Below, one piece after another: positions 1 to 58,218 of a stretch of DNA of 58,218 nucleotides. The DNA comes from Rhodovulum strictum. Lineage in GTDB: Bacteria; Pseudomonadota; Alphaproteobacteria; Rhodobacterales; Rhodobacteraceae. The stretch is from the NCBI RefSeq assembly GCF_009649175.1, contig NZ_WJPO01000026.1, positions 1-58,218 on the forward strand, in the 5' to 3' direction. Below the pieces are notes generated by a model that saw only the letters and a program-made list of their open reading frames with translations, did no database searches and was not told where the DNA came from. Every line of letters begins with the position of its first letter. Positions within the stretch are counted from its first letter, which is position 1. Position numbers and translations under genes: made by a program.

Positions 1-2
1 AT

Positions 3-47
3 CCCGACGTCATCGAACGCATCATGGCCGACGAGAAGAACCACTGA
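3..47 (+). CDS. 3' end of an unidentified gene (partial)
   Basis: The last 14 codons of a reading frame run in from the window edge and end PDVIERIMADEKNH-stop. Too little remains to name it. The adjacent HNH fragment is in a different frame, so this is either a separate upstream gene or the front of the HNH gene after a frameshift. Phage-type context to the right makes a phage gene plausible, but this is only inference. Confidence 0.3.
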   Translation, partial: PDVIERIMADEKNH

Positions 48-254
48 GGCAAGACGGCCCTCGGCGGAGCCTTACCGCCTCTCACATTATCCCGTGGAAG
101 GATTGCACGACGGACGCGGAGCGGCTCGACGTTCACAATGGTTTGCTGCTTTCTGCATTGTGGGACGCTGCCTTCGTAAGCGAGGGTTTTTCCCCATCGG
201 AACAGTGCTTGCGGAGGTGCGCGCCGGCAGGGCTGTGGAGGGATCGATTGCAGT

Positions 255-1871
255 TTAAGCTGCAGCTTTGATTGCAGCCTTGCCGAAGTGCCATGGCAGA
301 AGCGCGTCGATGTCCGAGTTGGGATGGCCGGCGGCGATGGCTTCCAGGGTGGCCTTGAGCCAGGCATAAGGCTCGACGCCGTTCAGCTTGCAGGTCTCGA
401 TGACCGAGGCGAAGCGGGCCCAGGATCGACCGCCCTCGTCATGCCCCGCGAAGAGGGCATTCTTTCTTCCGAGAGTCACCGGGCGAATTCGGTTCTCGAC
501 AGGGTTGGAGTCCATCTCGACGCGGCCGTCCCGGGTGAAGAGGACGAGGCCATCCCAGTGCTCCAGCGCGTAGGCCAGGGCCCTGCCGAGGTCGGACTTC
601 GTCGAGATGCGGGCCGCCTGCTGTTTCAACCATTCGTGCAGGTTCTCGAGCAGCGGCACCGCGCGTGCCTGACGGACGGCCCGGCGCTCCTCGGGGGGCT
701 GGCCGCGGATGTCCTTCTCGATGGCATAGAGCGCCGCGATGCGCTTGAGCGCCTCGTCCACCAGGGGCGAGCCGGCCTTGGGACGCGCGTCGATCAGCTT
801 GCGCCGGACATGTGCCCAGCAGAAGGCCAGCGTCAGGGGTGCCCCTTCGGCGCGCCGGCCATCGGCGAGGCGGTCGTAGCCCTTGTAGCCGTCGACCTGC
901 AGGATCCCCTCGAAGCCTTTCAGCATGTCCTCGGCATGGGCGCCGCCGCGGCCGGGCGCGTAGGTGAACACGACCGCCGGGGGCGCCGTGCCACCCCATG
1001 GGCGATCGTCGCGCGCCATGACCCAGAGAAAGCCCGTCTTCGTCTTCCCGGCCCCGGGGTTCAGGACCGGCAGCGGGGTCTCGTCGGCGAAGAGCTTGCC
1101 CGAGCCCTTCATGTGCTCGGCGATCCGATCGACGATCGGGCGGAGATGGAACGCCACCTTGCCCATCCAGTCGGCGAGCGTGGACCGGTCGATCTCGATC
1201 CCGTGCCGCGCCATCACCTGGGACTGGCGGTAGAGCGGAAGATGCTCGGAGAACTTGGACACGGCGACATGGGCCAGTAGCGCCTCGGTCGGCAAGCCAC
1301 CCTCGATCAGCGCCGGCGGCGCCTTGGCCTGAACGACGCCGCTGCGCCCCCTGGGGCAGGCATACCGGGGCCGGATCGTCACGAGCACCCGGAACTGCGC
1401 GGGGGTGAGGTCCAGCCGTTCCGACCGGTCCTCGCCGATTTGCACCATCTGCCCGCAGCCGCAGGGGCAGTTCAGGTCTTCGGGCGCGATGATGCGCTCC
1501 TCGCGCGGCAAATCCTTCGGCAGACTGCGCGGACCCCGCGCCTTGCGGGGCGGCCGGGTCCCGGTGCGTGCTTCCGCGGCGGTGTCATGCTCTTCGGTGG
1601 CGGCCGCGATCGCCACCTCGATGTCCTCGAAGGCCAGTTCCATCTGGTCGGGATGAAGCTTCTCGGAGCGCGGCCCGAAACGGGCCCGCTGAAGTTCCCG
1701 GACAAGGTGCTCGAGCCGCTCGTTGAGAGCGCGCAGATCGGCATTCTCAGCCTCGAGGTGCTGGCGCAGTTCCGCCTCGGCCGTCAGGGCCTTCCGCATC
1801 TGCGCTTCGACCGCGGCCCGCAGGTCGGGTGGCAACCGGGCCAGGAGGTCGGGATCGAGCGCGGACGACAT
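255..1871 (-). CDS. tnpC: IS66 family transposase TnpC
   Basis: This 538-aa protein is the DDE transposase of IS66. Seen in order are a leucine-rich N-terminal coiled coil (about 30-65), a Cys-rich zinc-finger-like segment (CPCGCGQ near 137), then the catalytic core with FADETPLPVL, QVDGYKGYD and a C-terminal MDSNPVENRIRP block containing the acidic residues. It catalyses insertion with 8-bp duplications and is the third gene of the tnpABC set. All motifs are intact, so it is probably active. Confidence 0.95.
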   Translation of the reverse strand: MSSALDPDLLARLPPDLRAAVEAQMRKALTAEAELRQHLEAENADLRALNERLEHLVRELQRARFGPRSEKLHPDQMELAFEDIEVAIAAATEEHDTAAEARTGTRPPRKARGPRSLPKDLPREERIIAPEDLNCPCGCGQMVQIGEDRSERLDLTPAQFRVLVTIRPRYACPRGRSGVVQAKAPPALIEGGLPTEALLAHVAVSKFSEHLPLYRQSQVMARHGIEIDRSTLADWMGKVAFHLRPIVDRIAEHMKGSGKLFADETPLPVLNPGAGKTKTGFLWVMARDDRPWGGTAPPAVVFTYAPGRGGAHAEDMLKGFEGILQVDGYKGYDRLADGRRAEGAPLTLAFCWAHVRRKLIDARPKAGSPLVDEALKRIAALYAIEKDIRGQPPEERRAVRQARAVPLLENLHEWLKQQAARISTKSDLGRALAYALEHWDGLVLFTRDGRVEMDSNPVENRIRPVTLGRKNALFAGHDEGGRSWARFASVIETCKLNGVEPYAWLKATLEAIAAGHPNSDIDALLPWHFGKAAIKAAA

Positions 1872-1926
1872 GGGTATGATTTACCCGATGCCGTCGCGAG
1901 AACCCAACAAAACAAGGGGGGCCGAT

Positions 1927-2280
1927 TCAACTCGCCGCAGCCGGTGGCAGCACCCGTTGCGCCATCACCCGCCGCCAGTCCAGGCCCTCGAACAGCGCCT
2001 CGAACTGGGCACGGGACAGCCGCATGACCCCGTCCTGCACCTTCGGCCAGGTGAAGGACCCGCTCTCGAGGCGTTTGTAGATCAGCACCAGGCCGCTGCC
2101 GTCCCAGACGAGGATCTTCAGCCTGTCGCCGCGCTTCGACCGGAACACCACCGTCAGCCCGGAATGCGGATCGAGCCCCAGTTCGTTCTGTACCGTCGCC
2201 GCCAGCCCGTCATGACCCCGCCGGAAATCCACCGGGCGCGTGGCAACCACGATCGGCATGCGCTGCCCGGGAACGATCAT
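1927..2280 (-). CDS. tnpB: IS66 accessory protein TnpB
   Basis: This 117-aa protein is of the IS66 Orf2 type. It has the typical core RPVDFRRGHDGLAATVQ, followed by FRSKRGDRLKILVWDGSGL and a conserved KRLESGSFTWP stretch. Its role in IS66 transposition is accessory and not fully defined. The start overlaps the end of tnpA by four bases (ATGA type), implying translational coupling. It ends 55 bp before tnpC. Confidence 0.93.
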   Translation of the reverse strand: MIVPGQRMPIVVATRPVDFRRGHDGLAATVQNELGLDPHSGLTVVFRSKRGDRLKILVWDGSGLVLIYKRLESGSFTWPKVQDGVMRLSRAQFEALFEGLDWRRVMAQRVLPPAAAS

Positions 2281-2681
2281 GCCCGGGTGGACCTCAGGGC
2301 CCCGACGATCTCCGCAAGGCGGCGCGCCGGGATCGTGCCAGGCAGCCGGATCACCATGCCACCCGTCTCGATCTCGATCCGATCCCGGCCCCTGTCGGAA
2401 CTCGGCGTGGGGTCCGGCGCGTCAACGACCAGCGGCACGAACTCCGCCGGCGTCGGCAAGCCCGGCGCATCCACCGGAAGGGCAATCCGTCCCTCCCGAG
2501 CCTGCCGCCGCCACGTCGTCAGTTGCGACGGCAGCACCCGATGCCGCCGGGCGACAGCGCCCACACGCGCCCCGGGCGCAAAGCTCTCCATGACAATCCG
2601 CGCCTTGACCTCATCCGGCCAACTCCGCCGGCCCGTCGGCTCCTCCAGGACATCGAACTGCCCGACAAACCCATCCTTCAT
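2277..2681 (-). CDS. tnpA: IS66 protein TnpA (HTH, DNA-binding)
   Basis: This 134-aa protein carries an N-terminal helix-turn-helix of the IS3/IS66 OrfA type (RRSWPDEVKARIVMESFAPG, then RVGAVARRHRVLPSQLTTWR). I start it at the ATG after a GGAGGGCGGA ribosome-binding site rather than at a longer in-frame start. The C-terminal part (IEIETGGMVIRLPGTIPARR) is also typical. It is the first gene of the IS66 operon and overlaps tnpB by four bases. Confidence 0.92.
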   Translation of the reverse strand: MKDGFVGQFDVLEEPTGRRSWPDEVKARIVMESFAPGARVGAVARRHRVLPSQLTTWRRQAREGRIALPVDAPGLPTPAEFVPLVVDAPDPTPSSDRGRDRIEIETGGMVIRLPGTIPARRLAEIVGALRSTRA

Positions 2682-2960
2682 TCCGCCCTCCGTGCCTGCA
2701 AACGCGAGCAGAATGCCCGACCTCAAATCAAGACCGAAGCCGAGAGGCCAATGGGGAGAAACCCTCGCTTACCTGCCTTCGACCGAGGGCTCGTAACCTT
2801 CGATGACGCTGGGAGGCCGGAGTTCTCGCCCACCCTGAGCGAGTTGGGGCGCGCTGAGTTGCGCTGGCAGACCCCCATCCCACTGACGGACAAGCACAAG
2901 AAACGGCTTGCTTGGCACCGCGCTAAACTGTTTGTCAGCCAAGGGGCTTAGGGGAGCAAG

Positions 2961-4010
2961 TCAGGCGTTTGCGAACCACCCTTTGCTCTGTAAGGTCTGG
3001 AATGCGATGCCAATCTGGCGTGGTGAGAATTGCTTCTTCCGGTCGTTCCAAGCGTAAACGTGCCCCGTGAGTTCGTCCATTGTCCGAGGATGCTCGGTAG
3101 TGACGACCCAATGCACAGTGGACAGCAGTTCAAGTCCAAAGGGCGTTTCAAAGCCAGCAACAAGGTCGGCAACTCTGTCGAACCTAGAATGGGTGTCCGG
3201 ATGTTCCCGGAGAAAGCTATCGGCATCACGGACGGCTCCGGGCACGATCTCGAGTTGCTTGTTGGGCGCGTCGCCACCGTCCCGATAGCCTGAAATGAAA
3301 TATCCCTCGATCTCACGCAATACGTGGGTGAGGTTCTCAGCGTATGGTCCATACGGCCCCTTGACGACCCGGAGCCGCTCTAGTGAGCCTTCCCCGCTTA
3401 CTTTCATGAAATACATGAGCTTGTGCACTTCGAGGAGCGTAACGAACGGATCCAGGAGGCCGCTCAGGTAACGATTCATCAGGCCGACGAGTGCAGCGCG
3501 GCCCGGCGTCATGTTTGGCGCCGTCTTCCGCTTGGCCATCTGATTAGTATCCGGTGCTCCATTGGGCTCGAAGATCACGACGCGGACGTTGTTGAAGCCT
3601 CTCAAGGCTTCTTCGATCCTCGGCCGGACTTCCTTCCAATTAAGGCCGCCCAGACCGCTTCCAAGAGGTGGGATGGCGATTGAACGGATGTTCTTCTCGC
3701 GGATCACACGCTGCAGATCACGAAGACCGGCTTCGATGTCCTCCATCCGGCTCTTGCCACGCCAGTGTCGCTTGGTCGGGAAGTTGATAATGTACCGTGG
3801 ACTGGTCAGCTGACCTGTCTCCACAACGAACATGTGGCCGGGACGCACTTCGTCCCGTTTGCAGGCTCGAGCATATTCCTCGAAATTCGAGGGGAACGCG
3901 TTCTTGAATTGGAGCGCAACGCCGCGGCCCATCACCCCGACGCAGTTGACGGTGTTGACGAGGGCTTCGGCATCCTCGGCAAGAATATCGCCCGTTTTGT
4001 ATTCGAACAT
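2961..4010 (-). CDS. darG: DarG antitoxin: macro-domain DNA ADP-ribosylglycohydrolase
   Basis: This 349-aa protein is the antitoxin of a DarTG system. The macro domain fills residues 1-155: MFEYKTGDILAEDAEALVNT opens it, then NCVGVMGRGVALQFK and the phosphate-binding loop PPLGSGLGGLNW. By family knowledge this domain removes ADP-ribose that DarT attaches to thymidine in DNA. The C-terminal half (about 170-349; GPYGPYAENL, GLELLSTVHWV) matches the DarG domain that binds and blocks the toxin. I chose the start at the first Met of the macro domain. It lies 17 bp downstream of darT in the same operon. The opposite end abuts the disrupted HNH gene. Lower GC codons than the neighbours suggest transfer. 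Confidence 0.93.
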   Translation of the reverse strand: MFEYKTGDILAEDAEALVNTVNCVGVMGRGVALQFKNAFPSNFEEYARACKRDEVRPGHMFVVETGQLTSPRYIINFPTKRHWRGKSRMEDIEAGLRDLQRVIREKNIRSIAIPPLGSGLGGLNWKEVRPRIEEALRGFNNVRVVIFEPNGAPDTNQMAKRKTAPNMTPGRAALVGLMNRYLSGLLDPFVTLLEVHKLMYFMKVSGEGSLERLRVVKGPYGPYAENLTHVLREIEGYFISGYRDGGDAPNKQLEIVPGAVRDADSFLREHPDTHSRFDRVADLVAGFETPFGLELLSTVHWVVTTEHPRTMDELTGHVYAWNDRKKQFSPRQIGIAFQTLQSKGWFANA

Positions 4011-4027
4011 TTCGGCCTCCCTCCCTC

Positions 4028-4705
4028 TCAATAATACCAATCCGTCTTGATTTCGACATGCGGCTTGTGGCCGGAAGCCTGCAGTGCCGTCCGAACATGC
4101 CCGTAAACTTGCTGCGACCTTACCCCAATTCTGGTCACAAGCTCCCACGGAAACGACTGCTCCAACAGGAATTCGGCCTGCTTGCCTTCCTTGACGGATC
4201 TGGAAATGCCATTGCCCGCCCAGCGATTGGTCTGCACCGCATCCCAGTTGATCTCGCCAAGCTGTGCAAGATCTGCTCTGTCCTCGAAGTAGTAGGCGCC
4301 TGCATTCGATAGCGTGAATGCCCAACGGCGGGCGCTGCCGTTGGCCCAATCGACCGTCGCCTGCAGGTCGGCTTCGAGATGCACGATGGGTCCCTGACCG
4401 CCGCGATATGCAAGCTCGGCATGGTTGGCGCAATGGATCAAGTACAGCATGATCGAGCGCGGACAAAAGTAGAAGGGCACGCACTGACCGACATAGAGGC
4501 CGGGATGGCTCGTCAAGGTAAGTTCGGACAGGCGCCGGTGCTTGATGCTGCTCATGCCGATAGTCGTGCCCATGCCATGGGCGGGATTGGCCGCCGCGCG
4601 CCGAACGATCTCTGCATCGCACAGCAGGCTTCCCTCGGCGATCACCGAGGGCAATCTATCCACGTGAACGATGTGGTAGATCTTGGGCTGATTCGGAACG
4701 GGCAT
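4028..4705 (-). CDS. darT: DarT toxin: DNA thymidine ADP-ribosyltransferase (DUF4433)
   Basis: This 225-aa protein has normal DarT length. N-terminal PKIYHIVHVDRLPSVIAEGS is the typical NAD-binding opening of the family. CVPFYFCPRSIMLYLIH follows near residue 75. The KQAEFLLEQSFPWELV block near residue 177 holds the conserved glutamate expected for catalysis, and the protein ends TDWYY. DarT modifies thymidines in single-stranded DNA and arrests replication, and some DarTG systems abort phage infection. The toxin precedes the antitoxin, the usual order. The 31-bp gap to the upstream HTH gene suggests one transcript for all three. Confidence 0.93.
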   Translation of the reverse strand: MPVPNQPKIYHIVHVDRLPSVIAEGSLLCDAEIVRRAAANPAHGMGTTIGMSSIKHRRLSELTLTSHPGLYVGQCVPFYFCPRSIMLYLIHCANHAELAYRGGQGPIVHLEADLQATVDWANGSARRWAFTLSNAGAYYFEDRADLAQLGEINWDAVQTNRWAGNGISRSVKEGKQAEFLLEQSFPWELVTRIGVRSQQVYGHVRTALQASGHKPHVEIKTDWYY

Positions 4706-4735
4706 TCTAGGCTGCCACCCCTCGTTGATGTGTCA

Positions 4736-4945
4736 CTATGTGCCCTTCCTCGGTGGTTGGTGACCTTCATCCTCTGCGGCCATTCCGTTCCTCACCCAAC
4801 TATCCACCTCGCTCAGTTTGAACTTCCATAGCCTCCCGACCCGCTGAGCGGGCAGGCTTTTGGCATCGATCCAGCGGTAAACCGTGTCCTTGGCGACGCC
4901 CAGATGGGCAGCCACCTGATCAACGGAAACCCATGGTTCACTCAT
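4736..4945 (-). CDS. Small excisionase-type helix-turn-helix protein
   Basis: This 69-aa protein has a winged-HTH of the excisionase/MerR-like type: WVSVDQVAAHLGVAKDTVYR followed by WIDAKSLPAQRVGRLWKFKL. Such proteins bind DNA near att sites or act as local regulators. It is the first gene of the darT-darG transcription unit, which makes an autorepressor of the toxin-antitoxin operon plausible. Standard DarTG loci do not need a third gene, so it may instead be a phage or island remnant. Confidence 0.8.
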   Translation of the reverse strand: MSEPWVSVDQVAAHLGVAKDTVYRWIDAKSLPAQRVGRLWKFKLSEVDSWVRNGMAAEDEGHQPPRKGT

Positions 4946-4980
4946 CCGCCGCTAACCCCGCTGGTCCGTGTATATCGGCT

Positions 4981-4995
4981 TGACTCGGTCAGAGT
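4981..4995. promoter_or_regulatory. Possible operator upstream of the HTH-darTG genes
   Basis: The inverted repeat GACTC-GGTCA-GAGTC lies 36 bp ahead of the HTH start codon. A TATACA-like -10 element on the minus strand lies between it and the gene, near 4970. This would fit a repressor site for the small HTH protein. The repeat is short, so confidence is low. Confidence 0.35.
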
Positions 4996-5077
4996 CGACA
5001 AAACGCGTATAGCACACCCTTAGCGTTCACGAAAAGTTCTTTCTGTTGCGATCGCGCTTGCCGCCTATCTTCCGGCA

Positions 5078-5329
5078 CTAACGGCACGCCCGAGCCTGGT
5101 TCCGCATGACGCTATAGTCGGCGAGCATCTCCGCGATGGCGGACGCGTCTGGCAGCAAGCCGACTTCCTCGGCTGCGCGCGCCTGGAACTCGCGGCTGTA
5201 CTCGACCACGGGCGGGCAGATGGGCACGACGCGTGGCTCAGAAGCGCCCGTCGCGCAGCCGATCAACGAGATCGTCGCGATCGCGAGGACGGCGAGCCGT
5301 AGCGTCGAGCATCTGGCGTTGGACGTCAT
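5078..5329 (-). CDS. Outer-membrane spanin lipoprotein (Rz1-like)
   Basis: This 83-aa protein has a lipoprotein signal (AVLAIATISLIGC, lipobox LIGC near residue 25) and a short C-terminal periplasmic part rich in Pro and charged residues. That is the architecture of phage o-spanins, which join an inner-membrane spanin to fuse the membranes at lysis. The ATG follows a GGAGAAGG site. Its first 31 codons overlap the end of the upstream gene in another frame, the classic Rz/Rz1 arrangement. Spanins are poorly conserved, so the call rests on architecture and context. Confidence 0.65.
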   Translation of the reverse strand: MTSNARCSTLRLAVLAIATISLIGCATGASEPRVVPICPPVVEYSREFQARAAEEVGLLPDASAIAEMLADYSVMRNQARACR

Positions 5330-5495
5330 TTGCCTTCTCCGTGGTTTCAAGGCGTTCGGCTAGGCGGCCGGCGCGCTCGCCGGAGCGCCGGAGTGCCAGC
5401 AGGAACAGGAACACGGTGAGTGCGATTGCGCCGTAGCGCAGGACCGACCGCATCCACGGGCTGGCGGTGATCCCGGTGAGGAGCGATGCAATCAT
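5238..5495 (-). CDS. Inner-membrane spanin (Rz-like)
   Basis: This 85-aa protein has one N-terminal transmembrane helix (RYGAIALTVFLFLLAL, about 18-34) followed by a charged coiled coil (GERAGRLAERLETTEKANDV). That is the i-spanin pattern. Its ATG overlaps the stop of the preceding lysis gene (ATGA), and its 3' end overlaps the lipoprotein gene out of frame. The pair is structurally intact although the endolysin in front is truncated. Confidence 0.65.
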   Translation of the reverse strand: MIASLLTGITASPWMRSVLRYGAIALTVFLFLLALRRSGERAGRLAERLETTEKANDVQRQMLDATARRPRDRDDLVDRLRDGRF

Positions 5496-5755
5496 CGCCA
5501 CCCCCGTCTCCAGTCGTCGATCCGGGCGTAGATCGTGATGGCGATGCCCGCGAGTGCGACGGCGATGAACACCCAGCGCAGCGTGTCGAGATAGGGTACG
5601 AGCGGCAGAATGGCAGACTGGGTTTCGGCAAGGGCGTTCTGTGCCACCTCGATACCCGCAGCGCCCAGCGTTGCCACACCGGCGGCGCCGCTGCCCTTCA
5701 TCGTGCGGCTCTCGGCCAGCACTTCTCGTGCAGGCGGCGTTTCCGCCGCGAAGAC
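5492..5755 (-). pseudogene. C-terminal tail of a phage endolysin/holin-like protein
   Basis: The frame ends with a membrane-anchored tail (RWVFIAVALAGIAITIYARI, then DDWRRGWR-stop), preceded by TMKGSGAAGVATLGAAGIEV. In related phages I recall such tails at the end of muramidase-type lysis proteins that carry a holin-like helix. The N-terminal enzymatic domain is missing: the frame runs into IS110-family sequence on the opposite strand at about 5,760. The lysis cassette has therefore lost its hydrolase. Confidence 0.5.
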
Positions 5756-5764
5756 ACCCGCGCG

Positions 5765-6217
5765 TGGCGGAAAGTGTTCGCCCCACTGCCGCGCAATCGC
5801 GATCAGGTGGCGCAGAACGCCCTCGTCCGCCGCCAGATCAAGGCCCGTCTCGTTCAGATCGAAAAACAGATCGGCGAGATCGAGCAGGCGATGGCCGCCA
5901 TCGTCGGCGCAGACGAGACGCTCCAGCGCAGGCGCGAAATCCTCGCCAGCATTCCCGGCATCGGCCCGATCACGGCAATGGCGATCCTCGTCGAGATGCC
6001 GGAGCTCGGCGAGATGGACGGCAAACAGGCGGCGAGCCTGGCGGGTCTGGCCCCCATCACGCGCGAGTCCGGCGGGTGGAAGGGGCGCTCGCGTATCCAG
6101 GGCGGTCGTGCGTCGCTGCGATGCGGTCTCTACATGCCGGCCCTCGTCGCCCTGCGCATCAACCCGGACCTGCGGCGCAAGTACCAGGCCCTCAAGGAGG
6201 CCGGAAATCCGTCGGAC
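5765..6217 (+). pseudogene. IS110-family transposase C-terminal remnant
   Basis: On the plus strand a frame contains the C-terminal Transposase_20 domain of IS110 elements: REILASIPGIGPITAMAILV, then MDGKQAASLAGLAPITRESG, then GGRASLRCGLYMPALVALRI and KYQALKEAGNPSD. The N-terminal DEDD RuvC-like domain and any element ends are absent. It stops exactly where the tcmP stump begins and starts where the lysis gene ends, so it marks a recombination junction. It is clearly different from the intact IS110-family element at 56.9 kb. Confidence 0.85.
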
Positions 6218-6433
6218 ATTTTCGAGCGTAGCCAGTGCCAGAGCAAACGACGTGTCCGATAGGGACTCGGAATCCGAATTGCGCCATGGTCCGGCGAAGG
6301 CATCGACGAAATTGAAGACGGGCGACCGTCCCTGAAAAAGCTTGTAGGCCGCATTCTCCAGATATTTCTGCAGGAATAGATGTTTGATGAAGGACTGTTC
6401 ACGGCCCCGATAATGATTGATGTTGGGCCGCAT
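6217..6433 (-). pseudogene. tcmP: Three-Cys-motif partner protein TcmP, N-terminal stump
   Basis: About 72 codons survive: MRPNINHYRGREQSFIKHLF opens, then YKLFQGRSPVFNFVDAFAGP with the methyltransferase-like DAFAGPW motif. Full-length TcmP proteins are several hundred residues. Its start is coupled to the stop of the upstream DUF5131 gene (TGATG). The remainder is replaced by the IS110 remnant. This leaves the DUF5131 gene without its usual partner. Confidence 0.75.
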
Positions 6434-7200
6434 CAGACGTTCTCGGGTTGCAGAGCGTCCAGGATCGACTTCGGTACGATTCGCCAGGGAAAGCCGTTCC
6501 ACTCCTCTCCATCGAGGAGCCGGCCGCCAGACTTCGGCCGCGCACCGCCCCATTGCTTAAAGAAGAAGGCGACGCCGTCTCGCTCGCTGATGTCGCGAAG
6601 CCGTCGCGCCCAGTCGGCCTGCATTGGCCGCGCACCAGGACCGCTTTCACCGCCGACGATAGCCCAGGCGATGCCGTGCAGGTCCACCTCATCGATCGGC
6701 CCCAGGAGCGGCTCGAACGAGATGAAGCGGGCCTCCGAGTTGACCTCCTTCAGATGACGGATGCGGCTGGCATGCGCTGCATCCTCGACCGAGACGCCAA
6801 GCCAGATATGGCGGGGCACCGGCCCGCCTGCATAGCGCGCACCGACGTAGTTACGCAGAAGCGAACTGCGCTTGGTCAGTACCTGATAAACGTGCCAGTC
6901 CGCACGCTCCATCGTGTCGAACACGCTGTCGATGAACCTACGGTCAATGTCCTTGTGGAACAGGTCGCTCATCGAGTTGACGAAGATCATTCGGGGCTTC
7001 TTCCACAGGCGGGGCTGCTCCAGCCGGGAAGGCCAAATCTTCAGGTCGAAGCCCTGTTCGTAGGGATGGTCCGCAACACCACGCCAGCGTTCGGCGAAAC
7101 GCTCAGCGTAGCAGTTGTCGCAACCGGGACCGACCTTTGTGCAGCCGGTGACCGGGTTCCATGTCGCGTCCGTCCATTCGATTTCGGATTTCTGTGCCAT
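6433..7200 (-). CDS. DUF5131 / phage Gp37-Gp68 family protein (three-Cys-motif protein)
   Basis: This 255-aa protein opens MAQKSEIEWTDATWNPVTGC and has the three-cysteine motif C-X6-C-X2-C (GCTKVGPGCDNCYAE) of a radical-SAM-like iron-sulfur site. GGESGPGARPM near residue 180 and FFFKQWGG near 218 are family signatures. It is intact, with normal length. The family occurs in phages and mobile islands together with TcmP, which here is only a stump. The biochemical role is not firmly known; a nucleic-acid or nucleotide modification has been proposed by gene association. Confidence 0.9.
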   Translation of the reverse strand: MAQKSEIEWTDATWNPVTGCTKVGPGCDNCYAERFAERWRGVADHPYEQGFDLKIWPSRLEQPRLWKKPRMIFVNSMSDLFHKDIDRRFIDSVFDTMERADWHVYQVLTKRSSLLRNYVGARYAGGPVPRHIWLGVSVEDAAHASRIRHLKEVNSEARFISFEPLLGPIDEVDLHGIAWAIVGGESGPGARPMQADWARRLRDISERDGVAFFFKQWGGARPKSGGRLLDGEEWNGFPWRIVPKSILDALQPENV

Positions 7201-7506
7201 GCCTCACACCCTTTGAGGATGACTCTAAGCGATTGTGGCAGCTGAGGGAATCCTGTTCCCGTAGCTTTTGGGCATTCGCGCGCGCAACTGCGCAGGACCA
7301 CGCCGCCTTCGGGTGTCTCCACCGGTCAGCCTGCCAGGCGTCCCACCATCAACTTCGTCGATGCCAACTTTCGGCAAGCGCATGAAATCGTGAGAGATTT
7401 CGAATCCGACCTAATTTCCGGGCAGGGCGTTCAAAAAGAGACGCGGGCCGTTTAGAGACCGATATCAGCCATGGTGCCAGTCTCCGGAGGGCGGACGCAA
7501 TCGCAA

Positions 7507-7537
7507 ACCCCTTTGAGACAAAAAGAAAAAAGGCCCA
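7507..7537 (-). terminator. Rho-independent terminator-like hairpin (minus strand)
   Basis: On the minus strand GGTCCC-GATG-TGGGCC, with a G-U pair, is followed by TTTTTTCTTTTTG. It lies about 35 bp beyond the 39-bp repeat read in the same direction. A similar hairpin follows the second repeat copy at 13.2 kb, so the two modules match in layout. Confidence 0.6.
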
Positions 7538-7569
7538 CATCGGGACCTCGTACCTGGTTCGCGACTTGA

Positions 7570-7608
7570 AAGTGGCGGAGGGGATGGGCCTGACGTCGAA
7601 CCTTCTCT
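7570..7608 (-). repeat. 39-bp repeat, copy 1 (tRNA-Ser-3'-end-like)
   Basis: It is identical at 37 of 39 positions to 13,258-13,296, in the same orientation. Read on the minus strand it contains GGTTCGACGTCAGG and then CCCCTCCGCCA, which resembles the acceptor 3' end of tRNA-Ser. The T-arm spacing is wrong, so it is not an intact tRNA. A hairpin with a T-run follows. It could be a small-RNA 3' module or an attachment-site core. Confidence 0.7.
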
Positions 7609-7699
7609 GGCCTCCAGGACATTGATTTCTTTGTATTAACAACTCTGGCTCCATCCCAAATCAATGATGAGCAGTTCGCCGCCCCGTGCGGCTGCGGAC

Positions 7700-7943
7700 T
7701 CACGGTTGGGACTGCTGCTGTTGCGATTTCGCGATGTGCCAACGTTGGGCCGCGATCATGGTTCGGTTGACCGCGACTTGATCTTCCTGCTTCCTCAACG
7801 CCCGCCGCGCGCCTCGAGGGCGGTCGGGTCGTCGGAGGAAATCCGGAAAGTGAGTGCTGTGGGCGCAATCTGGGCCATTGCTGGGGTCCTGCTGTACGTC
7901 ATGCAAATGATGTCGGTGTTCACAACCGGATCAGGCGATCAAC
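7700..7943 (+). pseudogene. Decayed paralogue of the membrane protein gene at 18,483
   Basis: The frame shows SRLGLLLLRFRDVPTLGRDH, which aligns with SRLGGLLARFRDVPALGQDH of the intact gene, followed by a matching Pro/Arg linker and a C-terminal hydrophobic helix (AIWAIAGVLLYVMQMM). The first 60 or so codons of the intact version are missing and the stop codon is lost, so the frame reads on into the next decayed gene. The order of the two genes is the same as at 18.5-19.3 kb. Confidence 0.8.
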
Positions 7944-8011
7944 GGCCGGCGCCCCGGCGGCCAGCCCCCGGCAAGGGCCCGGCGAGAGCAGAGCTGACGC
8001 TGGCCGCGGGC

Positions 8012-8366
8012 GATGAAGCATCCCTGTGTCATCTGGAGGAACGGTTCTGGACCGAGGGCGCAGAGGGTGCGCGCCGGATGACCGCAAGGGATGTGGTCAA
8101 AGGATGCGGTCTTTGTCTTTCCGTTCCCCGCCGGCATACTGCAGGGTGATGCGCTCTGGAGAGAAACGGACGTCGCCCAACGGTGGCGCTCCGTCGTGAT
8201 GAGCGAGCGCTACGTGTCGATACACGGAAATGTTGCCATTCTGGTCTATCGCGTGTCCGCCGAACGCAGCGGCGATCCGATCTGCGAGGCGCTCTGCACG
8301 TCGATCTATCTGAAGGATGAGGGCCAGTCGCTGCGCCTGACGCATCAGCAGACAATCTTGGGCTGA
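8012..8366 (+). pseudogene. Decayed paralogue of the NTF2-like gene at 18,940 (frameshifted)
   Basis: Residues CHLEERFWTEGAEGARRMTA match the N-terminus of the intact copy (RLEEAFWTSGRDSARATTAA). The match then jumps to another frame at about 8,096-8,104 and continues FPFPAGILQGDALW through to LRLTHQQTILG-stop. A small indel explains this. The 3' part is otherwise well conserved, so decay is probably recent, or selection on the C-terminal piece persists. Confidence 0.8.
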
Positions 8367-8396
8367 GGCCCATTGCGCTCACGCTACCGGCTGGTG

Positions 8397-9014
8397 TCAG
8401 GCCAGTGTCTGCACCCAGCCGACGGCGTCGGCCATGACCGACTGCATGGCGGCGTCGATGCCGGCGATCAGCGCGACCGTGCTGTCGGATATCACCGACG
8501 TTGTGGACTCGAAGCGTCGCGTTCCGGCGATTTCGCGGCCGGCCTCGCGGATCACGGTCATCTGCAGCGCGACATGGATCTGGGCCGAGGCAAGGTCCGG
8601 GCCGGTCAGCTCGGCCTGGAACGCCTGGATCTCGCACATCAGCGTGTAGTCGGGCATGAGCCCCGCGCCCACCCGGCTGACCAGCCGGAATCCGCCGCGG
8701 TTCAGCAGCGAGTTGACCAGCAGCGTCTGCACCATGGCCGGGGTCGGTTCCGACCAGCGCGCGTCGGGCAGGTACTCCGCCTGCAGCGGAGAGATCTTGA
8801 TCAGGACGCGGTCGGTGGAGAGCTCGCCCCCGGATGTCGGCATCTCGACGACCAGATGGCGCGTGCCGCCGGGCCGCGGCTGCACCGGGCCGAGCGGCGA
8901 GAGCGTGTAGGTGTCGAGCGGATCGCTGGCCCTGGAGACCGCGGACACGGCGCTGCAGCCGGAGAGGCCCGCCATGGCCGAGAACGACAAAAGGGAGCGG
9001 CGCGAAAGGGTCAT
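8397..9014 (-). CDS. ABC-type transport auxiliary lipoprotein of the Mce/Mla system
   Basis: This 205-aa lipoprotein starts with a twin-arginine-like signal (MTLSRRSLLSFSAMAGLSGC) and lipobox LSGC. The body (DTYTLSPLGP, LIKISPLQAEYLPDARWSEP, TPAMVQTLLVNSLLN) is typical of the PqiC/Mla-associated auxiliary lipoproteins that sit in the outer or inner membrane and help move lipids between membranes. It is the last gene of the operon and its ATG overlaps the stop of the MCE gene by four bases. The start is set by that overlap. Confidence 0.9.
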   Translation of the reverse strand: MTLSRRSLLSFSAMAGLSGCSAVSAVSRASDPLDTYTLSPLGPVQPRPGGTRHLVVEMPTSGGELSTDRVLIKISPLQAEYLPDARWSEPTPAMVQTLLVNSLLNRGGFRLVSRVGAGLMPDYTLMCEIQAFQAELTGPDLASAQIHVALQMTVIREAGREIAGTRRFESTTSVISDSTVALIAGIDAAMQSVMADAVGWVQTLA

Positions 9015-9913
9015 TGGGACCTCCTGTAATCCGGTGTCTCGTTGCCCAGAAGAAACCGGCCGGGATCGCTGCCGATCTGGCGGGCGAGGGCGTCGAACCG
9101 CGCGATCACCCCGCTTGCATCCGCGATGAGGGCGCTGATCTGCGTCGAGAGCCGCGGCAGATCGTTCTGAGTGGCGCGGCGCAAGCCGTCCATCGCCGCA
9201 CCCGTGCTGTCGGCGGCGGATCGCAGATCGGCGACCAGCGCAGGCATGTCGCGCTGCAGCAGGCCATCGGTGGCCGCCAGCCCTGACTCGGCTGCAACGA
9301 GGGCCGCGTCGAACCGGGACAGGCTCTCCTCCGCGCGGGTGGCGAGGGCATCGATGCGCCCGGTGGCGTCCTGAATGTTGACGAGGATGCCCGCGACCGC
9401 ATCGCGGTTCTCGGCGGCGGTGAAGCCCCGCACCTCGGTTATCAGGGCCTTCGCCTCGGCAAGAAGTTCGGGCCCGGTCACCATCAGGTCCTGCACCACC
9501 GACTTCTCCGAGCGGATCACCGACACCTCGGCGGGAGGCACCGGCTCGAGAGGTTCGGCATCGGCGCTGCCACCTTCCAGCGCGATGAAGGCCACGCCCG
9601 TCACCCCCTGCGAGGCCAGCGTCGCGACCGTGTCGGTCCGCACCGGCGTGCTGGCGAAGATCTCGATGCGCACGCGCACCAGCGATGGGTCGTCGCGGTC
9701 CAGCGCGATGGTCAGGACCTTGCCCACATCCACGCCGTTGTAGCGCACGGCGGCGGTCTGGCTCAGCCCCGCGACGGTGCCGAAGAGGATGTCGTATTGC
9801 GCATAGGTCCGGTCGAGCTGGACCTTGGCCAGCCACAGCACGAAGCCGAGTGCGGCCAGAAATCCGACGATCGTGAAGAGGCCGATCAGGACGAAGCGTG
9901 CGCGGGTTTCCAT
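9011..9913 (-). CDS. mlaD: MCE-domain (MlaD-like) substrate-binding protein
   Basis: This 300-aa protein has an N-terminal membrane anchor (ARFVLIGLFTIVGFLAALGF), an MCE domain at about 38-118 (YDILFGTVAGLSQTAAVRYN, GVDVGKVLTI) and a long helical C-terminal part (150-290) expected to form a periplasmic barrel or needle. By family it carries phospholipids between inner and outer membrane with the ABC core encoded just upstream. Start and stop overlap both neighbours (TGATG and ATGA), showing tight coupling. Confidence 0.92.
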   Translation of the reverse strand: METRARFVLIGLFTIVGFLAALGFVLWLAKVQLDRTYAQYDILFGTVAGLSQTAAVRYNGVDVGKVLTIALDRDDPSLVRVRIEIFASTPVRTDTVATLASQGVTGVAFIALEGGSADAEPLEPVPPAEVSVIRSEKSVVQDLMVTGPELLAEAKALITEVRGFTAAENRDAVAGILVNIQDATGRIDALATRAEESLSRFDAALVAAESGLAATDGLLQRDMPALVADLRSAADSTGAAMDGLRRATQNDLPRLSTQISALIADASGVIARFDALARQIGSDPGRFLLGNETPDYRRSQ

Positions 9914-10689
9914 CAGACCGCCTCCTGCCCGAGGGCCGCATGGGCGCGCGGTCCGTGGAAATAGGACTGCACCCAGGGGTCGTCGACTTCCCGCATCTCG
10001 GCCATCGTGCCGGTCACCAGCACCCGGCGCTGGGCCAGAACCGCGATCCGGTCGCAGGTGGCCTGCAAGGTGTCGAGATCATGGGTCACCAGGAACACCG
10101 TCAGGCCCAGGGCCTCGCCCAGCGAATTCAGCAGCGCATCGAAGGCCGAGGCGCCGATCGGATCGAGGCCCGCCGTGGGCTCGTCCAGAAACAGGATCTC
10201 CGGGTCCAGCGACAGGGCGCGGGCCAGGCCCGCGCGCTTGCGCATGCCCCCCGACAGCTCGGCCGGGTAGAGGTCGCCGGCCTCGGGCGGTAGGCCGACC
10301 ATGGAAATCCGCAGATCGGCCAGTGCCGCGCGGGTGGGGGCGTCCACCGCCAGGCGCTCGCGCATCGGGGCCTCGACATTCTCGCGCACGGTCAGCGCCG
10401 AGAAGAGCGCGCCGTCCTGGAACATCACGCCGGTGCGCGCGCTCGCGGCCGCCCGGTCGGCCGCGCTGGCGCCCAGCACGTCCGTGCCCAGCATGGTGAT
10501 CTGCCCGGCGCTGGGGGTCTGCAGCCCCACGATGCTGCGCAGGAGCACCGACTTGCCGCTGCCCGAGGCGCCGACCACGCCCAGCACCTCGCCCCGCATC
10601 ACGTCGAGCGACAGATCCTCGTGCACCACCGTGGTGCCGAACCGGTTGGTCAGCCCGCGGATCTCGATGACGGCCTCGGCGTCCATCAC
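9913..10689 (-). CDS. mlaF: MlaF-like ABC transporter ATPase
   Basis: This 258-aa ATPase shows Walker A GASGSGKSVL (about 40-49), the signature LSGGMRKRAGLARAL (near 145), Walker B EILFLDEPTAGLDP and the switch histidine in VTHDLDT. It powers the MlaE permease. Its ATG overlaps the permease stop by four bases. Nothing is missing. Confidence 0.94.
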   Translation of the reverse strand: MMDAEAVIEIRGLTNRFGTTVVHEDLSLDVMRGEVLGVVGASGSGKSVLLRSIVGLQTPSAGQITMLGTDVLGASAADRAAASARTGVMFQDGALFSALTVRENVEAPMRERLAVDAPTRAALADLRISMVGLPPEAGDLYPAELSGGMRKRAGLARALSLDPEILFLDEPTAGLDPIGASAFDALLNSLGEALGLTVFLVTHDLDTLQATCDRIAVLAQRRVLVTGTMAEMREVDDPWVQSYFHGPRAHAALGQEAV

Positions 10690-11762
10690 ACCCCCCAGAA
10701 CGCGAAGAAGACGGAGAAGAGCGCGTCCACCACGATCACCAGGAAGATGGCGATGACCACCGCGCGCGAGGTCCGCATGCCCAGCGATTCCGCGTCGCCC
10801 TTGACCAGGAAGCCCTGATGGCAGCCCACCAGCGCGATGATCACGGCAAAGACCGGCGCCTTCGACAGACCGACCAGCGCTTGGGTCGCGCCGACATTCG
10901 CCAAAAGCTGGGTCTGGAACTGGCTGGGCGAGATGCCGAGCTCGATCCAGGCCATCAGCCCGCCGCCGAACAGCCCGGCAAGATCGGCCACAAGCCCCAG
11001 CACCGGTAGCAGGATCACCAGCGCCAGCAGGCGCGGCAGCACCAGAAGCTCGATCGGATCGAGACCCAGCACGCGCATCGCGTCGATCTCCTCGCGCATC
11101 TTCATCGAACCGATGGCGGCGGTGAATGCCGAGGCTGACCGCCCCGCGACGATGATGGCGGTCAGCAGGATGCCCAGCTCGCGCAGTATCGACACCGCGA
11201 TGAGGTCCACCACGAAGACCTCCGCCCCGAACTGTCGCAGCTGCGCGGCGCCCTGGAACGCCAGCACGACGCCGATGAGAAACCCCATCAGCGCCACGAT
11301 CGGCACGGCGTTCAGCCCAACCTCCTGCATGTGATGCACGAGTGCGGTCAGCCGCAGGCGGCGCGGACGCACCAGCGTCGTCGTCAGCCGGGCCATGACC
11401 AATCCGGTGAAGCCGAGGCCCTGCGCGCTGGTCGTCAGGAAACCCTCGACGGTTGTGCCGACGGCTGCCAGCGCATCGCCCGCCCGGTGTCGCGCCTTGC
11501 GCGGTCGAGCCGTGCGCGCGGGCGGCAATGCGGCCTCGACCGTACGCAACAGCAGGTCCTGTGCGGGACTCGCGGCCTCGATGTGCATCCCCCGATGGTC
11601 AAGCAGCGCCCAAGCTCCGGCGGTGTCGAGTGCCGTCACCGAGGAGAGATCGACCCGGGTCGTAGATTCGGCCCGGTCGAGCAGGGCGCGCACTTGGTCG
11701 AGCGTGTCTAGCGTCACCGGCCCGGTGAGGGCCAGGCCCGAGGACGGCACAGCGTCAGCCAT
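10686..11762 (-). CDS. mlaE: MlaE-family permease with N-terminal STAS-like domain
   Basis: This 358-aa protein has an N-terminal STAS-like segment (RVDLSSVTALDTAGAWALLD, about 35-60). The MlaE permease domain follows (about 120-358), with hydrophobic segments VGLNAVPIVALMGFLIGVVL and the conserved GRSASAFTAAIGSMKMREEI loop that contacts the ATPase. STAS-permease fusions are common in alphaproteobacterial Mla systems. I place the start at the ATG; a TTG codon directly in front is an alternative. It overlaps the 3' end of the small upstream gene if that gene's frameshift is repaired. Confidence 0.93.
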   Translation of the reverse strand: MADAVPSSGLALTGPVTLDTLDQVRALLDRAESTTRVDLSSVTALDTAGAWALLDHRGMHIEAASPAQDLLLRTVEAALPPARTARPRKARHRAGDALAAVGTTVEGFLTTSAQGLGFTGLVMARLTTTLVRPRRLRLTALVHHMQEVGLNAVPIVALMGFLIGVVLAFQGAAQLRQFGAEVFVVDLIAVSILRELGILLTAIIVAGRSASAFTAAIGSMKMREEIDAMRVLGLDPIELLVLPRLLALVILLPVLGLVADLAGLFGGGLMAWIELGISPSQFQTQLLANVGATQALVGLSKAPVFAVIIALVGCHQGFLVKGDAESLGMRTSRAVVIAIFLVIVVDALFSVFFAFWGV

Positions 11763-11950
11763 CAATGCCCATCCAGCCGATCCCGCCGAGCAGGCCGAAG
11801 CCGCGCAGCAGCCAGAGAACGACCACGATCACGACGACTACGTTCAGGATCGACTTTATTTTTTTGATCCATGGGGACATAGGTGTTGATGGCCCAGAGG
11901 GCGACGCCGACGACGACCAGCGTCACGACCAGGTTGATGAGTGACATCAT
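11755..11950 (-). pseudogene. Small Thivi_2564-type membrane protein, frameshifted at an A7 run
   Basis: The start MSLINLVVTLVVVGVALWAI is followed by NTYVPMDQK, as in the Thivi_2564 family. A run of seven A residues (complement of 11,859-11,865) then shifts the frame. With six A the protein would read on IKSILNVVVVIVVVLWLLRG, FGLLGGIGWMGIDG-stop, a perfect two-helix family member of 64-65 aa. As written, the frame continues as 62 aa of unrelated charged sequence. This may be a real frameshift, a sequencing error, or a slippage site that yields both products. It is the first gene of the Mla operon. Confidence 0.8.
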
Positions 11951-12096
11951 GGGACTCCTTGCCGCAGATCCGAGGTACGGCGAGGGAACCCCCGCCTTTT
12001 CTGGCGTGTGTCAGGATCGTGAACCGCATCACGGCCCGGACGAGGCTGAACCTTGCGCCCAGCCAACCATTCATGCGGATTTCGTCGCTCGGCGCG

Positions 12097-12110
12097 CTCA
12101 CATGGATCAG
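12097..12110 (-). promoter_or_regulatory. CTGAT-type 14-bp element upstream of the Mla operon
   Basis: On the minus strand it reads CTGATCCATGTGAG and matches 10-11 positions of the consensus CTGAT-SCAK-GTTNG seen elsewhere in the island. It lies about 150 bp ahead of the first gene of the operon. I infer a Crp/Fnr-type operator. Confidence 0.5.
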
Positions 12111-12164
12111 TTTCGTCAAGGGATTGCGTTCCAAGTTGTTCCGCGGTTCGAAATGTCGCGCTAG

Positions 12165-13028
12165 GCTCCAGACTCATTGATCATCAAAGCCAGAACATCA
12201 CGGTGGCGGCGAGAGCGATGGCTGAGAGGAAGACCTTTGGGCACCTGTCGTAGCGAGTTGCTATGCGGCGCCAGTCCTTCAATCTGCCGAACATGATCTC
12301 GATCCGGTTGCGCCGCTTGTATCGGCGTTTGTCGTAGCTGATCGCCTTGCCGCGCGACTTCCGGCCCGGGATGCAGGGGCGTATCCCCTTGTCTTTCAAC
12401 GCTTCCCGGAACCAGTCGGCATCGTAGCCGCGGTCGGCGAGCAGCCATTCTGCGGCGGGCAGGCTGCTCAGCAGGGCGGCGGCGCCGGAATAATCGCTGA
12501 CCTGGCCCGCAGTCATGAAGAAGCGAATGGGGCGGCCTTTTGCATCCGTCACGGCGTGCAACTTGGTGTTCAAGCCGCCCTTTGTCCGGCCGATCAGACG
12601 CCCGCGCTTGTCGTCGGGCCCCCTTTTTTGACCCGCAGGCTTGAAGCCGTGCGATGCGCCTTGAGATACGTCGCGTCGATCATGACGACCTTCTCCTCGC
12701 CGCCCTTGGAGGCCAAGCCCTCCATCATCCGGGCAAAGACCCCCATCTCACCCCACCGCTTCCATCGGTTGTAAAGGGTCTTTGGGGGGCCATACTCTCG
12801 CGGCGCGTCGCACCATCGCAAGCCGTTGCGATTGATGAAGATTATTCCGCTCAGCACACGCCGGTCATCCAACGCGCGGCTTGCCGTGGCTCTTCGGAAA
12901 GAACGGCCGCAACCGCTCCATCTGTTCGTCGGTCAGCCAGAAAAGATTGCTCATCCACACCCCCCGTCAGTGCGGGAGCTTGAATCACGCAGACCGGACA
13001 GCCTCAAGCCGGTTAATGGGTCCTGACC
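12165..13028 (-). mobile_element. IS5-family element (IS427-like) with CTAG target duplication
   Basis: It is flanked by CTAG on both sides (12,161-12,164 and 13,029-13,032), the target preferred by IS427-type elements. Imperfect terminal inverted repeats begin GCTCCAGACTCATTGA at the left and GGTCAGGACCCATTAA at the right (complement), matching at 11 of 16. Length is 864 bp. The transposase reads leftward in two frames and carries an extra disabling frameshift, so this copy is probably inactive without help in trans. Confidence 0.85.
12184..12954 (-). pseudogene. IS5-family transposase, two-frame with an additional N-terminal frameshift
   Basis: The frame starts MSNLFWLTDEQMERLRPFFP and KSHGKPRV, then an extra base near 12,870 shifts it. 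VDDRRVLSGIIFINRNGLRW continues in the next frame through MIDATYLKAHRTASSL. A second shift at AAAAAAGGGGG (complement of about 12,625-12,636) joins the last part (GGLNTKLHAVTDAKGRPIRF, ADRGYDADWFREAL, RRNRIEIMFGRLKDW). The second shift is the normal -1 programmed frameshift of this group. The first is a lesion. DDE residues are present in the pieces. Confidence 0.85.
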
Positions 13029-13203
13029 CTAGGATCGAAATCCGCCGTCCCATGGCGAATGTTACTGTGTATTATCATATGGTTGCAAAGCTATTCACCC
13101 GATCAGAGCAGTCATCAGGTCCGGAGAATATCGGCCCTGAGAGACCGCTTCCGGCCCTCCTGGCGACAGGGTCGGTGCTCAGCCCCTCCCGCATAACCCT
13201 CGA

Positions 13204-13232
13204 AAACAAGGGAAAAATCCGGCCGCAGCCGG
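13204..13232 (-). terminator. Rho-independent terminator-like hairpin (minus strand)
   Basis: On the minus strand the stem ATCCGGC-TGCG-GCCGGAT is followed by TTTTTCCC and TTGTTTT. It lies beyond the second copy of the 39-bp repeat in the same layout as at 7.5 kb. It also lies downstream of the transglutaminase gene at 13,377 and may end its transcript. Confidence 0.7.
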
Positions 13233-13257
13233 ATCGGGAGAACGCTTTCGCGAGGGC

Positions 13258-13296
13258 AAGTGGCGGAGGGGGTGGGCCTGACGTCGGACCTTCTCT
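13258..13296 (-). repeat. 39-bp repeat, copy 2
   Basis: This is a direct-orientation partner of 7,570-7,608 with two substitutions. On the minus strand it ends CCCCCTCCGCCACTT, and a strong hairpin with a T-run follows within about 30 bp. Between the two copies lie the decayed gene pair, the Mla operon and the IS5-family element. Confidence 0.7.
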
Positions 13297-13376
13297 CGCT
13301 TTGCGGTGGAAGCCTACCGGCGGACGCGCGCTGTCCTGCGGCCACAGGGACGGATGCTGTTGGTGAAGTCTTGCGA

Positions 13377-14294
13377 TCAGGCTTCGCGATCGGAAATCGT
13401 GCGCGCAGCAGGTTGACGCACTCCCTCGCATTCCGGCTCGACGGCAACGTGGACGGCCATTCCCAGCAGATCGCCCGAGCGGCCGTGGAAGCTGCCGGTC
13501 ACCGGAGCGACCTGGGCGATGTGGCGGGCGGCGGCGACGGGGATCAGGTTGGCCGAGCCCATGGAGCGGTTGGTCGGGTCGAAGGAGATCCAGCCGGCGC
13601 CGGGCACGAAGACCTCGACCCAGGCGTGGGTGGAGCCGGCACCCGCCGAACCGATCCGGTCGCGGGCGGCGTCGAACATGTAGCCTGACACGATGCGGGC
13701 GCCAAAGCCCAGCGTCCGAACGGCCTCGGCGAACAGCACGGCGATGTCGCGGCAAGACCCCCAGCCGCGGTCCAGCGTCTCGAGCGGGCCCTGTGTGCCC
13801 TCGACCTCGCGGCTCTGATAGCTGATCCGGTTGGAGACGCCGCCCGCGACATCCTGCAAAAGGGACAGGGTGTCGGTCGGCCGGCCCATCACGAAGCCCT
13901 CGACCCAGTCGGACAGGCGGCCCGCCACGTCGACATACTGCGGGCGGGCCAGCGCGCCGAGGTCGATCCAGTCCTCGTCGGCGTAGCGGAACGGATACTG
14001 CTGCGCCGCGGCGGCGATGTCGAACACCGGCCAGGCCTGGGCGCCGAGATCGACGGTCATCCGGCTTTCGACCGATAGGGTGTCCGTCAGCCCCGAGAAG
14101 CTGGCCGTCGCGATGGAGTTCCCGGCAACGTCGTGCGCCCAGGTCACGGTGGCCGCGGGCTGCACGATCAGGTCGAACGACAGCAGGCGCAACTCGCGCG
14201 TCTCGCGCGGGCGCAGCATCAGACGGTGCGGCCCGGGCGCGACGGCGGTCGCATAGCGGTATTCGGTGCGGTGGATAATGTTCAGCAGCGGCAT
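13377..14294 (-). CDS. Transglutaminase-like family protein (with N-terminal beta domain)
   Basis: This 305-aa protein begins MPLLNIIHRTEYRYATAVAP, the Bact_transglu_N domain (about 1-85), followed by the transglutaminase core. The catalytic triad is visible as GWGSCRDIAVLF (Cys), STHAWVEVFVPG (His) and WISFDPTN (Asp). The GGAGGTGC site before the ATG fixes the start. Bacterial members are thought to act as proteases or peptide ligases; their substrates are unknown. It is paired with a second transglutaminase (14,652) with a zinc-ribbon gene between, all on one strand. Confidence 0.92.
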   Translation of the reverse strand: MPLLNIIHRTEYRYATAVAPGPHRLMLRPRETRELRLLSFDLIVQPAATVTWAHDVAGNSIATASFSGLTDTLSVESRMTVDLGAQAWPVFDIAAAAQQYPFRYADEDWIDLGALARPQYVDVAGRLSDWVEGFVMGRPTDTLSLLQDVAGGVSNRISYQSREVEGTQGPLETLDRGWGSCRDIAVLFAEAVRTLGFGARIVSGYMFDAARDRIGSAGAGSTHAWVEVFVPGAGWISFDPTNRSMGSANLIPVAAARHIAQVAPVTGSFHGRSGDLLGMAVHVAVEPECEGVRQPAARTISDREA

Positions 14295-14310
14295 GCACCT
14301 CCGGCCCTTC

Positions 14311-14514
14311 TCATCTGAAGGAGCGGCGGCCGCCGCCGCCATCGCCGGCCGGGATGGCGGATTTCCACGAGGCCTGCGCCTTGCAGCGCCTGCAGATGCG
14401 TTCGCCGAAGCCTTCGCTCCAGAAGGCGGCGCTGCAGCGCAGACAGCGCCGCTCTGCGGGAACGTCACCGCGGGCAGGGGTCGTCGGGACAAGGCCTGCA
14501 TCGGGGTCGTTCAT
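14311..14514 (-). CDS. Small zinc-ribbon protein
   Basis: This 67-aa protein (MNDPDAGLVPTTPARGDVPA start) has two CxxC pairs: RRCLRCSAAFWSEGFGERIC and RRCKAQ, which would bind one zinc. The C-terminus is Gly- and Arg-rich. Short proteins of this layout are common in Rhodobacterales with no known role. It sits between two transglutaminase genes, 17 bp before the second in the direction of transcription. It has no lipid or export signal and should be cytoplasmic. Confidence 0.7.
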   Translation of the reverse strand: MNDPDAGLVPTTPARGDVPAERRCLRCSAAFWSEGFGERICRRCKAQASWKSAIPAGDGGGGRRSFR

Positions 14515-14651
14515 CGCTCCGGCTCCTTGGGCCTGGTCCGCCGCGCGATGTGGTCCGGCGAAAGCCGGGCCGCTGTCTCCCGGTACGCCGAAGGAAGCAG
14601 GATGTGCGTCGCGGCGGAACTGCCTGATGGCAGAAGTGGGGGCGAGGGGGA

Positions 14652-15488
14652 TCAATTGCCACCCTCCGGCGGCAGGTCTTCCGGTGCGACCTCGTCGCTC
14701 CAGACCCGGAAGTCGGTCATCTCGTGTAGCCCGAAGGTCTGGGTCAGCGGTACATCGGCGGCATCGCGGCCGCGGGCCACGAGGATCCGGCCGATGCGCG
14801 GGGTGTGGTTGCGCGGGTCGAAGACCCACCAGCGGCCCTCGAGATAGACCTCCATCCAGGCGGAGAAATCGCCGGGGGCGTAGGGCGGCGGCTCGCCGAT
14901 ATCGCCGAGATAGCCGGTGCAGTAGCGGGCGGGGATGTTCAGGCAGCGGCACAGCGCGATCGCCAGATGCGTGAAGTCGCGGCACACGCCATGACCCTCG
15001 GTCAGCGCCTGACTGGCGGTGCGCGTGGCCCGGGCGTGTTCGTAGCCGAAGGTCAGATGCGCATGGACGAAATCGCACACGGCCTGCACGCGCGCCCAGC
15101 CCGCTTCGCCCTGACCGAAGCGGCGCCAGGCCTCTTCGGACAGCAGGTCGGTGTCGCAATAGCGGCTGCCCAGAAGGTAGACGAGCGTCTCGTCGGGCAG
15201 GTCCTGCACCGCGTGCTGCCGGGCGGCAGGCGCCACCGGGTCGGGCTGTCCGTCGTCACGGAACACGCCGTCGGTGGACAGCACGAACGCGCCCGCCGGG
15301 GCCACCATGCGCGTGCACCAGTTGCCGAACCCGTCGCGATAGCCCTGGAACGGCACGCGCGGCGAGGCGACAAGGTCGTCGGCGCGCACCACATCGCCAT
15401 ACCGGCTGTGGTGGACGCTGAGCATGGCGATCAGCGGCGTCGGCTGGGGCAGGCTGAACTGCAGACGACACCCCACCCGGATCAGCAT
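14652..15488 (-). CDS. Transglutaminase-like family protein
   Basis: This 278-aa protein starts MLIRVGCRLQFSLPQPTPLI, typical of the family; a GTG fifteen bases upstream is a weaker choice. The triad is EGHGVCRDFTHLAIALCRCL (Cys), FSAWMEVYLEGRWWVFDPRN (His and Asp). It differs in N-terminus from its neighbour at 13,377, and such unlike pairs recur in proteobacteria near alpha-E and circularly permuted ATP-grasp genes, which are absent here. Its role is probably peptide-bond cleavage or cross-linking in the cytoplasm. Confidence 0.9.
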   Translation of the reverse strand: MLIRVGCRLQFSLPQPTPLIAMLSVHHSRYGDVVRADDLVASPRVPFQGYRDGFGNWCTRMVAPAGAFVLSTDGVFRDDGQPDPVAPAARQHAVQDLPDETLVYLLGSRYCDTDLLSEEAWRRFGQGEAGWARVQAVCDFVHAHLTFGYEHARATRTASQALTEGHGVCRDFTHLAIALCRCLNIPARYCTGYLGDIGEPPPYAPGDFSAWMEVYLEGRWWVFDPRNHTPRIGRILVARGRDAADVPLTQTFGLHEMTDFRVWSDEVAPEDLPPEGGN

Positions 15489-15536
15489 GAACCGATCCGC
15501 CACGGGCCACCGCGGCGCGTCGGCGCCCTCAGCGTG

Positions 15537-15917
15537 TCAGGATGCATCGGTTGCCCTCCGAAACCCGAAACCCCGGTCACACTGCCAGCGATTGCCCGAC
15601 CGGTCGAGGTGGGCGTTCGCGGGCAGGTCAATCATGCCACAGCCAGTCCGCAGGGCCTCGAACCCGCGCGCGTGCTGCGCGCCGGGGCCGTGGGAGCGGT
15701 CGTCGAGAAAGGCGTTCTCGGGCAAGACGACGGGATCGCAACGGCCGCTGGCCCGTACAAAACCCGGCTCGCCGCGCCGGGCGGCGCCATGGCCCGCGTT
15801 CGTCGCATGGGCGTTGTCGGGAATGACGACGGGAACGCAGGCGCCGGCCTGGGTGACATGGCCGCGGCCGCGCGGCTGGCCTGAAATGTCGAACATCGGG
15901 TAGTCCCCTTCGGCCAT
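15537..15917 (-). CDS. Conserved-looking hypothetical protein with repeated 'PxNAH' motifs
   Basis: This predicted 126-aa protein begins MAEGDYPMFDISGQPRGRGH. It contains three related short motifs, VVIPDNAHATNAGHG, VVLPENAFLDDRSHG and IDLPANAHLDRSG, and ends GNRWQCDRGFGFRR plus a tail. The spacing is about 40 residues, so it seems to be three diverged repeats. No signal peptide or domain is recognised. The start is uncertain: an internal Met (MFDISG) or an upstream GTG is possible. It lies between the second transglutaminase and the slipin gene. Confidence 0.6.
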   Translation of the reverse strand: MAEGDYPMFDISGQPRGRGHVTQAGACVPVVIPDNAHATNAGHGAARRGEPGFVRASGRCDPVVLPENAFLDDRSHGPGAQHARGFEALRTGCGMIDLPANAHLDRSGNRWQCDRGFGFRRATDAS

Positions 15918-15995
15918 CGGCCATGTCGGTTGCAGCGGGTGCGCGGCGCCATCGTCCGCCACCGGTTCAGCCCGCCAGCGGTGGCGGACCGCGGT

Positions 15996-16772
15996 TCAGT
16001 CCTGCTTTGCCACGGCCCGGATGCTCGGGATCAGCCCTGCCAGCTCCATCGGGAAGGGGAAGATGATGGTCGAGTTCTTCTCGCCGGCGATGACGTTCAG
16101 CGAGCTGAGATAGCGCAGCTGCATTGCGCCGGGGTCTCTGGCCATGATCTGCGCCGCCTCCAGCAGCTTCTGCGCCGCCTGCGCCTCGCCCTCGGCGTTG
16201 ATGACCTTTGCGCGGCGTTCCCGTTCCGCCTCGGCCTGGCGGGCGATGGCGCGGATCATCGTCTCGGTCACATCGACATGCTTGATCTCGACGTTCGAGA
16301 CCTTGATGCCCCAGGTGTCGGTCTGCGCATCCAGCAGCTCCTGGATGTCGCGGTTCAGCGTGTCGCGTTCCGACAGCATCTCGTCCAGCTCATGCTTGCC
16401 GAGGACCGAGCGCAGCGTGGTCTGCGCAAGCTCGCTGGTGGCCTGCATGAAGTTTTCGACCTGGATGGTGGCGCGTTCGGGGTCCATCACGCGGAAATAG
16501 ATCACCGCATTGACCCGGACCGAGACGTTGTCCTTGCTGATCACGTCCTGGGAGGGCACGTCCAGCACCTTCACCCGCATGTCGACGCGCACGACCTGCT
16601 GGATGCCGGGGATCACGATGATCAGACCGGGCCCCTTGACCCCGGTGAAGCGGCCGAGCGTGAAGACCACCGCGCGTTCGTATTCGCGCAGGATCCTGAT
16701 GGCGGATGCAAGAAGAGCGACCAGGAAAGCCGCAAGCACGCCGTAGAAGCCGAAGTCGAACAGGAAATCCAT
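15996..16772 (-). CDS. Slipin (stomatin-like SPFH/band-7 membrane protein)
   Basis: This 258-aa protein has one N-terminal transmembrane helix ([20 protein letters not shown]), the SPFH domain from about 30 ([40 protein letters not shown]) and a coiled C-terminal region ([20 protein letters not shown]). It ends with the conserved [12 protein letters not shown] block typical of slipins. It should form membrane microdomain scaffolds. Slipins usually pair with an NfeD protease-like partner, which is missing here. Confidence 0.92.
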
Positions 16773-16827
16773 CGTCCACTCTCCTCGAACCGGGCGGGAC
16801 AGCCGGGCTTGCCATCGCCTTCGATCT

Positions 16828-17331
16828 TCAGCGATGCCGGGGCGGCATCCCTTCGTTTTCGGCCGCCTGCACCGCCGCGCCGTTCTGCGCCGCAGGGGAC
16901 GGCTGACCGTGCGATCCGATCGTGTCAGGCGCGGCGGCCGGCCGCCCAGGCTGTCCGCTGCGGGCGTAGAGCGCGCGGACCTCGGCCTCCGAGACCCGGT
17001 CGGCCCGCATGACGAGCTGGACCATCGGGTCGGCCAGCATCTCATCGACGAAGAAGTCCACCACGGACGCACCCGTCAGCTTGTCGCGACCCAGGGCATC
17101 CTCGAGCGCGGACAGCGGAACCGTCAGGCTGCGCACGAGGCCCGGATGAGTGTTTCGCGGGTGCAGCCTCACAAGAACCGAGGCCTTCCAGCGGTCCGGA
17201 TCCCGATGGTCGGGAGGTGCCGAGATCTCGGTTTCAAGATCGTACTCGCCGGCAGGAAGCACCTCGGCAAAGCCGGGCAGGCTGAACGGTCGTTCGAAGA
17301 TCGCGGTCGTCTTGCTGATGGGACCGGCCAT
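16828..17331 (-). CDS. Hypothetical protein (167 aa)
   Basis: The product begins [20 protein letters not shown]. It shows an N-terminal beta-rich part ([40 protein letters not shown]) and a helical region with [20 protein letters not shown], then a low-complexity Ala/Pro tail. The first part resembles small proteins that bind or adapt to stress operons, but I do not recognise a named domain. It lies 55 bp upstream of the slipin gene on the same strand and could share its transcript. Confidence 0.7.
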
Positions 17332-17451
17332 GGGTTTCCTTTCGTTTCGTTGTGGATCGGCGCCTTGCAGGAGCGACGGATCACCCCGTCCTTGCGGGCG
17401 CAACGGCCGCCGCGCGCCGTGACGCGGCGGGCCCGGCGCCGTCTCGGGATG

Positions 17452-17796
17452 TCATGCGCGCTCCTGCTTTGCCTGTCCGGCAGCGGCCTCCGCATGGGCG
17501 CGCTTGCGATAGTCGCCGCGCCAGACCCCGCCGACGGTCAGGACCCAGATGCCGTTGCGCTCCGTAATCTCGGAGCGCGCGCCGCCTTCGGACCCGTCGA
17601 GCGGCCCGAGGCCCGGAGCATCCGATGCGGCCCGGTCCATCGGCTGGACGAAGGTCGTGCGCAGAAGATCCAACAGCCTCGGATCGCTCGCGGATCGGCA
17701 GGGGATCAGCAGGTCCAACCTGCGGGCTTGCGCACGCAACCGCCGTTCAAGAGCGTCCGCCCGCGATGCCGGTGGGTGCGGAAAGGGCCACGCCAT
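17452..17796 (-). CDS. Hypothetical protein with DUF2188-like C-terminus
   Basis: This 114-aa protein begins MAWPFPHPPASRADALERRL. The C-terminal segment (NGIWVLTVGGVWRGDYRKRA, HAEAAAGQAKQERA) resembles DUF2188, a short beta-alpha unit found in small stress-associated proteins. The N-terminal part is helical with no named domain. It follows the gene at 17,801 after only five bases, so the two are an operon. Confidence 0.65.
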   Translation of the reverse strand: MAWPFPHPPASRADALERRLRAQARRLDLLIPCRSASDPRLLDLLRTTFVQPMDRAASDAPGLGPLDGSEGGARSEITERNGIWVLTVGGVWRGDYRKRAHAEAAAGQAKQERA

Positions 17797-17800
17797 CGCA

Positions 17801-18193
17801 TCACCCCGCCCGGGCCCGGGCCCGGGGCTGCAGCAGCGCGCCGCTGCGCTGCTGCAGTGCTGCCACGCATGCGGTGGCCAGCGTCCGGCTGGCGGCCGCG
17901 TTGCCCTCGATGGTCGCCCAGCCTGCCGCGAGCAGGGCATCGCGCTGGCGCGTTGCCGTCGCGGGTTCCCGGATGCTCGCCAGCTTTGCGACCCGGTCGG
18001 GGTCGCTCTCGGCCCTCTCGACACAGACGGGCACGAAGGCCGCGACGACCTGTTCGTCGGCCATCGCCTGCCCCATCCGGTCGGCGCCGGCCGCGGTCGT
18101 CCATCCCGCCCCGGCAAATCCGGCGATGGCGACAACGACACCGCCTGCCACGGCTCCGATCAGTCCGGGTCTCAGCCATTCGGGTGTGTTCAT
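17801..18193 (-). CDS. Membrane-anchored hypothetical protein, conserved in Rhodobacterales
   Basis: This 130-aa protein has an N-terminal membrane helix (GLIGAVAGGVVVAIAGFAGA) followed by GWTTAAGADRMGQAMADEQV and a conserved AFVPVCVERAESDP...KLASI core. The layout (one helix, Gly-Trp junction, Pro-Val-Cys-Val motif) recurs in many alphaproteobacterial hypotheticals. Its function is unknown, probably a periplasmic stress protein. The two CTGAT-type sites at 18.29-18.36 kb lie upstream, between it and the divergent gene at 18,483. Confidence 0.75.
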   Translation of the reverse strand: MNTPEWLRPGLIGAVAGGVVVAIAGFAGAGWTTAAGADRMGQAMADEQVVAAFVPVCVERAESDPDRVAKLASIREPATATRQRDALLAAGWATIEGNAAASRTLATACVAALQQRSGALLQPRARARAG

Positions 18194-18287
18194 GGGTGTT
18201 CCTTCCTAGCTCCGGGCCCGATTGCGGGCATCGCTCCGGTGCAGCGCCGGATTGGAACGACCCTACGACGCCGGCAGGGGACCGGGA

Positions 18288-18301
18288 CTGATCGATGTTA
18301 G
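18288..18301 (+). promoter_or_regulatory. CTGAT-type element (divergent promoter region, site 1)
   Basis: It reads CTGATCGATGTTAG, matching the island consensus CTGAT-SCAK-GTTNG at nearly all positions. It lies in the 289-bp region between divergent genes starting at 18,193 and 18,483. Confidence 0.6.
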
Positions 18302-18345
18302 GCCGGTTTCGGATCGTGCCCGGCCAGCCGGCAATTGGCCACGCA

Positions 18346-18359
18346 CTGATCTGCATCAG
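18346..18359. promoter_or_regulatory. Perfect palindromic CTGAT-N4-ATCAG site
   Basis: The sequence CTGAT-CTGC-ATCAG is a perfect inverted repeat with Fnr-type geometry (five-base arms, four-base spacer). It shows that the recurring CTGAT elements are probably half-degenerate versions of a dimer site. It lies 124 bp upstream of the gene at 18,483. Confidence 0.65.
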
Positions 18360-18482
18360 CGCAGGCGAGACGATTCAGGTCCATGTTGATCTTCATGCGC
18401 TGCGCGCGGCTTGCCCGTCGGCGCGAGCGGAGGGCGGCGAAGTTCAGGCTTCCGGTCCGCCCTGCCGGGAAAGGACCACACC

Positions 18483-18917
18483 ATGCCGACAATGGACGAG
18501 ATGCGTCAGGGCGGAACCCCGTTCGACCCGTTCCTCTACGCCGCCGTCGGCGAGGATCGGAACGGCAACACGGTGACTGTCCTGTCCACTCTGGCCCGGC
18601 TGGGGCTGGAGCCCTGGGATGCGGCGTCCGATCTGGCCAGCCTGACAAGGGACGAAGCCCGCAGCCGCCTGGGCGGGCTGCTGGCCCGGTTCCGGGATGT
18701 GCCGGCGCTTGGGCAGGATCATGCCGCGATCACGCAGCGGCTGATCGATCTGTTGCCGAGAACCGCCGGTCGCCGGGTCGGCCGGACAACGGAGCGGACG
18801 GCAGAGCGGACGGCGCCCGCCGGCGCCGGGGGCATCGGCACGATCCTCGCCGTGCTGATGCTGATCCTCTACCTCATCAACATGCTGTTCCTCGGCTCGG
18901 ATGGCGCCGGAAACTGA
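18483..18917 (+). CDS. Hypothetical membrane protein (intact member of duplicated pair)
   Basis: This 144-aa protein starts MPTMDEMRQGGTPFDPFLYA. A cytoplasmic helical part (TVLSTLARLGLEPWDAASDL, ARSRLGGLLARFRDVPALGQ) precedes an Arg/Thr linker and one C-terminal helix (GTILAVLMLILYLINMLFLG). It is predicted to be tail-anchored. The stop overlaps the upstream part of the NTF2-like gene, implying coupling. The same two genes occur decayed at 7.7-8.4 kb. I recognise no named domain. Confidence 0.8.
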   Translation: MPTMDEMRQGGTPFDPFLYAAVGEDRNGNTVTVLSTLARLGLEPWDAASDLASLTRDEARSRLGGLLARFRDVPALGQDHAAITQRLIDLLPRTAGRRVGRTTERTAERTAPAGAGGIGTILAVLMLILYLINMLFLGSDGAGN

Positions 18918-18939
18918 GGCGGCAAGGCAGGAGACGGCC

Positions 18940-19287
18940 ATGCACCCCGACGAAGACCTCTGGCGGCTTGAAGAGGCGTTCTGGACCAGCGGCCGCGACA
19001 GCGCCCGCGCCACCACGGCGGCGGGCGCGATCGTGATCTATCCCTATCCGCTGGGGATCCTTCAGGGCGACGACATCTGGGCGCACATGCCGGCCGATAC
19101 CGGCTGGCGCCTGATCGAGATAGCCGACCGGACCGTAACCCGACAGGGGAATGTCGCGGTCCTTGCCTATCGCGTGGTGGCGCAAAAGGACGACACCCCG
19201 ATCCACGAGGCGCTCTGCGCCTCGACCTGGCTGAACGACGCCGGGCGCTGGCTGCGGCTGTCGCATCAGCAGACCCCGATGGCCTGA
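18940..19287 (+). CDS. NTF2-like (DUF4440-type) small protein
   Basis: This 115-aa protein begins MHPDEDLWRLEEAFWTSGRD. AGG-rich AGGAG seven bases before this ATG sets the start. The pattern LEEAFWTSG, then YPYPLGILQGDDIW, VAVLAYRVVAQKDD, and CASTWLNDAGRWLRLSHQQT is that of DUF4440/SnoaL folds. Such proteins bind small ligands or act as enzymes; the ligand is unknown. It lies directly downstream of the membrane protein gene at 18,483. Confidence 0.8.
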   Translation: MHPDEDLWRLEEAFWTSGRDSARATTAAGAIVIYPYPLGILQGDDIWAHMPADTGWRLIEIADRTVTRQGNVAVLAYRVVAQKDDTPIHEALCASTWLNDAGRWLRLSHQQTPMA

Positions 19288-19324
19288 CCGCAACAGTGCA
19301 ACCGGGCGGTGCAACGGAGGACCC

Positions 19325-19711
19325 ATGAGCTACACGATCAACCGCCTGATCCCCGGCGCCGATATCGACGCCGTCGACGCCCGTACGCGCGCCGCCCTTG
19401 CGGAGCAGGGCTTCGGTGTGCTGACCGAAATCGACGTGAGCGCGACGATGAAGGCGAAGCTCGGCCGCGACATGCCGGGCTACCGCATTCTCGGGGCCTG
19501 CAATCCGAAGCTCGCGTGGCAGGCCATCGGGGTCGAGCCCCGCGTCGGCGCGATGCTGCCCTGCAACGTGATCCTGCGCGAGACCGATGCCGGCATCGAA
19601 ATCGGCGCGGTCGATCCGGTCGCCTCGATGCAGGCCGTCGCGAACCCCGCCCTGCGAGCAATCGCAGGCGAGGTGCGCGCGTTGCTGGCGAGGGCGGTTG
19701 CAGCGGTCTGA
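19325..19711 (+). CDS. DUF302 family protein
   Basis: This 128-aa protein begins MSYTINRLIPGADIDAVDAR and shows the DUF302 signature: ALAEQGFGVLTEIDVSATMK, then YRILGACNPKLAWQAIGVEP and MLPCNVILRET. The fold is a small ferredoxin-like sandwich, and members turn up in metal and oxidative stress settings without a proven reaction. It follows the NTF2-like gene by 37 bp with a GGAGGA ribosome site, as the third gene of this small operon. Confidence 0.92.
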   Translation: MSYTINRLIPGADIDAVDARTRAALAEQGFGVLTEIDVSATMKAKLGRDMPGYRILGACNPKLAWQAIGVEPRVGAMLPCNVILRETDAGIEIGAVDPVASMQAVANPALRAIAGEVRALLARAVAAV

Positions 19712-19717
19712 GGGCCG

Positions 19718-19744
19718 GCCGGGGGCCGCAGGCCAGCCCCCGGC
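19718..19744. terminator. Strong hairpin between convergent genes
   Basis: The perfect 9-bp stem GCCGGGGGC ... GCCCCCGGC has a 9-base loop. It lies seven bases after the DUF302 stop and 16 bases from the end of the opposite gene. No T-run follows, so it is a likely but weak bidirectional terminator. Confidence 0.6.
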
Positions 19745-19759
19745 GCGGTCACGCTGTTG

Positions 19760-19972
19760 TCAGCCCCGGGCGTTCCCCCGCCAAAGCAGTCCGACGCCGG
19801 CGACGACGGCCACTACACCTCCCAGCAGATACCACATCGTGTTGCCGGCAAACCGGCCGGTCAGCGCCTCGGACATCTGGTCCATCGGCGCCTGCGAGGC
19901 CCGCCAGGCGAAGAAGAGCAACACCGCGCCCAGGGCCAGGACGACGAGGCCGATGATGTTTGTCTGTGTCAT
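19760..19972 (-). CDS. DUF3185 family small membrane protein
   Basis: This 70-aa protein begins MTQTNIIGLVVLALGAVLLF, with a second helix TMWYLLGGVVAVVAGVGLLW and the connecting ASQAPMDQMSEALTGRFAGN, typical of DUF3185. It sits in the inner membrane. Family members are small stress-linked proteins of unknown role. A CTGAT-type site lies about 130 bp upstream (20,103). Confidence 0.88.
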   Translation of the reverse strand: MTQTNIIGLVVLALGAVLLFFAWRASQAPMDQMSEALTGRFAGNTMWYLLGGVVAVVAGVGLLWRGNARG

Positions 19973-20102
19973 GGGAAAGCCTTTCCATCGGAGGGCAACT
20001 TCGGATGAGGCGCCGGCCGGATTGCCGTGTTTCCCACGGCCAGGCACCGTTCGCGAGTCGCGAGGAGCAACCCCGATCATGGTGCATTGCGCGCGCGCCG
20101 CA

Positions 20103-20116
20103 CTTACCTCGATCAG
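20103..20116 (-). promoter_or_regulatory. CTGAT-type element upstream of the DUF3185 gene
   Basis: The minus strand reads CTGATCGAGGTAAG. It matches the consensus except at one right-arm base. It is 131 bp ahead of the DUF3185 start codon. Confidence 0.5.
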
Positions 20117-20220
20117 TCGCCGCGGACAGAAATTCGCCCGGCGCCTGCAAGCATGGTGCGCGCAGCCGCCATCGAGCGTCACGAGTTCCGGTACTCGACG
20201 GCAGTGATGACGGGGCGGGG

Positions 20221-20234
20221 CAAACCTGGATCAG
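20221..20234 (-). promoter_or_regulatory. CTGAT-type element between DUF3185 and OmpA genes
   Basis: The minus strand reads CTGATCCAGGTTTG, a full consensus match. It lies between the divergent DUF3185 gene and the OmpA-family gene (start 20,398) and could serve either. Confidence 0.6.
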
Positions 20235-20397
20235 TCCGAAGGGCCTCGCTTCGGACTAGCGATTACGGGGGCGATGACGCTTCGAAGCCGCTTCCGTGCG
20301 GATGCTCCATCGCCGGCAGGACGCCCGACCACAGCAGTGCCACAGACACAGCACGGGCACGGCTGTCGCACGGACCAGGATCAGAAAGGGTGACAAC

Positions 20398-21987
20398 ATG
20401 ACCGCAGTTTCGCTCAGGTCGTCCACGGCCGCAATCGTTGTCCTGTCGCTGCTGCAACCCCTCCCGATGCTGGCGCAGTCGCCATCGCGTCCGGACGGCG
20501 GCGACGGGGCATCCGCCGAAAACCGCAACAGGCAAGCCGACCGGCGCACGCCCGAAGAGATCTGCGCCGAGGCCATGATCTTCGACGCACTCGCCTGCGA
20601 ACTGCACATCCTGTCGCTGGAAAACGGGTCGGAGGCAGACACATCGGCCGCGCCGGAGGCTGCGACCCGGCCGGACCTGCCTGCCGCAGCCCGCGAGGAG
20701 GCCGAAGCCCGCGACGAGGCTGCAAGCGAGACGGAGACGCCTGCGGAAGCCGCAGTCCAGGTCGAGGCCGAACGAGCGGAGGACCCCGCCACGGAACCGG
20801 GCCCGCAATCGGAACCGGCTGTCGTCGCGCAGGACTGTCTGGCCGAAGTCGTCGCCAGCGACGGCACCATCGTCTGTGCCGATGCGCTGACGGGCGAGAC
20901 CATCGCTGCAATCGCTGCCGAGGCGGAGGCCGGGGCCGACACGGCTGCGGAAGTCATCGTCGAGACTGTCACCGAGAGCAGCAGTCGTTCGAGCGACCAG
21001 GAATTCCGCGACGTGACGCGCGAGGACGGCGCGCGCCCGAGCGAAGACGCGCGCACCGAAGCCGACCGGAGCAGCCGGGTCCCCCCGGCGAGGGAGCGCG
21101 GATTGAGCGATCTGGAAAAGGCGGGGCTGCTCTTGCTCGGCACGGCGGTCGTGGGCGCGATCCTGACCGCGGGGCAGCGCGTCGAGTCCAATACGGGCGA
21201 CCGGGTCATCGTGATCGACGACGACGGTCGCTACCGGGTTCTCAAGGATGACGATGCGCTGCTCCGCCGGCCAGGCTCGGAAGTGCGCACAGAGCGGTTC
21301 GCCGACGGCTCGACCCGGGCCACGGTCACCCGCGAAGACGGAACCAGGATCGTCACCATCCGGGATTCCGCCGGTCGTGCCCTGCGCCGCGTGCGCATCG
21401 AGCCGGACGGGCGCGAATACCTGCTGATCGACGACACCCGACCATTCGAGCCCGTGGTTCTGCGCGACCTTCCCCGCCCGAGCCACGAGGACATCTCCTA
21501 TCGGGAGGCGACCGACCGGGAAAGCCTGCGCGTGGCCCTGCTCGCCGCCGAGCGGCGCGACCTCGGCCGAAGCTTCAGCCTGCGGCAGGTGCGCGACCAT
21601 GCCGAGGTGCGCGCCCTCGCGCCGGTGATCAACCTCGAGGCCGTCACCTTCGCCACGAACTCCGCGGCGGTTCAGCCGTCACAGGCCGAACGGCTGCGGC
21701 AGGTCGGCCTGCTGATGCGGGACCTGGTGGCCGAGAACCCGACCGAGCTGTTCCTGATCGAGGGCCATACCGACGCGGTGGGCAATGCGGGCTACAATCT
21801 CCTGCTGTCCGACAGAAGGGCCGAGTCTGTGGCTTTGGCCTTGAGCGAGTATTTCGGGGTTCCGGCCGAGAACATGGTCATTCAGGGATATGGCGAGAGC
21901 TTTCTCAGGATCGCCACCCTGGACGCCGAGCGCCTCAACCGCCGGGTCGCCGTGCGCCGGATCACGACGCTGGTCCGACCCTACTGA
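20398..21987 (+). CDS. OmpA-family protein with long acidic linker
   Basis: This 529-aa protein has a signal peptide (STAAIVVLSLLQPLPMLAQS, about 8-27), a low-complexity Ala/Glu region (70-230) and one membrane-like helix (AGLLLLGTAVVGAILTAG, about 242-259). A beta-rich part follows (VIVIDDDGRYRVLKDDDALL), then a C-terminal OmpA domain from about 410 (VTFATNSAAVQPSQAERLRQ; FLIEGHTDAVGNAGYNLLLS; RLNRRVAVRRI), which binds peptidoglycan. It likely links membrane and cell wall. A CTGAT-type site lies upstream. Length is large for the family because of the linker. Confidence 0.9.
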   Translation: MTAVSLRSSTAAIVVLSLLQPLPMLAQSPSRPDGGDGASAENRNRQADRRTPEEICAEAMIFDALACELHILSLENGSEADTSAAPEAATRPDLPAAAREEAEARDEAASETETPAEAAVQVEAERAEDPATEPGPQSEPAVVAQDCLAEVVASDGTIVCADALTGETIAAIAAEAEAGADTAAEVIVETVTESSSRSSDQEFRDVTREDGARPSEDARTEADRSSRVPPARERGLSDLEKAGLLLLGTAVVGAILTAGQRVESNTGDRVIVIDDDGRYRVLKDDDALLRRPGSEVRTERFADGSTRATVTREDGTRIVTIRDSAGRALRRVRIEPDGREYLLIDDTRPFEPVVLRDLPRPSHEDISYREATDRESLRVALLAAERRDLGRSFSLRQVRDHAEVRALAPVINLEAVTFATNSAAVQPSQAERLRQVGLLMRDLVAENPTELFLIEGHTDAVGNAGYNLLLSDRRAESVALALSEYFGVPAENMVIQGYGESFLRIATLDAERLNRRVAVRRITTLVRPY

Positions 21988-22049
21988 GGCCGGGACGGTG
22001 CGGCGGCCGGGTCGGGCGGCGTTGCGCGTTCCGGCCGCCGCTTCGGAGA

Positions 22050-22063
22050 CTGATCCAGGTTGT
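22050..22063 (+). promoter_or_regulatory. CTGAT-type element upstream of the 24-aa peptide gene
   Basis: It reads CTGATCCAGGTTGT, matching the consensus except the last base. It is 75 bp ahead of the start codon at 22,138. Confidence 0.6.
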
Positions 22064-22137
22064 GGCGCCGTTTTCGCCAAGGCGTCACTGTCGGGGAGGA
22101 GATGGCGAGACGCCATCTCGAAACCGGTGAGGCTTCG

Positions 22138-22212
22138 ATGAATCAGATCATATGGATCGTAGGGCTGGTCGTGATCGTCCTGTTCATTCTCGGATATTTC
22201 GGACTGCGCTGA
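22138..22212 (+). CDS. 24-residue single-helix membrane peptide
   Basis: The frame encodes MNQIIWIVGLVVIVLFILGY then FGLR-stop, a single hydrophobic helix with a positively charged C-terminus. A purine-rich GGTGAGG precedes the ATG. Tiny peptides of this style recur in Rhodobacterales stress regions. It sits between a CTGAT-type site and the DUF883 gene and could be co-transcribed with DUF883 and YqjE. Its function is unknown; it may be a regulatory membrane peptide. Confidence 0.65.
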   Translation: MNQIIWIVGLVVIVLFILGYFGLR

Positions 22213-22317
22213 ATGCCGCGAACTGGGCAGGGCGGTGCCGGGTCGATCCCGGACCGCCGGCACCGATGTGAGCCCCGGCACAATCCGGGGCGACGATCGA
22301 TTTTCCGGAGACACGCG

Positions 22318-22593
22318 ATGAACACGACTGCGACGCAGGCGGCAAAGGCCGTAGCCGACCCCGAAGACCTCAGCGCACAGATCGAGACGCTGCGGGCGGA
22401 CCTCATGAAGCTGGCCGCGACGGTCAAGGGCGACGTGACCGAAGGCCTTGAGAAGGCCGGCAGACAGATCGGCCAGACCGGACGGGACGCCCGTGCCACG
22501 GCAACCGGCGCGGTGCTGGACCATCCCCTCGCCGCGATCGGGATCGCCGCGGGGCTGGGGCTGCTGCTCGGCCTCGTCGCGCGCAGGGGCTGA
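22318..22593 (+). CDS. DUF883 (ElaB/YqjD-type) ribosome- and membrane-associated protein
   Basis: This 91-aa protein has the DUF883 layout: a coiled coil DLSAQIETLRADLMKLAATV, the GRDARATATGAVLDHPLAAI segment and a C-terminal helix GIAAGLGLLLGLVARRG. Homologues (YqjD, ElaB) tether ribosomes to the inner membrane in stationary phase. The adjacent YqjE-like gene is the usual partner. The start has no rival. Confidence 0.9.
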   Translation: MNTTATQAAKAVADPEDLSAQIETLRADLMKLAATVKGDVTEGLEKAGRQIGQTGRDARATATGAVLDHPLAAIGIAAGLGLLLGLVARRG

Positions 22594-22600
22594 GGCCGCC

Positions 22601-22987
22601 ATGGAGTTGCCGTTGCTGGCACCGCTTCGCGATCTTCTCCGCGCACGGGCCGGCCATGCGGCCGGTCGGGCCGCGACAGGGTCGGCCACGGCAGGGCTTG
22701 CCGGGGTTGCCGCGGCGCTCCTTGTGGCGGCGGGCCTCGTGGCGCTGACGGCGGTGGTCGGTTTCCCGCTCGCGGCCCTCGCCTTCTCCATGGTCTTCGC
22801 GGCGCTGGCGTTGACCGTGCATCTGCTTGGGCGGGCGCTGTCGGCCCGCCGCGCCGCTCAGGCCATGGCCGCCCGAAGGCGCGCCGAAGCCGACATCGCC
22901 CTTGCCGCCGCACTCGTCCGCTCGGCAAGGCCGCTTCTGCCGCTGGCCGCATTCGTCATGGCCTTCGCGCTCATGCGCCGTCCCTGA
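22601..22987 (+). CDS. YqjE-type phage-holin-superfamily III membrane protein
   Basis: This 128-aa protein begins MELPLLAPLRDLLRARAGHA and has two long hydrophobic helices (AGLAGVAAALLVAAGLVALT and LAALAFSMVFAALALTVHLL) followed by a charged tail and a third hydrophobic stretch. This is the YqjE/DUF1469 pattern. It begins seven bases after the DUF883 stop, so the two are one operon, as in E. coli yqjD-yqjE. Its 3' end overlaps the convergent AI-2E gene by 17 bp. Confidence 0.85.
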   Translation: MELPLLAPLRDLLRARAGHAAGRAATGSATAGLAGVAAALLVAAGLVALTAVVGFPLAALAFSMVFAALALTVHLLGRALSARRAAQAMAARRRAEADIALAAALVRSARPLLPLAAFVMAFALMRRP

Positions 22988-24148
22988 CGGAGGGGCGTGC
23001 AACTGGCGCGGCGGCGTTCAGGCGACGCACGAAGGCCACCGCCACGATCAGGGTCGGCGTGGCGACCAGCGCGCCGGCGGCCCCCCACAGCCACGCCCCG
23101 AAGGCGATGCCCGCGAAGACCGCAATGGGAGCGATGCGGATGCGCGCGCCCACCACCATCGGCGTGACGGCCTGGCTCTCGATCATGTTGAGCACCACGA
23201 CCACGGCGAAGGGGGCAAAGGCCGTGACGGGATCCTCGAACGACACGATCCCGACGCCCAGCGTGACAAGCGCCATGATCGCGACGCCGATGAAGGGCAT
23301 GAAGTTCAGGAGTGCCGCGGCCACGCCCCAGAGCGGCGCGTTCGCCACCCCGAGCAGCTGGAACGCCACCCCGATGCAGAGCCCCAGCCCCAGGTTGACG
23401 GCAGTGATGGCCAGCAGATAGCGCGCGACGCTGGTGCGCACGTCGCGCATGGCCCGACCGACCGCCCGCCGGGCGGAGGCGCCTGGGACCATCGACATCC
23501 CCCAGCGGGCCAGCATGACCCGGTCGCGCAGCAGAAAGAAGGTCAGCATCGCCCAGAACGCGGCCCCCGCCGCCAGCCTCGGGGCGCCGATGGCCCAGTC
23601 CGCCAGCAGACGCTGCCCGCCTTCCACCATCCGGCCCACGGTGTCGTCGCCCGGTGCCCGCGGAGCCTCGGGTTGACGCGGGACGGTCTCGTCCGTCGGG
23701 GCGACCATGGAGCCCGGGTCGAACGTATCGGACAGTCCCGAGAGGATCTCGCGTGTGCGGCGCTCCATCTCGCGCAGGATCTGCGGCGCCCGGTCGTTCC
23801 AGGCCTCGGCCGACGGCGCCAGCGCGTAGACGGTCGTCGCGGCCCCCAGCAGCAGCCCGCCCACGACCAGCGCCGCGCAGAGAGCGATGCCGGCGCCCCG
23901 CTGCGTTCCAGTCGCCGGACGGCCGGTGCCAGAGCGATGGAACAGAGGAGCGCCAGCACCGTCGGGATCGCGATGAGGCTGGCGGCGTCGAGGGCGGCAA
24001 GGGTCATCACGCCTGCGATGATCCCCAGAAACACGGTCTGAAGCGCTCCACGGTCGAGCCGCGAGAACCAGCCGGCGGGTGGGGCGCGGCCGGCCGACGG
24101 TGCAACGCGCGGCCGCGTCGCTTCGCCGTGTGGGTGATCCTCGGGCAT
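22971..24148 (-). pseudogene. AI-2E family transporter, frameshifted
   Basis: The start is MPEDHPHGEATRPRVAPSAG, and helices LQTVFLGIIAGVMTLAALDA and LIAIPTVLALLCSIALAPAV are in one frame. After RRLERSGAP (about 23,889-23,899) the homology continues one frame over (GIALCAALVVGGLLLGAATT, then LLNFMPFIGVAIMALVTLGV and MVVGARIRIAPIAVFAGIAF). One missing base in the GGGGCGCCGG context explains it. The rest of the gene is intact with full AI-2E domain length, so recent loss or a sequencing error is possible. The family transports small molecules and Na+/H+ in some members. Confidence 0.8.
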
Positions 24149-24309
24149 GGTGTGTGGCAGCCTTCGCGAGCCGGTTGGCGGGCAGCAGGTCCGGTCCGAT
24201 CGGCATGATGCGGACCGCGGCATTGATTGCCGACGCCCTGGCGCAGACACTGTCGGCGGCAGGCCATCCCGGACCATGACGACGATATCTCCCGTGGCGG
24301 GCCGCTTTG

Positions 24310-24323
24310 CTGATGCAGGTTAG
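24310..24323 (+). promoter_or_regulatory. CTGAT-type element upstream of csbD
   Basis: It reads CTGATGCAGGTTAG, a full consensus match, 105 bp ahead of the csbD start codon. Confidence 0.6.
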
Positions 24324-24427
24324 GGACGCTTGGTCGGCAAGCGGCGAGGATGATGTTCATGGCGCTTGCGGTCGCCCGAGTCTGTGGCCGGTGCGCGGCG
24401 CCTCCCTCCGCAGAAGGAAGTCGGACG

Positions 24428-24601
24428 ATGGACAAGGATCGCATCAAGGGAACTGCCAAGCAGGCCGAAGGCGCCGTCAAGGAAGGGCTTGGAAAGCTGA
24501 CCGGCGACAAGGCGCTCGAGGTCGAGGGCAAGATCGAACAGGTCGAGGGCAAGGTTCAGAAGGCCTACGGTCGGGCGAAGGACGACCTGCGCAAGGCCTG
24601 A
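24428..24601 (+). CDS. csbD: CsbD family stress protein
   Basis: This 57-aa protein MDKDRIKGTAKQAEGAVKEG, then LGKLTGDKALEVEGKIEQVE, shows the two glycine-containing repeats of CsbD (a sigma-B target in Bacillus). It is small, charged, and predicted to be two helices without membrane segments. The GGAAG site before the ATG supports the start. Its exact role in stress survival is unknown. Confidence 0.93.
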   Translation: MDKDRIKGTAKQAEGAVKEGLGKLTGDKALEVEGKIEQVEGKVQKAYGRAKDDLRKA

Positions 24602-24638
24602 GGCCTACGACACCGAAACGCAGCGAAAGGTCGCGTCG

Positions 24639-24800
24639 ATGGAGAAGAACAAGAAGAAGAAGGCCGGAAGCGGCACCCCGAAGGGCGCCAAGGTGCCGAG
24701 CGATTACAAGTCCCGCGAGGCCGCAGGCAAGATCAGCCAGACCGACGCGGCGTTCCACAAGGCACCCGGCAAGGCGAAGGATGCAACCCGCAAGGGCTGA
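24639..24800 (+). CDS. Small lysine-rich protein (53 aa)
   Basis: It begins MEKNKKKKAGSGTPKGAKVP and ends KAPGKAKDATRKG. Half the residues are Lys, Ala or Gly, and a conserved-looking core SDYKSREAAGKISQTDAAFH is present. It should be soluble and may bind nucleic acid. It is 37 bp after csbD and probably in the same transcript. The Lys-rich composition in a clear frame with an AAAGG site makes it a plausible real gene. Confidence 0.6.
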   Translation: MEKNKKKKAGSGTPKGAKVPSDYKSREAAGKISQTDAAFHKAPGKAKDATRKG

Positions 24801-24879
24801 TGCCATTGCCGGATGGCCCTGCCGCGACGCCCTCGCGCGGCGGGGCCGCTATCCATGACGATCCCGAAAGGACACCACC

Positions 24880-25035
24880 ATGCTCGGAACCATTCTCATC
24901 GTCATTCTCGTCCTGATGCTCGTGGGCGTGCTGCCCACCTGGGGCCATAGCCGCTCGTGGGGCTATGCGCCCAGCGGAACCATCGGCCTGATCCTCGTGA
25001 TCCTGATCGTGCTGGTGCTGACCGGCCGCCTGTGA
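24880..25035 (+). CDS. DUF3309 family small membrane protein
   Basis: This 51-aa protein MLGTILIVILVLMLVGVLPT, then WGHSRSWGYAPSGTIGLILV and ILIVLVLTGRL, exactly fits DUF3309: two helices flanking the conserved TWGHSRSWGY loop. AAAGGA lies eight bases before the ATG. The function is unknown; members occur next to stress genes in Alphaproteobacteria. Confidence 0.92.
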   Translation: MLGTILIVILVLMLVGVLPTWGHSRSWGYAPSGTIGLILVILIVLVLTGRL

Positions 25036-25084
25036 CGGGCGCCTGACGGTCAGGGCCCCGGCCTGCTCGGACAAGGCCGGGTGG

Positions 25085-25108
25085 GGAGACGGGACGCGTC
25101 CCGTCTCC
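25085..25108. terminator. Perfect 24-bp palindrome (bidirectional terminator)
   Basis: The halves GGAGACGGGACG and CGTCCCGTCTCC are perfectly complementary and TTTCG follows on the plus strand. It lies between convergent genes ending at 25,035 and 25,125, so it likely terminates both. Confidence 0.75.
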
Positions 25109-25124
25109 TTTCGCATCTGTTCGA

Positions 25125-25358
25125 CTAGCGCCGACGCACCGAGTTGCCGCCTGCGAGGATGTTGTTGATCAGCGCGGCCACGGCGGCGTGCAGCGCATCC
25201 TTTTCGCCTGGCGGTGCGAACTCGTGCGCAGCGGCGGCATCCTTCAGGACGCCGACGATCTCCCTCTCGGGCAGGATGTTGCGGTCGTTGAGCGCGAGCA
25301 GGAGCGACTCGCAGATGGCGAGCGCGGCGGTTCCGGCGATGTCGTTGGGAACGGTCAT
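25125..25358 (-). CDS. Hypothetical protein of stress regulon (77 aa)
   Basis: The protein MTVPNDIAGTAALAICESLL, then LALNDRNILPEREIVGVLKD and AAAAHEFAPPGEKDALHAAV, is helical with a conserved CESLLLALNDR motif. I have seen similar short proteins in Rhodobacterales but no named domain. Its promoter is the exact EcfG-type element 57 bp upstream, so it is a probable general stress gene. It is cytoplasmic. Confidence 0.75.
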   Translation of the reverse strand: MTVPNDIAGTAALAICESLLLALNDRNILPEREIVGVLKDAAAAHEFAPPGEKDALHAAVAALINNILAGGNSVRRR

Positions 25359-25412
25359 GATCGGTTGCGCCTCTATTTCCTAGGAAACGATTCGGGTCTG
25401 CGTCGACCGCAT

Positions 25413-25439
25413 GGAACGTTCCGGCAGCATAGGCGTTCC
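25413..25439. promoter_or_regulatory. Bidirectional EcfG-type promoter (GGAAC-N16-CGTT on both strands)
   Basis: On the plus strand GGAAC (25,413-25,417) and CGTT (25,434-25,437) are 16 bp apart; on the minus strand GGAAC (25,439-25,435) and CGTT (25,418-25,415) are also 16 bp apart. This matches the published EcfG/sigma-EcfG consensus GGAAC-N16/17-CGTT exactly, twice. It sits between the divergent 77-aa gene and the Crp/Fnr gene. The EcfG sigma gene is at 44.9 kb. Confidence 0.85.
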
Positions 25440-25452
25440 CTGACGGTCGCGA

Positions 25453-25466
25453 CTGATCGAGAGCAG
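25453..25466 (+). promoter_or_regulatory. CTGAT-type element upstream of the Crp/Fnr gene
   Basis: It reads CTGATCGAGAGCAG. The left arm and spacer match the consensus; the right arm is degenerate. It is 72 bp before the regulator's own start codon, which could mean autoregulation. Confidence 0.4.
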
Positions 25467-25538
25467 TGCGAGGTGCCTTTTTCCGGCCCCCCGGCAGCTG
25501 CGAGCGACAGCAAGCCCATCCTCACCGGAGTCGCCCCC

Positions 25539-26270
25539 ATGCTGATGCTGCAAAGCCCGCTGACACGAAAGCTTTCGGCCTATGTGGCCTTGTCGGCCGC
25601 CGATCTGGAGCCTCTGGCGCGCCTGCACAGGCGCAGGCGGAGCTTTCAGCCGGGGCACGAGCTGATCCACGAGGGTCAGGCCAATGCCTCGGCCTTCATT
25701 CTGTCCGATGGCTGGGCCTGTTCCTACAAGCTTCTGCCGGATGGCGAGCGGCAGATCGTCGACTTCCAGATCCCGGGCGACTTCCTCGGCCTGCGCAGCA
25801 TCCTGTTCCGCACCTCCGACCACTCCATCGAGGCCGTGACCCGAATCGAGGCGACCGAGGTGCTGGCCCCGGACATCCTCGAAGCCTTCGCCGAGGCGCC
25901 GCGGCTGGCCACCGCCGTGCTCTGGGCCGCATCGCGGGACGAGGCGATGGTCGTGGAGCATCTGGTCAATCTCGGTCGCCGCTCGGCCGAGGAGCGCATG
26001 GCGCATTTCCTGCTGGAACTGGGCGCTCGGCTGGCGCTGGTGGGGTCGGGCGACCGGACGGGATTCGATTGCCCGCTGACGCAATATCACCTCGCCGACG
26101 CGCTGGGGCTGAGCGCGGTGCATGTCAACCGTGTCCTGCGCCACCTGCGCGAGGAGGGCCTCGTCACCTTCCGGAACGGGCGCGTGGCCTTCGACGATTT
26201 CGACAGGCTCAAGGCGGTCGCCGGGTTCGACTCCGGCTATCTCGATCAGGACGGCCCTCTGCTGCGCTGA
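25539..26270 (+). CDS. Crp/Fnr family transcriptional regulator
   Basis: This 243-aa protein has a cyclic-nucleotide-type sensor domain (FQPGHELIHEGQANASAFIL, DGERQIVDFQIPGDFLGLRS; about 30-120), a dimer helix and a C-terminal winged HTH (LTQYHLADALGLSAVHVNRV, LRHLREEGLV; 170-225). It lacks an N-terminal cysteine cluster, so it is not an oxygen-sensing Fnr. The recognition helix has VHVNRVL rather than the E..SR of Fnr, so site preference should differ. It is preceded by an EcfG promoter and a CTGAT-type element. I infer that it binds the CTGAT-N4 elements in this island. Confidence 0.92.
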   Translation: MLMLQSPLTRKLSAYVALSAADLEPLARLHRRRRSFQPGHELIHEGQANASAFILSDGWACSYKLLPDGERQIVDFQIPGDFLGLRSILFRTSDHSIEAVTRIEATEVLAPDILEAFAEAPRLATAVLWAASRDEAMVVEHLVNLGRRSAEERMAHFLLELGARLALVGSGDRTGFDCPLTQYHLADALGLSAVHVNRVLRHLREEGLVTFRNGRVAFDDFDRLKAVAGFDSGYLDQDGPLLR

Positions 26271-26317
26271 GGGGCCTCCCCCGCAGAGGTCCTGCCAGGG
26301 AAGGTTCGTGCCGGATC

Positions 26318-26512
26318 TTATGCCAGCGCGCGGGCGGCTGCGTCCAGTTCGCGGCTGCACTCGCCATCGTGTTTGGCGGCCATCGCCTTCTCGGCCGCCT
26401 GATAGTGCTTGAGCGCCGCGTCCTTCTTCGGACCGGCGGGCGCCTTGTCCCAGGCCGCCTTGACGGACTTCATCTTCTCGGCGGTGTTGGGCACGGGGGT
26501 TTTCGCTTCCAT
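26318..26512 (-). CDS. Hypothetical small helical protein (64 aa)
   Basis: The protein MEAKTPVPNTAEKMKSVKAA, then WDKAPAGPKKDAALKHYQAA and EKAMAAKHDGECSRELDAAA, looks like a TPR-like helical hairpin of charged residues. No signal peptide. It follows a CTGAT-type site 167 bp upstream. Such Ala/Lys-rich short proteins recur in stress islands; I cannot name the family. Confidence 0.75.
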   Translation of the reverse strand: MEAKTPVPNTAEKMKSVKAAWDKAPAGPKKDAALKHYQAAEKAMAAKHDGECSRELDAAARALA

Positions 26513-26678
26513 GGGCGTTGTCCTTGCTGGGTCTGCCCGAATTGACGAAGCCTCCCTGCCGGGCCGGAACGGTGCCCGGTTACCGGGCAGGGAAGCATCG
26601 CCGTCACTCGAAACAAACAACCGACGGCGGAATGTGGTGCCGTCATGAAGACCCTATCGACGTGCCGCCTCGGCGGGA

Positions 26679-26692
26679 CTGATGCAGGTTGG
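26679..26692 (+). promoter_or_regulatory. CTGAT-type element upstream of the 64-aa gene
   Basis: It reads CTGATGCAGGTTGG, a full consensus match. The gene it most likely serves is the leftward 64-aa gene at 26,512, 167 bp away; its palindromic origin means orientation is not decisive. Confidence 0.6.
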
Positions 26693-26736
26693 TGCTGCAA
26701 GAATTAGTTTCGGCCGGTGATCGCGCTCCCCCACAA

Positions 26737-26770
26737 GGGATGGGCCCGGAGTTTCCCCCGGGCCCGTCCC
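26737..26770. terminator. Long GC hairpin downstream of the OmpA lipoprotein gene
   Basis: The arms GGGATGGGCCCGG and CCGGGCCCGTCCC pair over 13 bp with one G-U pair and an 8-base loop. It lies 24 bp past the lipoprotein stop. No U-run follows on the minus strand, so it is intrinsic-terminator-like rather than classic. Confidence 0.6.
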
Positions 26771-26793
26771 ATCGCCTCAGCCGACGATAGCCG

Positions 26794-27438
26794 TCAGTTC
26801 GTGGGTGTTATCACGATCTCGACCCGGCGGTTCTGCGCCCGGCCGGCAGCGGTCGCATTGGACGTGATCGGCTCGTAGAAGCCGCGCCCGGAAACCGTGA
26901 TCCGCTGCGGTTCGGTTCCTGCAGCGATCAGCTCGCGGGCCACTGCCATTGCCCGCTCCTGGCTGAGCTGGTTGTTGTAGGCCGCCGAGCCGACATTGTC
27001 GGTATGGCCCACCACGCGCACGGTCGAGGCCGGATGTTGCCGCAAGCTGCCCGCAACCGACCGCAGGGCCGGCCGGAACCCCGGGTCGACAACCGACGAC
27101 GCCGTGCGGAAGGTCACCGACTCGGGCAGGATGACCCGAAGCTGGGAGCCGGTGTTGGTGATGTCGGCGCCGGTGCCGGCAAGCGAGCTTCGCAACTCCC
27201 GTTCCTGCGCAGCCATCTGCGCCCCGATGGCGCCACCGACGGCCGCTCCGACCGCACCGCCGATGACCGTCGCCCGGGTATCCCCGCCGATGATCTGGCC
27301 TGCTGCGGCCCCGGTCAGCCCGCCGATGACTGCGCCGGTCCCGGTCTGGTTGTACGAACCGTCGGGATTGGCGCACCCCGCCAGTGTCAGCGCTGCCGCC
27401 ACCATGACGGCCGTGATCATCCTTCCTTGTCTGCTCAT
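26794..27438 (-). CDS. OmpA-family lipoprotein with glycine zipper
   Basis: This 214-aa lipoprotein has signal MSRQGRMITAVMVAAALTLA with lipobox LAGC and a glycine-zipper region (about 30-75, GAVIGGLTGAAAGQIIGGDT, GGAVGAAVGGAIGAQ). The OmpA domain follows from about 95 (VRVVGHTDNVGSAAYNNQLS; RAQNRRVEIVITPTN), which should bind peptidoglycan. The YiaD-type architecture is complete. It resembles stress-induced outer-membrane anchors. An atypical CTGAT-like site (27,533) is 95 bp upstream. Confidence 0.92.
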   Translation of the reverse strand: MSRQGRMITAVMVAAALTLAGCANPDGSYNQTGTGAVIGGLTGAAAGQIIGGDTRATVIGGAVGAAVGGAIGAQMAAQERELRSSLAGTGADITNTGSQLRVILPESVTFRTASSVVDPGFRPALRSVAGSLRQHPASTVRVVGHTDNVGSAAYNNQLSQERAMAVARELIAAGTEPQRITVSGRGFYEPITSNATAAGRAQNRRVEIVITPTN

Positions 27439-27532
27439 CGTACATCCCCCTTGATGGAGAACCCCCGCCGCGCACCTGCGCAGCTGGCTGCCCCAATGTT
27501 CCGGACAATGGCATCGAAGCGGATCATCCGGG

Positions 27533-27546
27533 CTGATCTGAATTAG
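27533..27546 (+). promoter_or_regulatory. Degenerate CTGAT-type element upstream of the OmpA lipoprotein gene
   Basis: It reads CTGATCTGAATTAG. Left arm matches; right arm ATTAG is close to ATCAG. Given its place 95 bp upstream of the start, it may be a weak site. Confidence 0.35.
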
Positions 27547-27695
27547 CTTGCGATCAACAATACTTGGGCTTTCCGCGCGCAGAGCGCCGCGTCGGGCCGA
27601 TTGATTTCGCGTGGGCCGGGTGAAGGCCCTGCAACGGCTGTCGGCGCGGGAAAGGCCAGGCCCCGGCGGCCAGCACGGCAGCGGCGCGATCCGCG

Positions 27696-30600
27696 TCACA
27701 AGACCGGGGGCGACGGGGAAGGACTCAGAGTGACGACCAGGCTGTGCGACCCGCCCGAGAGCCTGACGGTCAGCCGCCCGTCCGCGGGGCGAAGGGGCGC
27801 ATCATCCAGCGTCGCCGCGGCAACGCCGTGGCCGGTCCGGCCGGGGTTGTCGATGGTGATCGCCAGTTGGGTGTCGCCGATCCTGACGGTGGAGGACATC
27901 CGCGGCCAGGCTTTGGGAAAGCATGGGTTCAGGACGAGGTCTTCGCCTGCGCGGGTCAGCCCTAGCAGGCCCTCGATCCCCGCCCGATACATCCAGGCCG
28001 CCGAGCCCGTATACCAGGTCCAGCCGCCGCGCCCCGCATGGGGCGCGCTGGAATAGACATCGGCGGCGACCACATAGGGCTCGACCTTGTAGCGAGCCGC
28101 GTCCGCGGGCGTGCGGGCGTGGTTGATCGGGTTGAGCATCGCGAACAGCCGCCCTGCGGCGTCGCCGTCGCCCATGCGGGCGTGTGCCAGCACCGCCCAC
28201 AGGGCGGCGTGGGTGTACTGCCCGCCGTTCTCTCGCAGGCCCGGGGGGTAGCCCTTGATGTAGCCCGGATCGTGCGGGGTGGCGTCGAAGGGCGGCGCGA
28301 ACAGCAGGGCGAGGCCGGGGTCGGGGCGGATCAGGTGCTCGGCCATCGACGCCATGGAGGTCGCGGCGCGCTCGGGATCTGCCGCGCCCGAGAGGACGGC
28401 CCAGCTCTGCGCGATGCTGTCGATGCGGCATTCGAGGGATGCGGCCGACCCCAATGGCGTGCCGTCGTCATAGGTGCCGCGACGATACCATGCGCCGTCC
28501 CAGCCTTCGCGCTCGATGGCCTGCCGCACCGCCTCGGCGTGGTGGCGCCAGCGTCCGGCGCGTGCGGGATCGCGGGGCTGCGCCAGCGGCGCCATCGCCT
28601 CGATGGTGGCTATCAGCAGCCAGCCCAGCCAGACCGACGTGCCGCGCCCGGCCTCGCCCACGCGGTTCATGCCGTCGTTCCAGTCGCCGGTACCGATCAG
28701 CGGCATGCCGTTCTCGCCGGTCAGCGCGATGGCCTGATCGAGGCCCCGCGCACAGTGTTCGAACAGGCTTGCGCTCCGGTCCGAGACGCTGGGCAGAAAG
28801 AAATCGTCATGCACGCCCGGCAACAGCGCCGGACCCTCGATGAAGGGCACCTCCTCGTCCAGCACGCCGGCATCGCCGGAAACCGCCACATACTGCGCCA
28901 CCGCATGGCCCAGCCACACCCGGTCGTCCGAGATCCGGGTGCGCACGCCCTGGCCCGAATGCGGCAGCCACCAGTGCTGCACGTCGCCCTCGGGGAACTG
29001 CCGCGCGGCGGCGCGCAGCAGATGCGCCCGCGTCAGGTCGGGCCGCAGGGCGGCCAGCGCCATGCCGTCCTGCAACTGGTCGCGGAAGCCATAGGCGCCG
29101 CTGGCCTGATAGAACCCTGCCCGCGCCCAGATCCGGCAGGCCAGCGTCTGATAGAGCAGCCAGCCGTTCAACATGATGTCCATCGCCCGGTCGGGCGAGG
29201 TCACCTGAACCGCGCCCAGCAGGTCTGCCCAGTGGTCCTTCACTTCGGCAAGCGTCGCCTCGGGGTCCGTGGCGCGATGGCGCAGGATCAATTCGCGCGC
29301 TGCCTCGCGGCTGTCGGCCTGACCCAGCAGGAACAGCACCTCCACGCTGTCGCCCGGGGCCAGCACGATGCGGCGTTGCAGGGCGGCGCAGGGGTCGAGC
29401 GCGGGGCCGGTTCGGCCGGACAGGGGCGCGGGCCCGATGCCCCGGGGGGCGGCCAAGGTGCCCCCGATGCCCAGGATCTCGGCCCGGTCGGCGCTGCGGC
29501 TGGTGGTGTCGGCGCCCAGGTCGGCGAATGCCACCCGGTCGGCAAAGGCGGTGGAGAACGGATTGCGGGCGAGGATGGCGCCGGTGTCCGCGTCGGCCTC
29601 GGTGACGACATGGCGCTGGGTCGCCCCGCGCGACGGGCCAAGGACCCACTCGGCATAGGCCGTCACCGACAGCCGTCGCGGACGGGCGGAGGTGTTGCGC
29701 AGGGTCAGACGGGTGACCCTGACCGGATCCTCCAGCGGCACGAACTGCACCATCCGCGCCTCGATCCCGTGGGCGGCATGCTCGAAGGCGCTGTGGCCGA
29801 AGCCATGGCGGGCGACGTAAAGGCCACGGTCGCGGATCGGCCGGGCGGTGGGCGTCCAGGTCGCGCCGCTGTCCAGGTCGTGCAGAAAGATCGCCTCGCC
29901 CGCCGGGTCCATGACGGGGTCGTTGGACCAGGGCGTGAGCTGGTTCTCGCGGCTGCTGACGGCCCAGACATGGCCCGCGCCCAGCGCCGAGACCTGAAAG
30001 CCGAAGCCCGGATTGGCGATCACGTTGATCCAGGGGGCCGGCGTGGTCTGGCCGTCGCGCAGGACGGTGACGTATTCGCGCCCGTCGTCAGCAAATCCGC
30101 CGGTGCCGTTGAAGAACTCCAGCCCGGAGGTATCGAATGCCGGGGCGGGCGGCCCTGCGGTTTGCGGACGTGCGGGCGCCCGCCGTCGCGGCGGGGTAGC
30201 GGCGGTCGCCGCGTCGATCTGCTGGCCGATGCTGCCCCGACCGGCGACCAGCACCACGCTGGCCACAGACAGCAGGAGTGCCCGCGCATCCGCCCCGATC
30301 AGGTCGCTGCGCAGGACGTGGACGGTGCCATCGGCCCTGCTGTCGGCGGTGTCCGGCCGGGGCCGCGACCGGGCCGACCGCACGGCAGCATCGATCGTCT
30401 TCTGCAGGTCCTGCACATAGGAGGCAGCGCGGTCGTTCAGCACCACCACGTCCACGGCAAGCTGGTGCATCCGCAGGTATTCATGCGCGGCCAGAAGCTC
30501 CAGCAGCCTCGGCGCGTCCTCGGCATCCTCGATGCGGAACAGGATGATCGGCAGGTCGCCCGAGATCGCATGCGGCCAGAGCGCCGACTGCGGCCCCGCC

Positions 30601-33600
30601 CCGGCGAGGATGCCGGCGGCCGGAGCCCGCAGGCGCGCATCGGCCCGGATCACCATGCCACCGAGGCGCTGGAAATCGGCCGCGGCGGCGTGGGTCACGT
30701 CCAGATGCCGCAACTGTACCTGCGCCTGCGTCCAGGCCAGCGTGACCGCCCGACCGAAGGCCGACGGGTCGCGGTGGCGGTCCACCAGATCGAGCAAGAC
30801 ATCGGGATCTCCGGCGATCATGGTCCAGAAGGTGACCCGCGCCATCGCCCCGGCGGGAACCACCAGCGACCGGCGGATCGCAAAGATCGGGTCCAGCACC
30901 GTGCCGGTGGTCTGCGACAGCGGGGCTGCGGCCATGGCCGCCCGGCCGACGCTGCCGCCAGCCCCGATGAACTTCGCCCGGTCCGTCTCGATCTGGATCG
31001 GCGCGGCCTCCTGCCCCTCCACCACGGCGATGTGGGCCGCCCAGACCTCCGGGTCGGTGGGGGATCGGCGGCGGCGCGTGGCGACGATCACGCCCAGTTC
31101 GGGCAGGTAATCGGTCACGACGAAGAGCTTGGAGAACGCCGGGTGGGCCACGTCGGCCGAAAGCGGCGCCAGCACCAGTTCGGCATAGGAGGTCAGGTCG
31201 ATCTCGCGCGCCTGCCGCCCGGTGTTGGTCAGCGTGACACGCCGCGCCTCGGCATCATCCTCGGCCGAGACGACCACCTCGGTCAGAGTGGTCAGGTCGT
31301 CGGTCTGATGGGCGAAGGTCGCATGATGCTCGCTGAACACCGCTTCATGGCGGGCGGGATCGGCGCCGGTGGGCTGCATTCCGGCCGACCAGAGCGCCCC
31401 CGACCCCCGGTCGCGCAGAAAGATGAACGTCCCCAGCGCCGCCGTGGTCGGATCGTCGCGCCAGCGCGTCACCGCCAGGTCGCGCCAGCGGCTGTAGCCT
31501 GCCCCGCTCGGCGTCAGGACCACGCCGTAGGAGCGGTTCGACAACAGATGCGCCGTGGGCGCCGCGTCCGCCGGCGCGGGGAAGCGGCGGACCACCGGCT
31601 GCACGTCGGTTTCCTGGGCGCTGGCGGGCACCTCGCGCGCGCGCGGCGGCGCATCGGTGGCATCGCGGGGAACGCGCTCCTGCAGCAGCAGTTCCACCGC
31701 CCGGATCATCGGCTCGGCATGGAAACGCGCGCGCAGGCGGCCGTCCTGCACGCAGTTGGCGATGGCAACGATGGTCATGCCCTGATGATGCGCCATGAAA
31801 CTGCGCACGATGGCCAGGTCGGCCCCCACGGGCAGCCGCTTCGCGGTGAAGTCCAACGCCTCGTAGAAACCGAACGTCCCCTGCGCGCCAAGGGCTGCGA
31901 GCCGGGCGAAGTTGCGCAGCGCGGCTGCGGGGTCGATCATCGCCGCAAGCGCGGTTGCATAGGGGGCGACGACACGATCCGCACCCAGACCCCGCTTCAA
32001 CCCGAGGCCGGGCACGCCGAAGTTGGAATACTGATAGGTCATCTCGAGATCGCGGGCGTTGTAGGCCGATTCCGAAACACCCCAGGGAATGCCGAGGGCC
32101 TCGGCATGAGCCCGCTGGCGCGCGACGATGCGGCGGTTGGTCTCCTCCAGCACCGAGCCGACCGGTTCCTGAAGCACCAGCGACGGCATCAGGTATTCGA
32201 ACATGCTGCCCGACCACGACACCAGCGCCGAGCCCGCCCCCAGCGGCGTCGCCGCACGGCCCAGGCGGAACCAGTGGCGGGTTTCCACATCGCCCTTGGC
32301 GATGGCGAACAGGCTTGCAAGCCGCGCCTCGGAGGCGAGAAGGTCGTAGCAGCCGTGGTCCAGCCGGTTGGTGGCAGGCGAAAAGCCGATGGACAGCAGC
32401 TTCTTGTCGCCGTCGAGCAGAAAGGCGAAGTCCATGCCGTTGGCGAGTGCGCGGGCGGTCTGCTCGACCGCGGCGAGGCGTGGGCCAAGGTCCAGATCGC
32501 GGTCGGCGGCATGTCCGGCAAGCCCCGTGTGGATCGCCGTGCACCAGAACGCCATGTCCGGGGCAGGACCGTCGGCCGCGTGCGCGGCCGCGGCATCGGC
32601 CAGCGACAGCAGCAGCTCGAGCGGCGCCCCCTCGGCCGCGGCCCGGCCCAGCCCTGCCAGCATGTCGGCCTGTGCCGGGTCAGGCGTGGCGACAAGGGCG
32701 CGTTCGGCCAGCAGCAGCCCATCGCGCAGACCGGCGCGCCAGTCCGCTTCGGGGGTGCGGGGCTCCGCCTGCCATTCGGCGCAGGCGCGCGCGACGGCGA
32801 TCAGGTGCCCGGCAAGGTTGCCGCTGTCCACCGAGGACACATACCCCGGCTCCAGCACGCGCAGATCGTCGGTGGCATGCCAGTTGTGCAGATGGCCGCG
32901 GAACCGCGGCATCCGCCCGACGGTGGCGAGCGTCCGCTCCAGCCGCGTCAGGGCGTCGGCGCGCCCGATCCATCCCAGATCATGCGCCGCCGTCACGGAC
33001 AGCAGATACATGCCGATGTTCGTGGGAGACGTGCGGCGCGCCAGCGCCGGCCCGGGCGTTTCCTGAAAGTTGTCGGGCGGCAGATGGTTGTCGGCTTCGG
33101 TCACGAAGGTCTCGAAGTAGCGCCATGTGCTGCGGGCGATCAGCCGCAGGCCCTGGGCATCCTCCTGCGTCATCGTGCCTGGGCGATGCCGCAGCGCGGG
33201 CCGGCTGATCCGGTGGGCGATGGCGGGGCTTGCCAGCCACAGCAGGGCGAAGGGCACAACCAGCGGCCAGACCGCGGGGTTGAGGGCCGCCGCGCCGCCC
33301 GCCACACCCAGGCCCAGCGCGACACCCCACCCCATGCGGCGAACCTGCGCCGGCATGCCGGGCCGTTCGCCCTTCGCCGTCTGCGCGGCCGTGACCCATT
33401 CCAGCAGGTTGCGCCGCGACATGCCAAGCCGCCAGGCGGTTCGCAGGATCGCGTCGCCCATCCGAAGCGCCGTGTCGGGCAGAAAGGCGACCTTCAGCAG
33501 GATCTGCCCGAGCGCCGCGCGCAGGTCGGCGCCGAGTGCCGCGATATGGCTGTGCGCCGTGATCCCGGCCCGCCCCGGCAGCACCACGAAGGGCAGCGGC

Positions 33601-36185
33601 AGCAGATGCGGCAGCGCGAGCATCGCCAGCACGGCCAGCGTCCAGCCCGCCGCCAGCGGCGGCGGCAGCAGCCAGCCCACGGCCAGCGCCGCCAGCGTCA
33701 GGGGCGGCGTCAGGGACCGGCGCAGGTTGTCGATGATCTTCCAGCGGCCCAGCCCGGGCATCGCGCCCCGCCCGACCAGCCAGGGCAGGAGCTGCCAGTC
33801 TCCGCGCACCCAGCGGTGCTGCCGCAGGGCGGCGACATCGTAGCGTGCGGGGAAATCCTCGACCACCTCGATGTCCGAGGCGAGGCCGGCGCGCGCGAAG
33901 ATCCCCTCGAACAGGTCGTGGCTGAGCATGGTGTTTTCGGGCACCCGCCCGGCCATCGCCGCGGCGAAGGCATCGACATCGTAGATGCCCTTGCCGGTGA
34001 ACGAACCTTCGCCGAACAAGTCCTGATAGACGTCCGAAATGGCCGCCGCATAGACGTCGATCCCGGCATGGCTGGCATGGATGCGCTGAAACGTCGATCC
34101 TTCCGTCCCGACCGGCAGCGCCGGCGTGACGCGCGGCTGCAGGATGCCGTGGCCCAGCGTGACCCGCCCCAGCGCGGGGTCGAGATGCGGGCGATTGAGC
34201 GGATGCGCCATCTTGCCGATCAGCCGACGCACCGTGTCGCGCATGAGCCGCGTGTCGGCGTCCAGCGTGATGACGAAACGCACGTCCTGCGGCACGGCGG
34301 CCGGCGCCAGAAAGCTCGTGTCGCTCGCGCCGCGCAGCAGGCGGCCCAGCTCGTGCAGCTTGCCGCGCTTGCGCTCCCATCCCATCCAGACACCCATCGA
34401 GGGGTTCCACAGCCGGCGGCGATGGAGGAACAGGAACCTGTCGCCATGGGGCGACGGGTAGGCCGCGTTGAGGCGGGCGATCCCGGCGGTGGCCTGGGCG
34501 ATCATGCGGGCATCCTGCGGCTCGGTCTCGGTGGCCGCATCCCGCCCGTCGGACAGCAGCGCATAGTGCAGCGCGCCCTCGGTGCTGGACAGGTGATGCA
34601 CCTCCAGCTGCTCGATGGCGGCGGCCACCTCCTCGGCGCTGCCCAGCAGCACCGGGACGGCGACGAGACAGCGAAGGTCGGGCGGCACCCCCTCGGCCAG
34701 CTCCATCCCCGGCAGGCGCTGTGGGGTCACCGATCGTGTGACCACGAGGCCGACCAGCGCACTGCCCGCCTCCAGCGCGACGCTCAGGCCAACGATGGCC
34801 AGGGCAAGCGCGACCCAGCCCTGAGCCCCCGACAGCCACAACGCGAGGCCCAGAACAGCCAGCGCGACCAAGGCGATGGCGGCCAGATAGCCCGCAAGGC
34901 CCGCCCGCGCGGCGAAGCGTCTTGCGCGCAGCCCCGCCCGCGGCGCGTAGCCGATGCGGCGCTCCAGCACCCCGCGTCCTGCCCCGATCAGCCAGTGGCC
35001 CGGGTCGCGCATGGCGTCATGGTGACCGGCGGCGGCCAGCGACAGCGCGGCTCCGGCGACCTCCGCCTCTGGCCGGTGCGAGCCGCGCGCCAGCGTCTCG
35101 ATGGCGGTGCGATAGAGGTTGCGCGTCGCGAAATCCAGCGCGGCGAAGTCGGACGCGGCGCGGAGCTGGGCGTCGACCGGGCTGACCTCCTCGAAGAACT
35201 CCTGCCAGTCCATCTCGGAGATCAGCCGCATGCTGGTGACGACGTTGCGCATGGTGACGTTGGAGGCGCCCTGCCGCTGCTGGGCATGCAGGATCACCCC
35301 GTCCCGCGTCATGTCCTGTGCGGCCAGCCGGTCGTCGAGCCAGCCGCAGAGTGCTGTCTCGGCCGGGTCGCAGCCGCGCAGGCGCTTTGCGATCCGGGCG
35401 GCCAGGATCTCGGGCAGCGGCGCCCCCTCCAGCGGGGCGACCGCCTGCGCCAGCCGGAGTGTGGGCGAGGATCGGGCAGCGGTCGCGGGGCCGCGCCCTT
35501 CGTCCGTGACGCGCAGGCCGTCGACCAGCCTGTCTGCCGCGTCACGCTCTGCATGGGCCGCCATGATCTCGTCGGACAGCCGGCGCGCATTCTCTATGAG
35601 CACGATCCGCAGGGTGATCGCGACCGCCCACAACTCTCCGATCGTGAGCGGCTCCACGGTCTGATAGGCGCGCACGAAGCGGGCCAGGACGGGCGCGTTG
35701 AGCAGGCTGTCGGTATGCGCGACATAGGCCCAGGCGATGCCGAGTACGCGCGGATAACCTGCAAACGGCCCTTCGGCCAGCTTCGGCAACTGGCGATAGT
35801 ATCCGGGCGGAAGGTCGTCGCGAATCTGCTGCAGCTGCTGCTCGATGAGGTGGAAGTTGTCCAGCAGCCATTCCGCGGCAGGGGTGATCGTCTGCCGCGC
35901 CTGCACCGCCTGCCCGCAGGCGCGATAGGCGGCCAGCAGGACATCCGCGTTGTCGCCGACCCTTGCGGCAAGCGGCGTCACACGCATCCGCCGGCGCGTG
36001 ACCGGCTGGGCCCGCGCCAGGGAGATCGCATGATGTTCGAGGCGCTCGGCGCCGAACAGGTCCGCGCGGATGACCGCAGTGTCCTGCCACAGACCCGAGC
36101 GCGCACGCCTGTGGGCGGTACCGGGCCAGAGCGATGCTCCTGCCGCTGACCCGGCCAGAGAACGCTGGCCTGCGGCTCGGGGCAT
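27696..36185 (-). CDS. ndvB: NdvB-type cyclic beta-1,2-glucan synthase (GT84-GH94)
   Basis: This is a giant inner-membrane enzyme of 2,829 aa, normal for NdvB/ChvB. It shows an N-terminal domain (RADLFGAERLEHHAISLARA), several membrane helices (about 420-470 and 800-960), a GT84 glycosyltransferase with a DADTR motif near 641 and a C-terminal GH94 phosphorylase-like domain with GDWNDGMNRVGEAGRG near 2,500 and GGQYTHAALW near 2,654. It makes periplasmic cyclic glucans from UDP-glucose, used in hypo-osmotic adaptation and envelope stability. The ATG overlaps the stop of the preceding CsbD-like gene (TGATG). That gene has an exact EcfG-type promoter, which should therefore drive ndvB as well. 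Confidence 0.95.
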   Translation of the reverse strand: MPRAAGQRSLAGSAAGASLWPGTAHRRARSGLWQDTAVIRADLFGAERLEHHAISLARAQPVTRRRMRVTPLAARVGDNADVLLAAYRACGQAVQARQTITPAAEWLLDNFHLIEQQLQQIRDDLPPGYYRQLPKLAEGPFAGYPRVLGIAWAYVAHTDSLLNAPVLARFVRAYQTVEPLTIGELWAVAITLRIVLIENARRLSDEIMAAHAERDAADRLVDGLRVTDEGRGPATAARSSPTLRLAQAVAPLEGAPLPEILAARIAKRLRGCDPAETALCGWLDDRLAAQDMTRDGVILHAQQRQGASNVTMRNVVTSMRLISEMDWQEFFEEVSPVDAQLRAASDFAALDFATRNLYRTAIETLARGSHRPEAEVAGAALSLAAAGHHDAMRDPGHWLIGAGRGVLERRIGYAPRAGLRARRFAARAGLAGYLAAIALVALAVLGLALWLSGAQGWVALALAIVGLSVALEAGSALVGLVVTRSVTPQRLPGMELAEGVPPDLRCLVAVPVLLGSAEEVAAAIEQLEVHHLSSTEGALHYALLSDGRDAATETEPQDARMIAQATAGIARLNAAYPSPHGDRFLFLHRRRLWNPSMGVWMGWERKRGKLHELGRLLRGASDTSFLAPAAVPQDVRFVITLDADTRLMRDTVRRLIGKMAHPLNRPHLDPALGRVTLGHGILQPRVTPALPVGTEGSTFQRIHASHAGIDVYAAAISDVYQDLFGEGSFTGKGIYDVDAFAAAMAGRVPENTMLSHDLFEGIFARAGLASDIEVVEDFPARYDVAALRQHRWVRGDWQLLPWLVGRGAMPGLGRWKIIDNLRRSLTPPLTLAALAVGWLLPPPLAAGWTLAVLAMLALPHLLPLPFVVLPGRAGITAHSHIAALGADLRAALGQILLKVAFLPDTALRMGDAILRTAWRLGMSRRNLLEWVTAAQTAKGERPGMPAQVRRMGWGVALGLGVAGGAAALNPAVWPLVVPFALLWLASPAIAHRISRPALRHRPGTMTQEDAQGLRLIARSTWRYFETFVTEADNHLPPDNFQETPGPALARRTSPTNIGMYLLSVTAAHDLGWIGRADALTRLERTLATVGRMPRFRGHLHNWHATDDLRVLEPGYVSSVDSGNLAGHLIAVARACAEWQAEPRTPEADWRAGLRDGLLLAERALVATPDPAQADMLAGLGRAAAEGAPLELLLSLADAAAAHAADGPAPDMAFWCTAIHTGLAGHAADRDLDLGPRLAAVEQTARALANGMDFAFLLDGDKKLLSIGFSPATNRLDHGCYDLLASEARLASLFAIAKGDVETRHWFRLGRAATPLGAGSALVSWSGSMFEYLMPSLVLQEPVGSVLEETNRRIVARQRAHAEALGIPWGVSESAYNARDLEMTYQYSNFGVPGLGLKRGLGADRVVAPYATALAAMIDPAAALRNFARLAALGAQGTFGFYEALDFTAKRLPVGADLAIVRSFMAHHQGMTIVAIANCVQDGRLRARFHAEPMIRAVELLLQERVPRDATDAPPRAREVPASAQETDVQPVVRRFPAPADAAPTAHLLSNRSYGVVLTPSGAGYSRWRDLAVTRWRDDPTTAALGTFIFLRDRGSGALWSAGMQPTGADPARHEAVFSEHHATFAHQTDDLTTLTEVVVSAEDDAEARRVTLTNTGRQAREIDLTSYAELVLAPLSADVAHPAFSKLFVVTDYLPELGVIVATRRRRSPTDPEVWAAHIAVVEGQEAAPIQIETDRAKFIGAGGSVGRAAMAAAPLSQTTGTVLDPIFAIRRSLVVPAGAMARVTFWTMIAGDPDVLLDLVDRHRDPSAFGRAVTLAWTQAQVQLRHLDVTHAAAADFQRLGGMVIRADARLRAPAAGILAGAGPQSALWPHAISGDLPIILFRIEDAEDAPRLLELLAAHEYLRMHQLAVDVVVLNDRAASYVQDLQKTIDAAVRSARSRPRPDTADSRADGTVHVLRSDLIGADARALLLSVASVVLVAGRGSIGQQIDAATAATPPRRRAPARPQTAGPPAPAFDTSGLEFFNGTGGFADDGREYVTVLRDGQTTPAPWINVIANPGFGFQVSALGAGHVWAVSSRENQLTPWSNDPVMDPAGEAIFLHDLDSGATWTPTARPIRDRGLYVARHGFGHSAFEHAAHGIEARMVQFVPLEDPVRVTRLTLRNTSARPRRLSVTAYAEWVLGPSRGATQRHVVTEADADTGAILARNPFSTAFADRVAFADLGADTTSRSADRAEILGIGGTLAAPRGIGPAPLSGRTGPALDPCAALQRRIVLAPGDSVEVLFLLGQADSREAARELILRHRATDPEATLAEVKDHWADLLGAVQVTSPDRAMDIMLNGWLLYQTLACRIWARAGFYQASGAYGFRDQLQDGMALAALRPDLTRAHLLRAAARQFPEGDVQHWWLPHSGQGVRTRISDDRVWLGHAVAQYVAVSGDAGVLDEEVPFIEGPALLPGVHDDFFLPSVSDRSASLFEHCARGLDQAIALTGENGMPLIGTGDWNDGMNRVGEAGRGTSVWLGWLLIATIEAMAPLAQPRDPARAGRWRHHAEAVRQAIEREGWDGAWYRRGTYDDGTPLGSAASLECRIDSIAQSWAVLSGAADPERAATSMASMAEHLIRPDPGLALLFAPPFDATPHDPGYIKGYPPGLRENGGQYTHAALWAVLAHARMGDGDAAGRLFAMLNPINHARTPADAARYKVEPYVVAADVYSSAPHAGRGGWTWYTGSAAWMYRAGIEGLLGLTRAGEDLVLNPCFPKAWPRMSSTVRIGDTQLAITIDNPGRTGHGVAAATLDDAPLRPADGRLTVRLSGGSHSLVVTLSPSPSPPVL

Positions 36186-36379
36186 CACCGCAAGGTCGGC
36201 AGGCTGCTGTTTTCGGACCCATTTTCGCCCAGGCCCGAATCGGCCGGCGGCGCGGGCCAGGGCGGCGCCGCTTCACGCTCCCTGCGGGGCGCCTTCAGGC
36301 CTGCCGGGCCATCCCGCCAGTCCGCTCGGATGCGGCGGGTCATCGTGGTCCATTCTTCCTCGATCCGGTCCCAGGTCAT
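36185..36379 (-). CDS. CsbD-related short protein coupled to ndvB
   Basis: This 64-aa protein opens MTWDRIEEEWTTMTRRIRAD, which mirrors the MNWDRIEGNWKQ... opening of CsbD proteins but lacks the second repeat. The C-terminal half is Pro/Arg-rich and disordered. AAAGGA six bases before this ATG decides the start over an upstream Met. Its TGA shares bases with the ndvB ATG. The exact EcfG promoter is 59 bp ahead. It may be a stress sensor or a translational leader for ndvB. Confidence 0.75.
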   Translation of the reverse strand: MTWDRIEEEWTTMTRRIRADWRDGPAGLKAPRREREAAPPWPAPPADSGLGENGSENSSLPTLR

Positions 36380-36437
36380 GTGCAGGTCCTTTCTGGACAT
36401 GGCAGGCCGCCGTTCCGGCGACGCTGGTCTCCCCTTC

Positions 36438-36463
36438 AACGACTTCCGTCCCGGACGCGTTCC
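36438..36463 (-). promoter_or_regulatory. EcfG-type promoter of the CsbD-like/ndvB operon (GGAAC-N17-CGTT)
   Basis: On the minus strand GGAAC (36,463-36,459) and CGTT (36,441-36,438) are 17 bp apart, an exact match to the EcfG consensus. It lies 59 bp upstream of the start at 36,379. Confidence 0.8.
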
Positions 36464-36580
36464 ACCGTGGCAGTGCAACGGTGGACCTGCGACATATCCG
36501 ACAGGCCCCTGACAGGCGCGCTGGCACAGCCGGGCCGGCATCGGGCAGACGGAGGATACCGCTGCCCGGCGGTGACCGGA

Positions 36581-36594
36581 CTGATGCATGTTGG
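36581..36594 (+). promoter_or_regulatory. CTGAT-type element between two EcfG promoters
   Basis: It reads CTGATGCATGTTGG, a full consensus match. It lies between the leftward ndvB promoter and the rightward PRC-barrel promoter, about 120 bp from each, so one regulator could act on both. Confidence 0.6.
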
Positions 36595-36716
36595 TGAAGG
36601 CCCGTACCTGCCCAAGGGTCGCGAGACCTTTGCCGCTAGCAGGTTGCGGCCGGGCACGGCCGTTCCCTGCGCCGCCGTCAGGGGAGCCGCCCAGCCCGGC
36701 GCGTTCATCGGTAAAG

Positions 36717-36741
36717 GGAACGCGCCCTGCTACCGCGCGTT
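36717..36741 (+). promoter_or_regulatory. EcfG-type promoter of the PRC-barrel gene (GGAAC-N16-CGTT)
   Basis: GGAAC (36,717-36,721) and CGTT (36,738-36,741) are 16 bp apart. The gene starts 65 bp downstream. It is an exact match to the EcfG consensus. Confidence 0.8.
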
Positions 36742-36805
36742 GTCCTCGTGTCGGGCAAACACGCAGACGGTTGTCGATCTGCCCCTTGCCCGCGGAGGAC
36801 TTCAG

Positions 36806-37681
36806 ATGAAGCGGCTTCTTTCAACTACGGCGCTTTTGCTGGCGCTTGGCCTGCCTTCGGTGATGCTGGCCCAGAACACACCCGCTCCCGAGCGCGCGAC
36901 GCAGAGCCAGAGCGCGGGCATGGCAGGGTTTCTGACCCAGCGGAGCCAGTCCGACCTCTTCGCATCCGAGCTGATGGGCCATGATGTCCATGCGCGTCGG
37001 GTGTCCGCAGACGGTTCGGCAGCAAGAACCGGAGCCATGGCGACGGTCAGCCGGGCCGATCTGGACGACATGGACAACATCGGGCAGATCAACGAGATCG
37101 TGCTGTCGCATGACGGTCAGGTCCGCGCCCTCGTGATCGGCGTCGGCGGGGTTCTCGGCATGGGCGAGCGCGATGTGGCGGTCACGATGGATCAGGTGAC
37201 GTTCGCCTCCGATCCCGATGACCGGGCGCAGATGCATGTCATCGTGAATGTCTCTGCGGAGATGCTCGAGGGCTCGCCTGCCTATGACCGTTCGTCGATG
37301 ATCGACGGCGAGCCGGCGGACCGGACCGTCGTGGCCACGACCGACCGCACGGCACTTGCCCGACCGGAGTTGATCCGCGACGGCTACCACGTGGTTGATG
37401 CGACGCGCGTAACGAGCGACATGCTGGTCGGTGCGACGGTGTACGACCCCTCAGACACATATGTGGGGACGGTCGAAGACCTGTTCCTCGATGCTGACGG
37501 GGCGATCACGAACGTGATCATCGATTTCGGCGGTTTCCTCGGGTTGGGCTCGCACCAGGTGTCGCTGCGCTTCGACGAGCTGACGGTTCTGACGAACGAC
37601 CGCGCCACCGATATGCGCGTCTACGTGGACGCCACCAAGGAGCAGGTTCAGTCCCTGCCGCAATACGAGGCGATGAACTGA
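36806..37681 (+). CDS. Secreted two-PRC-barrel protein
   Basis: This 291-aa protein has a signal peptide (MKRLLSTTALLLALGLPSVM...LAQ) and two PRC-barrel-like units: NIGQINEIVLSHDGQVRALV with VGGVLGMGERDVAVTMDQV (about 90-135), and VGTVEDLFLDADGAITNVII with FGGFLGLGSHQVSLRFDEL (about 222-262). GGAGGAC seven bases before the ATG fixes the start. The PRC barrel is a small fold often binding to ribosome or chromosome proteins; exported versions are found in stress-induced envelope proteins. It is driven by an EcfG promoter. Confidence 0.9.
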   Translation: MKRLLSTTALLLALGLPSVMLAQNTPAPERATQSQSAGMAGFLTQRSQSDLFASELMGHDVHARRVSADGSAARTGAMATVSRADLDDMDNIGQINEIVLSHDGQVRALVIGVGGVLGMGERDVAVTMDQVTFASDPDDRAQMHVIVNVSAEMLEGSPAYDRSSMIDGEPADRTVVATTDRTALARPELIRDGYHVVDATRVTSDMLVGATVYDPSDTYVGTVEDLFLDADGAITNVIIDFGGFLGLGSHQVSLRFDELTVLTNDRATDMRVYVDATKEQVQSLPQYEAMN

Positions 37682-37688
37682 TGCACTC

Positions 37689-37714
37689 CTGCGGGGCCCT
37701 GCGTGGCCCCGCAG
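37689..37714 (+). terminator. Strong hairpin after the PRC-barrel gene
   Basis: The stem CTGCGGGGCC ... GGCCCCGCAG is a perfect 10 bp with a 6-base loop, seven bases after the stop codon. It is the first of two hairpins between convergent genes. Confidence 0.65.
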
Positions 37715-37735
37715 CCGACCTGCACCGACGAGAAA

Positions 37736-37759
37736 GGCCACGCACCCTGGTGCGTGGCC
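37736..37759 (-). terminator. Terminator between convergent PRC-barrel genes (minus strand)
   Basis: The arms GGCCACGCACC and GGTGCGTGGCC are perfectly complementary (11 bp) with a 2-base centre, followed on the minus strand by TTTCTC. It lies 25 bp past the stop of the leftward gene. Confidence 0.7.
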
Positions 37760-37784
37760 ACTTCGTTCCGGCCGAGATCCGGTG

Positions 37785-38144
37785 TCAGCCGCCGTGATGC
37801 GGCATCGCCTTCAGCCTGTCCTTGGTGGTGTCCATGTGAACGCGCACATCGGACCCGCCGGTTGCCCGCAGCACCGTGAGGTCGCCGAAGGGGACCAGCA
37901 CCGAATGCGCGCCGATGCCGAGGAAACCGCCGACATCGATCACGGCCGCGTTGATCCGGCCCTCCGATCCGATCTTGAGCGCGCTGACCGAGCCTATGGT
38001 CTCATCCTCGCGGCCATAGACCTTGGCGCCTTCCAGATCCGACGCCTTCAGCTCGTGGAGCGCCGCTTCGGCAAACCCGTCGCGGGCAAAGGCGTGGGTG
38101 CCGCCGCCGGACGCGCCGGTGGGTGTGGTTGTGGTGGGTGTCAT
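37785..38144 (-). CDS. PRC-barrel domain protein (single domain, cytoplasmic)
   Basis: This 119-aa protein starts MTPTTTTPTGASGGGTHAFA. One PRC-barrel unit: LKASDLEGAKVYGREDETIG, then INAAVIDVGGFLGIGAHSVL, VPFGDLTVLR. The same motif as in the secreted protein convergent to it is clear (VGGFLGIG versus FGGFLGLG), so the two are paralogues from different branches. It lacks a signal peptide. The role is unknown; PRC-barrel proteins of this size are stress-related in Alphaproteobacteria. Confidence 0.88.
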   Translation of the reverse strand: MTPTTTTPTGASGGGTHAFARDGFAEAALHELKASDLEGAKVYGREDETIGSVSALKIGSEGRINAAVIDVGGFLGIGAHSVLVPFGDLTVLRATGGSDVRVHMDTTKDRLKAMPHHGG

Positions 38145-38356
38145 GATGTTCTCCCTGTTCCCGGAGGGGCCGGGAACTCTGAGCGCAGGGGCCCCCTGCA
38201 GGGTCGTGGATCGCCGCTCCGCTCGCGCCGCGAAGGTCTTGGCGCGGTGTCGATCAATGACGGGGTCAACGCAGCGCACCCCGGTATTCGGATCGTGCGG
38301 CGGGTCGTACATGGACAACGCCGCAGCGCAGGGGACGTTCCCTGGCGCGCGCGCCG

Positions 38357-39568
38357 TCAGCGAGACCGGGCCAGAAAGAACCGCACCATTTCCGCCGACG
38401 CGTCGGGCCCGCGCGAATCGGTGAAGGAGCCGCCGGCCTTACCCCCCGACCAGGCGTGGCCTGCGCCCGCGACCTGCCAGAGTTCCACATCGACCGTTCC
38501 GTCGGGCAACGCATACTCGGTGCGCAGATAGCTCCGGCCTGCTGCCTCGGCGGGCGTCACCCGGGCCGGGGTCCGGGGTCCGACCGCGGCCAGCACGATC
38601 TGCGGCGCGTTGGAGGGGTGCACGGCACTGTCGGCATCGCCGTGAAAGACGATCCGGCGGGCGGGGGCACGGCTGCCCGCCGCCGCTGGTCTGCGTGCCC
38701 GCGCGGCCCCCGGTGTGCCGCCACTGCGCATGGCGGAGAGCGCCGACATGACATCGCTGGCAGCCCCGCGCGCAAGCCCCGAATGCACGCCCACGGCCGA
38801 GAAGACATCCGGATAGGTCTCGGCCACGATCACCGCCATCGCCCCGCCCGCGGACAGGCCGGCGACGAACACGGCCTGTCGGTCCAACCCGAACTCCCGC
38901 ATCAGAGCGCGGGTCAGGCCGGCAAGGATCGCCGGCTCGCCCTTGCCGCGCGCCTGGTTGACGGGCGCGAACCAGTTCCAGCAGGACGCGCCGTTGTGGT
39001 CGCGGGTCTGCTCCGGCCAGGCGACTGCCAGACCGTGCCGCTGCGCCACCGCATTCATGTCGGTGCCGGTCGCAAAGTCGTCGGGGTTCTGCGAACAGCC
39101 GTGCAGCATCAGGATCAGCCCCTTCGGCCCTTGCGATTGCCCGGCCGGCAGGAACAGCTTGAAGTTGCGGGTCCCGGCGCGACCGCGATGGGTGCGGTCC
39201 AGATACTGTGCGCCCCGGGGTATGGGCGGCGGGCGTGAATGCGTAGGGAACCGGTCGAGCAGCATGCGGGCGGGCAGCGATGACCGCGCCGCGCGCAGCT
39301 GCTTCACCACGGCGCTCAGGCGCCGGTCCACCTTCGCGCCAGCTCGGGATGCCGCCTTGTGCCGTGCCTTTGCCGGCGGCTTGCGGTGCTTTCTCGCGAC
39401 GGTCGGCTTGCCCGGCGTCATGGCCTGCAGGGTCGAGAGCGACTCAAGCGTGGTCCTGATCATCGTTGCACCTATCGCCCGCTGCATCGCCCTTGCGGAC
39501 GACCGCCGCGCGCCCGCGCGGGCCAGCCGCATCGCGCGGCGAATCGCGCGCGGGATGGTGAATTTCAT
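38357..39568 (-). CDS. PHB-depolymerase-like alpha/beta-hydrolase (esterase)
   Basis: This 403-aa protein has a basic N-terminal extension (about 1-110, Arg/Ala rich), then the PHB depolymerase/LpqC-type esterase domain. Features are oxyanion LILMLHGCSQNPDDFATGTD, nucleophile box FVAGLSAGGAMAVIVAETYP (Ser in GLSAG) and histidine in VAGAGHAWSGG. The Asp should be in HGDADSAVHPSN. The long positively charged N-terminus is unusual and lacks a clear signal peptide, so it may contact PHB granules or nucleic acid. The substrate (PHB or feruloyl esters) is inferred. Confidence 0.85.
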   Translation of the reverse strand: MKFTIPRAIRRAMRLARAGARRSSARAMQRAIGATMIRTTLESLSTLQAMTPGKPTVARKHRKPPAKARHKAASRAGAKVDRRLSAVVKQLRAARSSLPARMLLDRFPTHSRPPPIPRGAQYLDRTHRGRAGTRNFKLFLPAGQSQGPKGLILMLHGCSQNPDDFATGTDMNAVAQRHGLAVAWPEQTRDHNGASCWNWFAPVNQARGKGEPAILAGLTRALMREFGLDRQAVFVAGLSAGGAMAVIVAETYPDVFSAVGVHSGLARGAASDVMSALSAMRSGGTPGAARARRPAAAGSRAPARRIVFHGDADSAVHPSNAPQIVLAAVGPRTPARVTPAEAAGRSYLRTEYALPDGTVDVELWQVAGAGHAWSGGKAGGSFTDSRGPDASAEMVRFFLARSR

Positions 39569-39754
39569 TGGAGGTCCTTCGAGGTTGGGCGCGTCCGAGG
39601 TGGCGACGTCCCGGCATCATGCCCGGCATCGCCCGCCTTGACACTAACATGCAGTGTTGCCTCCGCCGTGCGGCAAGGACTCCGCCGGACGTCAGGGGCG
39701 GCGAGTGCCCGGCCCCCGCGTCACGGCCCCGAAGCTTCTCAGTTGCTCCGTGGC

Positions 39755-42700
39755 CTAGACGCCCGGCAGTCCGGCCGCCATCGCCAGCCGGACGAGGTCC
39801 GGCAGCGACGTGGCCCCGGTCTTGCGCATCACCGCCGCCCGGTGGTTCTCGACCGTGCGCTGGTTGATGCCGAGGTCGGCGGCGATGATCTTGTTCGGCG
39901 CGCCTTCCAGCACCCGGGCCATGACCTCGCGTTCGCGGGGCGTGAGATCGGCGAAGGATTTCAGCGCCATGCGCCGGGCATTATGGCGGGCGCGATCGTC
40001 GGTCGCCTGTTCGAGGGCCCGTCCGATGCTGACCAGAAGATCCGCCGCGCTGGCCGGTTTCTCGATCAGATCCGCGGCGCCCGCCTTCATCGCGCTCACG
40101 GCCATGGCCGTGTCGCCATCTCCCGTCAGCATCACCGCCGGTAGGGACGAGCGCTCCGCCCGCAAGGCCTCCAGCAGCGCCACGCCGCTCATGCCGGGCA
40201 AGCGGTCGTCGATGACCAGACAGGCCCTGGCGGCCGGACGGGGAGCGGCCAGAAAAGCCTCGGCCGACGGGTAGGTGACCACGGCCCACCCCTCGGCCTC
40301 GAACAGGCGGCGGGTGGCCTCGCGCACCATGGGATCGTCGTCCACGACATGCACTGTCACCTGTTCGGGCGTAGAGCCCGTGCCGTGTTGCGCCCGGGCT
40401 GCCCGCGCGCCCTGCAACATGGCGGCGATCCGGGCCAGCAACGCGTCGGGCAGGACGGGCTTGACGAGCTGCACGAAGGGGGTTCCCGCGATCTCGCGCA
40501 TCGTTTCGGCCGTGATGTCGCCGGTCAGGATGATGGTCGGCACGCCATGGCCCAGAACCCGAGGCAATTCCCGCGCCAGCGACAGCCCGGACGCACCGCC
40601 ATGCAGATCGAAATCCGTCAGCAGCAGGTCGGGCGGCACTGCGGACCGGGTGGCCCAGGCCAGAGCATCCGGGGCGTTGGCCATGGCGACGACGCTGTGG
40701 CCCTCGGCGATGAGTGCCCGGGCAAGCAGCTGACGCAGGTCGTCCTCGTCCTCGACCAGCAGGATCGTGCCGGTCTGTCGGTCACCCTCGACCGGCGCTG
40801 CGTCCGCCAGCGCCGCAGGCTCGGCTGCGGCCAGCGGAAGCGTGACCGTGAAGGTCGATCCCTTGCCCTGCACCGACCGGACATCCACCGGATGAGCCAG
40901 CAGATCCGCCAGCCGCTGGACGATCGACAGCCCCAGCCCGAGGCCCTGAGCAGCAAGGAACCCGGGCTGCTCGCCCTGATGATAGGCATCGAAGATCGCC
41001 TTTTGCTCGGACGGGGCCACACCGATGCCGCTGTCGCTGACCTGGATCGTCAGGCGGTCGCCACGGATGCGGCAGCCCATCAAGATGCCGCCCCTCGGCG
41101 TGTATTTTACCGCATTCGACAGGAGGTTGCGCAGCATCTGCCGAAGGAGCTGCGGATCGGTCCGCACCCAGGCCCTGGTCGGCACCACCCGCAGCTTCAG
41201 CCCCTTCAGCTCGCACAGCGGCGCGAATTCCTCGGCAAGATTTGCCATGAGGGGGGCAACCGCGACGGCCCGCACCTGAGGGCGCACGATGCCGGCCTCG
41301 ATGCGGTTCAAGTCCAGCAGCGCGTCCAGCATCTCGGTCATCGTCTTCAGCGTGCGGTCCATCAGCGCCGCCAGCCGCTGCGTCTCGGCGCTGCGACTGC
41401 CACGCGTCATCAGCTCATGCAGCAGCGCCAGCGACTGCAGCGGCTGGCGAAGATCGTGGCTTGCGGCGGCGAGGAACCGCGACTTTGCCGCCGTCGCGCG
41501 GTCGGCCTCGCGCCGGGCGGCGACCAGTTCCGCATGCGTCCGTTTGTTCTCGGTGATGTCGACGAAGGTGATCACCACGCCTTCGACGCGCCCGCCATCG
41601 GCGCGATAGGGCTGGACCCGGCGCAGATACCAGATGCCCCCGGCGCCGGCGATCTCGCGCTCGACCGGTCTTGCCGTCGCCAGCACCGCAGCCGCGTCGG
41701 GTGCAAGGTCCGCGTCGCTTGACAGGGCGGCCAGATCGGACAGCGGCCTGCCAATGTCGGTCGGGATGACATGGAACACGGCGCGGGCGTTGGGCGTGAA
41801 GAACCGGATGTTCAGGTCACGGTCGAGGAAGATCGTCGCAACATCGGTGCTGTAGAGCACGTTCTGCAGGTCGTTTGCGGTGGTGCGGTGGCGCTCGACG
41901 GTTTCCTGCAACTGGGCGTTCAGTGCGGTCAGCTCCTCGTTGAGCGCCTGCAACTCCTCTTTCGAGGCGAGCAGTTCCTCGTTGGTGGACTGGAACTCCT
42001 CGTTGACCGACAGCGCCTCGGCGGCATCGGCGGCGTGGCCCTCGACCTCCTGTTCCAGTTCGCGCAGGGCATCGCTGCGATCGTTGCGGGTCGCCTCCAG
42101 ATCGGCCTCGAGCTCGGCGATGCGCGATGCGGCATCCGCCGCCCCGTCCCCATCGGCAGGTGATCCGGTCGCCGCGGGCGGGGCATCGAGGAAGCAGGCA
42201 AGCAGCAGGTCTTCCTTGCCGGCCTGCACCGCGCGCAGCTCGATGTTGAACCGGCCCTCGCGCGCCGAACGTCCGCCGGGCACGACGACGACCGGGTTCG
42301 CGGCGTCGCAGGACGCTGCCGCCGCACGGAACCGTGCGTGCAGCGTCCTGGGCAGCATCCCCAGAAAGCCCGGATCGGGGTGGCCTTGCGTCACGCTGAG
42401 ATAGCGTTCGGTCGGGCCCAGCAGATACAGGCTCTCGAACCGGCGGTTCAGCAGCACGGCCGCCGGGGCGTAATTGTCCAGAACGACCCGCCGGCACAGC
42501 TCCGCGAGGGAGGTCCTGCGGCTTGGCTGCGGGTAGGTTTCGACGGGCCTCGCGATCCGGGCGCCGGCTGCAAGATGCAGATCGCCCAGCCGGCTGGGGC
42601 CGACACGGCGCCAGAGCCGGGCGTCCTTGTGGGCGACCTCGAAGCTGCCATCGGCCGGCCCGGGCGTTTCGGCAGCCCCCAGCAGCAAGAGCCCGCCCTG

Positions 42701-44071
42701 CCGCAGCGAGAAGGCGCACAGTCCGATCACCCGCCGCTGCGCCTGCGGCTCCAGGTAGATCAGCACGTTGCGGCAGGACAGAAGGTCGATGCGCGAGAAC
42801 GGCGGGTCGGACAGCAGGTCCGCCACGGTGAAGACGATCACGTCACGCAGTTCCGGCCGGACCCGCCAGCCACCCGCCTCAGCGTCGAAGAACCGCGCAA
42901 GCCGGGCGGACGAGACCGCGCCTGCGATGTCGGCGGGATAGAACCCCTCGCGGGCGGTCCCCACCGCGTCGGCGTCGATGTCCGAGGCGAAGACCTGCAG
43001 CCCGGCCCGCGACCCTGCCGCCTCCAGCGCCTCGATGCAGAGCATGGCCAGGCTGTAGGCCTCCTCGCCGGTGCTGCATCCGGCCACCCAGACCCGCAGC
43101 GGCCGGTCGGCGGGCTGGGATGCGATCAGTTCGGGCAGGGCTGTCGCGCCGAGGTGCTCGAACACGCCCGGATCGCGGAAGAAGCTCGTGACATGGATCA
43201 GCAGATCGGCCGTCAGCCGCGCAAGCTCGGTGCTGTCGGCGCGCAGCATCGTCAGATACCGCTCCGTCTCGTCCGGCCCACAGCCAGCCATCGCCATGCG
43301 ACGGGCGATGCGGCGCTTGATCGTTCCAGTCTTGTACAGCGTCACATCCTGAGGGGCCGTTTCCGCGACGAGCGAGATGATGGCGTCGAAATCCCGGCCC
43401 GCCAGCGTCGCGCCTGTCCGGCCTGCGCCGGCCTTCGCTTCCAGCGCGGTGTCCGGGCGTTCGGGCGGTTTCGGCAGACCCCCTGCTGTGAGCTGCCCCA
43501 GCACCGCCGGCATGTCCGCAATGCCCAGGACGTGATCCACCAGACCGGTCGCCATGGCGCTGTCCGGCATGCCGGAATACCCGGCCTCCTTCGGGTCCTG
43601 CGCCAGGATCAGCCCGCCTGCGTCATGGATGGCGCGGAGGCCGCCGCTGCCGTCCGTGCCGGTCCCCGACAGCACGATGCAGGCCAGCGGCGATGATGCC
43701 TCCCGTGCCAGAGACTGCAACAGAACATCGAAGGGCAGGCGCACCGCCTTGCCGCGCTCCGGGGCAGATGTATGGAGAACACCGTTCTCGACGGTCAGAA
43801 AGACGCCCGGCGGGATGACATAAAGATGGGCAGGCCGCAGCGTCATGCCCTCGCCGGCCAGAAGCACCGTCAAGGCGGTATCCCGCGCCAGAAGGTCGAC
43901 CATCATGCTGTCATGTGTGGGGTCGAGGTGCAGGACCAGCACGAAGGCCGCCTGCATGTCGCCGGGTATCGCCTGCAACAGTGCCCGGCACGCCTCGAGC
44001 CCGCCTGCGGATGCGCCGACGGCAACGATGGGGAGCGCAGGACCTAGCGTTCGAGCGTTCGCATTGGACAT
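39755..44071 (-). CDS. CheB-CheR-PAS-histidine kinase-REC-REC-LuxR hybrid
   Basis: This 1,438-aa protein joins, in order: a CheB methylesterase-like domain (about 10-190; SAGGLEACRALLQAIPGDM, SGTGTDGSGGLRAIHDAGG) and a CheR methyltransferase (about 215-490; TSFFRDPGVFEHL, GCSTGEEAYSLAM). A coiled coil (640-720, NEEFQSTNEELLASKEELQA) and PAS (~725-835) follow, then HisKA with SHDLRQPLQSL (His near 872) and HATPase (DSGIGVAPSEQKA). REC-1 (LLLTDFDLHGG, Asp near 1,153), REC-2 (CLVIDDRLPGMSG, Asp near 1,287) and a LuxR HTH (LTPREREVMARVLEGAPNKI, 1,375-1,438) end it. It is a whole phosphorelay, methylation module and DNA-binding output in one chain. Its signal is unknown. Confidence 0.9.
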   Translation of the reverse strand: MSNANARTLGPALPIVAVGASAGGLEACRALLQAIPGDMQAAFVLVLHLDPTHDSMMVDLLARDTALTVLLAGEGMTLRPAHLYVIPPGVFLTVENGVLHTSAPERGKAVRLPFDVLLQSLAREASSPLACIVLSGTGTDGSGGLRAIHDAGGLILAQDPKEAGYSGMPDSAMATGLVDHVLGIADMPAVLGQLTAGGLPKPPERPDTALEAKAGAGRTGATLAGRDFDAIISLVAETAPQDVTLYKTGTIKRRIARRMAMAGCGPDETERYLTMLRADSTELARLTADLLIHVTSFFRDPGVFEHLGATALPELIASQPADRPLRVWVAGCSTGEEAYSLAMLCIEALEAAGSRAGLQVFASDIDADAVGTAREGFYPADIAGAVSSARLARFFDAEAGGWRVRPELRDVIVFTVADLLSDPPFSRIDLLSCRNVLIYLEPQAQRRVIGLCAFSLRQGGLLLLGAAETPGPADGSFEVAHKDARLWRRVGPSRLGDLHLAAGARIARPVETYPQPSRRTSLAELCRRVVLDNYAPAAVLLNRRFESLYLLGPTERYLSVTQGHPDPGFLGMLPRTLHARFRAAAASCDAANPVVVVPGGRSAREGRFNIELRAVQAGKEDLLLACFLDAPPAATGSPADGDGAADAASRIAELEADLEATRNDRSDALRELEQEVEGHAADAAEALSVNEEFQSTNEELLASKEELQALNEELTALNAQLQETVERHRTTANDLQNVLYSTDVATIFLDRDLNIRFFTPNARAVFHVIPTDIGRPLSDLAALSSDADLAPDAAAVLATARPVEREIAGAGGIWYLRRVQPYRADGGRVEGVVITFVDITENKRTHAELVAARREADRATAAKSRFLAAASHDLRQPLQSLALLHELMTRGSRSAETQRLAALMDRTLKTMTEMLDALLDLNRIEAGIVRPQVRAVAVAPLMANLAEEFAPLCELKGLKLRVVPTRAWVRTDPQLLRQMLRNLLSNAVKYTPRGGILMGCRIRGDRLTIQVSDSGIGVAPSEQKAIFDAYHQGEQPGFLAAQGLGLGLSIVQRLADLLAHPVDVRSVQGKGSTFTVTLPLAAAEPAALADAAPVEGDRQTGTILLVEDEDDLRQLLARALIAEGHSVVAMANAPDALAWATRSAVPPDLLLTDFDLHGGASGLSLARELPRVLGHGVPTIILTGDITAETMREIAGTPFVQLVKPVLPDALLARIAAMLQGARAARAQHGTGSTPEQVTVHVVDDDPMVREATRRLFEAEGWAVVTYPSAEAFLAAPRPAARACLVIDDRLPGMSGVALLEALRAERSSLPAVMLTGDGDTAMAVSAMKAGAADLIEKPASAADLLVSIGRALEQATDDRARHNARRMALKSFADLTPREREVMARVLEGAPNKIIAADLGINQRTVENHRAAVMRKTGATSLPDLVRLAMAAGLPGV

Positions 44072-44910
44072 CGCATCTTCCCACCACAGGGGGCACCGCG
44101 CCCGGCACGCAAAACCGTCACATGCGCAGGCTATTTCGTCGTCGCGCTGCCGTCTTGCGATAAGACCGTATCAGCCTTTTCGCCCGTGCAGAAGCCGGGC
44201 TTTTCGGGATCGCCGTGATCGCCCGACGGTCCTGCGGCGCGCAGTTTTCCGACCGGGCTCACTGGTACACCCGGCGCTCTACGCTTTGTCTAAGTAGATT
44301 CCGGGGCTGTCGGCGCGGCCGACCGATGGCTAGCTTCAACCCACGGCATGTAGTCGCATTAACCAGTGTGAAGTTGACCGGACAGCCGGGTTGCGTTCAT
44401 GGCGAACGTTTCAAAAGCCCCCAAAGTCGGCTCGCGTTGCTTCGTCGGCGACGAGTCCGGCTGTCCGGCCATTGCGAAGGAATTCTCAAAGACGGCACGG
44501 AACGTGCCCAGCGCGGTGCGTTGAGCGTTCCCGGAAGCCCGTTCTCCATCGCTCGTCCACCGCTGAAAAGGAATGAGAAGCTGGACCATGGCCAAGCTCA
44601 TCCCGGCTCCCTGAACGATCGGAGCCTTCATCAGGGCGCCCGGCGTCTCCTCGCCGACCCCGCCATCGCCCTGGAGACAGAAACGTCGGCTCCCGTGCCA
44701 GCGGTGACGCAGATCAAATGCGGCAAGGCGAGCGTGCGGACCCACGCCATGCACGGCCCAGACCTCCGGCGAGGCCGACAGCTCCGACCGGAGCCGCAGC
44801 ACTGCGAGCCGCCTTCATCTCATCCGGACGCAAGCTCGCTCCCCCATCGGACGGGCACGGCCCCGCGGGAGGCCGGCAACTCCCGTCATCGGAAAGGTGA
44901 CACGAAGACT
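44072..44910. other. 839-bp intergenic region with a 12-bp inverted repeat
   Basis: No convincing gene; open frames are low-complexity shadows. It holds CCGGACAGCCGG (44,378-44,389) and its exact complement CCGGCTGTCCGG (44,457-44,468), 67 bp apart. A near-EcfG element GGAAC-N15-CGTT (44,499-44,522) sits on the plus strand, one base short of the normal spacing, 390 bp upstream of the sigma factor gene. The leftward kinase promoter should be near 44,080-44,180. Confidence 0.4.
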
Positions 44911-45480
44911 ATGATTGACGTCCATCCGTTTCATTTCCTCCTGCCGCCGCAGGCCGCGGTCCTGTTTCGCTTCGCCCTCAGGCTTGCCGCCGACGAGACT
45001 CGGGCCGAGGACCTGGTTCAGGAGACCTTCCTCAAGGCCTGGGCGAATCGCGACAGTTTCACGCCCGGCACCGAACTGAGGGGGTGGCTGTTCACCATCC
45101 TTCGCAACACGTTCTATTCCAGCCTCCGCAAGCACAGACGCGAGGTGGAGGACGTGGACGGCAGACTTGCGGCGCTGCTCTTCGAGGAAGCGGCGCAGGA
45201 GCATTCCGTCGACCTGAACAAGCTGATTTCGGCCATGGCAAGGCTCCCCGAAATCCACCGTCGGCCGGTCGTCCTCATGGGGGCATACGGATTTTCGCAG
45301 CAGGAAGCGGCCGATGCCTGCAACTGCGCCGTCGGCACGATCAAGAGCCGCGTCAGTCGCGGACGGTCCGAACTCGGCCGTGCATTCGGTCGCGACCCGG
45401 TGGAGCCCCACGGAACGATCACGCACCCGGGGCCGTTGGCAGACCGGCATGTCGGGGCTTGCATGAGCGAAACGCCCTGA
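44911..45480 (+). CDS. ecfG: EcfG-type (ECF15) RNA polymerase sigma factor
   Basis: This 189-aa sigma factor shows region 2 (AEDLVQETFLKAWANRDSFT, GTELRGWLFTILRNTFYSSL) with the EcfG-type KHRREVEDVDGRLA block, and region 4 (FSQQEAADACNCAVGTIKSR, VSRGRSELG). These segments are diagnostic for EcfG, the general stress sigma of Alphaproteobacteria, normally held by NepR and released by phosphorylated PhyR. Neither nepR nor phyR lies nearby, so it is an orphan copy, likely additional to the chromosomal locus. Exact EcfG-type promoters occur in this same island at 25.4 and 36.4-36.7 kb. Confidence 0.9.
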   Translation: MIDVHPFHFLLPPQAAVLFRFALRLAADETRAEDLVQETFLKAWANRDSFTPGTELRGWLFTILRNTFYSSLRKHRREVEDVDGRLAALLFEEAAQEHSVDLNKLISAMARLPEIHRRPVVLMGAYGFSQQEAADACNCAVGTIKSRVSRGRSELGRAFGRDPVEPHGTITHPGPLADRHVGACMSETP

Positions 45481-45505
45481 AACCCCGCAACGACAGGAGC
45501 CGGAC

Positions 45506-45832
45506 ATGGAACGAGCGGACACCGAGAAGGACACCCTGATCATGGATCGTTCGATGCTCCTGCGGAGGGCAAGGGCTCCGCGGCTGCGGGCACGCTCCCT
45601 GGCCGAGTTGCGAGACCTGTCCGCGGCGCTCTCCGATGCCTGTGCGGCGTCCAAGGCGGACGCCCTGCGGAACATACGCGCCCGTTGGGCCGATGCTCCG
45701 GAAGAGGCCGACGAAAGCACATGCGGCTTCGCAGATCTCTTTGCCGCGCTTCGCCGCGTGCGAGCCGAACTCCAGCGTCGTCAGGACGAGAGGGCGGCCG
45801 CTGCGCAACGGACCCTGGCCCTGGATCGCTAG
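45506..45832 (+). CDS. Hypothetical protein downstream of ecfG
   Basis: This 108-aa protein MERADTEKDTLIMDRSMLLR, RARAPRLRARSLAELRDLSA, is helical and Arg/Ala-rich. AGGAG seven bases before the ATG supports the start. It lies 26 bp after ecfG on the same strand and so should be co-transcribed. It does not resemble NepR or a zinc-binding anti-sigma factor, so the usual anti-sigma role is unproven. An unfamiliar regulator of EcfG is possible. Confidence 0.7.
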   Translation: MERADTEKDTLIMDRSMLLRRARAPRLRARSLAELRDLSAALSDACAASKADALRNIRARWADAPEEADESTCGFADLFAALRRVRAELQRRQDERAAAAQRTLALDR

Positions 45833-45942
45833 CGGCTGTCCGGTCGGGGCTGCTCTCGTCCCGGGACGTTCCGGAGGTCGACGATCTTCGCCCACTTGGC
45901 GCCCCGTCCTTCCGGCCGCGTTCGGTTGCCAGTTGCCGCGCC

Positions 45943-46620
45943 CTACCCCGTCACGACCCCATCGCCCACCACGACCTGTCGCCGGCAGAGGCTTGCGATC
46001 TTCTCGTCGTGGGTGGAGATGAGAAAGGTCGTGCCTTCGTCGCGGTTGATCTCGGAGATCAGCGCCATGACCTGCATGGCGGCGGCGCGGTCGAGGTTGC
46101 CGGTCGGCTCGTCCGCCAGCACCAGTTCCGGCCGGTTCATCAGCGCGCGGGCCACTGCCACGCGCTGCTTCTGACCGCCCGACAGGTTTGCCGTGGGGAA
46201 ATCGATCCGTTCGGCCAACCCCATCCGTGCCAGCAACTCGCGCCCGCGGGTCCGGGCGGCAGCCGTCTCGCGGCCCTCTCGCACGGCGGTGGGGAAGGCC
46301 ACGTTCTCAAGCGCGGTGAAGTCGGGCAGCAGGTTGTGGAACTGGAACACGAAGCCGATGTGCAGGTTGCGAAACAGTGTCAGCGCCCTGTCGTCGGCTG
46401 CGACCAGATCCGTCCCGAGCATCGAGTGGCTGCCCGCGGTGGGTTTCATCAGCGTTCCGAGGATGGTCAGCAGCGTGCTCTTGCCCGACCCTGACGGGCC
46501 CAGCAGCGCCGTGAGTTCTCCCCCCTGCAGCGTCAGGGACAGCCCGCGCAGGACCCGCGTCGCCGCCTCGCCCGACCCGAAGGTCTTGACCAGCCCTTCG
46601 ACCTCGACCAGCGCGCTCAC
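45943..46620 (-). CDS. MacB/LolD-type ABC transporter ATPase
   Basis: This 225-aa ATPase has Walker A GPSGSGKSTLL (about 39-49), signature LSGGQKQRVAVARAL and Walker B ELVLADEPTGNLD, followed by ISTHDEK. These match the MacB/LolD subfamily. It starts with GTG (GTGAGC), overlapping the FtsX-permease stop by four bases. With the permease and the adaptor upstream it forms a MacAB-like exporter split into separate ATPase and permease. Confidence 0.92.
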   Translation of the reverse strand: MSALVEVEGLVKTFGSGEAATRVLRGLSLTLQGGELTALLGPSGSGKSTLLTILGTLMKPTAGSHSMLGTDLVAADDRALTLFRNLHIGFVFQFHNLLPDFTALENVAFPTAVREGRETAAARTRGRELLARMGLAERIDFPTANLSGGQKQRVAVARALMNRPELVLADEPTGNLDRAAAMQVMALISEINRDEGTTFLISTHDEKIASLCRRQVVVGDGVVTG

Positions 46621-47822
46621 TGGCTGATCGCCGTGACCGGATCGACCCGTGCCGCGGCGCGTGCGGGGAGGATCGAGGCAAGGATCGCACCCAGCACCGT
46701 CAGCGTAATCGCCAGCCCGTAGGAGCCCTGGGTGATGTCCATCGGCAGGGTGCCCGGCCTGAACGCATCACGCGTGGGAAAGGGCAGCAGGGCCAGGTAG
46801 CCGAGCGCGGCACCAGATAGCCCCCCCAGCAGCCCGACCAGCGCGCCCTGGGTCACGAAGACGAAGACGACAAAGCTGCGCCCGGCACCCATTGCACGCA
46901 TGATCCCGATCTCCGGCCTTCGGCGGTAGGTGGACAAAAGCAGCGCCGAGGCGACGCCGATCACGATGGTGATCAGTGCGAAGGATTTGAGGAAGTATCC
47001 GGTCTGCGCCTGCGCATTCAGCGCCTCCATCAGCTGCTCGGCGCCGTCGGTCCATGGTACGGCATCGAGTCCGGTCAGCGCCCGGATGCGCAGCGCCGTG
47101 GCATCAGCGGCGTTCAGGTCCGCCAGCTTGATCTCGATCCGCGTCACCCCCTGCGGCAAGGCGAAGAGCGTGCGCGCCGTGGGCAGGCTGACGAAGATAC
47201 TGCTGCGGTCCATCATGCCGTTGCCGGTCCTGTAGATGCCGCTCAGCGTCAGCACCGTCGAAACGCCGCCCGAGGATTGCAGGCGCAGCGTCTGACCCAG
47301 CCGGAGCGACAGGTCATCCGCCAGCGTCTGCCCCAGCACGATCAGCCCCGAACCCAGCCGCGCCGTACCTTCGACCATGTAGCCGTCCAGATCCAAGATC
47401 GCGGATTCGCGCCCCGGCTCAAGACCCGTCACGCCGACCTGCGCCACCTGCGCCCCGCGTGTCAGGAACCCCGCGCCGGTTATCTGCGGCGAAACGGCGG
47501 TCACGCCCGGCACCGTCTCGATCAACGGCACCCAAGTCGCGGCGTCGGCCAGCGTGGCGGTGCGGGCGCGGCCCTGTTCGACAACGGCGAGGACATGGCC
47601 ATCGGGCGAGATCAGGATCGGCGGGTCGGCGTCCTCGGCCTTGATCGTGACATGGCTGATGTCGCCCACGGTGCGGGACAGGATGAATTCGGCTAGACCC
47701 CCGATCAGCGCCGACATGAAGATGAAGATGAACACGCCCACCGCGACACCCAGCACCAGAAGCGCTGTCTGTGCCTTGCTTGCGGTCAGATAGCGGAGGG
47801 CGATCTTGAGGCCGTAGAGCAT
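46617..47822 (-). CDS. FtsX-like permease of a MacB-type exporter
   Basis: This 401-aa protein has an N-terminal helix (AQTALLVLGVAVGVFIFIFM), a periplasmic domain (about 45-265) and three C-terminal helices (ALITIVIGVASALLLSTYRR, FVTQGALVGLLGGLSGAALG, LAITLTVLGAILASILPARA). This is the FtsX/MacB_PCD fold. It would couple ATP hydrolysis to extrusion through an outer-membrane channel not seen here. It overlaps the adaptor gene by one base and the ATPase by four. Confidence 0.92.
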   Translation of the reverse strand: MLYGLKIALRYLTASKAQTALLVLGVAVGVFIFIFMSALIGGLAEFILSRTVGDISHVTIKAEDADPPILISPDGHVLAVVEQGRARTATLADAATWVPLIETVPGVTAVSPQITGAGFLTRGAQVAQVGVTGLEPGRESAILDLDGYMVEGTARLGSGLIVLGQTLADDLSLRLGQTLRLQSSGGVSTVLTLSGIYRTGNGMMDRSSIFVSLPTARTLFALPQGVTRIEIKLADLNAADATALRIRALTGLDAVPWTDGAEQLMEALNAQAQTGYFLKSFALITIVIGVASALLLSTYRRRPEIGIMRAMGAGRSFVVFVFVTQGALVGLLGGLSGAALGYLALLPFPTRDAFRPGTLPMDITQGSYGLAITLTVLGAILASILPARAAARVDPVTAISQ

Positions 47823-48985
47823 CAGGGTTGCTCCACGCGCACCGACTGTCCGTCGGCGATGCCGGTAGCATCCAAGATCAGCGCATCTCCCGGCACCAGC
47901 CCTTCGGTCACAATGAGCCGTGCGGCGGGCCAGTCGATGACCGTCACGGGCCGCAACCGGGCGATCCCGTCCGAAACGACAAGGACCGCCGGTCTGCCAT
48001 CCCCGGTCACAACCGCCGTCCGGGGCACGGTCAGCGCAGCGTCCCGCCGGTCGATGACGATGTTGGCCGTGACCGTCAGGCCGACCGGTGCCGTCACCGG
48101 CTCGTCGAACACAAGCTTCACCGCCAGACCGCCGGTCGCCGCATCCACCCGCTGCGACACATAGCTCACGCGGCCCTCGCGCTTGGCCGTCTCGCCAGTG
48201 AGTTGCAGGACAGCAGGCATGTCAGCCCGGAGCTGCGTGGCATAGGCCTCGTCCACATCCGTCTCGACGGTTAGCTGGCCCAGATCGGCAATCGTCATCA
48301 GCACGGTCGAGGGATCGATGGTCTGGCCCGGGTCGGCATTCAGGGCAAGAACCGTCCCGGTCATCGGTGCGCGAATGGTGAAGTTGCCAAGCTGGATCTG
48401 CGCCTGATCGACCAGAGCCGTCATACGCGCCGCCTCCTGCGCGGCCGACTGCACTGCGGTTTCCGCGTTTTCCAGTACGGTGCGGGCGACATTGGCCCCA
48501 AGCGCGCGCGTCCGTTCAAGGGTCGCCTGCGCCTGCGCCTGAGCGACCAGGGCGGCATCCAGTCCCGCCATCGCCTGCCGCAGGACGGCCTGCTGGGCAG
48601 TGGAGTCTATCCGCGCGACGATCCCGCCAGATTGCACGCTGTCGCCTTCGACGACCGACAGATCGGCCAGGGTGCCGCCCACCTGTGCCCGCACATCGAC
48701 CGAATGAAGGGCTTCGATCCTGCCGTTGACGGCCAGGATCCGTGTCACCGGCGCCAGAGTGACGGTTTCGACGGCAACAACGACCGGACTGCTTGCCCAC
48801 GGCTGCAGGAAAAAGCCGAGGCCCGCACCCCCTGCCAGAACAAGACCAACTATCCAGATACGCCGCAATCTGGGGGCGGGAGACGCAGGCGACGGACGCA
48901 CAGCCGGCAAACGGCGGTCGCTCGCCTCTGCCGGTGCGGCCTCTCTGGCAGGGTCAGACCACTTCTGTTGCACCGGTGTCGTCAT
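47822..48985 (-). CDS. HlyD/MacA-type periplasmic adaptor
   Basis: This 387-aa protein has a cytoplasmic N-terminus and one membrane helix (RRIWIVGLVLAGGAGLGFFL, about 40-60). Next come a lipoyl half-motif (ALHSVDVRAQVGGTLADLSV), an alpha-hairpin of about 60 residues (AALVAQAQAQATLERTRALG) and a beta-barrel domain (TIRAPMTGTVLALNADPGQT). The order of genes (adaptor, permease, ATPase) matches MacA-MacB-type systems. The substrate is unknown; similar exporters carry peptides, toxins or lipids. Confidence 0.92.
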   Translation of the reverse strand: MTTPVQQKWSDPAREAAPAEASDRRLPAVRPSPASPAPRLRRIWIVGLVLAGGAGLGFFLQPWASSPVVVAVETVTLAPVTRILAVNGRIEALHSVDVRAQVGGTLADLSVVEGDSVQSGGIVARIDSTAQQAVLRQAMAGLDAALVAQAQAQATLERTRALGANVARTVLENAETAVQSAAQEAARMTALVDQAQIQLGNFTIRAPMTGTVLALNADPGQTIDPSTVLMTIADLGQLTVETDVDEAYATQLRADMPAVLQLTGETAKREGRVSYVSQRVDAATGGLAVKLVFDEPVTAPVGLTVTANIVIDRRDAALTVPRTAVVTGDGRPAVLVVSDGIARLRPVTVIDWPAARLIVTEGLVPGDALILDATGIADGQSVRVEQP

Positions 48986-49072
48986 CTGGTCCTCCCGGCC
49001 CGCGAACGGTCCAGACGGACGGCGGACGGTCGATGTCGAACATGACGGTATCCTGCCGATCGCCTACAGACG

Positions 49073-49086
49073 CTGATCTGTGTCAA
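49073..49086 (+). promoter_or_regulatory. CTGAT-type element between exporter and cbpA
   Basis: It reads CTGATCTGTGTCAA, with a right arm GTCAA close to classic Fnr-type ATCAA. It lies in the 167-bp region between divergent genes starting at 48,985 and 49,153, so it could act on either. Confidence 0.5.
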
Positions 49087-49950
49087 CGACGGAAGGGGTG
49101 GTACTGAGAATGAATTGCAGGTGTTGTCATGCCGAGACGAGAAACCTGACCGATGTCGATTGATCCCTATGGCGTTCTTGGCCTGACCAAATCCGCCACA
49201 CCGGATGACATCAAGAAGGCGTACCGCAAGCTGGTGCGCACCAGCCATCCTGACCTGCACCCCGACGACGCCGGGGCGGAGGCGCGGTTCAAGGCCATCG
49301 CTGCCGCCCATGACCTGCTGAAGGATCCCGACACCCGTGCCCGTTTCGACGCGGGCGAGATCGATGGGGCGGGCGCTGAACGGCCGCAGCGCCAATACTA
49401 TCGCGATTTCGCAGAGGCCGGAGGAAATCCGTACCAGCAACGGCGCGGGTTTGAGAGCCACGTTGATCCGGCTGACATTTTTGCGGAAATCCTGCGCCAG
49501 CGAACACGACAGGGCAGCGATGATTTCAGCGGCCGCGGGTACTCCGCGCCCGGCCCTGATCTTCGATATGCGCTCGAAGTGCCCTTTCTGGACGCCGCGC
49601 GCGGGGGTGAGATGCGCATCACCCTGCCGGACGGCGCCAGCCTGGCGGTGCGGATCCCGCAAGGGGCACATGACGGTCAGACCCTGCGCCTTCGCGGCAA
49701 GGGTGGGCCGGGCTTTGGGGGTGGTGCTCCGGGTGACGCGCTTATCACGCTGTCGGTCAGCCAACATCCCGTCTTCCGTCGAATCGGCGATGACGTCTTC
49801 GTCACCCTGCCCATCACCATTGATGAGGCCATTCTTGGAGGGAAGGTCACGGCGCCGACTATCTCCGGACCTGTCAATCTGACGATCCCGAAAGGAGCGA
49901 GTTCCGGCCGGGTTCTGCGCCTGCGTGGACGCGGCGTGGCGCATCAAGGG

Positions 49951-51000
49951 GGCTCTGTTGCACAAATGGACTGAGGGGATTCATCACGTGACTCCAGCGT
50001 GGTAGCTGGGGCCTTGAGCAGACCGACACCCCCCGCCTACAAGATCCGCAACTGGCCAGGCTACAACGAAGCGCTCAAGCGCCGCGGCTCGCTGACGATC
50101 TGGTTCGACCCCGACATGGCCTGGGAGGCCGCGCCGACCGGCAAGCGCGGGCGGCAGCCGCACTACACCGATGCCGCGATCCAGACCTGCCTGACCATGA
50201 AGGTGCTGTTCGGCATGGCCCTCAGGCAGACCACCGGGTTCGTCGAGAGCCTGCTTCGCCTCATCGGCCTCGACCGGGACGTGCCCGACTTCAGCACGCT
50301 GTCGCGGCGCCAGAAGACCCTGAAGGTCAACATTCCCTACCGGGCATCGGACGGGCCGTTGCATCTGCTGGTCGACAGCACCGGCATCAAGGTCGAGGGC
50401 GAAGGCGAGTGGAATGCGCGCAAGCACGGGGGCTCCAAGCGCCGGGTTTGGCGCAAGCTGCACATCGGGATCGACGAGCAGACACTGGAGATCCGCGCGA
50501 CGGAGTTCACCTCCAGCGACATCGGCGATGCCCCCTTGCTGCCCGAGTTGCTCGACCAGATCCCGCCCGAGCAGGAAATCGCCACCGTCACCGCCGACGG
50601 CGCCTTCGACACCCGCAAGTGTCATGACGCCATCGCCGCCCGCGGGGCTTCCGCGATCATCCCGCCCCGCAGCAACGCCCGGCCATGGAAGTCCGACACC
50701 GCCGGGGCCATCGCACGCAACGAAATCCTGCGGACATCGAAGCGCCTCGGCCGGACCATCTGGCGACGATGGAGCGGGTATCACCGCCGAAGCCGCGCCG
50801 AGACCAAGATGCACTGCGTCAAACTGCTGGGCCAGCGCCTCTCCGCGCGCGAGTTCGACCGTCAGGTCGCCGAGTTCCAGGTCCGCGTCGCCGTCCTGAA
50901 CGGCTTCACCGCGCTCGGCATCCCCATCACAGAGGCCGTGGGATAGGTCTGTCCGGGGAAAGGGGAACCCTGTCCGTCACCCGATTTGTGCAACAGAGTC
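49951..51000 (+). mobile_element. IS903-type (IS5 family) insertion with 9-bp duplication
   Basis: Terminal repeats GGCTCTGTTGCACAAAT and GACTCTGTTGCACAAAT (right end complemented) differ at one base. CATCAAGGG occurs on both sides (49,942-49,950 and 51,001-51,009), a perfect 9-bp target duplication as IS903-group elements make. Length is 1,050 bp and one intact transposase lies within. The perfect duplication suggests recent insertion. Confidence 0.95.
49999..50946 (+). CDS. IS5-family (IS903 group) DDE transposase
   Basis: This 315-aa protein starts with GTG (MVAGALSRPTPPAYKIRNWP). The DDE core is seen as LHLLVDSTGIKVEGEGEW, then TVTADGAFDTRKCHDAI and the C-terminal EILRTSKRLGRTIWRRWSGY and ETKMHCVKLLGQRLSAREFD. 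All family blocks are present, so it should be functional. Confidence 0.93.
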   Translation: MVAGALSRPTPPAYKIRNWPGYNEALKRRGSLTIWFDPDMAWEAAPTGKRGRQPHYTDAAIQTCLTMKVLFGMALRQTTGFVESLLRLIGLDRDVPDFSTLSRRQKTLKVNIPYRASDGPLHLLVDSTGIKVEGEGEWNARKHGGSKRRVWRKLHIGIDEQTLEIRATEFTSSDIGDAPLLPELLDQIPPEQEIATVTADGAFDTRKCHDAIAARGASAIIPPRSNARPWKSDTAGAIARNEILRTSKRLGRTIWRRWSGYHRRSRAETKMHCVKLLGQRLSAREFDRQVAEFQVRVAVLNGFTALGIPITEAVG

Positions 51001-51152
51001 CATCAAGGGGGAAAGACCGCCGGTGATCAGCTTGTAGACCTGAAGATCGTCATACCCCCGGAGATCGACGGATCCTTGCACGACTTCCTGACCGAATGGC
51101 GCAAGACCCATTCCCATGACCCGCGCGTCGATCTGCTCAACGAGGCCGCATC

Positions 51153-51500
51153 ATGACCGACCGTCTGACCGAGGACGACGTGCTTGTCGCCATTCCGGGG
51201 CTGACGCGGACCCGTCTTCTCGCATTCGTCGAGTCCGAACTGATCATTCCCCTGCGCAGGGAAAATGCGGGCGACCCAGTCCATGTCTTTCGCCGGGTCG
51301 ACTGCGCCCGCCTGAACTTGCTTTGCGATCTGACAGATGGTCTTGAACTCGACGAAACGGCGCTCGGCGTCGTCATCACCCTGATCGATCAACTCCACGC
51401 CACACGCAAGGATCTTCTGGCCATTGCCCGTGCCGTGGATAGTGAACCACCCGATGTGCGTGCCCGGATCGGATCGGCTATCGTCGGATTTCAGAGGTGA
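51153..51500 (+). CDS. cbpM: CbpM-like chaperone modulator (MerR-like fold)
   Basis: This 115-aa protein MTDRLTEDDVLVAIPGLTRT, RLLAFVESELIIPLRRENAG, shows the CbpM pattern (EEDVLAAIPGLT, then VFRRVDCARLNLLCDLTDGL). CbpM inhibits the CbpA J-domain. It overlaps the original cbpA stop by four bases, the usual operon. With cbpA broken, any expression now depends on read-through from the IS. Confidence 0.88.
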   Translation: MTDRLTEDDVLVAIPGLTRTRLLAFVESELIIPLRRENAGDPVHVFRRVDCARLNLLCDLTDGLELDETALGVVITLIDQLHATRKDLLAIARAVDSEPPDVRARIGSAIVGFQR

Positions 51501-51602
51501 TACTGGACCAATGTTCGTGATCTTAGCCTGAGCGCTCACTCCACCAACCTGACCATCTTGTCAGCAGCGGTGGTCGAGACGGTCCAAGTTCCTTCAATGG
51601 CC

Positions 51603-51660
51603 TAACGCCCCGCGACAGCCCGACATGGGCGGCGTACTGGCGCTCGCTCATGCCCTGCAT
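51603..51660 (-). pseudogene. 5' fragment of a phage DNA-packaging/HTH-type gene
   Basis: On the minus strand MQGMSERQYAAHVGLSRG is the recognisable opening of a phage-associated family I recall (terminase small subunit/Nu1-like HTH), in which this stretch begins the HTH. The frame then continues as unrelated sequence and stops. Only about 19 codons look native. It is probably debris from the phage block on the right. Confidence 0.4.
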
Positions 51661-51691
51661 CGACGGCTCCGATTATCGTTCAGATTCATAT

Positions 51692-51710
51692 GCTTATCTC
51701 GTTGATAAGC
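51692..51710. promoter_or_regulatory. Palindrome GCTTATC-TCGTT-GATAAGC upstream of the DUF6900 gene
   Basis: Two perfect 7-base arms have a 5-base spacer. It lies 62 bp before the DUF6900 start codon, in AT-rich sequence likely to contain the promoter. An operator for a phage-type repressor is plausible; no candidate is evident. Confidence 0.45.
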
Positions 51711-51739
51711 CTCGCGGACAGAGGGAACGTGTCTCCAGA

Positions 51740-51783
51740 AGGACGATGCAACTCACCAAGGAGCCACCGCGATGACCCGCCGC
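51740..51783 (+). repeat. Duplicated leader, copy 1, containing a short uORF
   Basis: The sequence around the start of DUF6900 (AGGACGATGCAACTCA..GGAGCCAC..ATGACCCGCCGC) recurs at 52,277-52,321. In this copy an upstream ATG (51,746) opens a 9-codon frame MQLTKEPPR whose TGA overlaps the DUF6900 ATG. In the other copy the same ATG is in frame with the gene. Confidence 0.6.
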
Positions 51784-51969
51784 AAGACCGACCCCGCCGC
51801 CGCCCGCGACGCCCTGATCCTGGAGATCGCGCAGCGGCGCTTCTTCCTCGAGACGCTCGAGACCCGGAACTCCGACCGGCTCGATTTTTACGACGTCGCC
51901 GTCCGGGCGATCCGCGACGCGCTCGCCGAGGCCTACGAGGCCGGACGCCGCGCCGCCGCCCAATCCTGA
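51772..51969 (+). CDS. DUF6900 domain-containing protein
   Basis: This 65-aa protein MTRRKTDPAAARDALILEIA, QRRFFLETLETRNSDRLDFY, fits DUF6900 (ILEIAQRRFxLETLETRxSDxLDFxxVxVxALRxALExAY). It is helical and cytoplasmic. Members occur in phages and plasmids of Alphaproteobacteria without known function. It is 12 bp ahead of the next gene. Confidence 0.85.
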   Translation: MTRRKTDPAAARDALILEIAQRRFFLETLETRNSDRLDFYDVAVRAIRDALAEAYEAGRRAAAQS

Positions 51970-51981
51970 AGGGACCCCGCC

Positions 51982-52197
51982 ATGAGCACGACCACCATCC
52001 GCATCGATCACGACGCCTTTCCGGACCAGTTCGACCGCTCCCGCCCCGATGCCGTCGCCGAGGTGATCGAGGCGGCCCTGCGCGAGGACGGGATCGCGGC
52101 CGAGGTCTCGGACGTCATCTCGCACCTCAAGATCGAACTGCCCACCGCGCAACTGGCCGCCGCCAGCGCATCGCTGGCCGGGATGGGGCTGATCTGA
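51982..52197 (+). CDS. Hypothetical phage-type small protein (71 aa)
   Basis: The protein MSTTTIRIDHDAFPDQFDRS, RPDAVAEVIEAALREDGIAA, has a beta-alpha-helical pattern without a named domain. It follows DUF6900 by 12 bp in the same operon. Similar short proteins accompany DUF6900 in prophage regions. Confidence 0.7.
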   Translation: MSTTTIRIDHDAFPDQFDRSRPDAVAEVIEAALREDGIAAEVSDVISHLKIELPTAQLAAASASLAGMGLI

Positions 52198-52276
52198 GCG
52201 CAGGCGGCCAGATAGCAATCATATGGCTCTGAATTGCCTACACTTTCGGGCGTCGCGGAGCGATTCTGATTGCACA

Positions 52277-52321
52277 AGGACGATGCAACTCAGCCACGGA
52301 GCCACACCGATGACCCGCCGC
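52277..52321 (+). repeat. Duplicated leader, copy 2
   Basis: It matches the leader at 51,740-51,783 over about 44 bases with a few changes near the ribosome-binding site and ends in the same ATGACCCGCCGC start. Here the upstream ATG (52,283) is in frame and gives an alternative N-terminus MQLSHGATP. Confidence 0.6.
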
Positions 52322-52534
52322 GCCACCGACAACACGAAAGCCCTCGACGCCTTCCTCGCCGCCAAGTTCGAGATCGACGCCATGCTGGAGCGGCTCGCCG
52401 CCCTCAGCGCGGACCATTTCGAGAACAGCCCCGACGAGATCAACTGGGGCCATGTCGGCACCCTGAACCACTACCGCGACCGCCTGCGCGAGATCACCAA
52501 CAGCGCCTTCAAGGAAGGCGAATACGCCGAGTGA
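52310..52534 (+). CDS. Hypothetical phage-type protein (74 aa)
   Basis: The protein MTRRATDNTKALDAFLAAKF, EIDAMLERLAALSADHFENS, PDEINWGHVGTLNHYRDRLR, is helical and soluble. INWGHVGTLNHYRDRLREI looks like a conserved block. I recognise no named domain. It shares a near-identical leader with DUF6900, so the two may be co-regulated. A longer start (52,283) is possible. Confidence 0.75.
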   Translation: MTRRATDNTKALDAFLAAKFEIDAMLERLAALSADHFENSPDEINWGHVGTLNHYRDRLREITNSAFKEGEYAE

Positions 52535-52624
52535 GACGACCCGCTCCCGGTCCTGCCCGCCGACTGGCGGGCTTGGCCTCGTAGAAGGGCCCGCATCCCG
52601 CGCGTCCCGATACGGGAGACGACG

Positions 52625-53191
52625 ATGACTAAGCTTTCCGACACCCAAGCCCTGATCCTGAGCGCCGCCGCCCAGCGGCCCGAGCACATCGCCCTGCCGC
52701 TCCCCGACAGCCTGCGCGGCGGCGCTGCCGCCAAGGTGGTCGGCGCGATGCTCGCGAAGGGCTTCCTGCAGGAGGTCAACGCAGACATGCGCAACGGCGA
52801 GCCCGTCTGGCGCGAGACCGGCGACGGCCACGGCGTCACGCTGGTCGCCACCGACGCGGGCCTCGCCGCCATCGGGATCGAGCCCGAGGACGCGAACCCC
52901 GCGCCTGCGGGCGCGCCGGACGCGCCGACCGAGGAGTCCGCATCGGACACCCCCACCGAACCGAAGGCTGCGCCCAAGACGCGCACACCACGCGAGGGCA
53001 CCAAGCAGGCGACCCTGATCGCCATGCTGCGCGCACCGGACGGCGCGACCATCGAGGAGATCATGGCCGCGACGGGCTGGCAGTCGCACACGGTGCGCGG
53101 CGCGATGGCCGGGGCGCTGAAGAAGAAACTCGGGCTCGAGGTGACCTCGGAGAAGGTCGAGGATCGGGGGCGGGTCTACCGCATCGCTTGA
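52625..53191 (+). CDS. DUF3489 domain-containing protein
   Basis: This 188-aa protein has an N-terminal region (TQALILSAAAQRPEHIALPL) and a C-terminal DUF3489 domain (about 120-185: EGTKQATLIAMLRAPDGATI, EEIMAATGWQSHTVRGAMAG, ALKKKLGLEVTSEK). The domain is winged-HTH-like and is typical of phages and mobile islands in Alphaproteobacteria. It may bind DNA and control neighbouring genes. A Pro/Ala/Thr linker joins the halves. Confidence 0.9.
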   Translation: MTKLSDTQALILSAAAQRPEHIALPLPDSLRGGAAAKVVGAMLAKGFLQEVNADMRNGEPVWRETGDGHGVTLVATDAGLAAIGIEPEDANPAPAGAPDAPTEESASDTPTEPKAAPKTRTPREGTKQATLIAMLRAPDGATIEEIMAATGWQSHTVRGAMAGALKKKLGLEVTSEKVEDRGRVYRIA

Positions 53192-53220
53192 TTGGACGCA
53201 GCTTCGCGGAAGCACGACAC

Positions 53221-53249
53221 GTCAAGGGGTATGAATCATACCTCTTGAC
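53221..53249. promoter_or_regulatory. 29-bp palindromic operator overlapping a TTGAC -35 element
   Basis: Arms GTCAAGGGGTATGA and TCATACCTCTTGAC are complementary at 13 of 14 positions around one central base. The right arm contains TTGAC, a likely -35 box, 46 bp before the start of the ribbon-helix-helix gene. A dimeric or tetrameric RHH protein binding here would block transcription; autoregulation is inferred. Confidence 0.75.
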
Positions 53250-53294
53250 GAATCCTATCGTTGGTCTGCAAGATGCGTGCATCAACCCTCTTGA

Positions 53295-53861
53295 ATGGTG
53301 GCGCGCATGGTCGACTCGATCACGGTTAGACTGGATCCCAATCTGGCATCCCGTCTCGGCGAATTCTTGACTCAGAACCCTAGTCTATCGGCGGCATCCG
53401 TTGCCGCTCGTGCCTTGGACGAATTTCTGCCGAAGGCTCCCAAGGTCGTATCGACGAAACCCTCCAAGCCGGGTGGCGGACAGGACGAGTTCACCGGCCG
53501 CGAGGGGTATGAGTTTGGCATCTCAGCTGGTCGGGCACTTGCGAGCAAAATCGGCGACCTCGTCAGCCCTGTGGCAACAGAACTCAAGCTACCTGACGGT
53601 CGGCGAGCTACGCTGCGCACGGCGAAGGGGCGCAACACCCAATGGGGATGTCTCAACACCCTTCTCGAGCGGATCGATGTCGTTCTCTGTGCTTTCACCC
53701 CGGACGGATCGAACTTCGATGTCTGGGAAATTGACGCCAAGGTCTGGGCGCGCGAGGCCCGAAACGCTTCTCCTGGTCACAAGCTGCACAACAAGCTAAC
53801 GTTGCTGGGCAAATCGGGCGTTGAGAAGTTCGGAAAGCCCTTCGGCAGCTACTCCATCTAG
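53295..53861 (+). CDS. Ribbon-helix-helix protein with an unrecognised C-terminal domain
   Basis: This 188-aa protein begins MVARMVDSITVRLDPNLASR and carries an RHH fold in its first 45 residues (VDSITVRLDPNLASRLGEFL, SLSAASVAARALDEFL). A linker (KAPKVVSTKPSKPGGGQDEF) leads to about 120 residues (GYEFGISAGRALASKIGDLV, RRATLRTAKGRNTQWGCLNT, FDVWEIDAKVWAREA) that I do not recognise. The DVWEIDAKVW strand pattern could suit a nuclease-like fold but that is a guess. The operator just upstream fits an RHH autorepressor. Codon use is less GC-biased than its neighbours, suggesting transfer. It shares a CTAG stop with the convergent DUF7220 gene. Confidence 0.8.
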   Translation: MVARMVDSITVRLDPNLASRLGEFLTQNPSLSAASVAARALDEFLPKAPKVVSTKPSKPGGGQDEFTGREGYEFGISAGRALASKIGDLVSPVATELKLPDGRRATLRTAKGRNTQWGCLNTLLERIDVVLCAFTPDGSNFDVWEIDAKVWAREARNASPGHKLHNKLTLLGKSGVEKFGKPFGSYSI

Positions 53862-54079
53862 TCGCCCCGCATCCGGATCGCCTCGAACAGGCGCCGCAGG
53901 GCGAAGGATCGTGCGATGCTCACCACGGTGAACACCGCGCCCATCTTCAAGTTCTGCGCCAGCGTCGTGTGCAGCCCGAAGACCGGGAAGATCAGGATCT
54001 GCGTGACCACTGCGACGCCGTAGCCGACGATCACGTTGGCGACGGACTCGACCAGCGACATGAGGCGGGACTGCTTCAT
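53858..54079 (-). CDS. DUF7220 family small membrane protein
   Basis: This 73-aa protein MKQSRLMSLVESVANVIVGY, GVAVVTQILIFPVFGLHTTL, AQNLKMGAVFTVVSIARSFA, has two membrane helices and the LRRLFEAIR ending of DUF7220, a phage-associated family. It lies nine bases after the methyltransferase gene in the same direction. Its stop and that of the convergent RHH gene overlap in CTAG. The function is unknown. Confidence 0.85.
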   Translation of the reverse strand: MKQSRLMSLVESVANVIVGYGVAVVTQILIFPVFGLHTTLAQNLKMGAVFTVVSIARSFALRRLFEAIRMRGD

Positions 54080-54088
54080 GCCGCTGCC

Positions 54089-55270
54089 TCATCCATCGGC
54101 CAGCAGTTCAGCCGCCAGAGTTCGCAGCGCATGCGCCGCAACCAAGGGGACCACGCCGTTGCCACAGAGGCGAAGCCGGTCCACCCGGTGGGCCAGCCCA
54201 TCAGCGCCTCGACGAACAGCGGGTTCAAGGTCCGGCGCGGCTCGGAGGTATCGCTCCCAGCCATCGGCGTCACCAGGACCTGGCGGCCAAGCAGGCCGTT
54301 CACCGGCGTGTTCGCGAGTGTCGTCGCTCCGTCCTTGTGATCCCGCGCCGTCGGCGTCATCCACATCCCCGCCGCATGGGTCAGGTCGGCACTCCTGCGG
54401 TTGCCCGCGCTCGGCTTGCAGCCGTCGTTCGCCATCGGCGTCGGCCAATCCCGCGCCATGCGGTCCAGACCCTTTTCGTCCTTCCGCTCGCCACCCCGGC
54501 TGCGGAAGCTGTCGATCTGCGGCGTCGGCCAGAGCGCGGCCGTGGTCGCCAGGTTCATGCCGTGCTGGCCTGCTTCCTGCGATGGCGTCGGCTTCGTCTG
54601 CCGGTTCTCGTTGGCGCTGGCCCTCGGCGTCGGCCAGAGGCGCAGCAGTTCCGTCCGGTTCCCGCCACTCGATCGGGTGCCAGAGCAGGCGCGCGGGGTC
54701 GGCCAGCTCGTCCCCCTCGCGAATGGCGAGGATGAAGAGACGTTCGCGCTTGTGAGGCGCGCCGATTTCCGCCGCCGTGAAGAGGCCTGCCGCAAGGCGG
54801 TAGCCCATGCCGACCAGTCCTGAGGCGACTTCGGGGAATCCGAGGCGGAGATGATGGGCGACATTCTCGAGGAAGACGAAGGGCGGCTCGACCTCGCCGA
54901 TGATGCGGGCGACATGCGGCCAGAGGTGCCGCGGGTCGTCCGCGCCCCGGCGTTTGCCCGCGACGGAGAACGGCTGGCACGGATAGCCCGCAGTGACGAT
55001 GTCCACCGCGCCGCGCCATGGGCGGCCGTCGAAGGTTCCAACATCGTCCCAGACAACAGCCCGATCCAGGGACGCGTCTTCCATCCGCGCCACGAGAGTG
55101 GCTGCGGCGAAGGTTTCCCGTTCGACATGGCCCACAGCACGATATCCGGGGATGGCGATGGCAAGCCCGAGATCAAGCCCGCCAGCGCCTGAGCAGAGGG
55201 AGAGGCCGAAGAGGCATGCGTCTCCGGCTCCGGAAGCGCATCCGGAGGAAGGTAAAGCCAGGTCATGCAT
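54089..55270 (-). CDS. Phage-type DNA cytosine-5 methyltransferase
   Basis: This 393-aa enzyme shows motif I (LFGLSLCSGAGGLDLGL), catalytic motif IV (TAGYPCQPFSVAGKRRG), motif VI (FVFLENV) and motif VIII (GAPHKRERLFILA). After a variable target-recognition region rich in LADA repeats come motifs IX/X (RLRLCGNGVVPLVAAHALRT). It transfers methyl groups to cytosine C5 in DNA; no endonuclease partner is seen, so it probably protects phage DNA from host restriction. The start lies one base after the ParB-methylase stop, so the two are coupled. A second frame stays open over the whole gene (see findings). Confidence 0.9.
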   Translation of the reverse strand: MHDLALPSSGCASGAGDACLFGLSLCSGAGGLDLGLAIAIPGYRAVGHVERETFAAATLVARMEDASLDRAVVWDDVGTFDGRPWRGAVDIVTAGYPCQPFSVAGKRRGADDPRHLWPHVARIIGEVEPPFVFLENVAHHLRLGFPEVASGLVGMGYRLAAGLFTAAEIGAPHKRERLFILAIREGDELADPARLLWHPIEWREPDGTAAPLADAEGQRQREPADEADAIAGSRPARHEPGDHGRALADAADRQLPQPGWRAEGRKGSGPHGAGLADADGERRLQAERGQPQECRPDPCGGDVDDADGAGSQGRSDDTREHAGERPAWPPGPGDADGWERYLRAAPDLEPAVRRGADGLAHRVDRLRLCGNGVVPLVAAHALRTLAAELLADG

Positions 55271-55271
55271 G

Positions 55272-56648
55272 TCACGCGGTGGTCTTGCGCTTTCGCGCGG
55301 GTTCGGGGGCGGTGTCTGTTACCGGGGGATCGGCCGGGGCGTCGGCATCGTGGCCGAGCCGCGCGGCTCTCACCTGCGCAAAGGTCCGGCCGTCGCCGTC
55401 AAGGATCGCGTCCTTGCCGGTCTCGGCCTGCCACCGCTCCACGGCGACATCGACATAGGCCGGGCTGATTTCCATCGCGAAGACGCGGCGGCAATTGGCT
55501 TCGCCCGCCATGATCTGCGAGCCGGAGCCGGAGAACGGCTCGTAGCAAAGCCCGCCCCGCGCCACATGCTGGCGCATCGGGATCCCGAAGGCGTCGAGCG
55601 GTTTCGGCGTCGGGTGGTCGGGCCGGTCGTCCTTGGCGAAACTCGGCAGCGCCCATGTGGACGGCAGGGTTTCCACGGCCACCTTCGGCGGACGGTTCGG
55701 ACGGCGCCAGCCCATGAAGCAGGGCTCGTGCTTCCAGAGGTAGTGGGACCGGGTCAGAACCCCTCGGTCCTTCACCCAGATGATCTGCTGGTGGACGAAG
55801 GCGCCGGCCTTCTCCCAGCAGGCTTCGAGCATCGCTTGGCGACGGGAGGCGTGCCAGCAGTACCAGGCGGCGTCCTCGGCGATGGCCTCGGCCACGGCGG
55901 CGGCGATGAATCCGTCGTAGAGCTCCGCGCCCTGAGAACTGTCATCCCAGGTCGTGCCGTAGGACGCGGACCAATCCTTGTTGCGGGTCGGATGGTTCGA
56001 GCCGTCATAGTCCACCAGATACGGCGGGTCGGTCGCGAACAGCACCGCGCGTTCGCCGTTCATCAGACGGCGCACGTCGGCAGCGCTTGTGCTGTCGCCG
56101 CACAGGAGGCGATGGTCGCCGAGGATCCACAGGTCGCCCGTCCGCGAGGCCGGGTTGCGCGGCGGCTCGGGGATGGTCACCGGCGGCACGGAGCCCCCGG
56201 CGCCACTTTCTTCACCGTCGTCTTCCGCGACGTAGGCCAGCAGCTTGTCCAACTCGCCGTCGGAGAACCCGACCAGCGACAGGTCGAAATCCTCGGCCAG
56301 CAGGTCGTTCAGTTCCGCCGACAGCAGCGCCTCGTCCCAGGTGCCGAGTTCGGTCAACTTGTTGTCCGCGATGCGGTACGCCCGCCGCTGCGCCTCGGTC
56401 AGATGCCCGAGCACGATCACGGGCGCTTCGGTCAGTCCAAGCTGGGTTGCCGCCAGCACGCGCCCGTGGCCCGCGATCAACTCCCCGTCCTCGCCCACGA
56501 GGCACGGCACGGTCCAGCCGAACTCGGCCATGCTGGCGGCGATCTTCGCGACCTGGTCCGCGCCATGCGCCTTCGCGTTCTTCGCGTAGGGCTGCAGGCG
56601 CGACAGCGGCCAGGTCTCGATCGCGTCCGGGGCGAAGCTCAGCATCAT
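55272..56648 (-). CDS. ParB-domain DNA modification methylase (N6-adenine/N4-cytosine)
   Basis: This 458-aa protein has an N-terminal ParB/sulfiredoxin-like domain (about 10-100; WPLSRLQPYAKNAKAHGADQ, ELIAGHGRVLAATQLGL) and a C-terminal D12-class-independent methylase with ATDPPYLVDYDG (motif IV DPPY near 230) and EPFSGSGSQI (motif I) plus DHPTPKPLDAF. The order of motifs indicates a beta-class DNA methylase. ParB-methylase fusions are typical of prophages, where they modify phage DNA against restriction. It is intact. I start it at the first of two ATGs. Confidence 0.93.
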   Translation of the reverse strand: MMLSFAPDAIETWPLSRLQPYAKNAKAHGADQVAKIAASMAEFGWTVPCLVGEDGELIAGHGRVLAATQLGLTEAPVIVLGHLTEAQRRAYRIADNKLTELGTWDEALLSAELNDLLAEDFDLSLVGFSDGELDKLLAYVAEDDGEESGAGGSVPPVTIPEPPRNPASRTGDLWILGDHRLLCGDSTSAADVRRLMNGERAVLFATDPPYLVDYDGSNHPTRNKDWSASYGTTWDDSSQGAELYDGFIAAAVAEAIAEDAAWYCWHASRRQAMLEACWEKAGAFVHQQIIWVKDRGVLTRSHYLWKHEPCFMGWRRPNRPPKVAVETLPSTWALPSFAKDDRPDHPTPKPLDAFGIPMRQHVARGGLCYEPFSGSGSQIMAGEANCRRVFAMEISPAYVDVAVERWQAETGKDAILDGDGRTFAQVRAARLGHDADAPADPPVTDTAPEPARKRKTTA

Positions 56649-56817
56649 GGTGGGCAAGGTTCCTCGGTCGGGTGGATGCCGGTGGCTTCCGGACTCCGGA
56701 TGCCTTGCCGGACTCCACACGGGGTCCAGCGGCCACCAGCGGTGTCCGGTCGAAAGGCCAGCGTTCATTGGTGTTTGCGCCGGACGCGCGTGGCTCCGGC
56801 TTCCGGGTGATGGAGTG

Positions 56818-56897
56818 GATGCCTCCCTCCCTGACGGCATCGCGATGTGCCAAGCTTGGGGTGTTACAGCCCAAGAAAACGGAAGGAGGCATCCATG
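56818..56897 (+). promoter_or_regulatory. Long-range stem burying the IS110 transposase ribosome site and start codon
   Basis: GGATGCCTCCCTCC (56,818-56,831) is complementary to GGAAGGAGGCATCC (56,881-56,894) at 13 of 14 positions. The stem continues through U-A and G-U pairs into the AUG at 56,895. It hides the GGAGG and start codon, with a 49-base loop. Transcripts starting upstream would be poorly translated, limiting transposition. Confidence 0.65.
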
Positions 56898-57917
56898 AAG
56901 GAAGTTAGCATCATCGGGGTGGATCTGGCAAAGAACGTGTTCCAGCTCCACGGCGCGGCGGCGGACGGGTCGGTTCTGTTCCGCAAGAAATTGACGCGGT
57001 TGCAGTTCGAGCGTTTCATGGCTTCTCAACCGGCCTGCACCGTGGCCATGGAGGCCTGCGCGGGCGCGCATCACTGGGCGCGCACCCTGACAGGCATGGG
57101 GCATGCGCCGCTGTTGATCGCGCCCCGATACGTCAAGCCCTTCGTCAAGCGCCACAAGAACGACAGCGCCGATGCCGAGGCGATCGTCGAGGCGGCGCTG
57201 CGCCCGACCATGCGCTTCGTCGACCCCAAGACGGCCGACAGCCAGGCCCGCGCCGTCCTGTTCCGGACCCGCACCCAGTTCGTCGAAAGCCGCACGGTCG
57301 CCGTGAATGCGCTGCGCGCGCATCTCTACGAGTTCGGCCATACCGCGCCGATCGGAGTGCATCAGGTCAAGCGGCTCGCCGGGATCGTGGAGGCCGGGGA
57401 CAGCGGCCTGCCCGAGGCGGTTCGGCTGTGTTGCCGCGAAATCCTGGCGCAGATCGCGCAGATCGGCGAACGCCTGGCAGTGCTGGACCGCGAGATCGCC
57501 CGCCTGTCCGGGGAGGGCGAGACGTCCCGGCGCCTGCGGACCATGCCGGGCGTCGGCCCGATCACGGCGCTGGCGGTCGAGACCTTCGCCCCCGCGATGG
57601 ACAGCTTCCGCAGCGGGCGCGACTTCGCCGCCTGGCTCGGACTCGTGCCGATGCAGAAATCCACGGGCGGCAAGCAGCGCCTTGGCCGGACGTCGAAGAT
57701 GGGCCAACGCGATATCCGGCGCCTCTTGATCATCGGCGCCATGTCCACTGTGCAGCGGACGCTGCGAAAGGGCGCGCCCGAGGGGTCTTGGCTGGGGCGG
57801 ATGCTGGCGAAGAAGCCGCGCATGCTGGTGGCGATCGCGCTGGCCAACAAGATGGCGCGCGGCGTCTGGGCGATGATGACGAAGAATGAGGATTACCGGG
57901 GGGCCGCGATGGCCTGA
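56895..57917 (+). CDS. IS110-family transposase (probably IS1111 group)
   Basis: This 340-aa enzyme has an N-terminal RuvC-like DEDD domain (SIIGVDLAKNVFQLHGAAAD; TVAMEACAGAHHWARTL; KRHKNDSADAEAIVEAAL) and the C-terminal Transposase_20 domain with SRRLRTMPGVGPITALAVET, FAAWLGLVPMQKSTGGKQRL. GVDLAKNVFQLHG is the IS1111-like opening. IS110-family recombinases act with an element-encoded bridge RNA, so noncoding flanks matter. The protein is intact. It is not close to the remnant at 5.8-6.2 kb. Confidence 0.92.
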   Translation: MKEVSIIGVDLAKNVFQLHGAAADGSVLFRKKLTRLQFERFMASQPACTVAMEACAGAHHWARTLTGMGHAPLLIAPRYVKPFVKRHKNDSADAEAIVEAALRPTMRFVDPKTADSQARAVLFRTRTQFVESRTVAVNALRAHLYEFGHTAPIGVHQVKRLAGIVEAGDSGLPEAVRLCCREILAQIAQIGERLAVLDREIARLSGEGETSRRLRTMPGVGPITALAVETFAPAMDSFRSGRDFAAWLGLVPMQKSTGGKQRLGRTSKMGQRDIRRLLIIGAMSTVQRTLRKGAPEGSWLGRMLAKKPRMLVAIALANKMARGVWAMMTKNEDYRGAAMA

Positions 57918-58218
57918 CCGGGCGGAGACCACGACCGGCCGACGGGCCGGGCGTGCGAGGTGTGAGGAAGGCGAAGGAACTGCATGGACACAAGATCGAA
58001 GATCCGGATCGGGAAAACCAGGGGAAGCCACAGCGCCCTTCGAAGCGCGCCCAGAGTGATTTGGACCCGATCCGCGCATCTCCATACCGGCCCGCGGCAG
58101 GGAAAGGCCGCACCTGGAGGCCTGACACATGACCGCGCTCGGGTCGTGTCGCGAATGCTGTGGAAATTCTCTGGCGGCATGCTCCGGGCATGTGAAGGTT
58201 CGTGTTCTCAGGCGGCGA
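57918..58218. other. Noncoding right flank of the IS110-family element
   Basis: Three hundred bases after the transposase stop show no credible gene. In IS1111-type elements the bridge RNA and right end lie here. I see GC-rich segments that could fold (GACCGGCCGACGGGCCGGGC near 57,931), but no clear end. The element may extend beyond the window. Confidence 0.4.

Follow-up and report, generated by a model that had tools for sequence, protein, structure and literature searches.

A candidate Crp/Fnr regulon with its own operator type on a mobile stress island of Rhodovulum strictum

The window analysed here, a whole stretch of 58,218 nucleotides of Rhodovulum strictum DNA, encodes, judging from profile matches and orthologues, a Crp/Fnr-type regulator of 243 aa (25539-26270, +; recognition helix LGLSAVHVNRVL), the predicted cognate factor of the operators described below. 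Divergent from it lies the gene of a conserved 77-aa orphan protein (25125-25358, -), without Pfam family, 96% identical to that of a relative and represented by its family in 29 of 36 relatives' loci. Family profile matches identified a CsbD gene (24428-24601, +) and a DUF3309 gene (24880-25035, +). Other residents are a conserved island gene without Pfam family (18483-18917, +), whose family members carry an operator of this kind in 21 loci, a giant protein with GH94 and glucoamylase domains (27696-36188, -), which we take to be cyclic-glucan-synthase-like, and a CheB-CheR-PAS-kinase-receiver protein with a LuxR HTH. The gene cluster is also found on plasmids in related bacteria; the genes of these mobile islands include groEL/groESL, hflKC, nhaA, a desaturase, transglutaminases and GH94, and two Rhodobacter capsulatus strains encode a regulator 82% identical to the one in the window.

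The first-pass annotation had described a recurrent 14-bp element at twelve intergenic positions, and direct readout confirmed all 12 coordinates. Its near-exact form, CTGATSSAKGTTNG, is matched exactly five times (18288, 20221 on the minus strand, 24310, 26679 and 36581) against a mean of 0.023 and a maximum of 1 in 300 simulations; the sites at 22050, 12097(-) and 20103(-) deviate by one mismatch each, and the weaker relatives at 25453, 27533 and 49073 are looser, lying beyond two mismatches. With up to two mismatches the window holds 16 matches, some of them outside those twelve sites, as compared with 7.85 ± 2.12 in shuffled sequence, 16 being reached in none of 100 shuffles. A different pattern, CTRAYNNNNRTYNG, was dropped as too loose (at least 342 matches). 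The element at 18346 had been called a perfect palindrome, which is true of its inverted arms (CTGAT/ATCAG) but not of the 4-nt centre. All 12 sites are intergenic by the gene calls of this analysis, that at 25453 on condition that the regulator starts at 25539, where its orthologues start; an over-long script call from 25188 would cover it. Read toward the faced gene most sites become CTAAC-N4-ATCAG, which corrects the earlier reading, and the consensus in promoter direction is CTRAY-N4-RTCAG-N21/22-YANNNT.

In the FNR and FnrL regulons class II sites are centred at -41.5. A Crp/Fnr-like geometry had been proposed for the island element as well, and it is borne out by 11 of the 12 window sites, at which a [TC]ANNNT hexamer stands exactly 21 or 22 nt from the site, on either of its sides (background 5.8%): three at 21, eight at 22 and at most one at any other offset between 0 and 29. 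Scanning the window with ATCAG-N22-[TC]ANNNT alone gave seven matches, all seven with the upstream half present. The predicted operator 5' of the regulator gene, CTGATCGAGAGCAG (25453-25466, -), has TATGCT (25426-25431) at N21 toward the divergent 77-aa gene. At N22 CTAACATCGATCAG (18288-18301, -) and CTGATCTGCATCAG (18346-18359, +) have TAGGGT (18260-18265) and CATGTT (18382-18387), and they face the genes starting at 18193(-) and 18483(+), respectively. CTGATCGAGGTAAG (20103-20116, -), with CATGAT at N21, faces a DUF3185 gene (19760-19972, -), and CAAACCTGGATCAG (20221-20234, +), the sole site of the 12 without a [TC]ANNNT hexamer at 21/22, shows TAGCGA at N22 toward an OmpA-type gene (20398-21987, +). 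Facing a 24-aa ORF at 22138 and a DUF883_C gene at 22318 is CTGATCCAGGTTGT (22050-22063, +; CACTGT at N22, 22086-22091). The predicted operator CTAACCTGCATCAG (24310-24323, no strand assigned) presents TATCGT at N22 (24282-24287) toward an AI-2E transporter gene (22971-24206, -) and, on its other side, GAGGAT at N22 toward csbD. Next to these, CCAACCTGCATCAG (26679-26692, -; TAGGGT at N22, 26651-26656) faces a 64-aa gene (26318-26512, -) whose family members carry a site of this type in 13 loci, and CTAATTCAGATCAG (27533-27546, -; CATTGT at N22, 27505-27510) faces a glycine-zipper OmpA gene (26794-27438, -) whose family has one in 21 loci. Two further predicted operators, CCAACATGCATCAG (36581-36594, -; TATCCT at N22, 36553-36558) and TTGACACAGATCAG (49073-49086, -; TACCGT at N22, 49045-49050), face the gene at 36185-36379(-) with the GH94 giant gene and a HlyD/MacB/ABC export operon (45943-48985, -), respectively. 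The weakest of the 12, the operator-like element CTCACATGGATCAG (12097-12110, no strand assigned), stands before an Mla operon (8397-11765, -), its sole [TC]ANNNT at 21/22 (CAAGTT) being on the side opposite the operon.

Scatter of matrix matches relative to gene starts had been put forward as a check; a weight matrix built from the window sites only and run on held-out loci around regulator orthologues revealed no random scatter. Altered spacers served as control, because a reversed-pattern control is probably biased, TAG-containing words being rare. The first set (45 loci, 906 kb) gave 223 matches with spacer 4 and 40-83 with ten other spacers; 125 of the 223 were intergenic and at most 350 bp upstream of a start; with six altered spacers, 5-10 of the 40-83 matches were so placed. 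The second set (78 loci) gave 391 matches vs 49-136, of which 259 vs 8-34 were upstream of starts. The -10 counts reached 63 at offset 22 and 13 at 21 in the first set, with 1-10 at the others save offset 2, and 123 and 57 in the second, with at most 29 at the others. Offset 2 shows an excess too (33 matches in the first set, the maximum among the others in the second). After clustering by flanks the -10 was present in 184 of 301 clusters, compared with 4-24% for five other spacers, and such promoters precede 35 gene families, 18 of which recur in at least two loci (window and contig C34 included), by gene calls made within this analysis and on loci partly related to one another.

In the window and in the held-out sets, the 14-bp site lies 21-22 nt ahead of the -10 hexamer, as in a class II Crp/Fnr promoter, and these data support the view that the elements behave as Crp/Fnr operators, for which binding is predicted. 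A fixed -10 distance and the presence of stress genes would also suit part of an alternative sigma factor promoter, e.g. of the ECF type, and an EcfG-like motif (GGAAC-N15-18-CGTT) does occur nine times in the window (two overlap) vs 1.5 in shuffles, also as GGAAC-N16-CGTT about 100 bp before the regulator gene (25413-25437, +), which we treat as a lead only. Such a promoter element is nonetheless scarcely credible: inverted half sites kept at a strict 4-nt spacing do not make a sigma element, the more distal half starts 36 nt before the -10, too distant for a -35 box, and the EcfG-like motif is another sequence in other places. As the predicted site spans -48 to -35, the regulator could instead repress from a position over the -35 region; this is improbable, the exact class II distance, together with a sequence logo poor in information between -30 and -15, fitting an activator at promoters without a good -35.

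The regulator belongs to the Crp/Fnr superfamily, exceeding both family cut-offs (cNMP_binding PF00027, 52.8 bits; HTH_Crp_2 PF13545, 63 bits), and scores below those of the curated families FnrL (71.2 vs 300 bits), Fnr (64.7 vs 228), FixK (68.1 vs 300) and CRP (cAMP) (23.8 vs 266). Its AF2 model (pLDDT 85) has FNR as best Foldseek matches (E 3e-15), with a TM of just 0.43-0.50. Orthologues with 63-84% identity occur in 30 other genomes (149 searched, own included) and with 62-78% on 19 plasmid records. Counted from the match start, the first 50 residues of 35 orthologues hold no cysteine (33) or one (2), short of the N-terminal cysteines for a [4Fe-4S] cluster, and an invariant cysteine stands immediately before the HTH. 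The HVNR helix, flagged early as unusual, is indeed the only one among the own-genome paralogues with a readable helix (20 of 23 HTH matches), but the helix alone does not define the site. In the loci of nine distant relatives at 36-45% identity (seven with a VHVNR helix) no site enrichment was found (14 matches with spacer 4, 6-18 with others), and one common site for all HVNR relatives is rejected.

Own-site linkage and geometry make this protein, as had been proposed, the best candidate for the cognate factor, its binding being a prediction. A site (score 10.9 or more) precedes the regulator gene in 33 of 37 loci; before the orthologues L060 and L073 no site was found, and before L056 a poor one only. 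In 50 loci the accompanying -10 points to the divergent 77-aa gene, and in just nine to the regulator, so autoregulation may be absent or repressive, and class II self-activation of the regulator gains little support. The regulator is implicated by association, from loci picked by its gene, and real operators might be bound by another island protein, such as the LuxR-HTH protein in the window. We regard this as extremely unlikely: the sites have the symmetry, spacing and class II distance of Crp/Fnr operators, a site precedes the regulator, and no other transcription factor is evident among 23 neighbour families judged by eye.

Among the 31 orthologue-bearing genomes, the regulator gene is at most 20 kb away from 20 of 37 strict promoter matches, compared with 2 of 14 at the control spacing; matches farther away are at background, and 32 hand-picked orthologue-free genomes display background only (13 matches, with 16 at the control spacing). 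The own genome contains 16 copies of CTGATN4GTTNG, five of them inside the window, which is 1.5% of the genome (P 3e-6); genome-wide the motif is not enriched over other spacers (16 for spacer 4; 323 in total for 13 spacers, ~25 each), and the signal is therefore local. A hand count of CTRAYN4RTCAG gave 28 places, four in the window and three in contig C34 (P 1.2e-6), where the ATP synthase region and the upstream side of a YfcC-like antiporter gene carry sites; off the island [TC]ANNNT stands at 21/22 in 0 of 13 examined (of 21). This clustering and the off-island result reject a genome-wide regulon as the main picture, and the earlier label of a 'general stress' regulon was not supported, gene content being its sole basis and the regulon looking local to the island and one other contig. 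A csbD comparison weakly favours linkage: of the csbD genes, 2 of the 4 located no more than 20 kb from the regulator reached score 12, as did 3 of the 26 more distant ones in genomes with the orthologue and 1 of the 22 in genomes without it (30 of 32 csbD matches fetched; the gene strand was missed in 21 of 30 and 11 of 22, therefore both sides were scanned). On six plasmids promoter-like site density shows no steady fall over 15 kb from the regulator.

The island system resembles FNR and FnrL in fold and family, 14-bp inverted site, 4-nt spacer and 22 nt to the -10, and the recognition-helix arginine of FNR is retained; unlike FNR, it has V and N for the E and S of the VETISR helix and, unlike both, the regulator is without the N-terminal cysteine set and its predicted targets are stress and envelope genes near the regulator. 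The outer bases are C..G in island sites and T..A in FNR/FnrL sites. Listed Rhodobacter FnrL sites fit TTGAY-N4-RTCAA, including CTGATGCAGATCAA before nuoA (PMC4634722, PMC2908626), and the own genome encodes an FnrL-like paralogue (L088) whose helix reads ETVSR and which has N-terminal cysteines. The island sites might belong to FnrL or to some other Crp/Fnr protein of the genome that accepts an outer C (e.g. a CrpK-like one), but this is very unlikely. Of 338 intergenic NTRAY-N4-RTYAN in 122 loci, counted free of the bias of a matrix with C fixed at its ends, 266 have C..G as the outer pair and five have T..A (with a -10 at 21/22, 143 and one of 163), TTGAY-N4-RTCAA occurs nowhere in the window and six times in the 122 loci vs 277 for CTRAY-N4-RTYAG, and the orthologue-free genomes stay at background. 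The outer C:G pair separates the island site from the FnrL site. CrpK of Rhodobacter sphaeroides, compared by description, is likewise Fe-S-free, without N-terminal Fe-S cysteines, and is reported to share the FnrL targets nuo, cco and bch (PMC4344238); because of these shared targets it presumably acts on FnrL-type sites. In the literature searched, which covers few subscription journals and in part papers such as PMC12531629, PMC9426580, PMC4999443 and PMC5830050, no description of the site or the clade was recognised.

Held-out enrichment, site-regulator linkage, background elsewhere and an outer pair unlike that of FnrL lead us to consider it highly probable that the window carries a new, largely local Crp/Fnr regulon, transported with its regulator on mobile stress islands, with predicted binding and activation. 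Sites, spacing, place before genes, linkage to the clade and difference from FnrL sites were established by computation; the protein itself would be an activator of its own clade, lacking an FNR-type Fe-S cluster and presumably dimeric, that binds CTRAY-N4-RTCAG with the site midpoint about 41.5 (or 40.5) bp upstream of the transcription start, adjoining RNA polymerase as a class II activator. A stress or energy-shortage signal, possibly sensed via the invariant cysteine before the HTH, would lead it to turn on, rather than repress, its own island: small envelope and stress genes, OmpA-type proteins, the GH94 giant protein and the divergent 77-aa protein. Regulator and operators would move together on plasmids and islands, here also marking contig C34. 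Predicted targets can be named in dozens of genomes, including the two R. capsulatus strains; a number of small orphan genes and a cargo that recurs on plasmids gain a likely function, and a change of Crp/Fnr recognition at one outer base pair becomes traceable in evolution.

The transmissible locus of stress tolerance of Gram-negatives unites chaperone, protease-related, antiporter and envelope genes in a mobile set; the island is likewise mobile with the same kinds of genes, but the genes differ and it has its own Crp/Fnr regulator. The EcfG / PhyR / NepR general stress response has small target genes similar to those of the island, where EcfG-like motifs are present, but it works through a sigma factor at another promoter. 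A bolder and rather doubtful extension would see here a second general stress response, spread through Rhodobacterales by horizontal transfer: a transferable module with its own redox- or energy-sensing Crp/Fnr protein and private operator code, itself subject to EcfG through its promoter and acting also on genes for amino-acid fermentation and N-type ATP synthase in other parts of the genome. The case for EcfG acting on the regulator gene is weak: the motif precedes 14 of 115 regulator genes vs 6 of 115 for a control of double width, and the own genome has 211 matches vs 408 for the reversed control. The NepR model had no match in this genome, which a divergent NepR could escape, the R. sphaeroides candidate being just 25% identical to NepR. 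In the relatives, the EcfG-like motif with N16 has 22 intergenic cases vs 0-8 for neighbouring spacings.

All twelve elements reported in the first-pass annotation were recovered from the window at their positions, and all are intergenic by our reading of the gene calls, provided that the Crp/Fnr-type regulator gene (25539-26270, forward strand) starts at 25539. Five exact copies of the motif CTGATSSAKGTTNG are present in the window, against 0.023 expected from 300 simulated windows; with two mismatches allowed there are 16, against 7.85. Over the whole genome of the strain the motif is not enriched; CTGATN4GTTNG has 16 matches there, five of them on the window contig, which makes up 1.5% of the genome. 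Oriented toward the faced gene, the consensus approximates to C(T/C)(A/G)A(C/T)-N4-(A/G)TCAG. When [TC]ANNNT hexamers, resembling -10 elements, were tallied on both sides of each window site at every offset from 0 to 29 nt, eight fell at offset 22, three at 21 and at most one at any other. Among these eleven sites, 12097 has its hexamer on the side opposite its candidate operon; the twelfth site, 20221, has none at offset 21 or 22 on either side. A window search with ATCAG-N22-[TC]ANNNT alone retrieved seven matches, the upstream half site being present in 7/7. FNR-type activators at class II promoters sit at -41.5, which is where a 14-bp site lying 22 nt ahead of the -10 has its centre.

Regulator copies of at least 63% identity and near full length were found in 31 of 149 family genomes, our strain included, the next relative being at 45%; G021 has a partial copy (73%), G031 a 57% fragment, and L054, L084, G101, G111, G024 and G051 carry two or three copies each. 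A matrix built only from the twelve window sites, with its centre masked and its spacer varied, was used to scan two held-out sets: 45 loci around orthologues, including one locus of a 45% relative, and 78 loci of named genomes, the best 80 of 527 candidates minus two duplicates. Only the 4-nt spacer exceeded the rest in both sets, with 223 matches versus 40-83 at other spacers in the first and 391 versus 49-136 in the second. Upstream of gene starts lay 125/223 and 259/391 of the spacer-4 matches, versus 5-10 of 40-83 and 8-34 of 49-136 at other spacers; placement relative to gene starts, the check proposed with the first reading, is hence non-random. In both sets the -10 follows spacer-4 matches at offset 22 or 21. 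Because the loci are related, matches were clustered by their flanks, leaving 301 clusters, 184 of them with the -10, versus 4-24% at spacers 2, 3, 5, 6 and 8. A second [TC]ANNNT-type peak, 2 nt after spacer-4 sites (33 and 29 counts in the two sets), may stem from related sequences.

FnrL sites are reported to be mostly TTGAY-N4-RTCAA, some having CTGAT arms (PMC4634722, PMC2908626). Across 122 loci, 266 of 338 intergenic NTRAY-N4-RTYAN sequences have C..G as their outermost bases. In alignment, the FNR helix VETISR corresponds to AVHVNR of the regulator, the arginine being kept and the glutamate and serine changed; the regulator also lacks the FNR cysteine set, and all 35 orthologues examined have a CPL[ST]Q cysteine ahead of the HTH. 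Structures of FNR, CRP and NtcA match its AF2 model at low E-values, but with TM-scores of only about 0.4-0.5; the model thus has the family fold, in a domain arrangement that is tentative.

The sites are also linked to the gene predicted to encode their cognate factor. CTGAT-N4-AGCAG or -ATCAG lies upstream of the regulator in 33/37 loci, those lacking a good site being L056, L060, L073 and the distant relative L074. In the 31 orthologue-bearing genomes the strict promoter pattern has 37 matches, 20 within 20 kb of an orthologue by hand count, versus 14 and two, counted likewise, for an N19 control; 32 hand-picked orthologue-free genomes gave 13 strict and 16 control matches. With matches elsewhere at background, the excess is the linked part. 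Among csbD copies, a score-12 site accompanies 2/4 near the regulator, 3/26 further away and 1/22 in orthologue-free genomes, a comparison that weakly favours linkage. On six plasmids, successive distance intervals from the regulator (0-5, 5-10 and 10-15 kb) contain 9, 2 and 5 promoter-like sites, so that linkage holds at the scale of the island and not gene by gene. Nine loci around 36-45% identical relatives showed no site enrichment; the VHVNR helix is present in 7/9.

Behind promoters combining site and -10 we found 35 gene families, 18 of them in at least two loci. Many are represented in the window, among them the glycine-zipper OmpA family (21 loci), DUF3185 (11), AI-2E (8), CsbD (4), and orphans of 64 aa (13) and 77 aa (50). 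The 77-aa orphan (25125-25358, reverse strand) has no family match in Pfam or NCBIfam; in 29/36 relatives' loci it is found, strongly conserved, in divergent orientation to the regulator.

One other contig of the strain, C34 (L075), has three sites with a facing hexamer at 21/22: 928-941 (TAACGT at N22), 8207-8220, before an ATP synthase gene, and 14704-14717 (TAGGCT at N22). Opposite the last of these is the gene of a YfcC-like antiporter (287 bits, under the model cut-off of 500), whose family has such a site in three loci. An ornithine carbamoyltransferase gene (518 versus a cut-off of 515) follows the antiporter, and an S30AE-type gene lies at 1705. By their sequence features these genes probably represent an arginine deiminase pathway and an N-type ATP synthase. 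C34 and the window may belong to the same replicon.

Nineteen plasmid records carry the regulator at 62-78% identity, the next below being at 45%. In the ten regions examined, from Paracoccus, Phaeobacter, Leisingera, Roseovarius, Ruegeria, Pseudohalocynthiibacter and Roseibium, its neighbours include varying sets of groEL/groESL, hflKC, nhaA, fatty acid desaturase, transglutaminases and a GH94-type giant gene. Six of these ten plasmids were typed as conjugative or mobilizable, and Roseibium belongs to another order, which speaks for transfer. Transposase genes occur in the window at 255-1871 (IS66), 12184-12573 (DDE_Tnp_1) and 56847-57917 (IS110).

The first reading had proposed a general-stress regulon. 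A NepR model search of the genome gave no match, though a divergent NepR could be missed. EcfG-like GGAAC-N15-18-CGTT sequences number nine in the window versus 1.5 in shuffles, among them 25413-25439, 36438-36463, 36717-36741 and 38317-38341, with an overlapping pair before the regulator; they suggest a link with the general stress sigma factor, for which the relatives provide weak evidence. The window also encodes (39755-44071, reverse strand) a 1438-aa protein combining CheB, CheR, PAS, histidine kinase, two receiver domains and a LuxR HTH.
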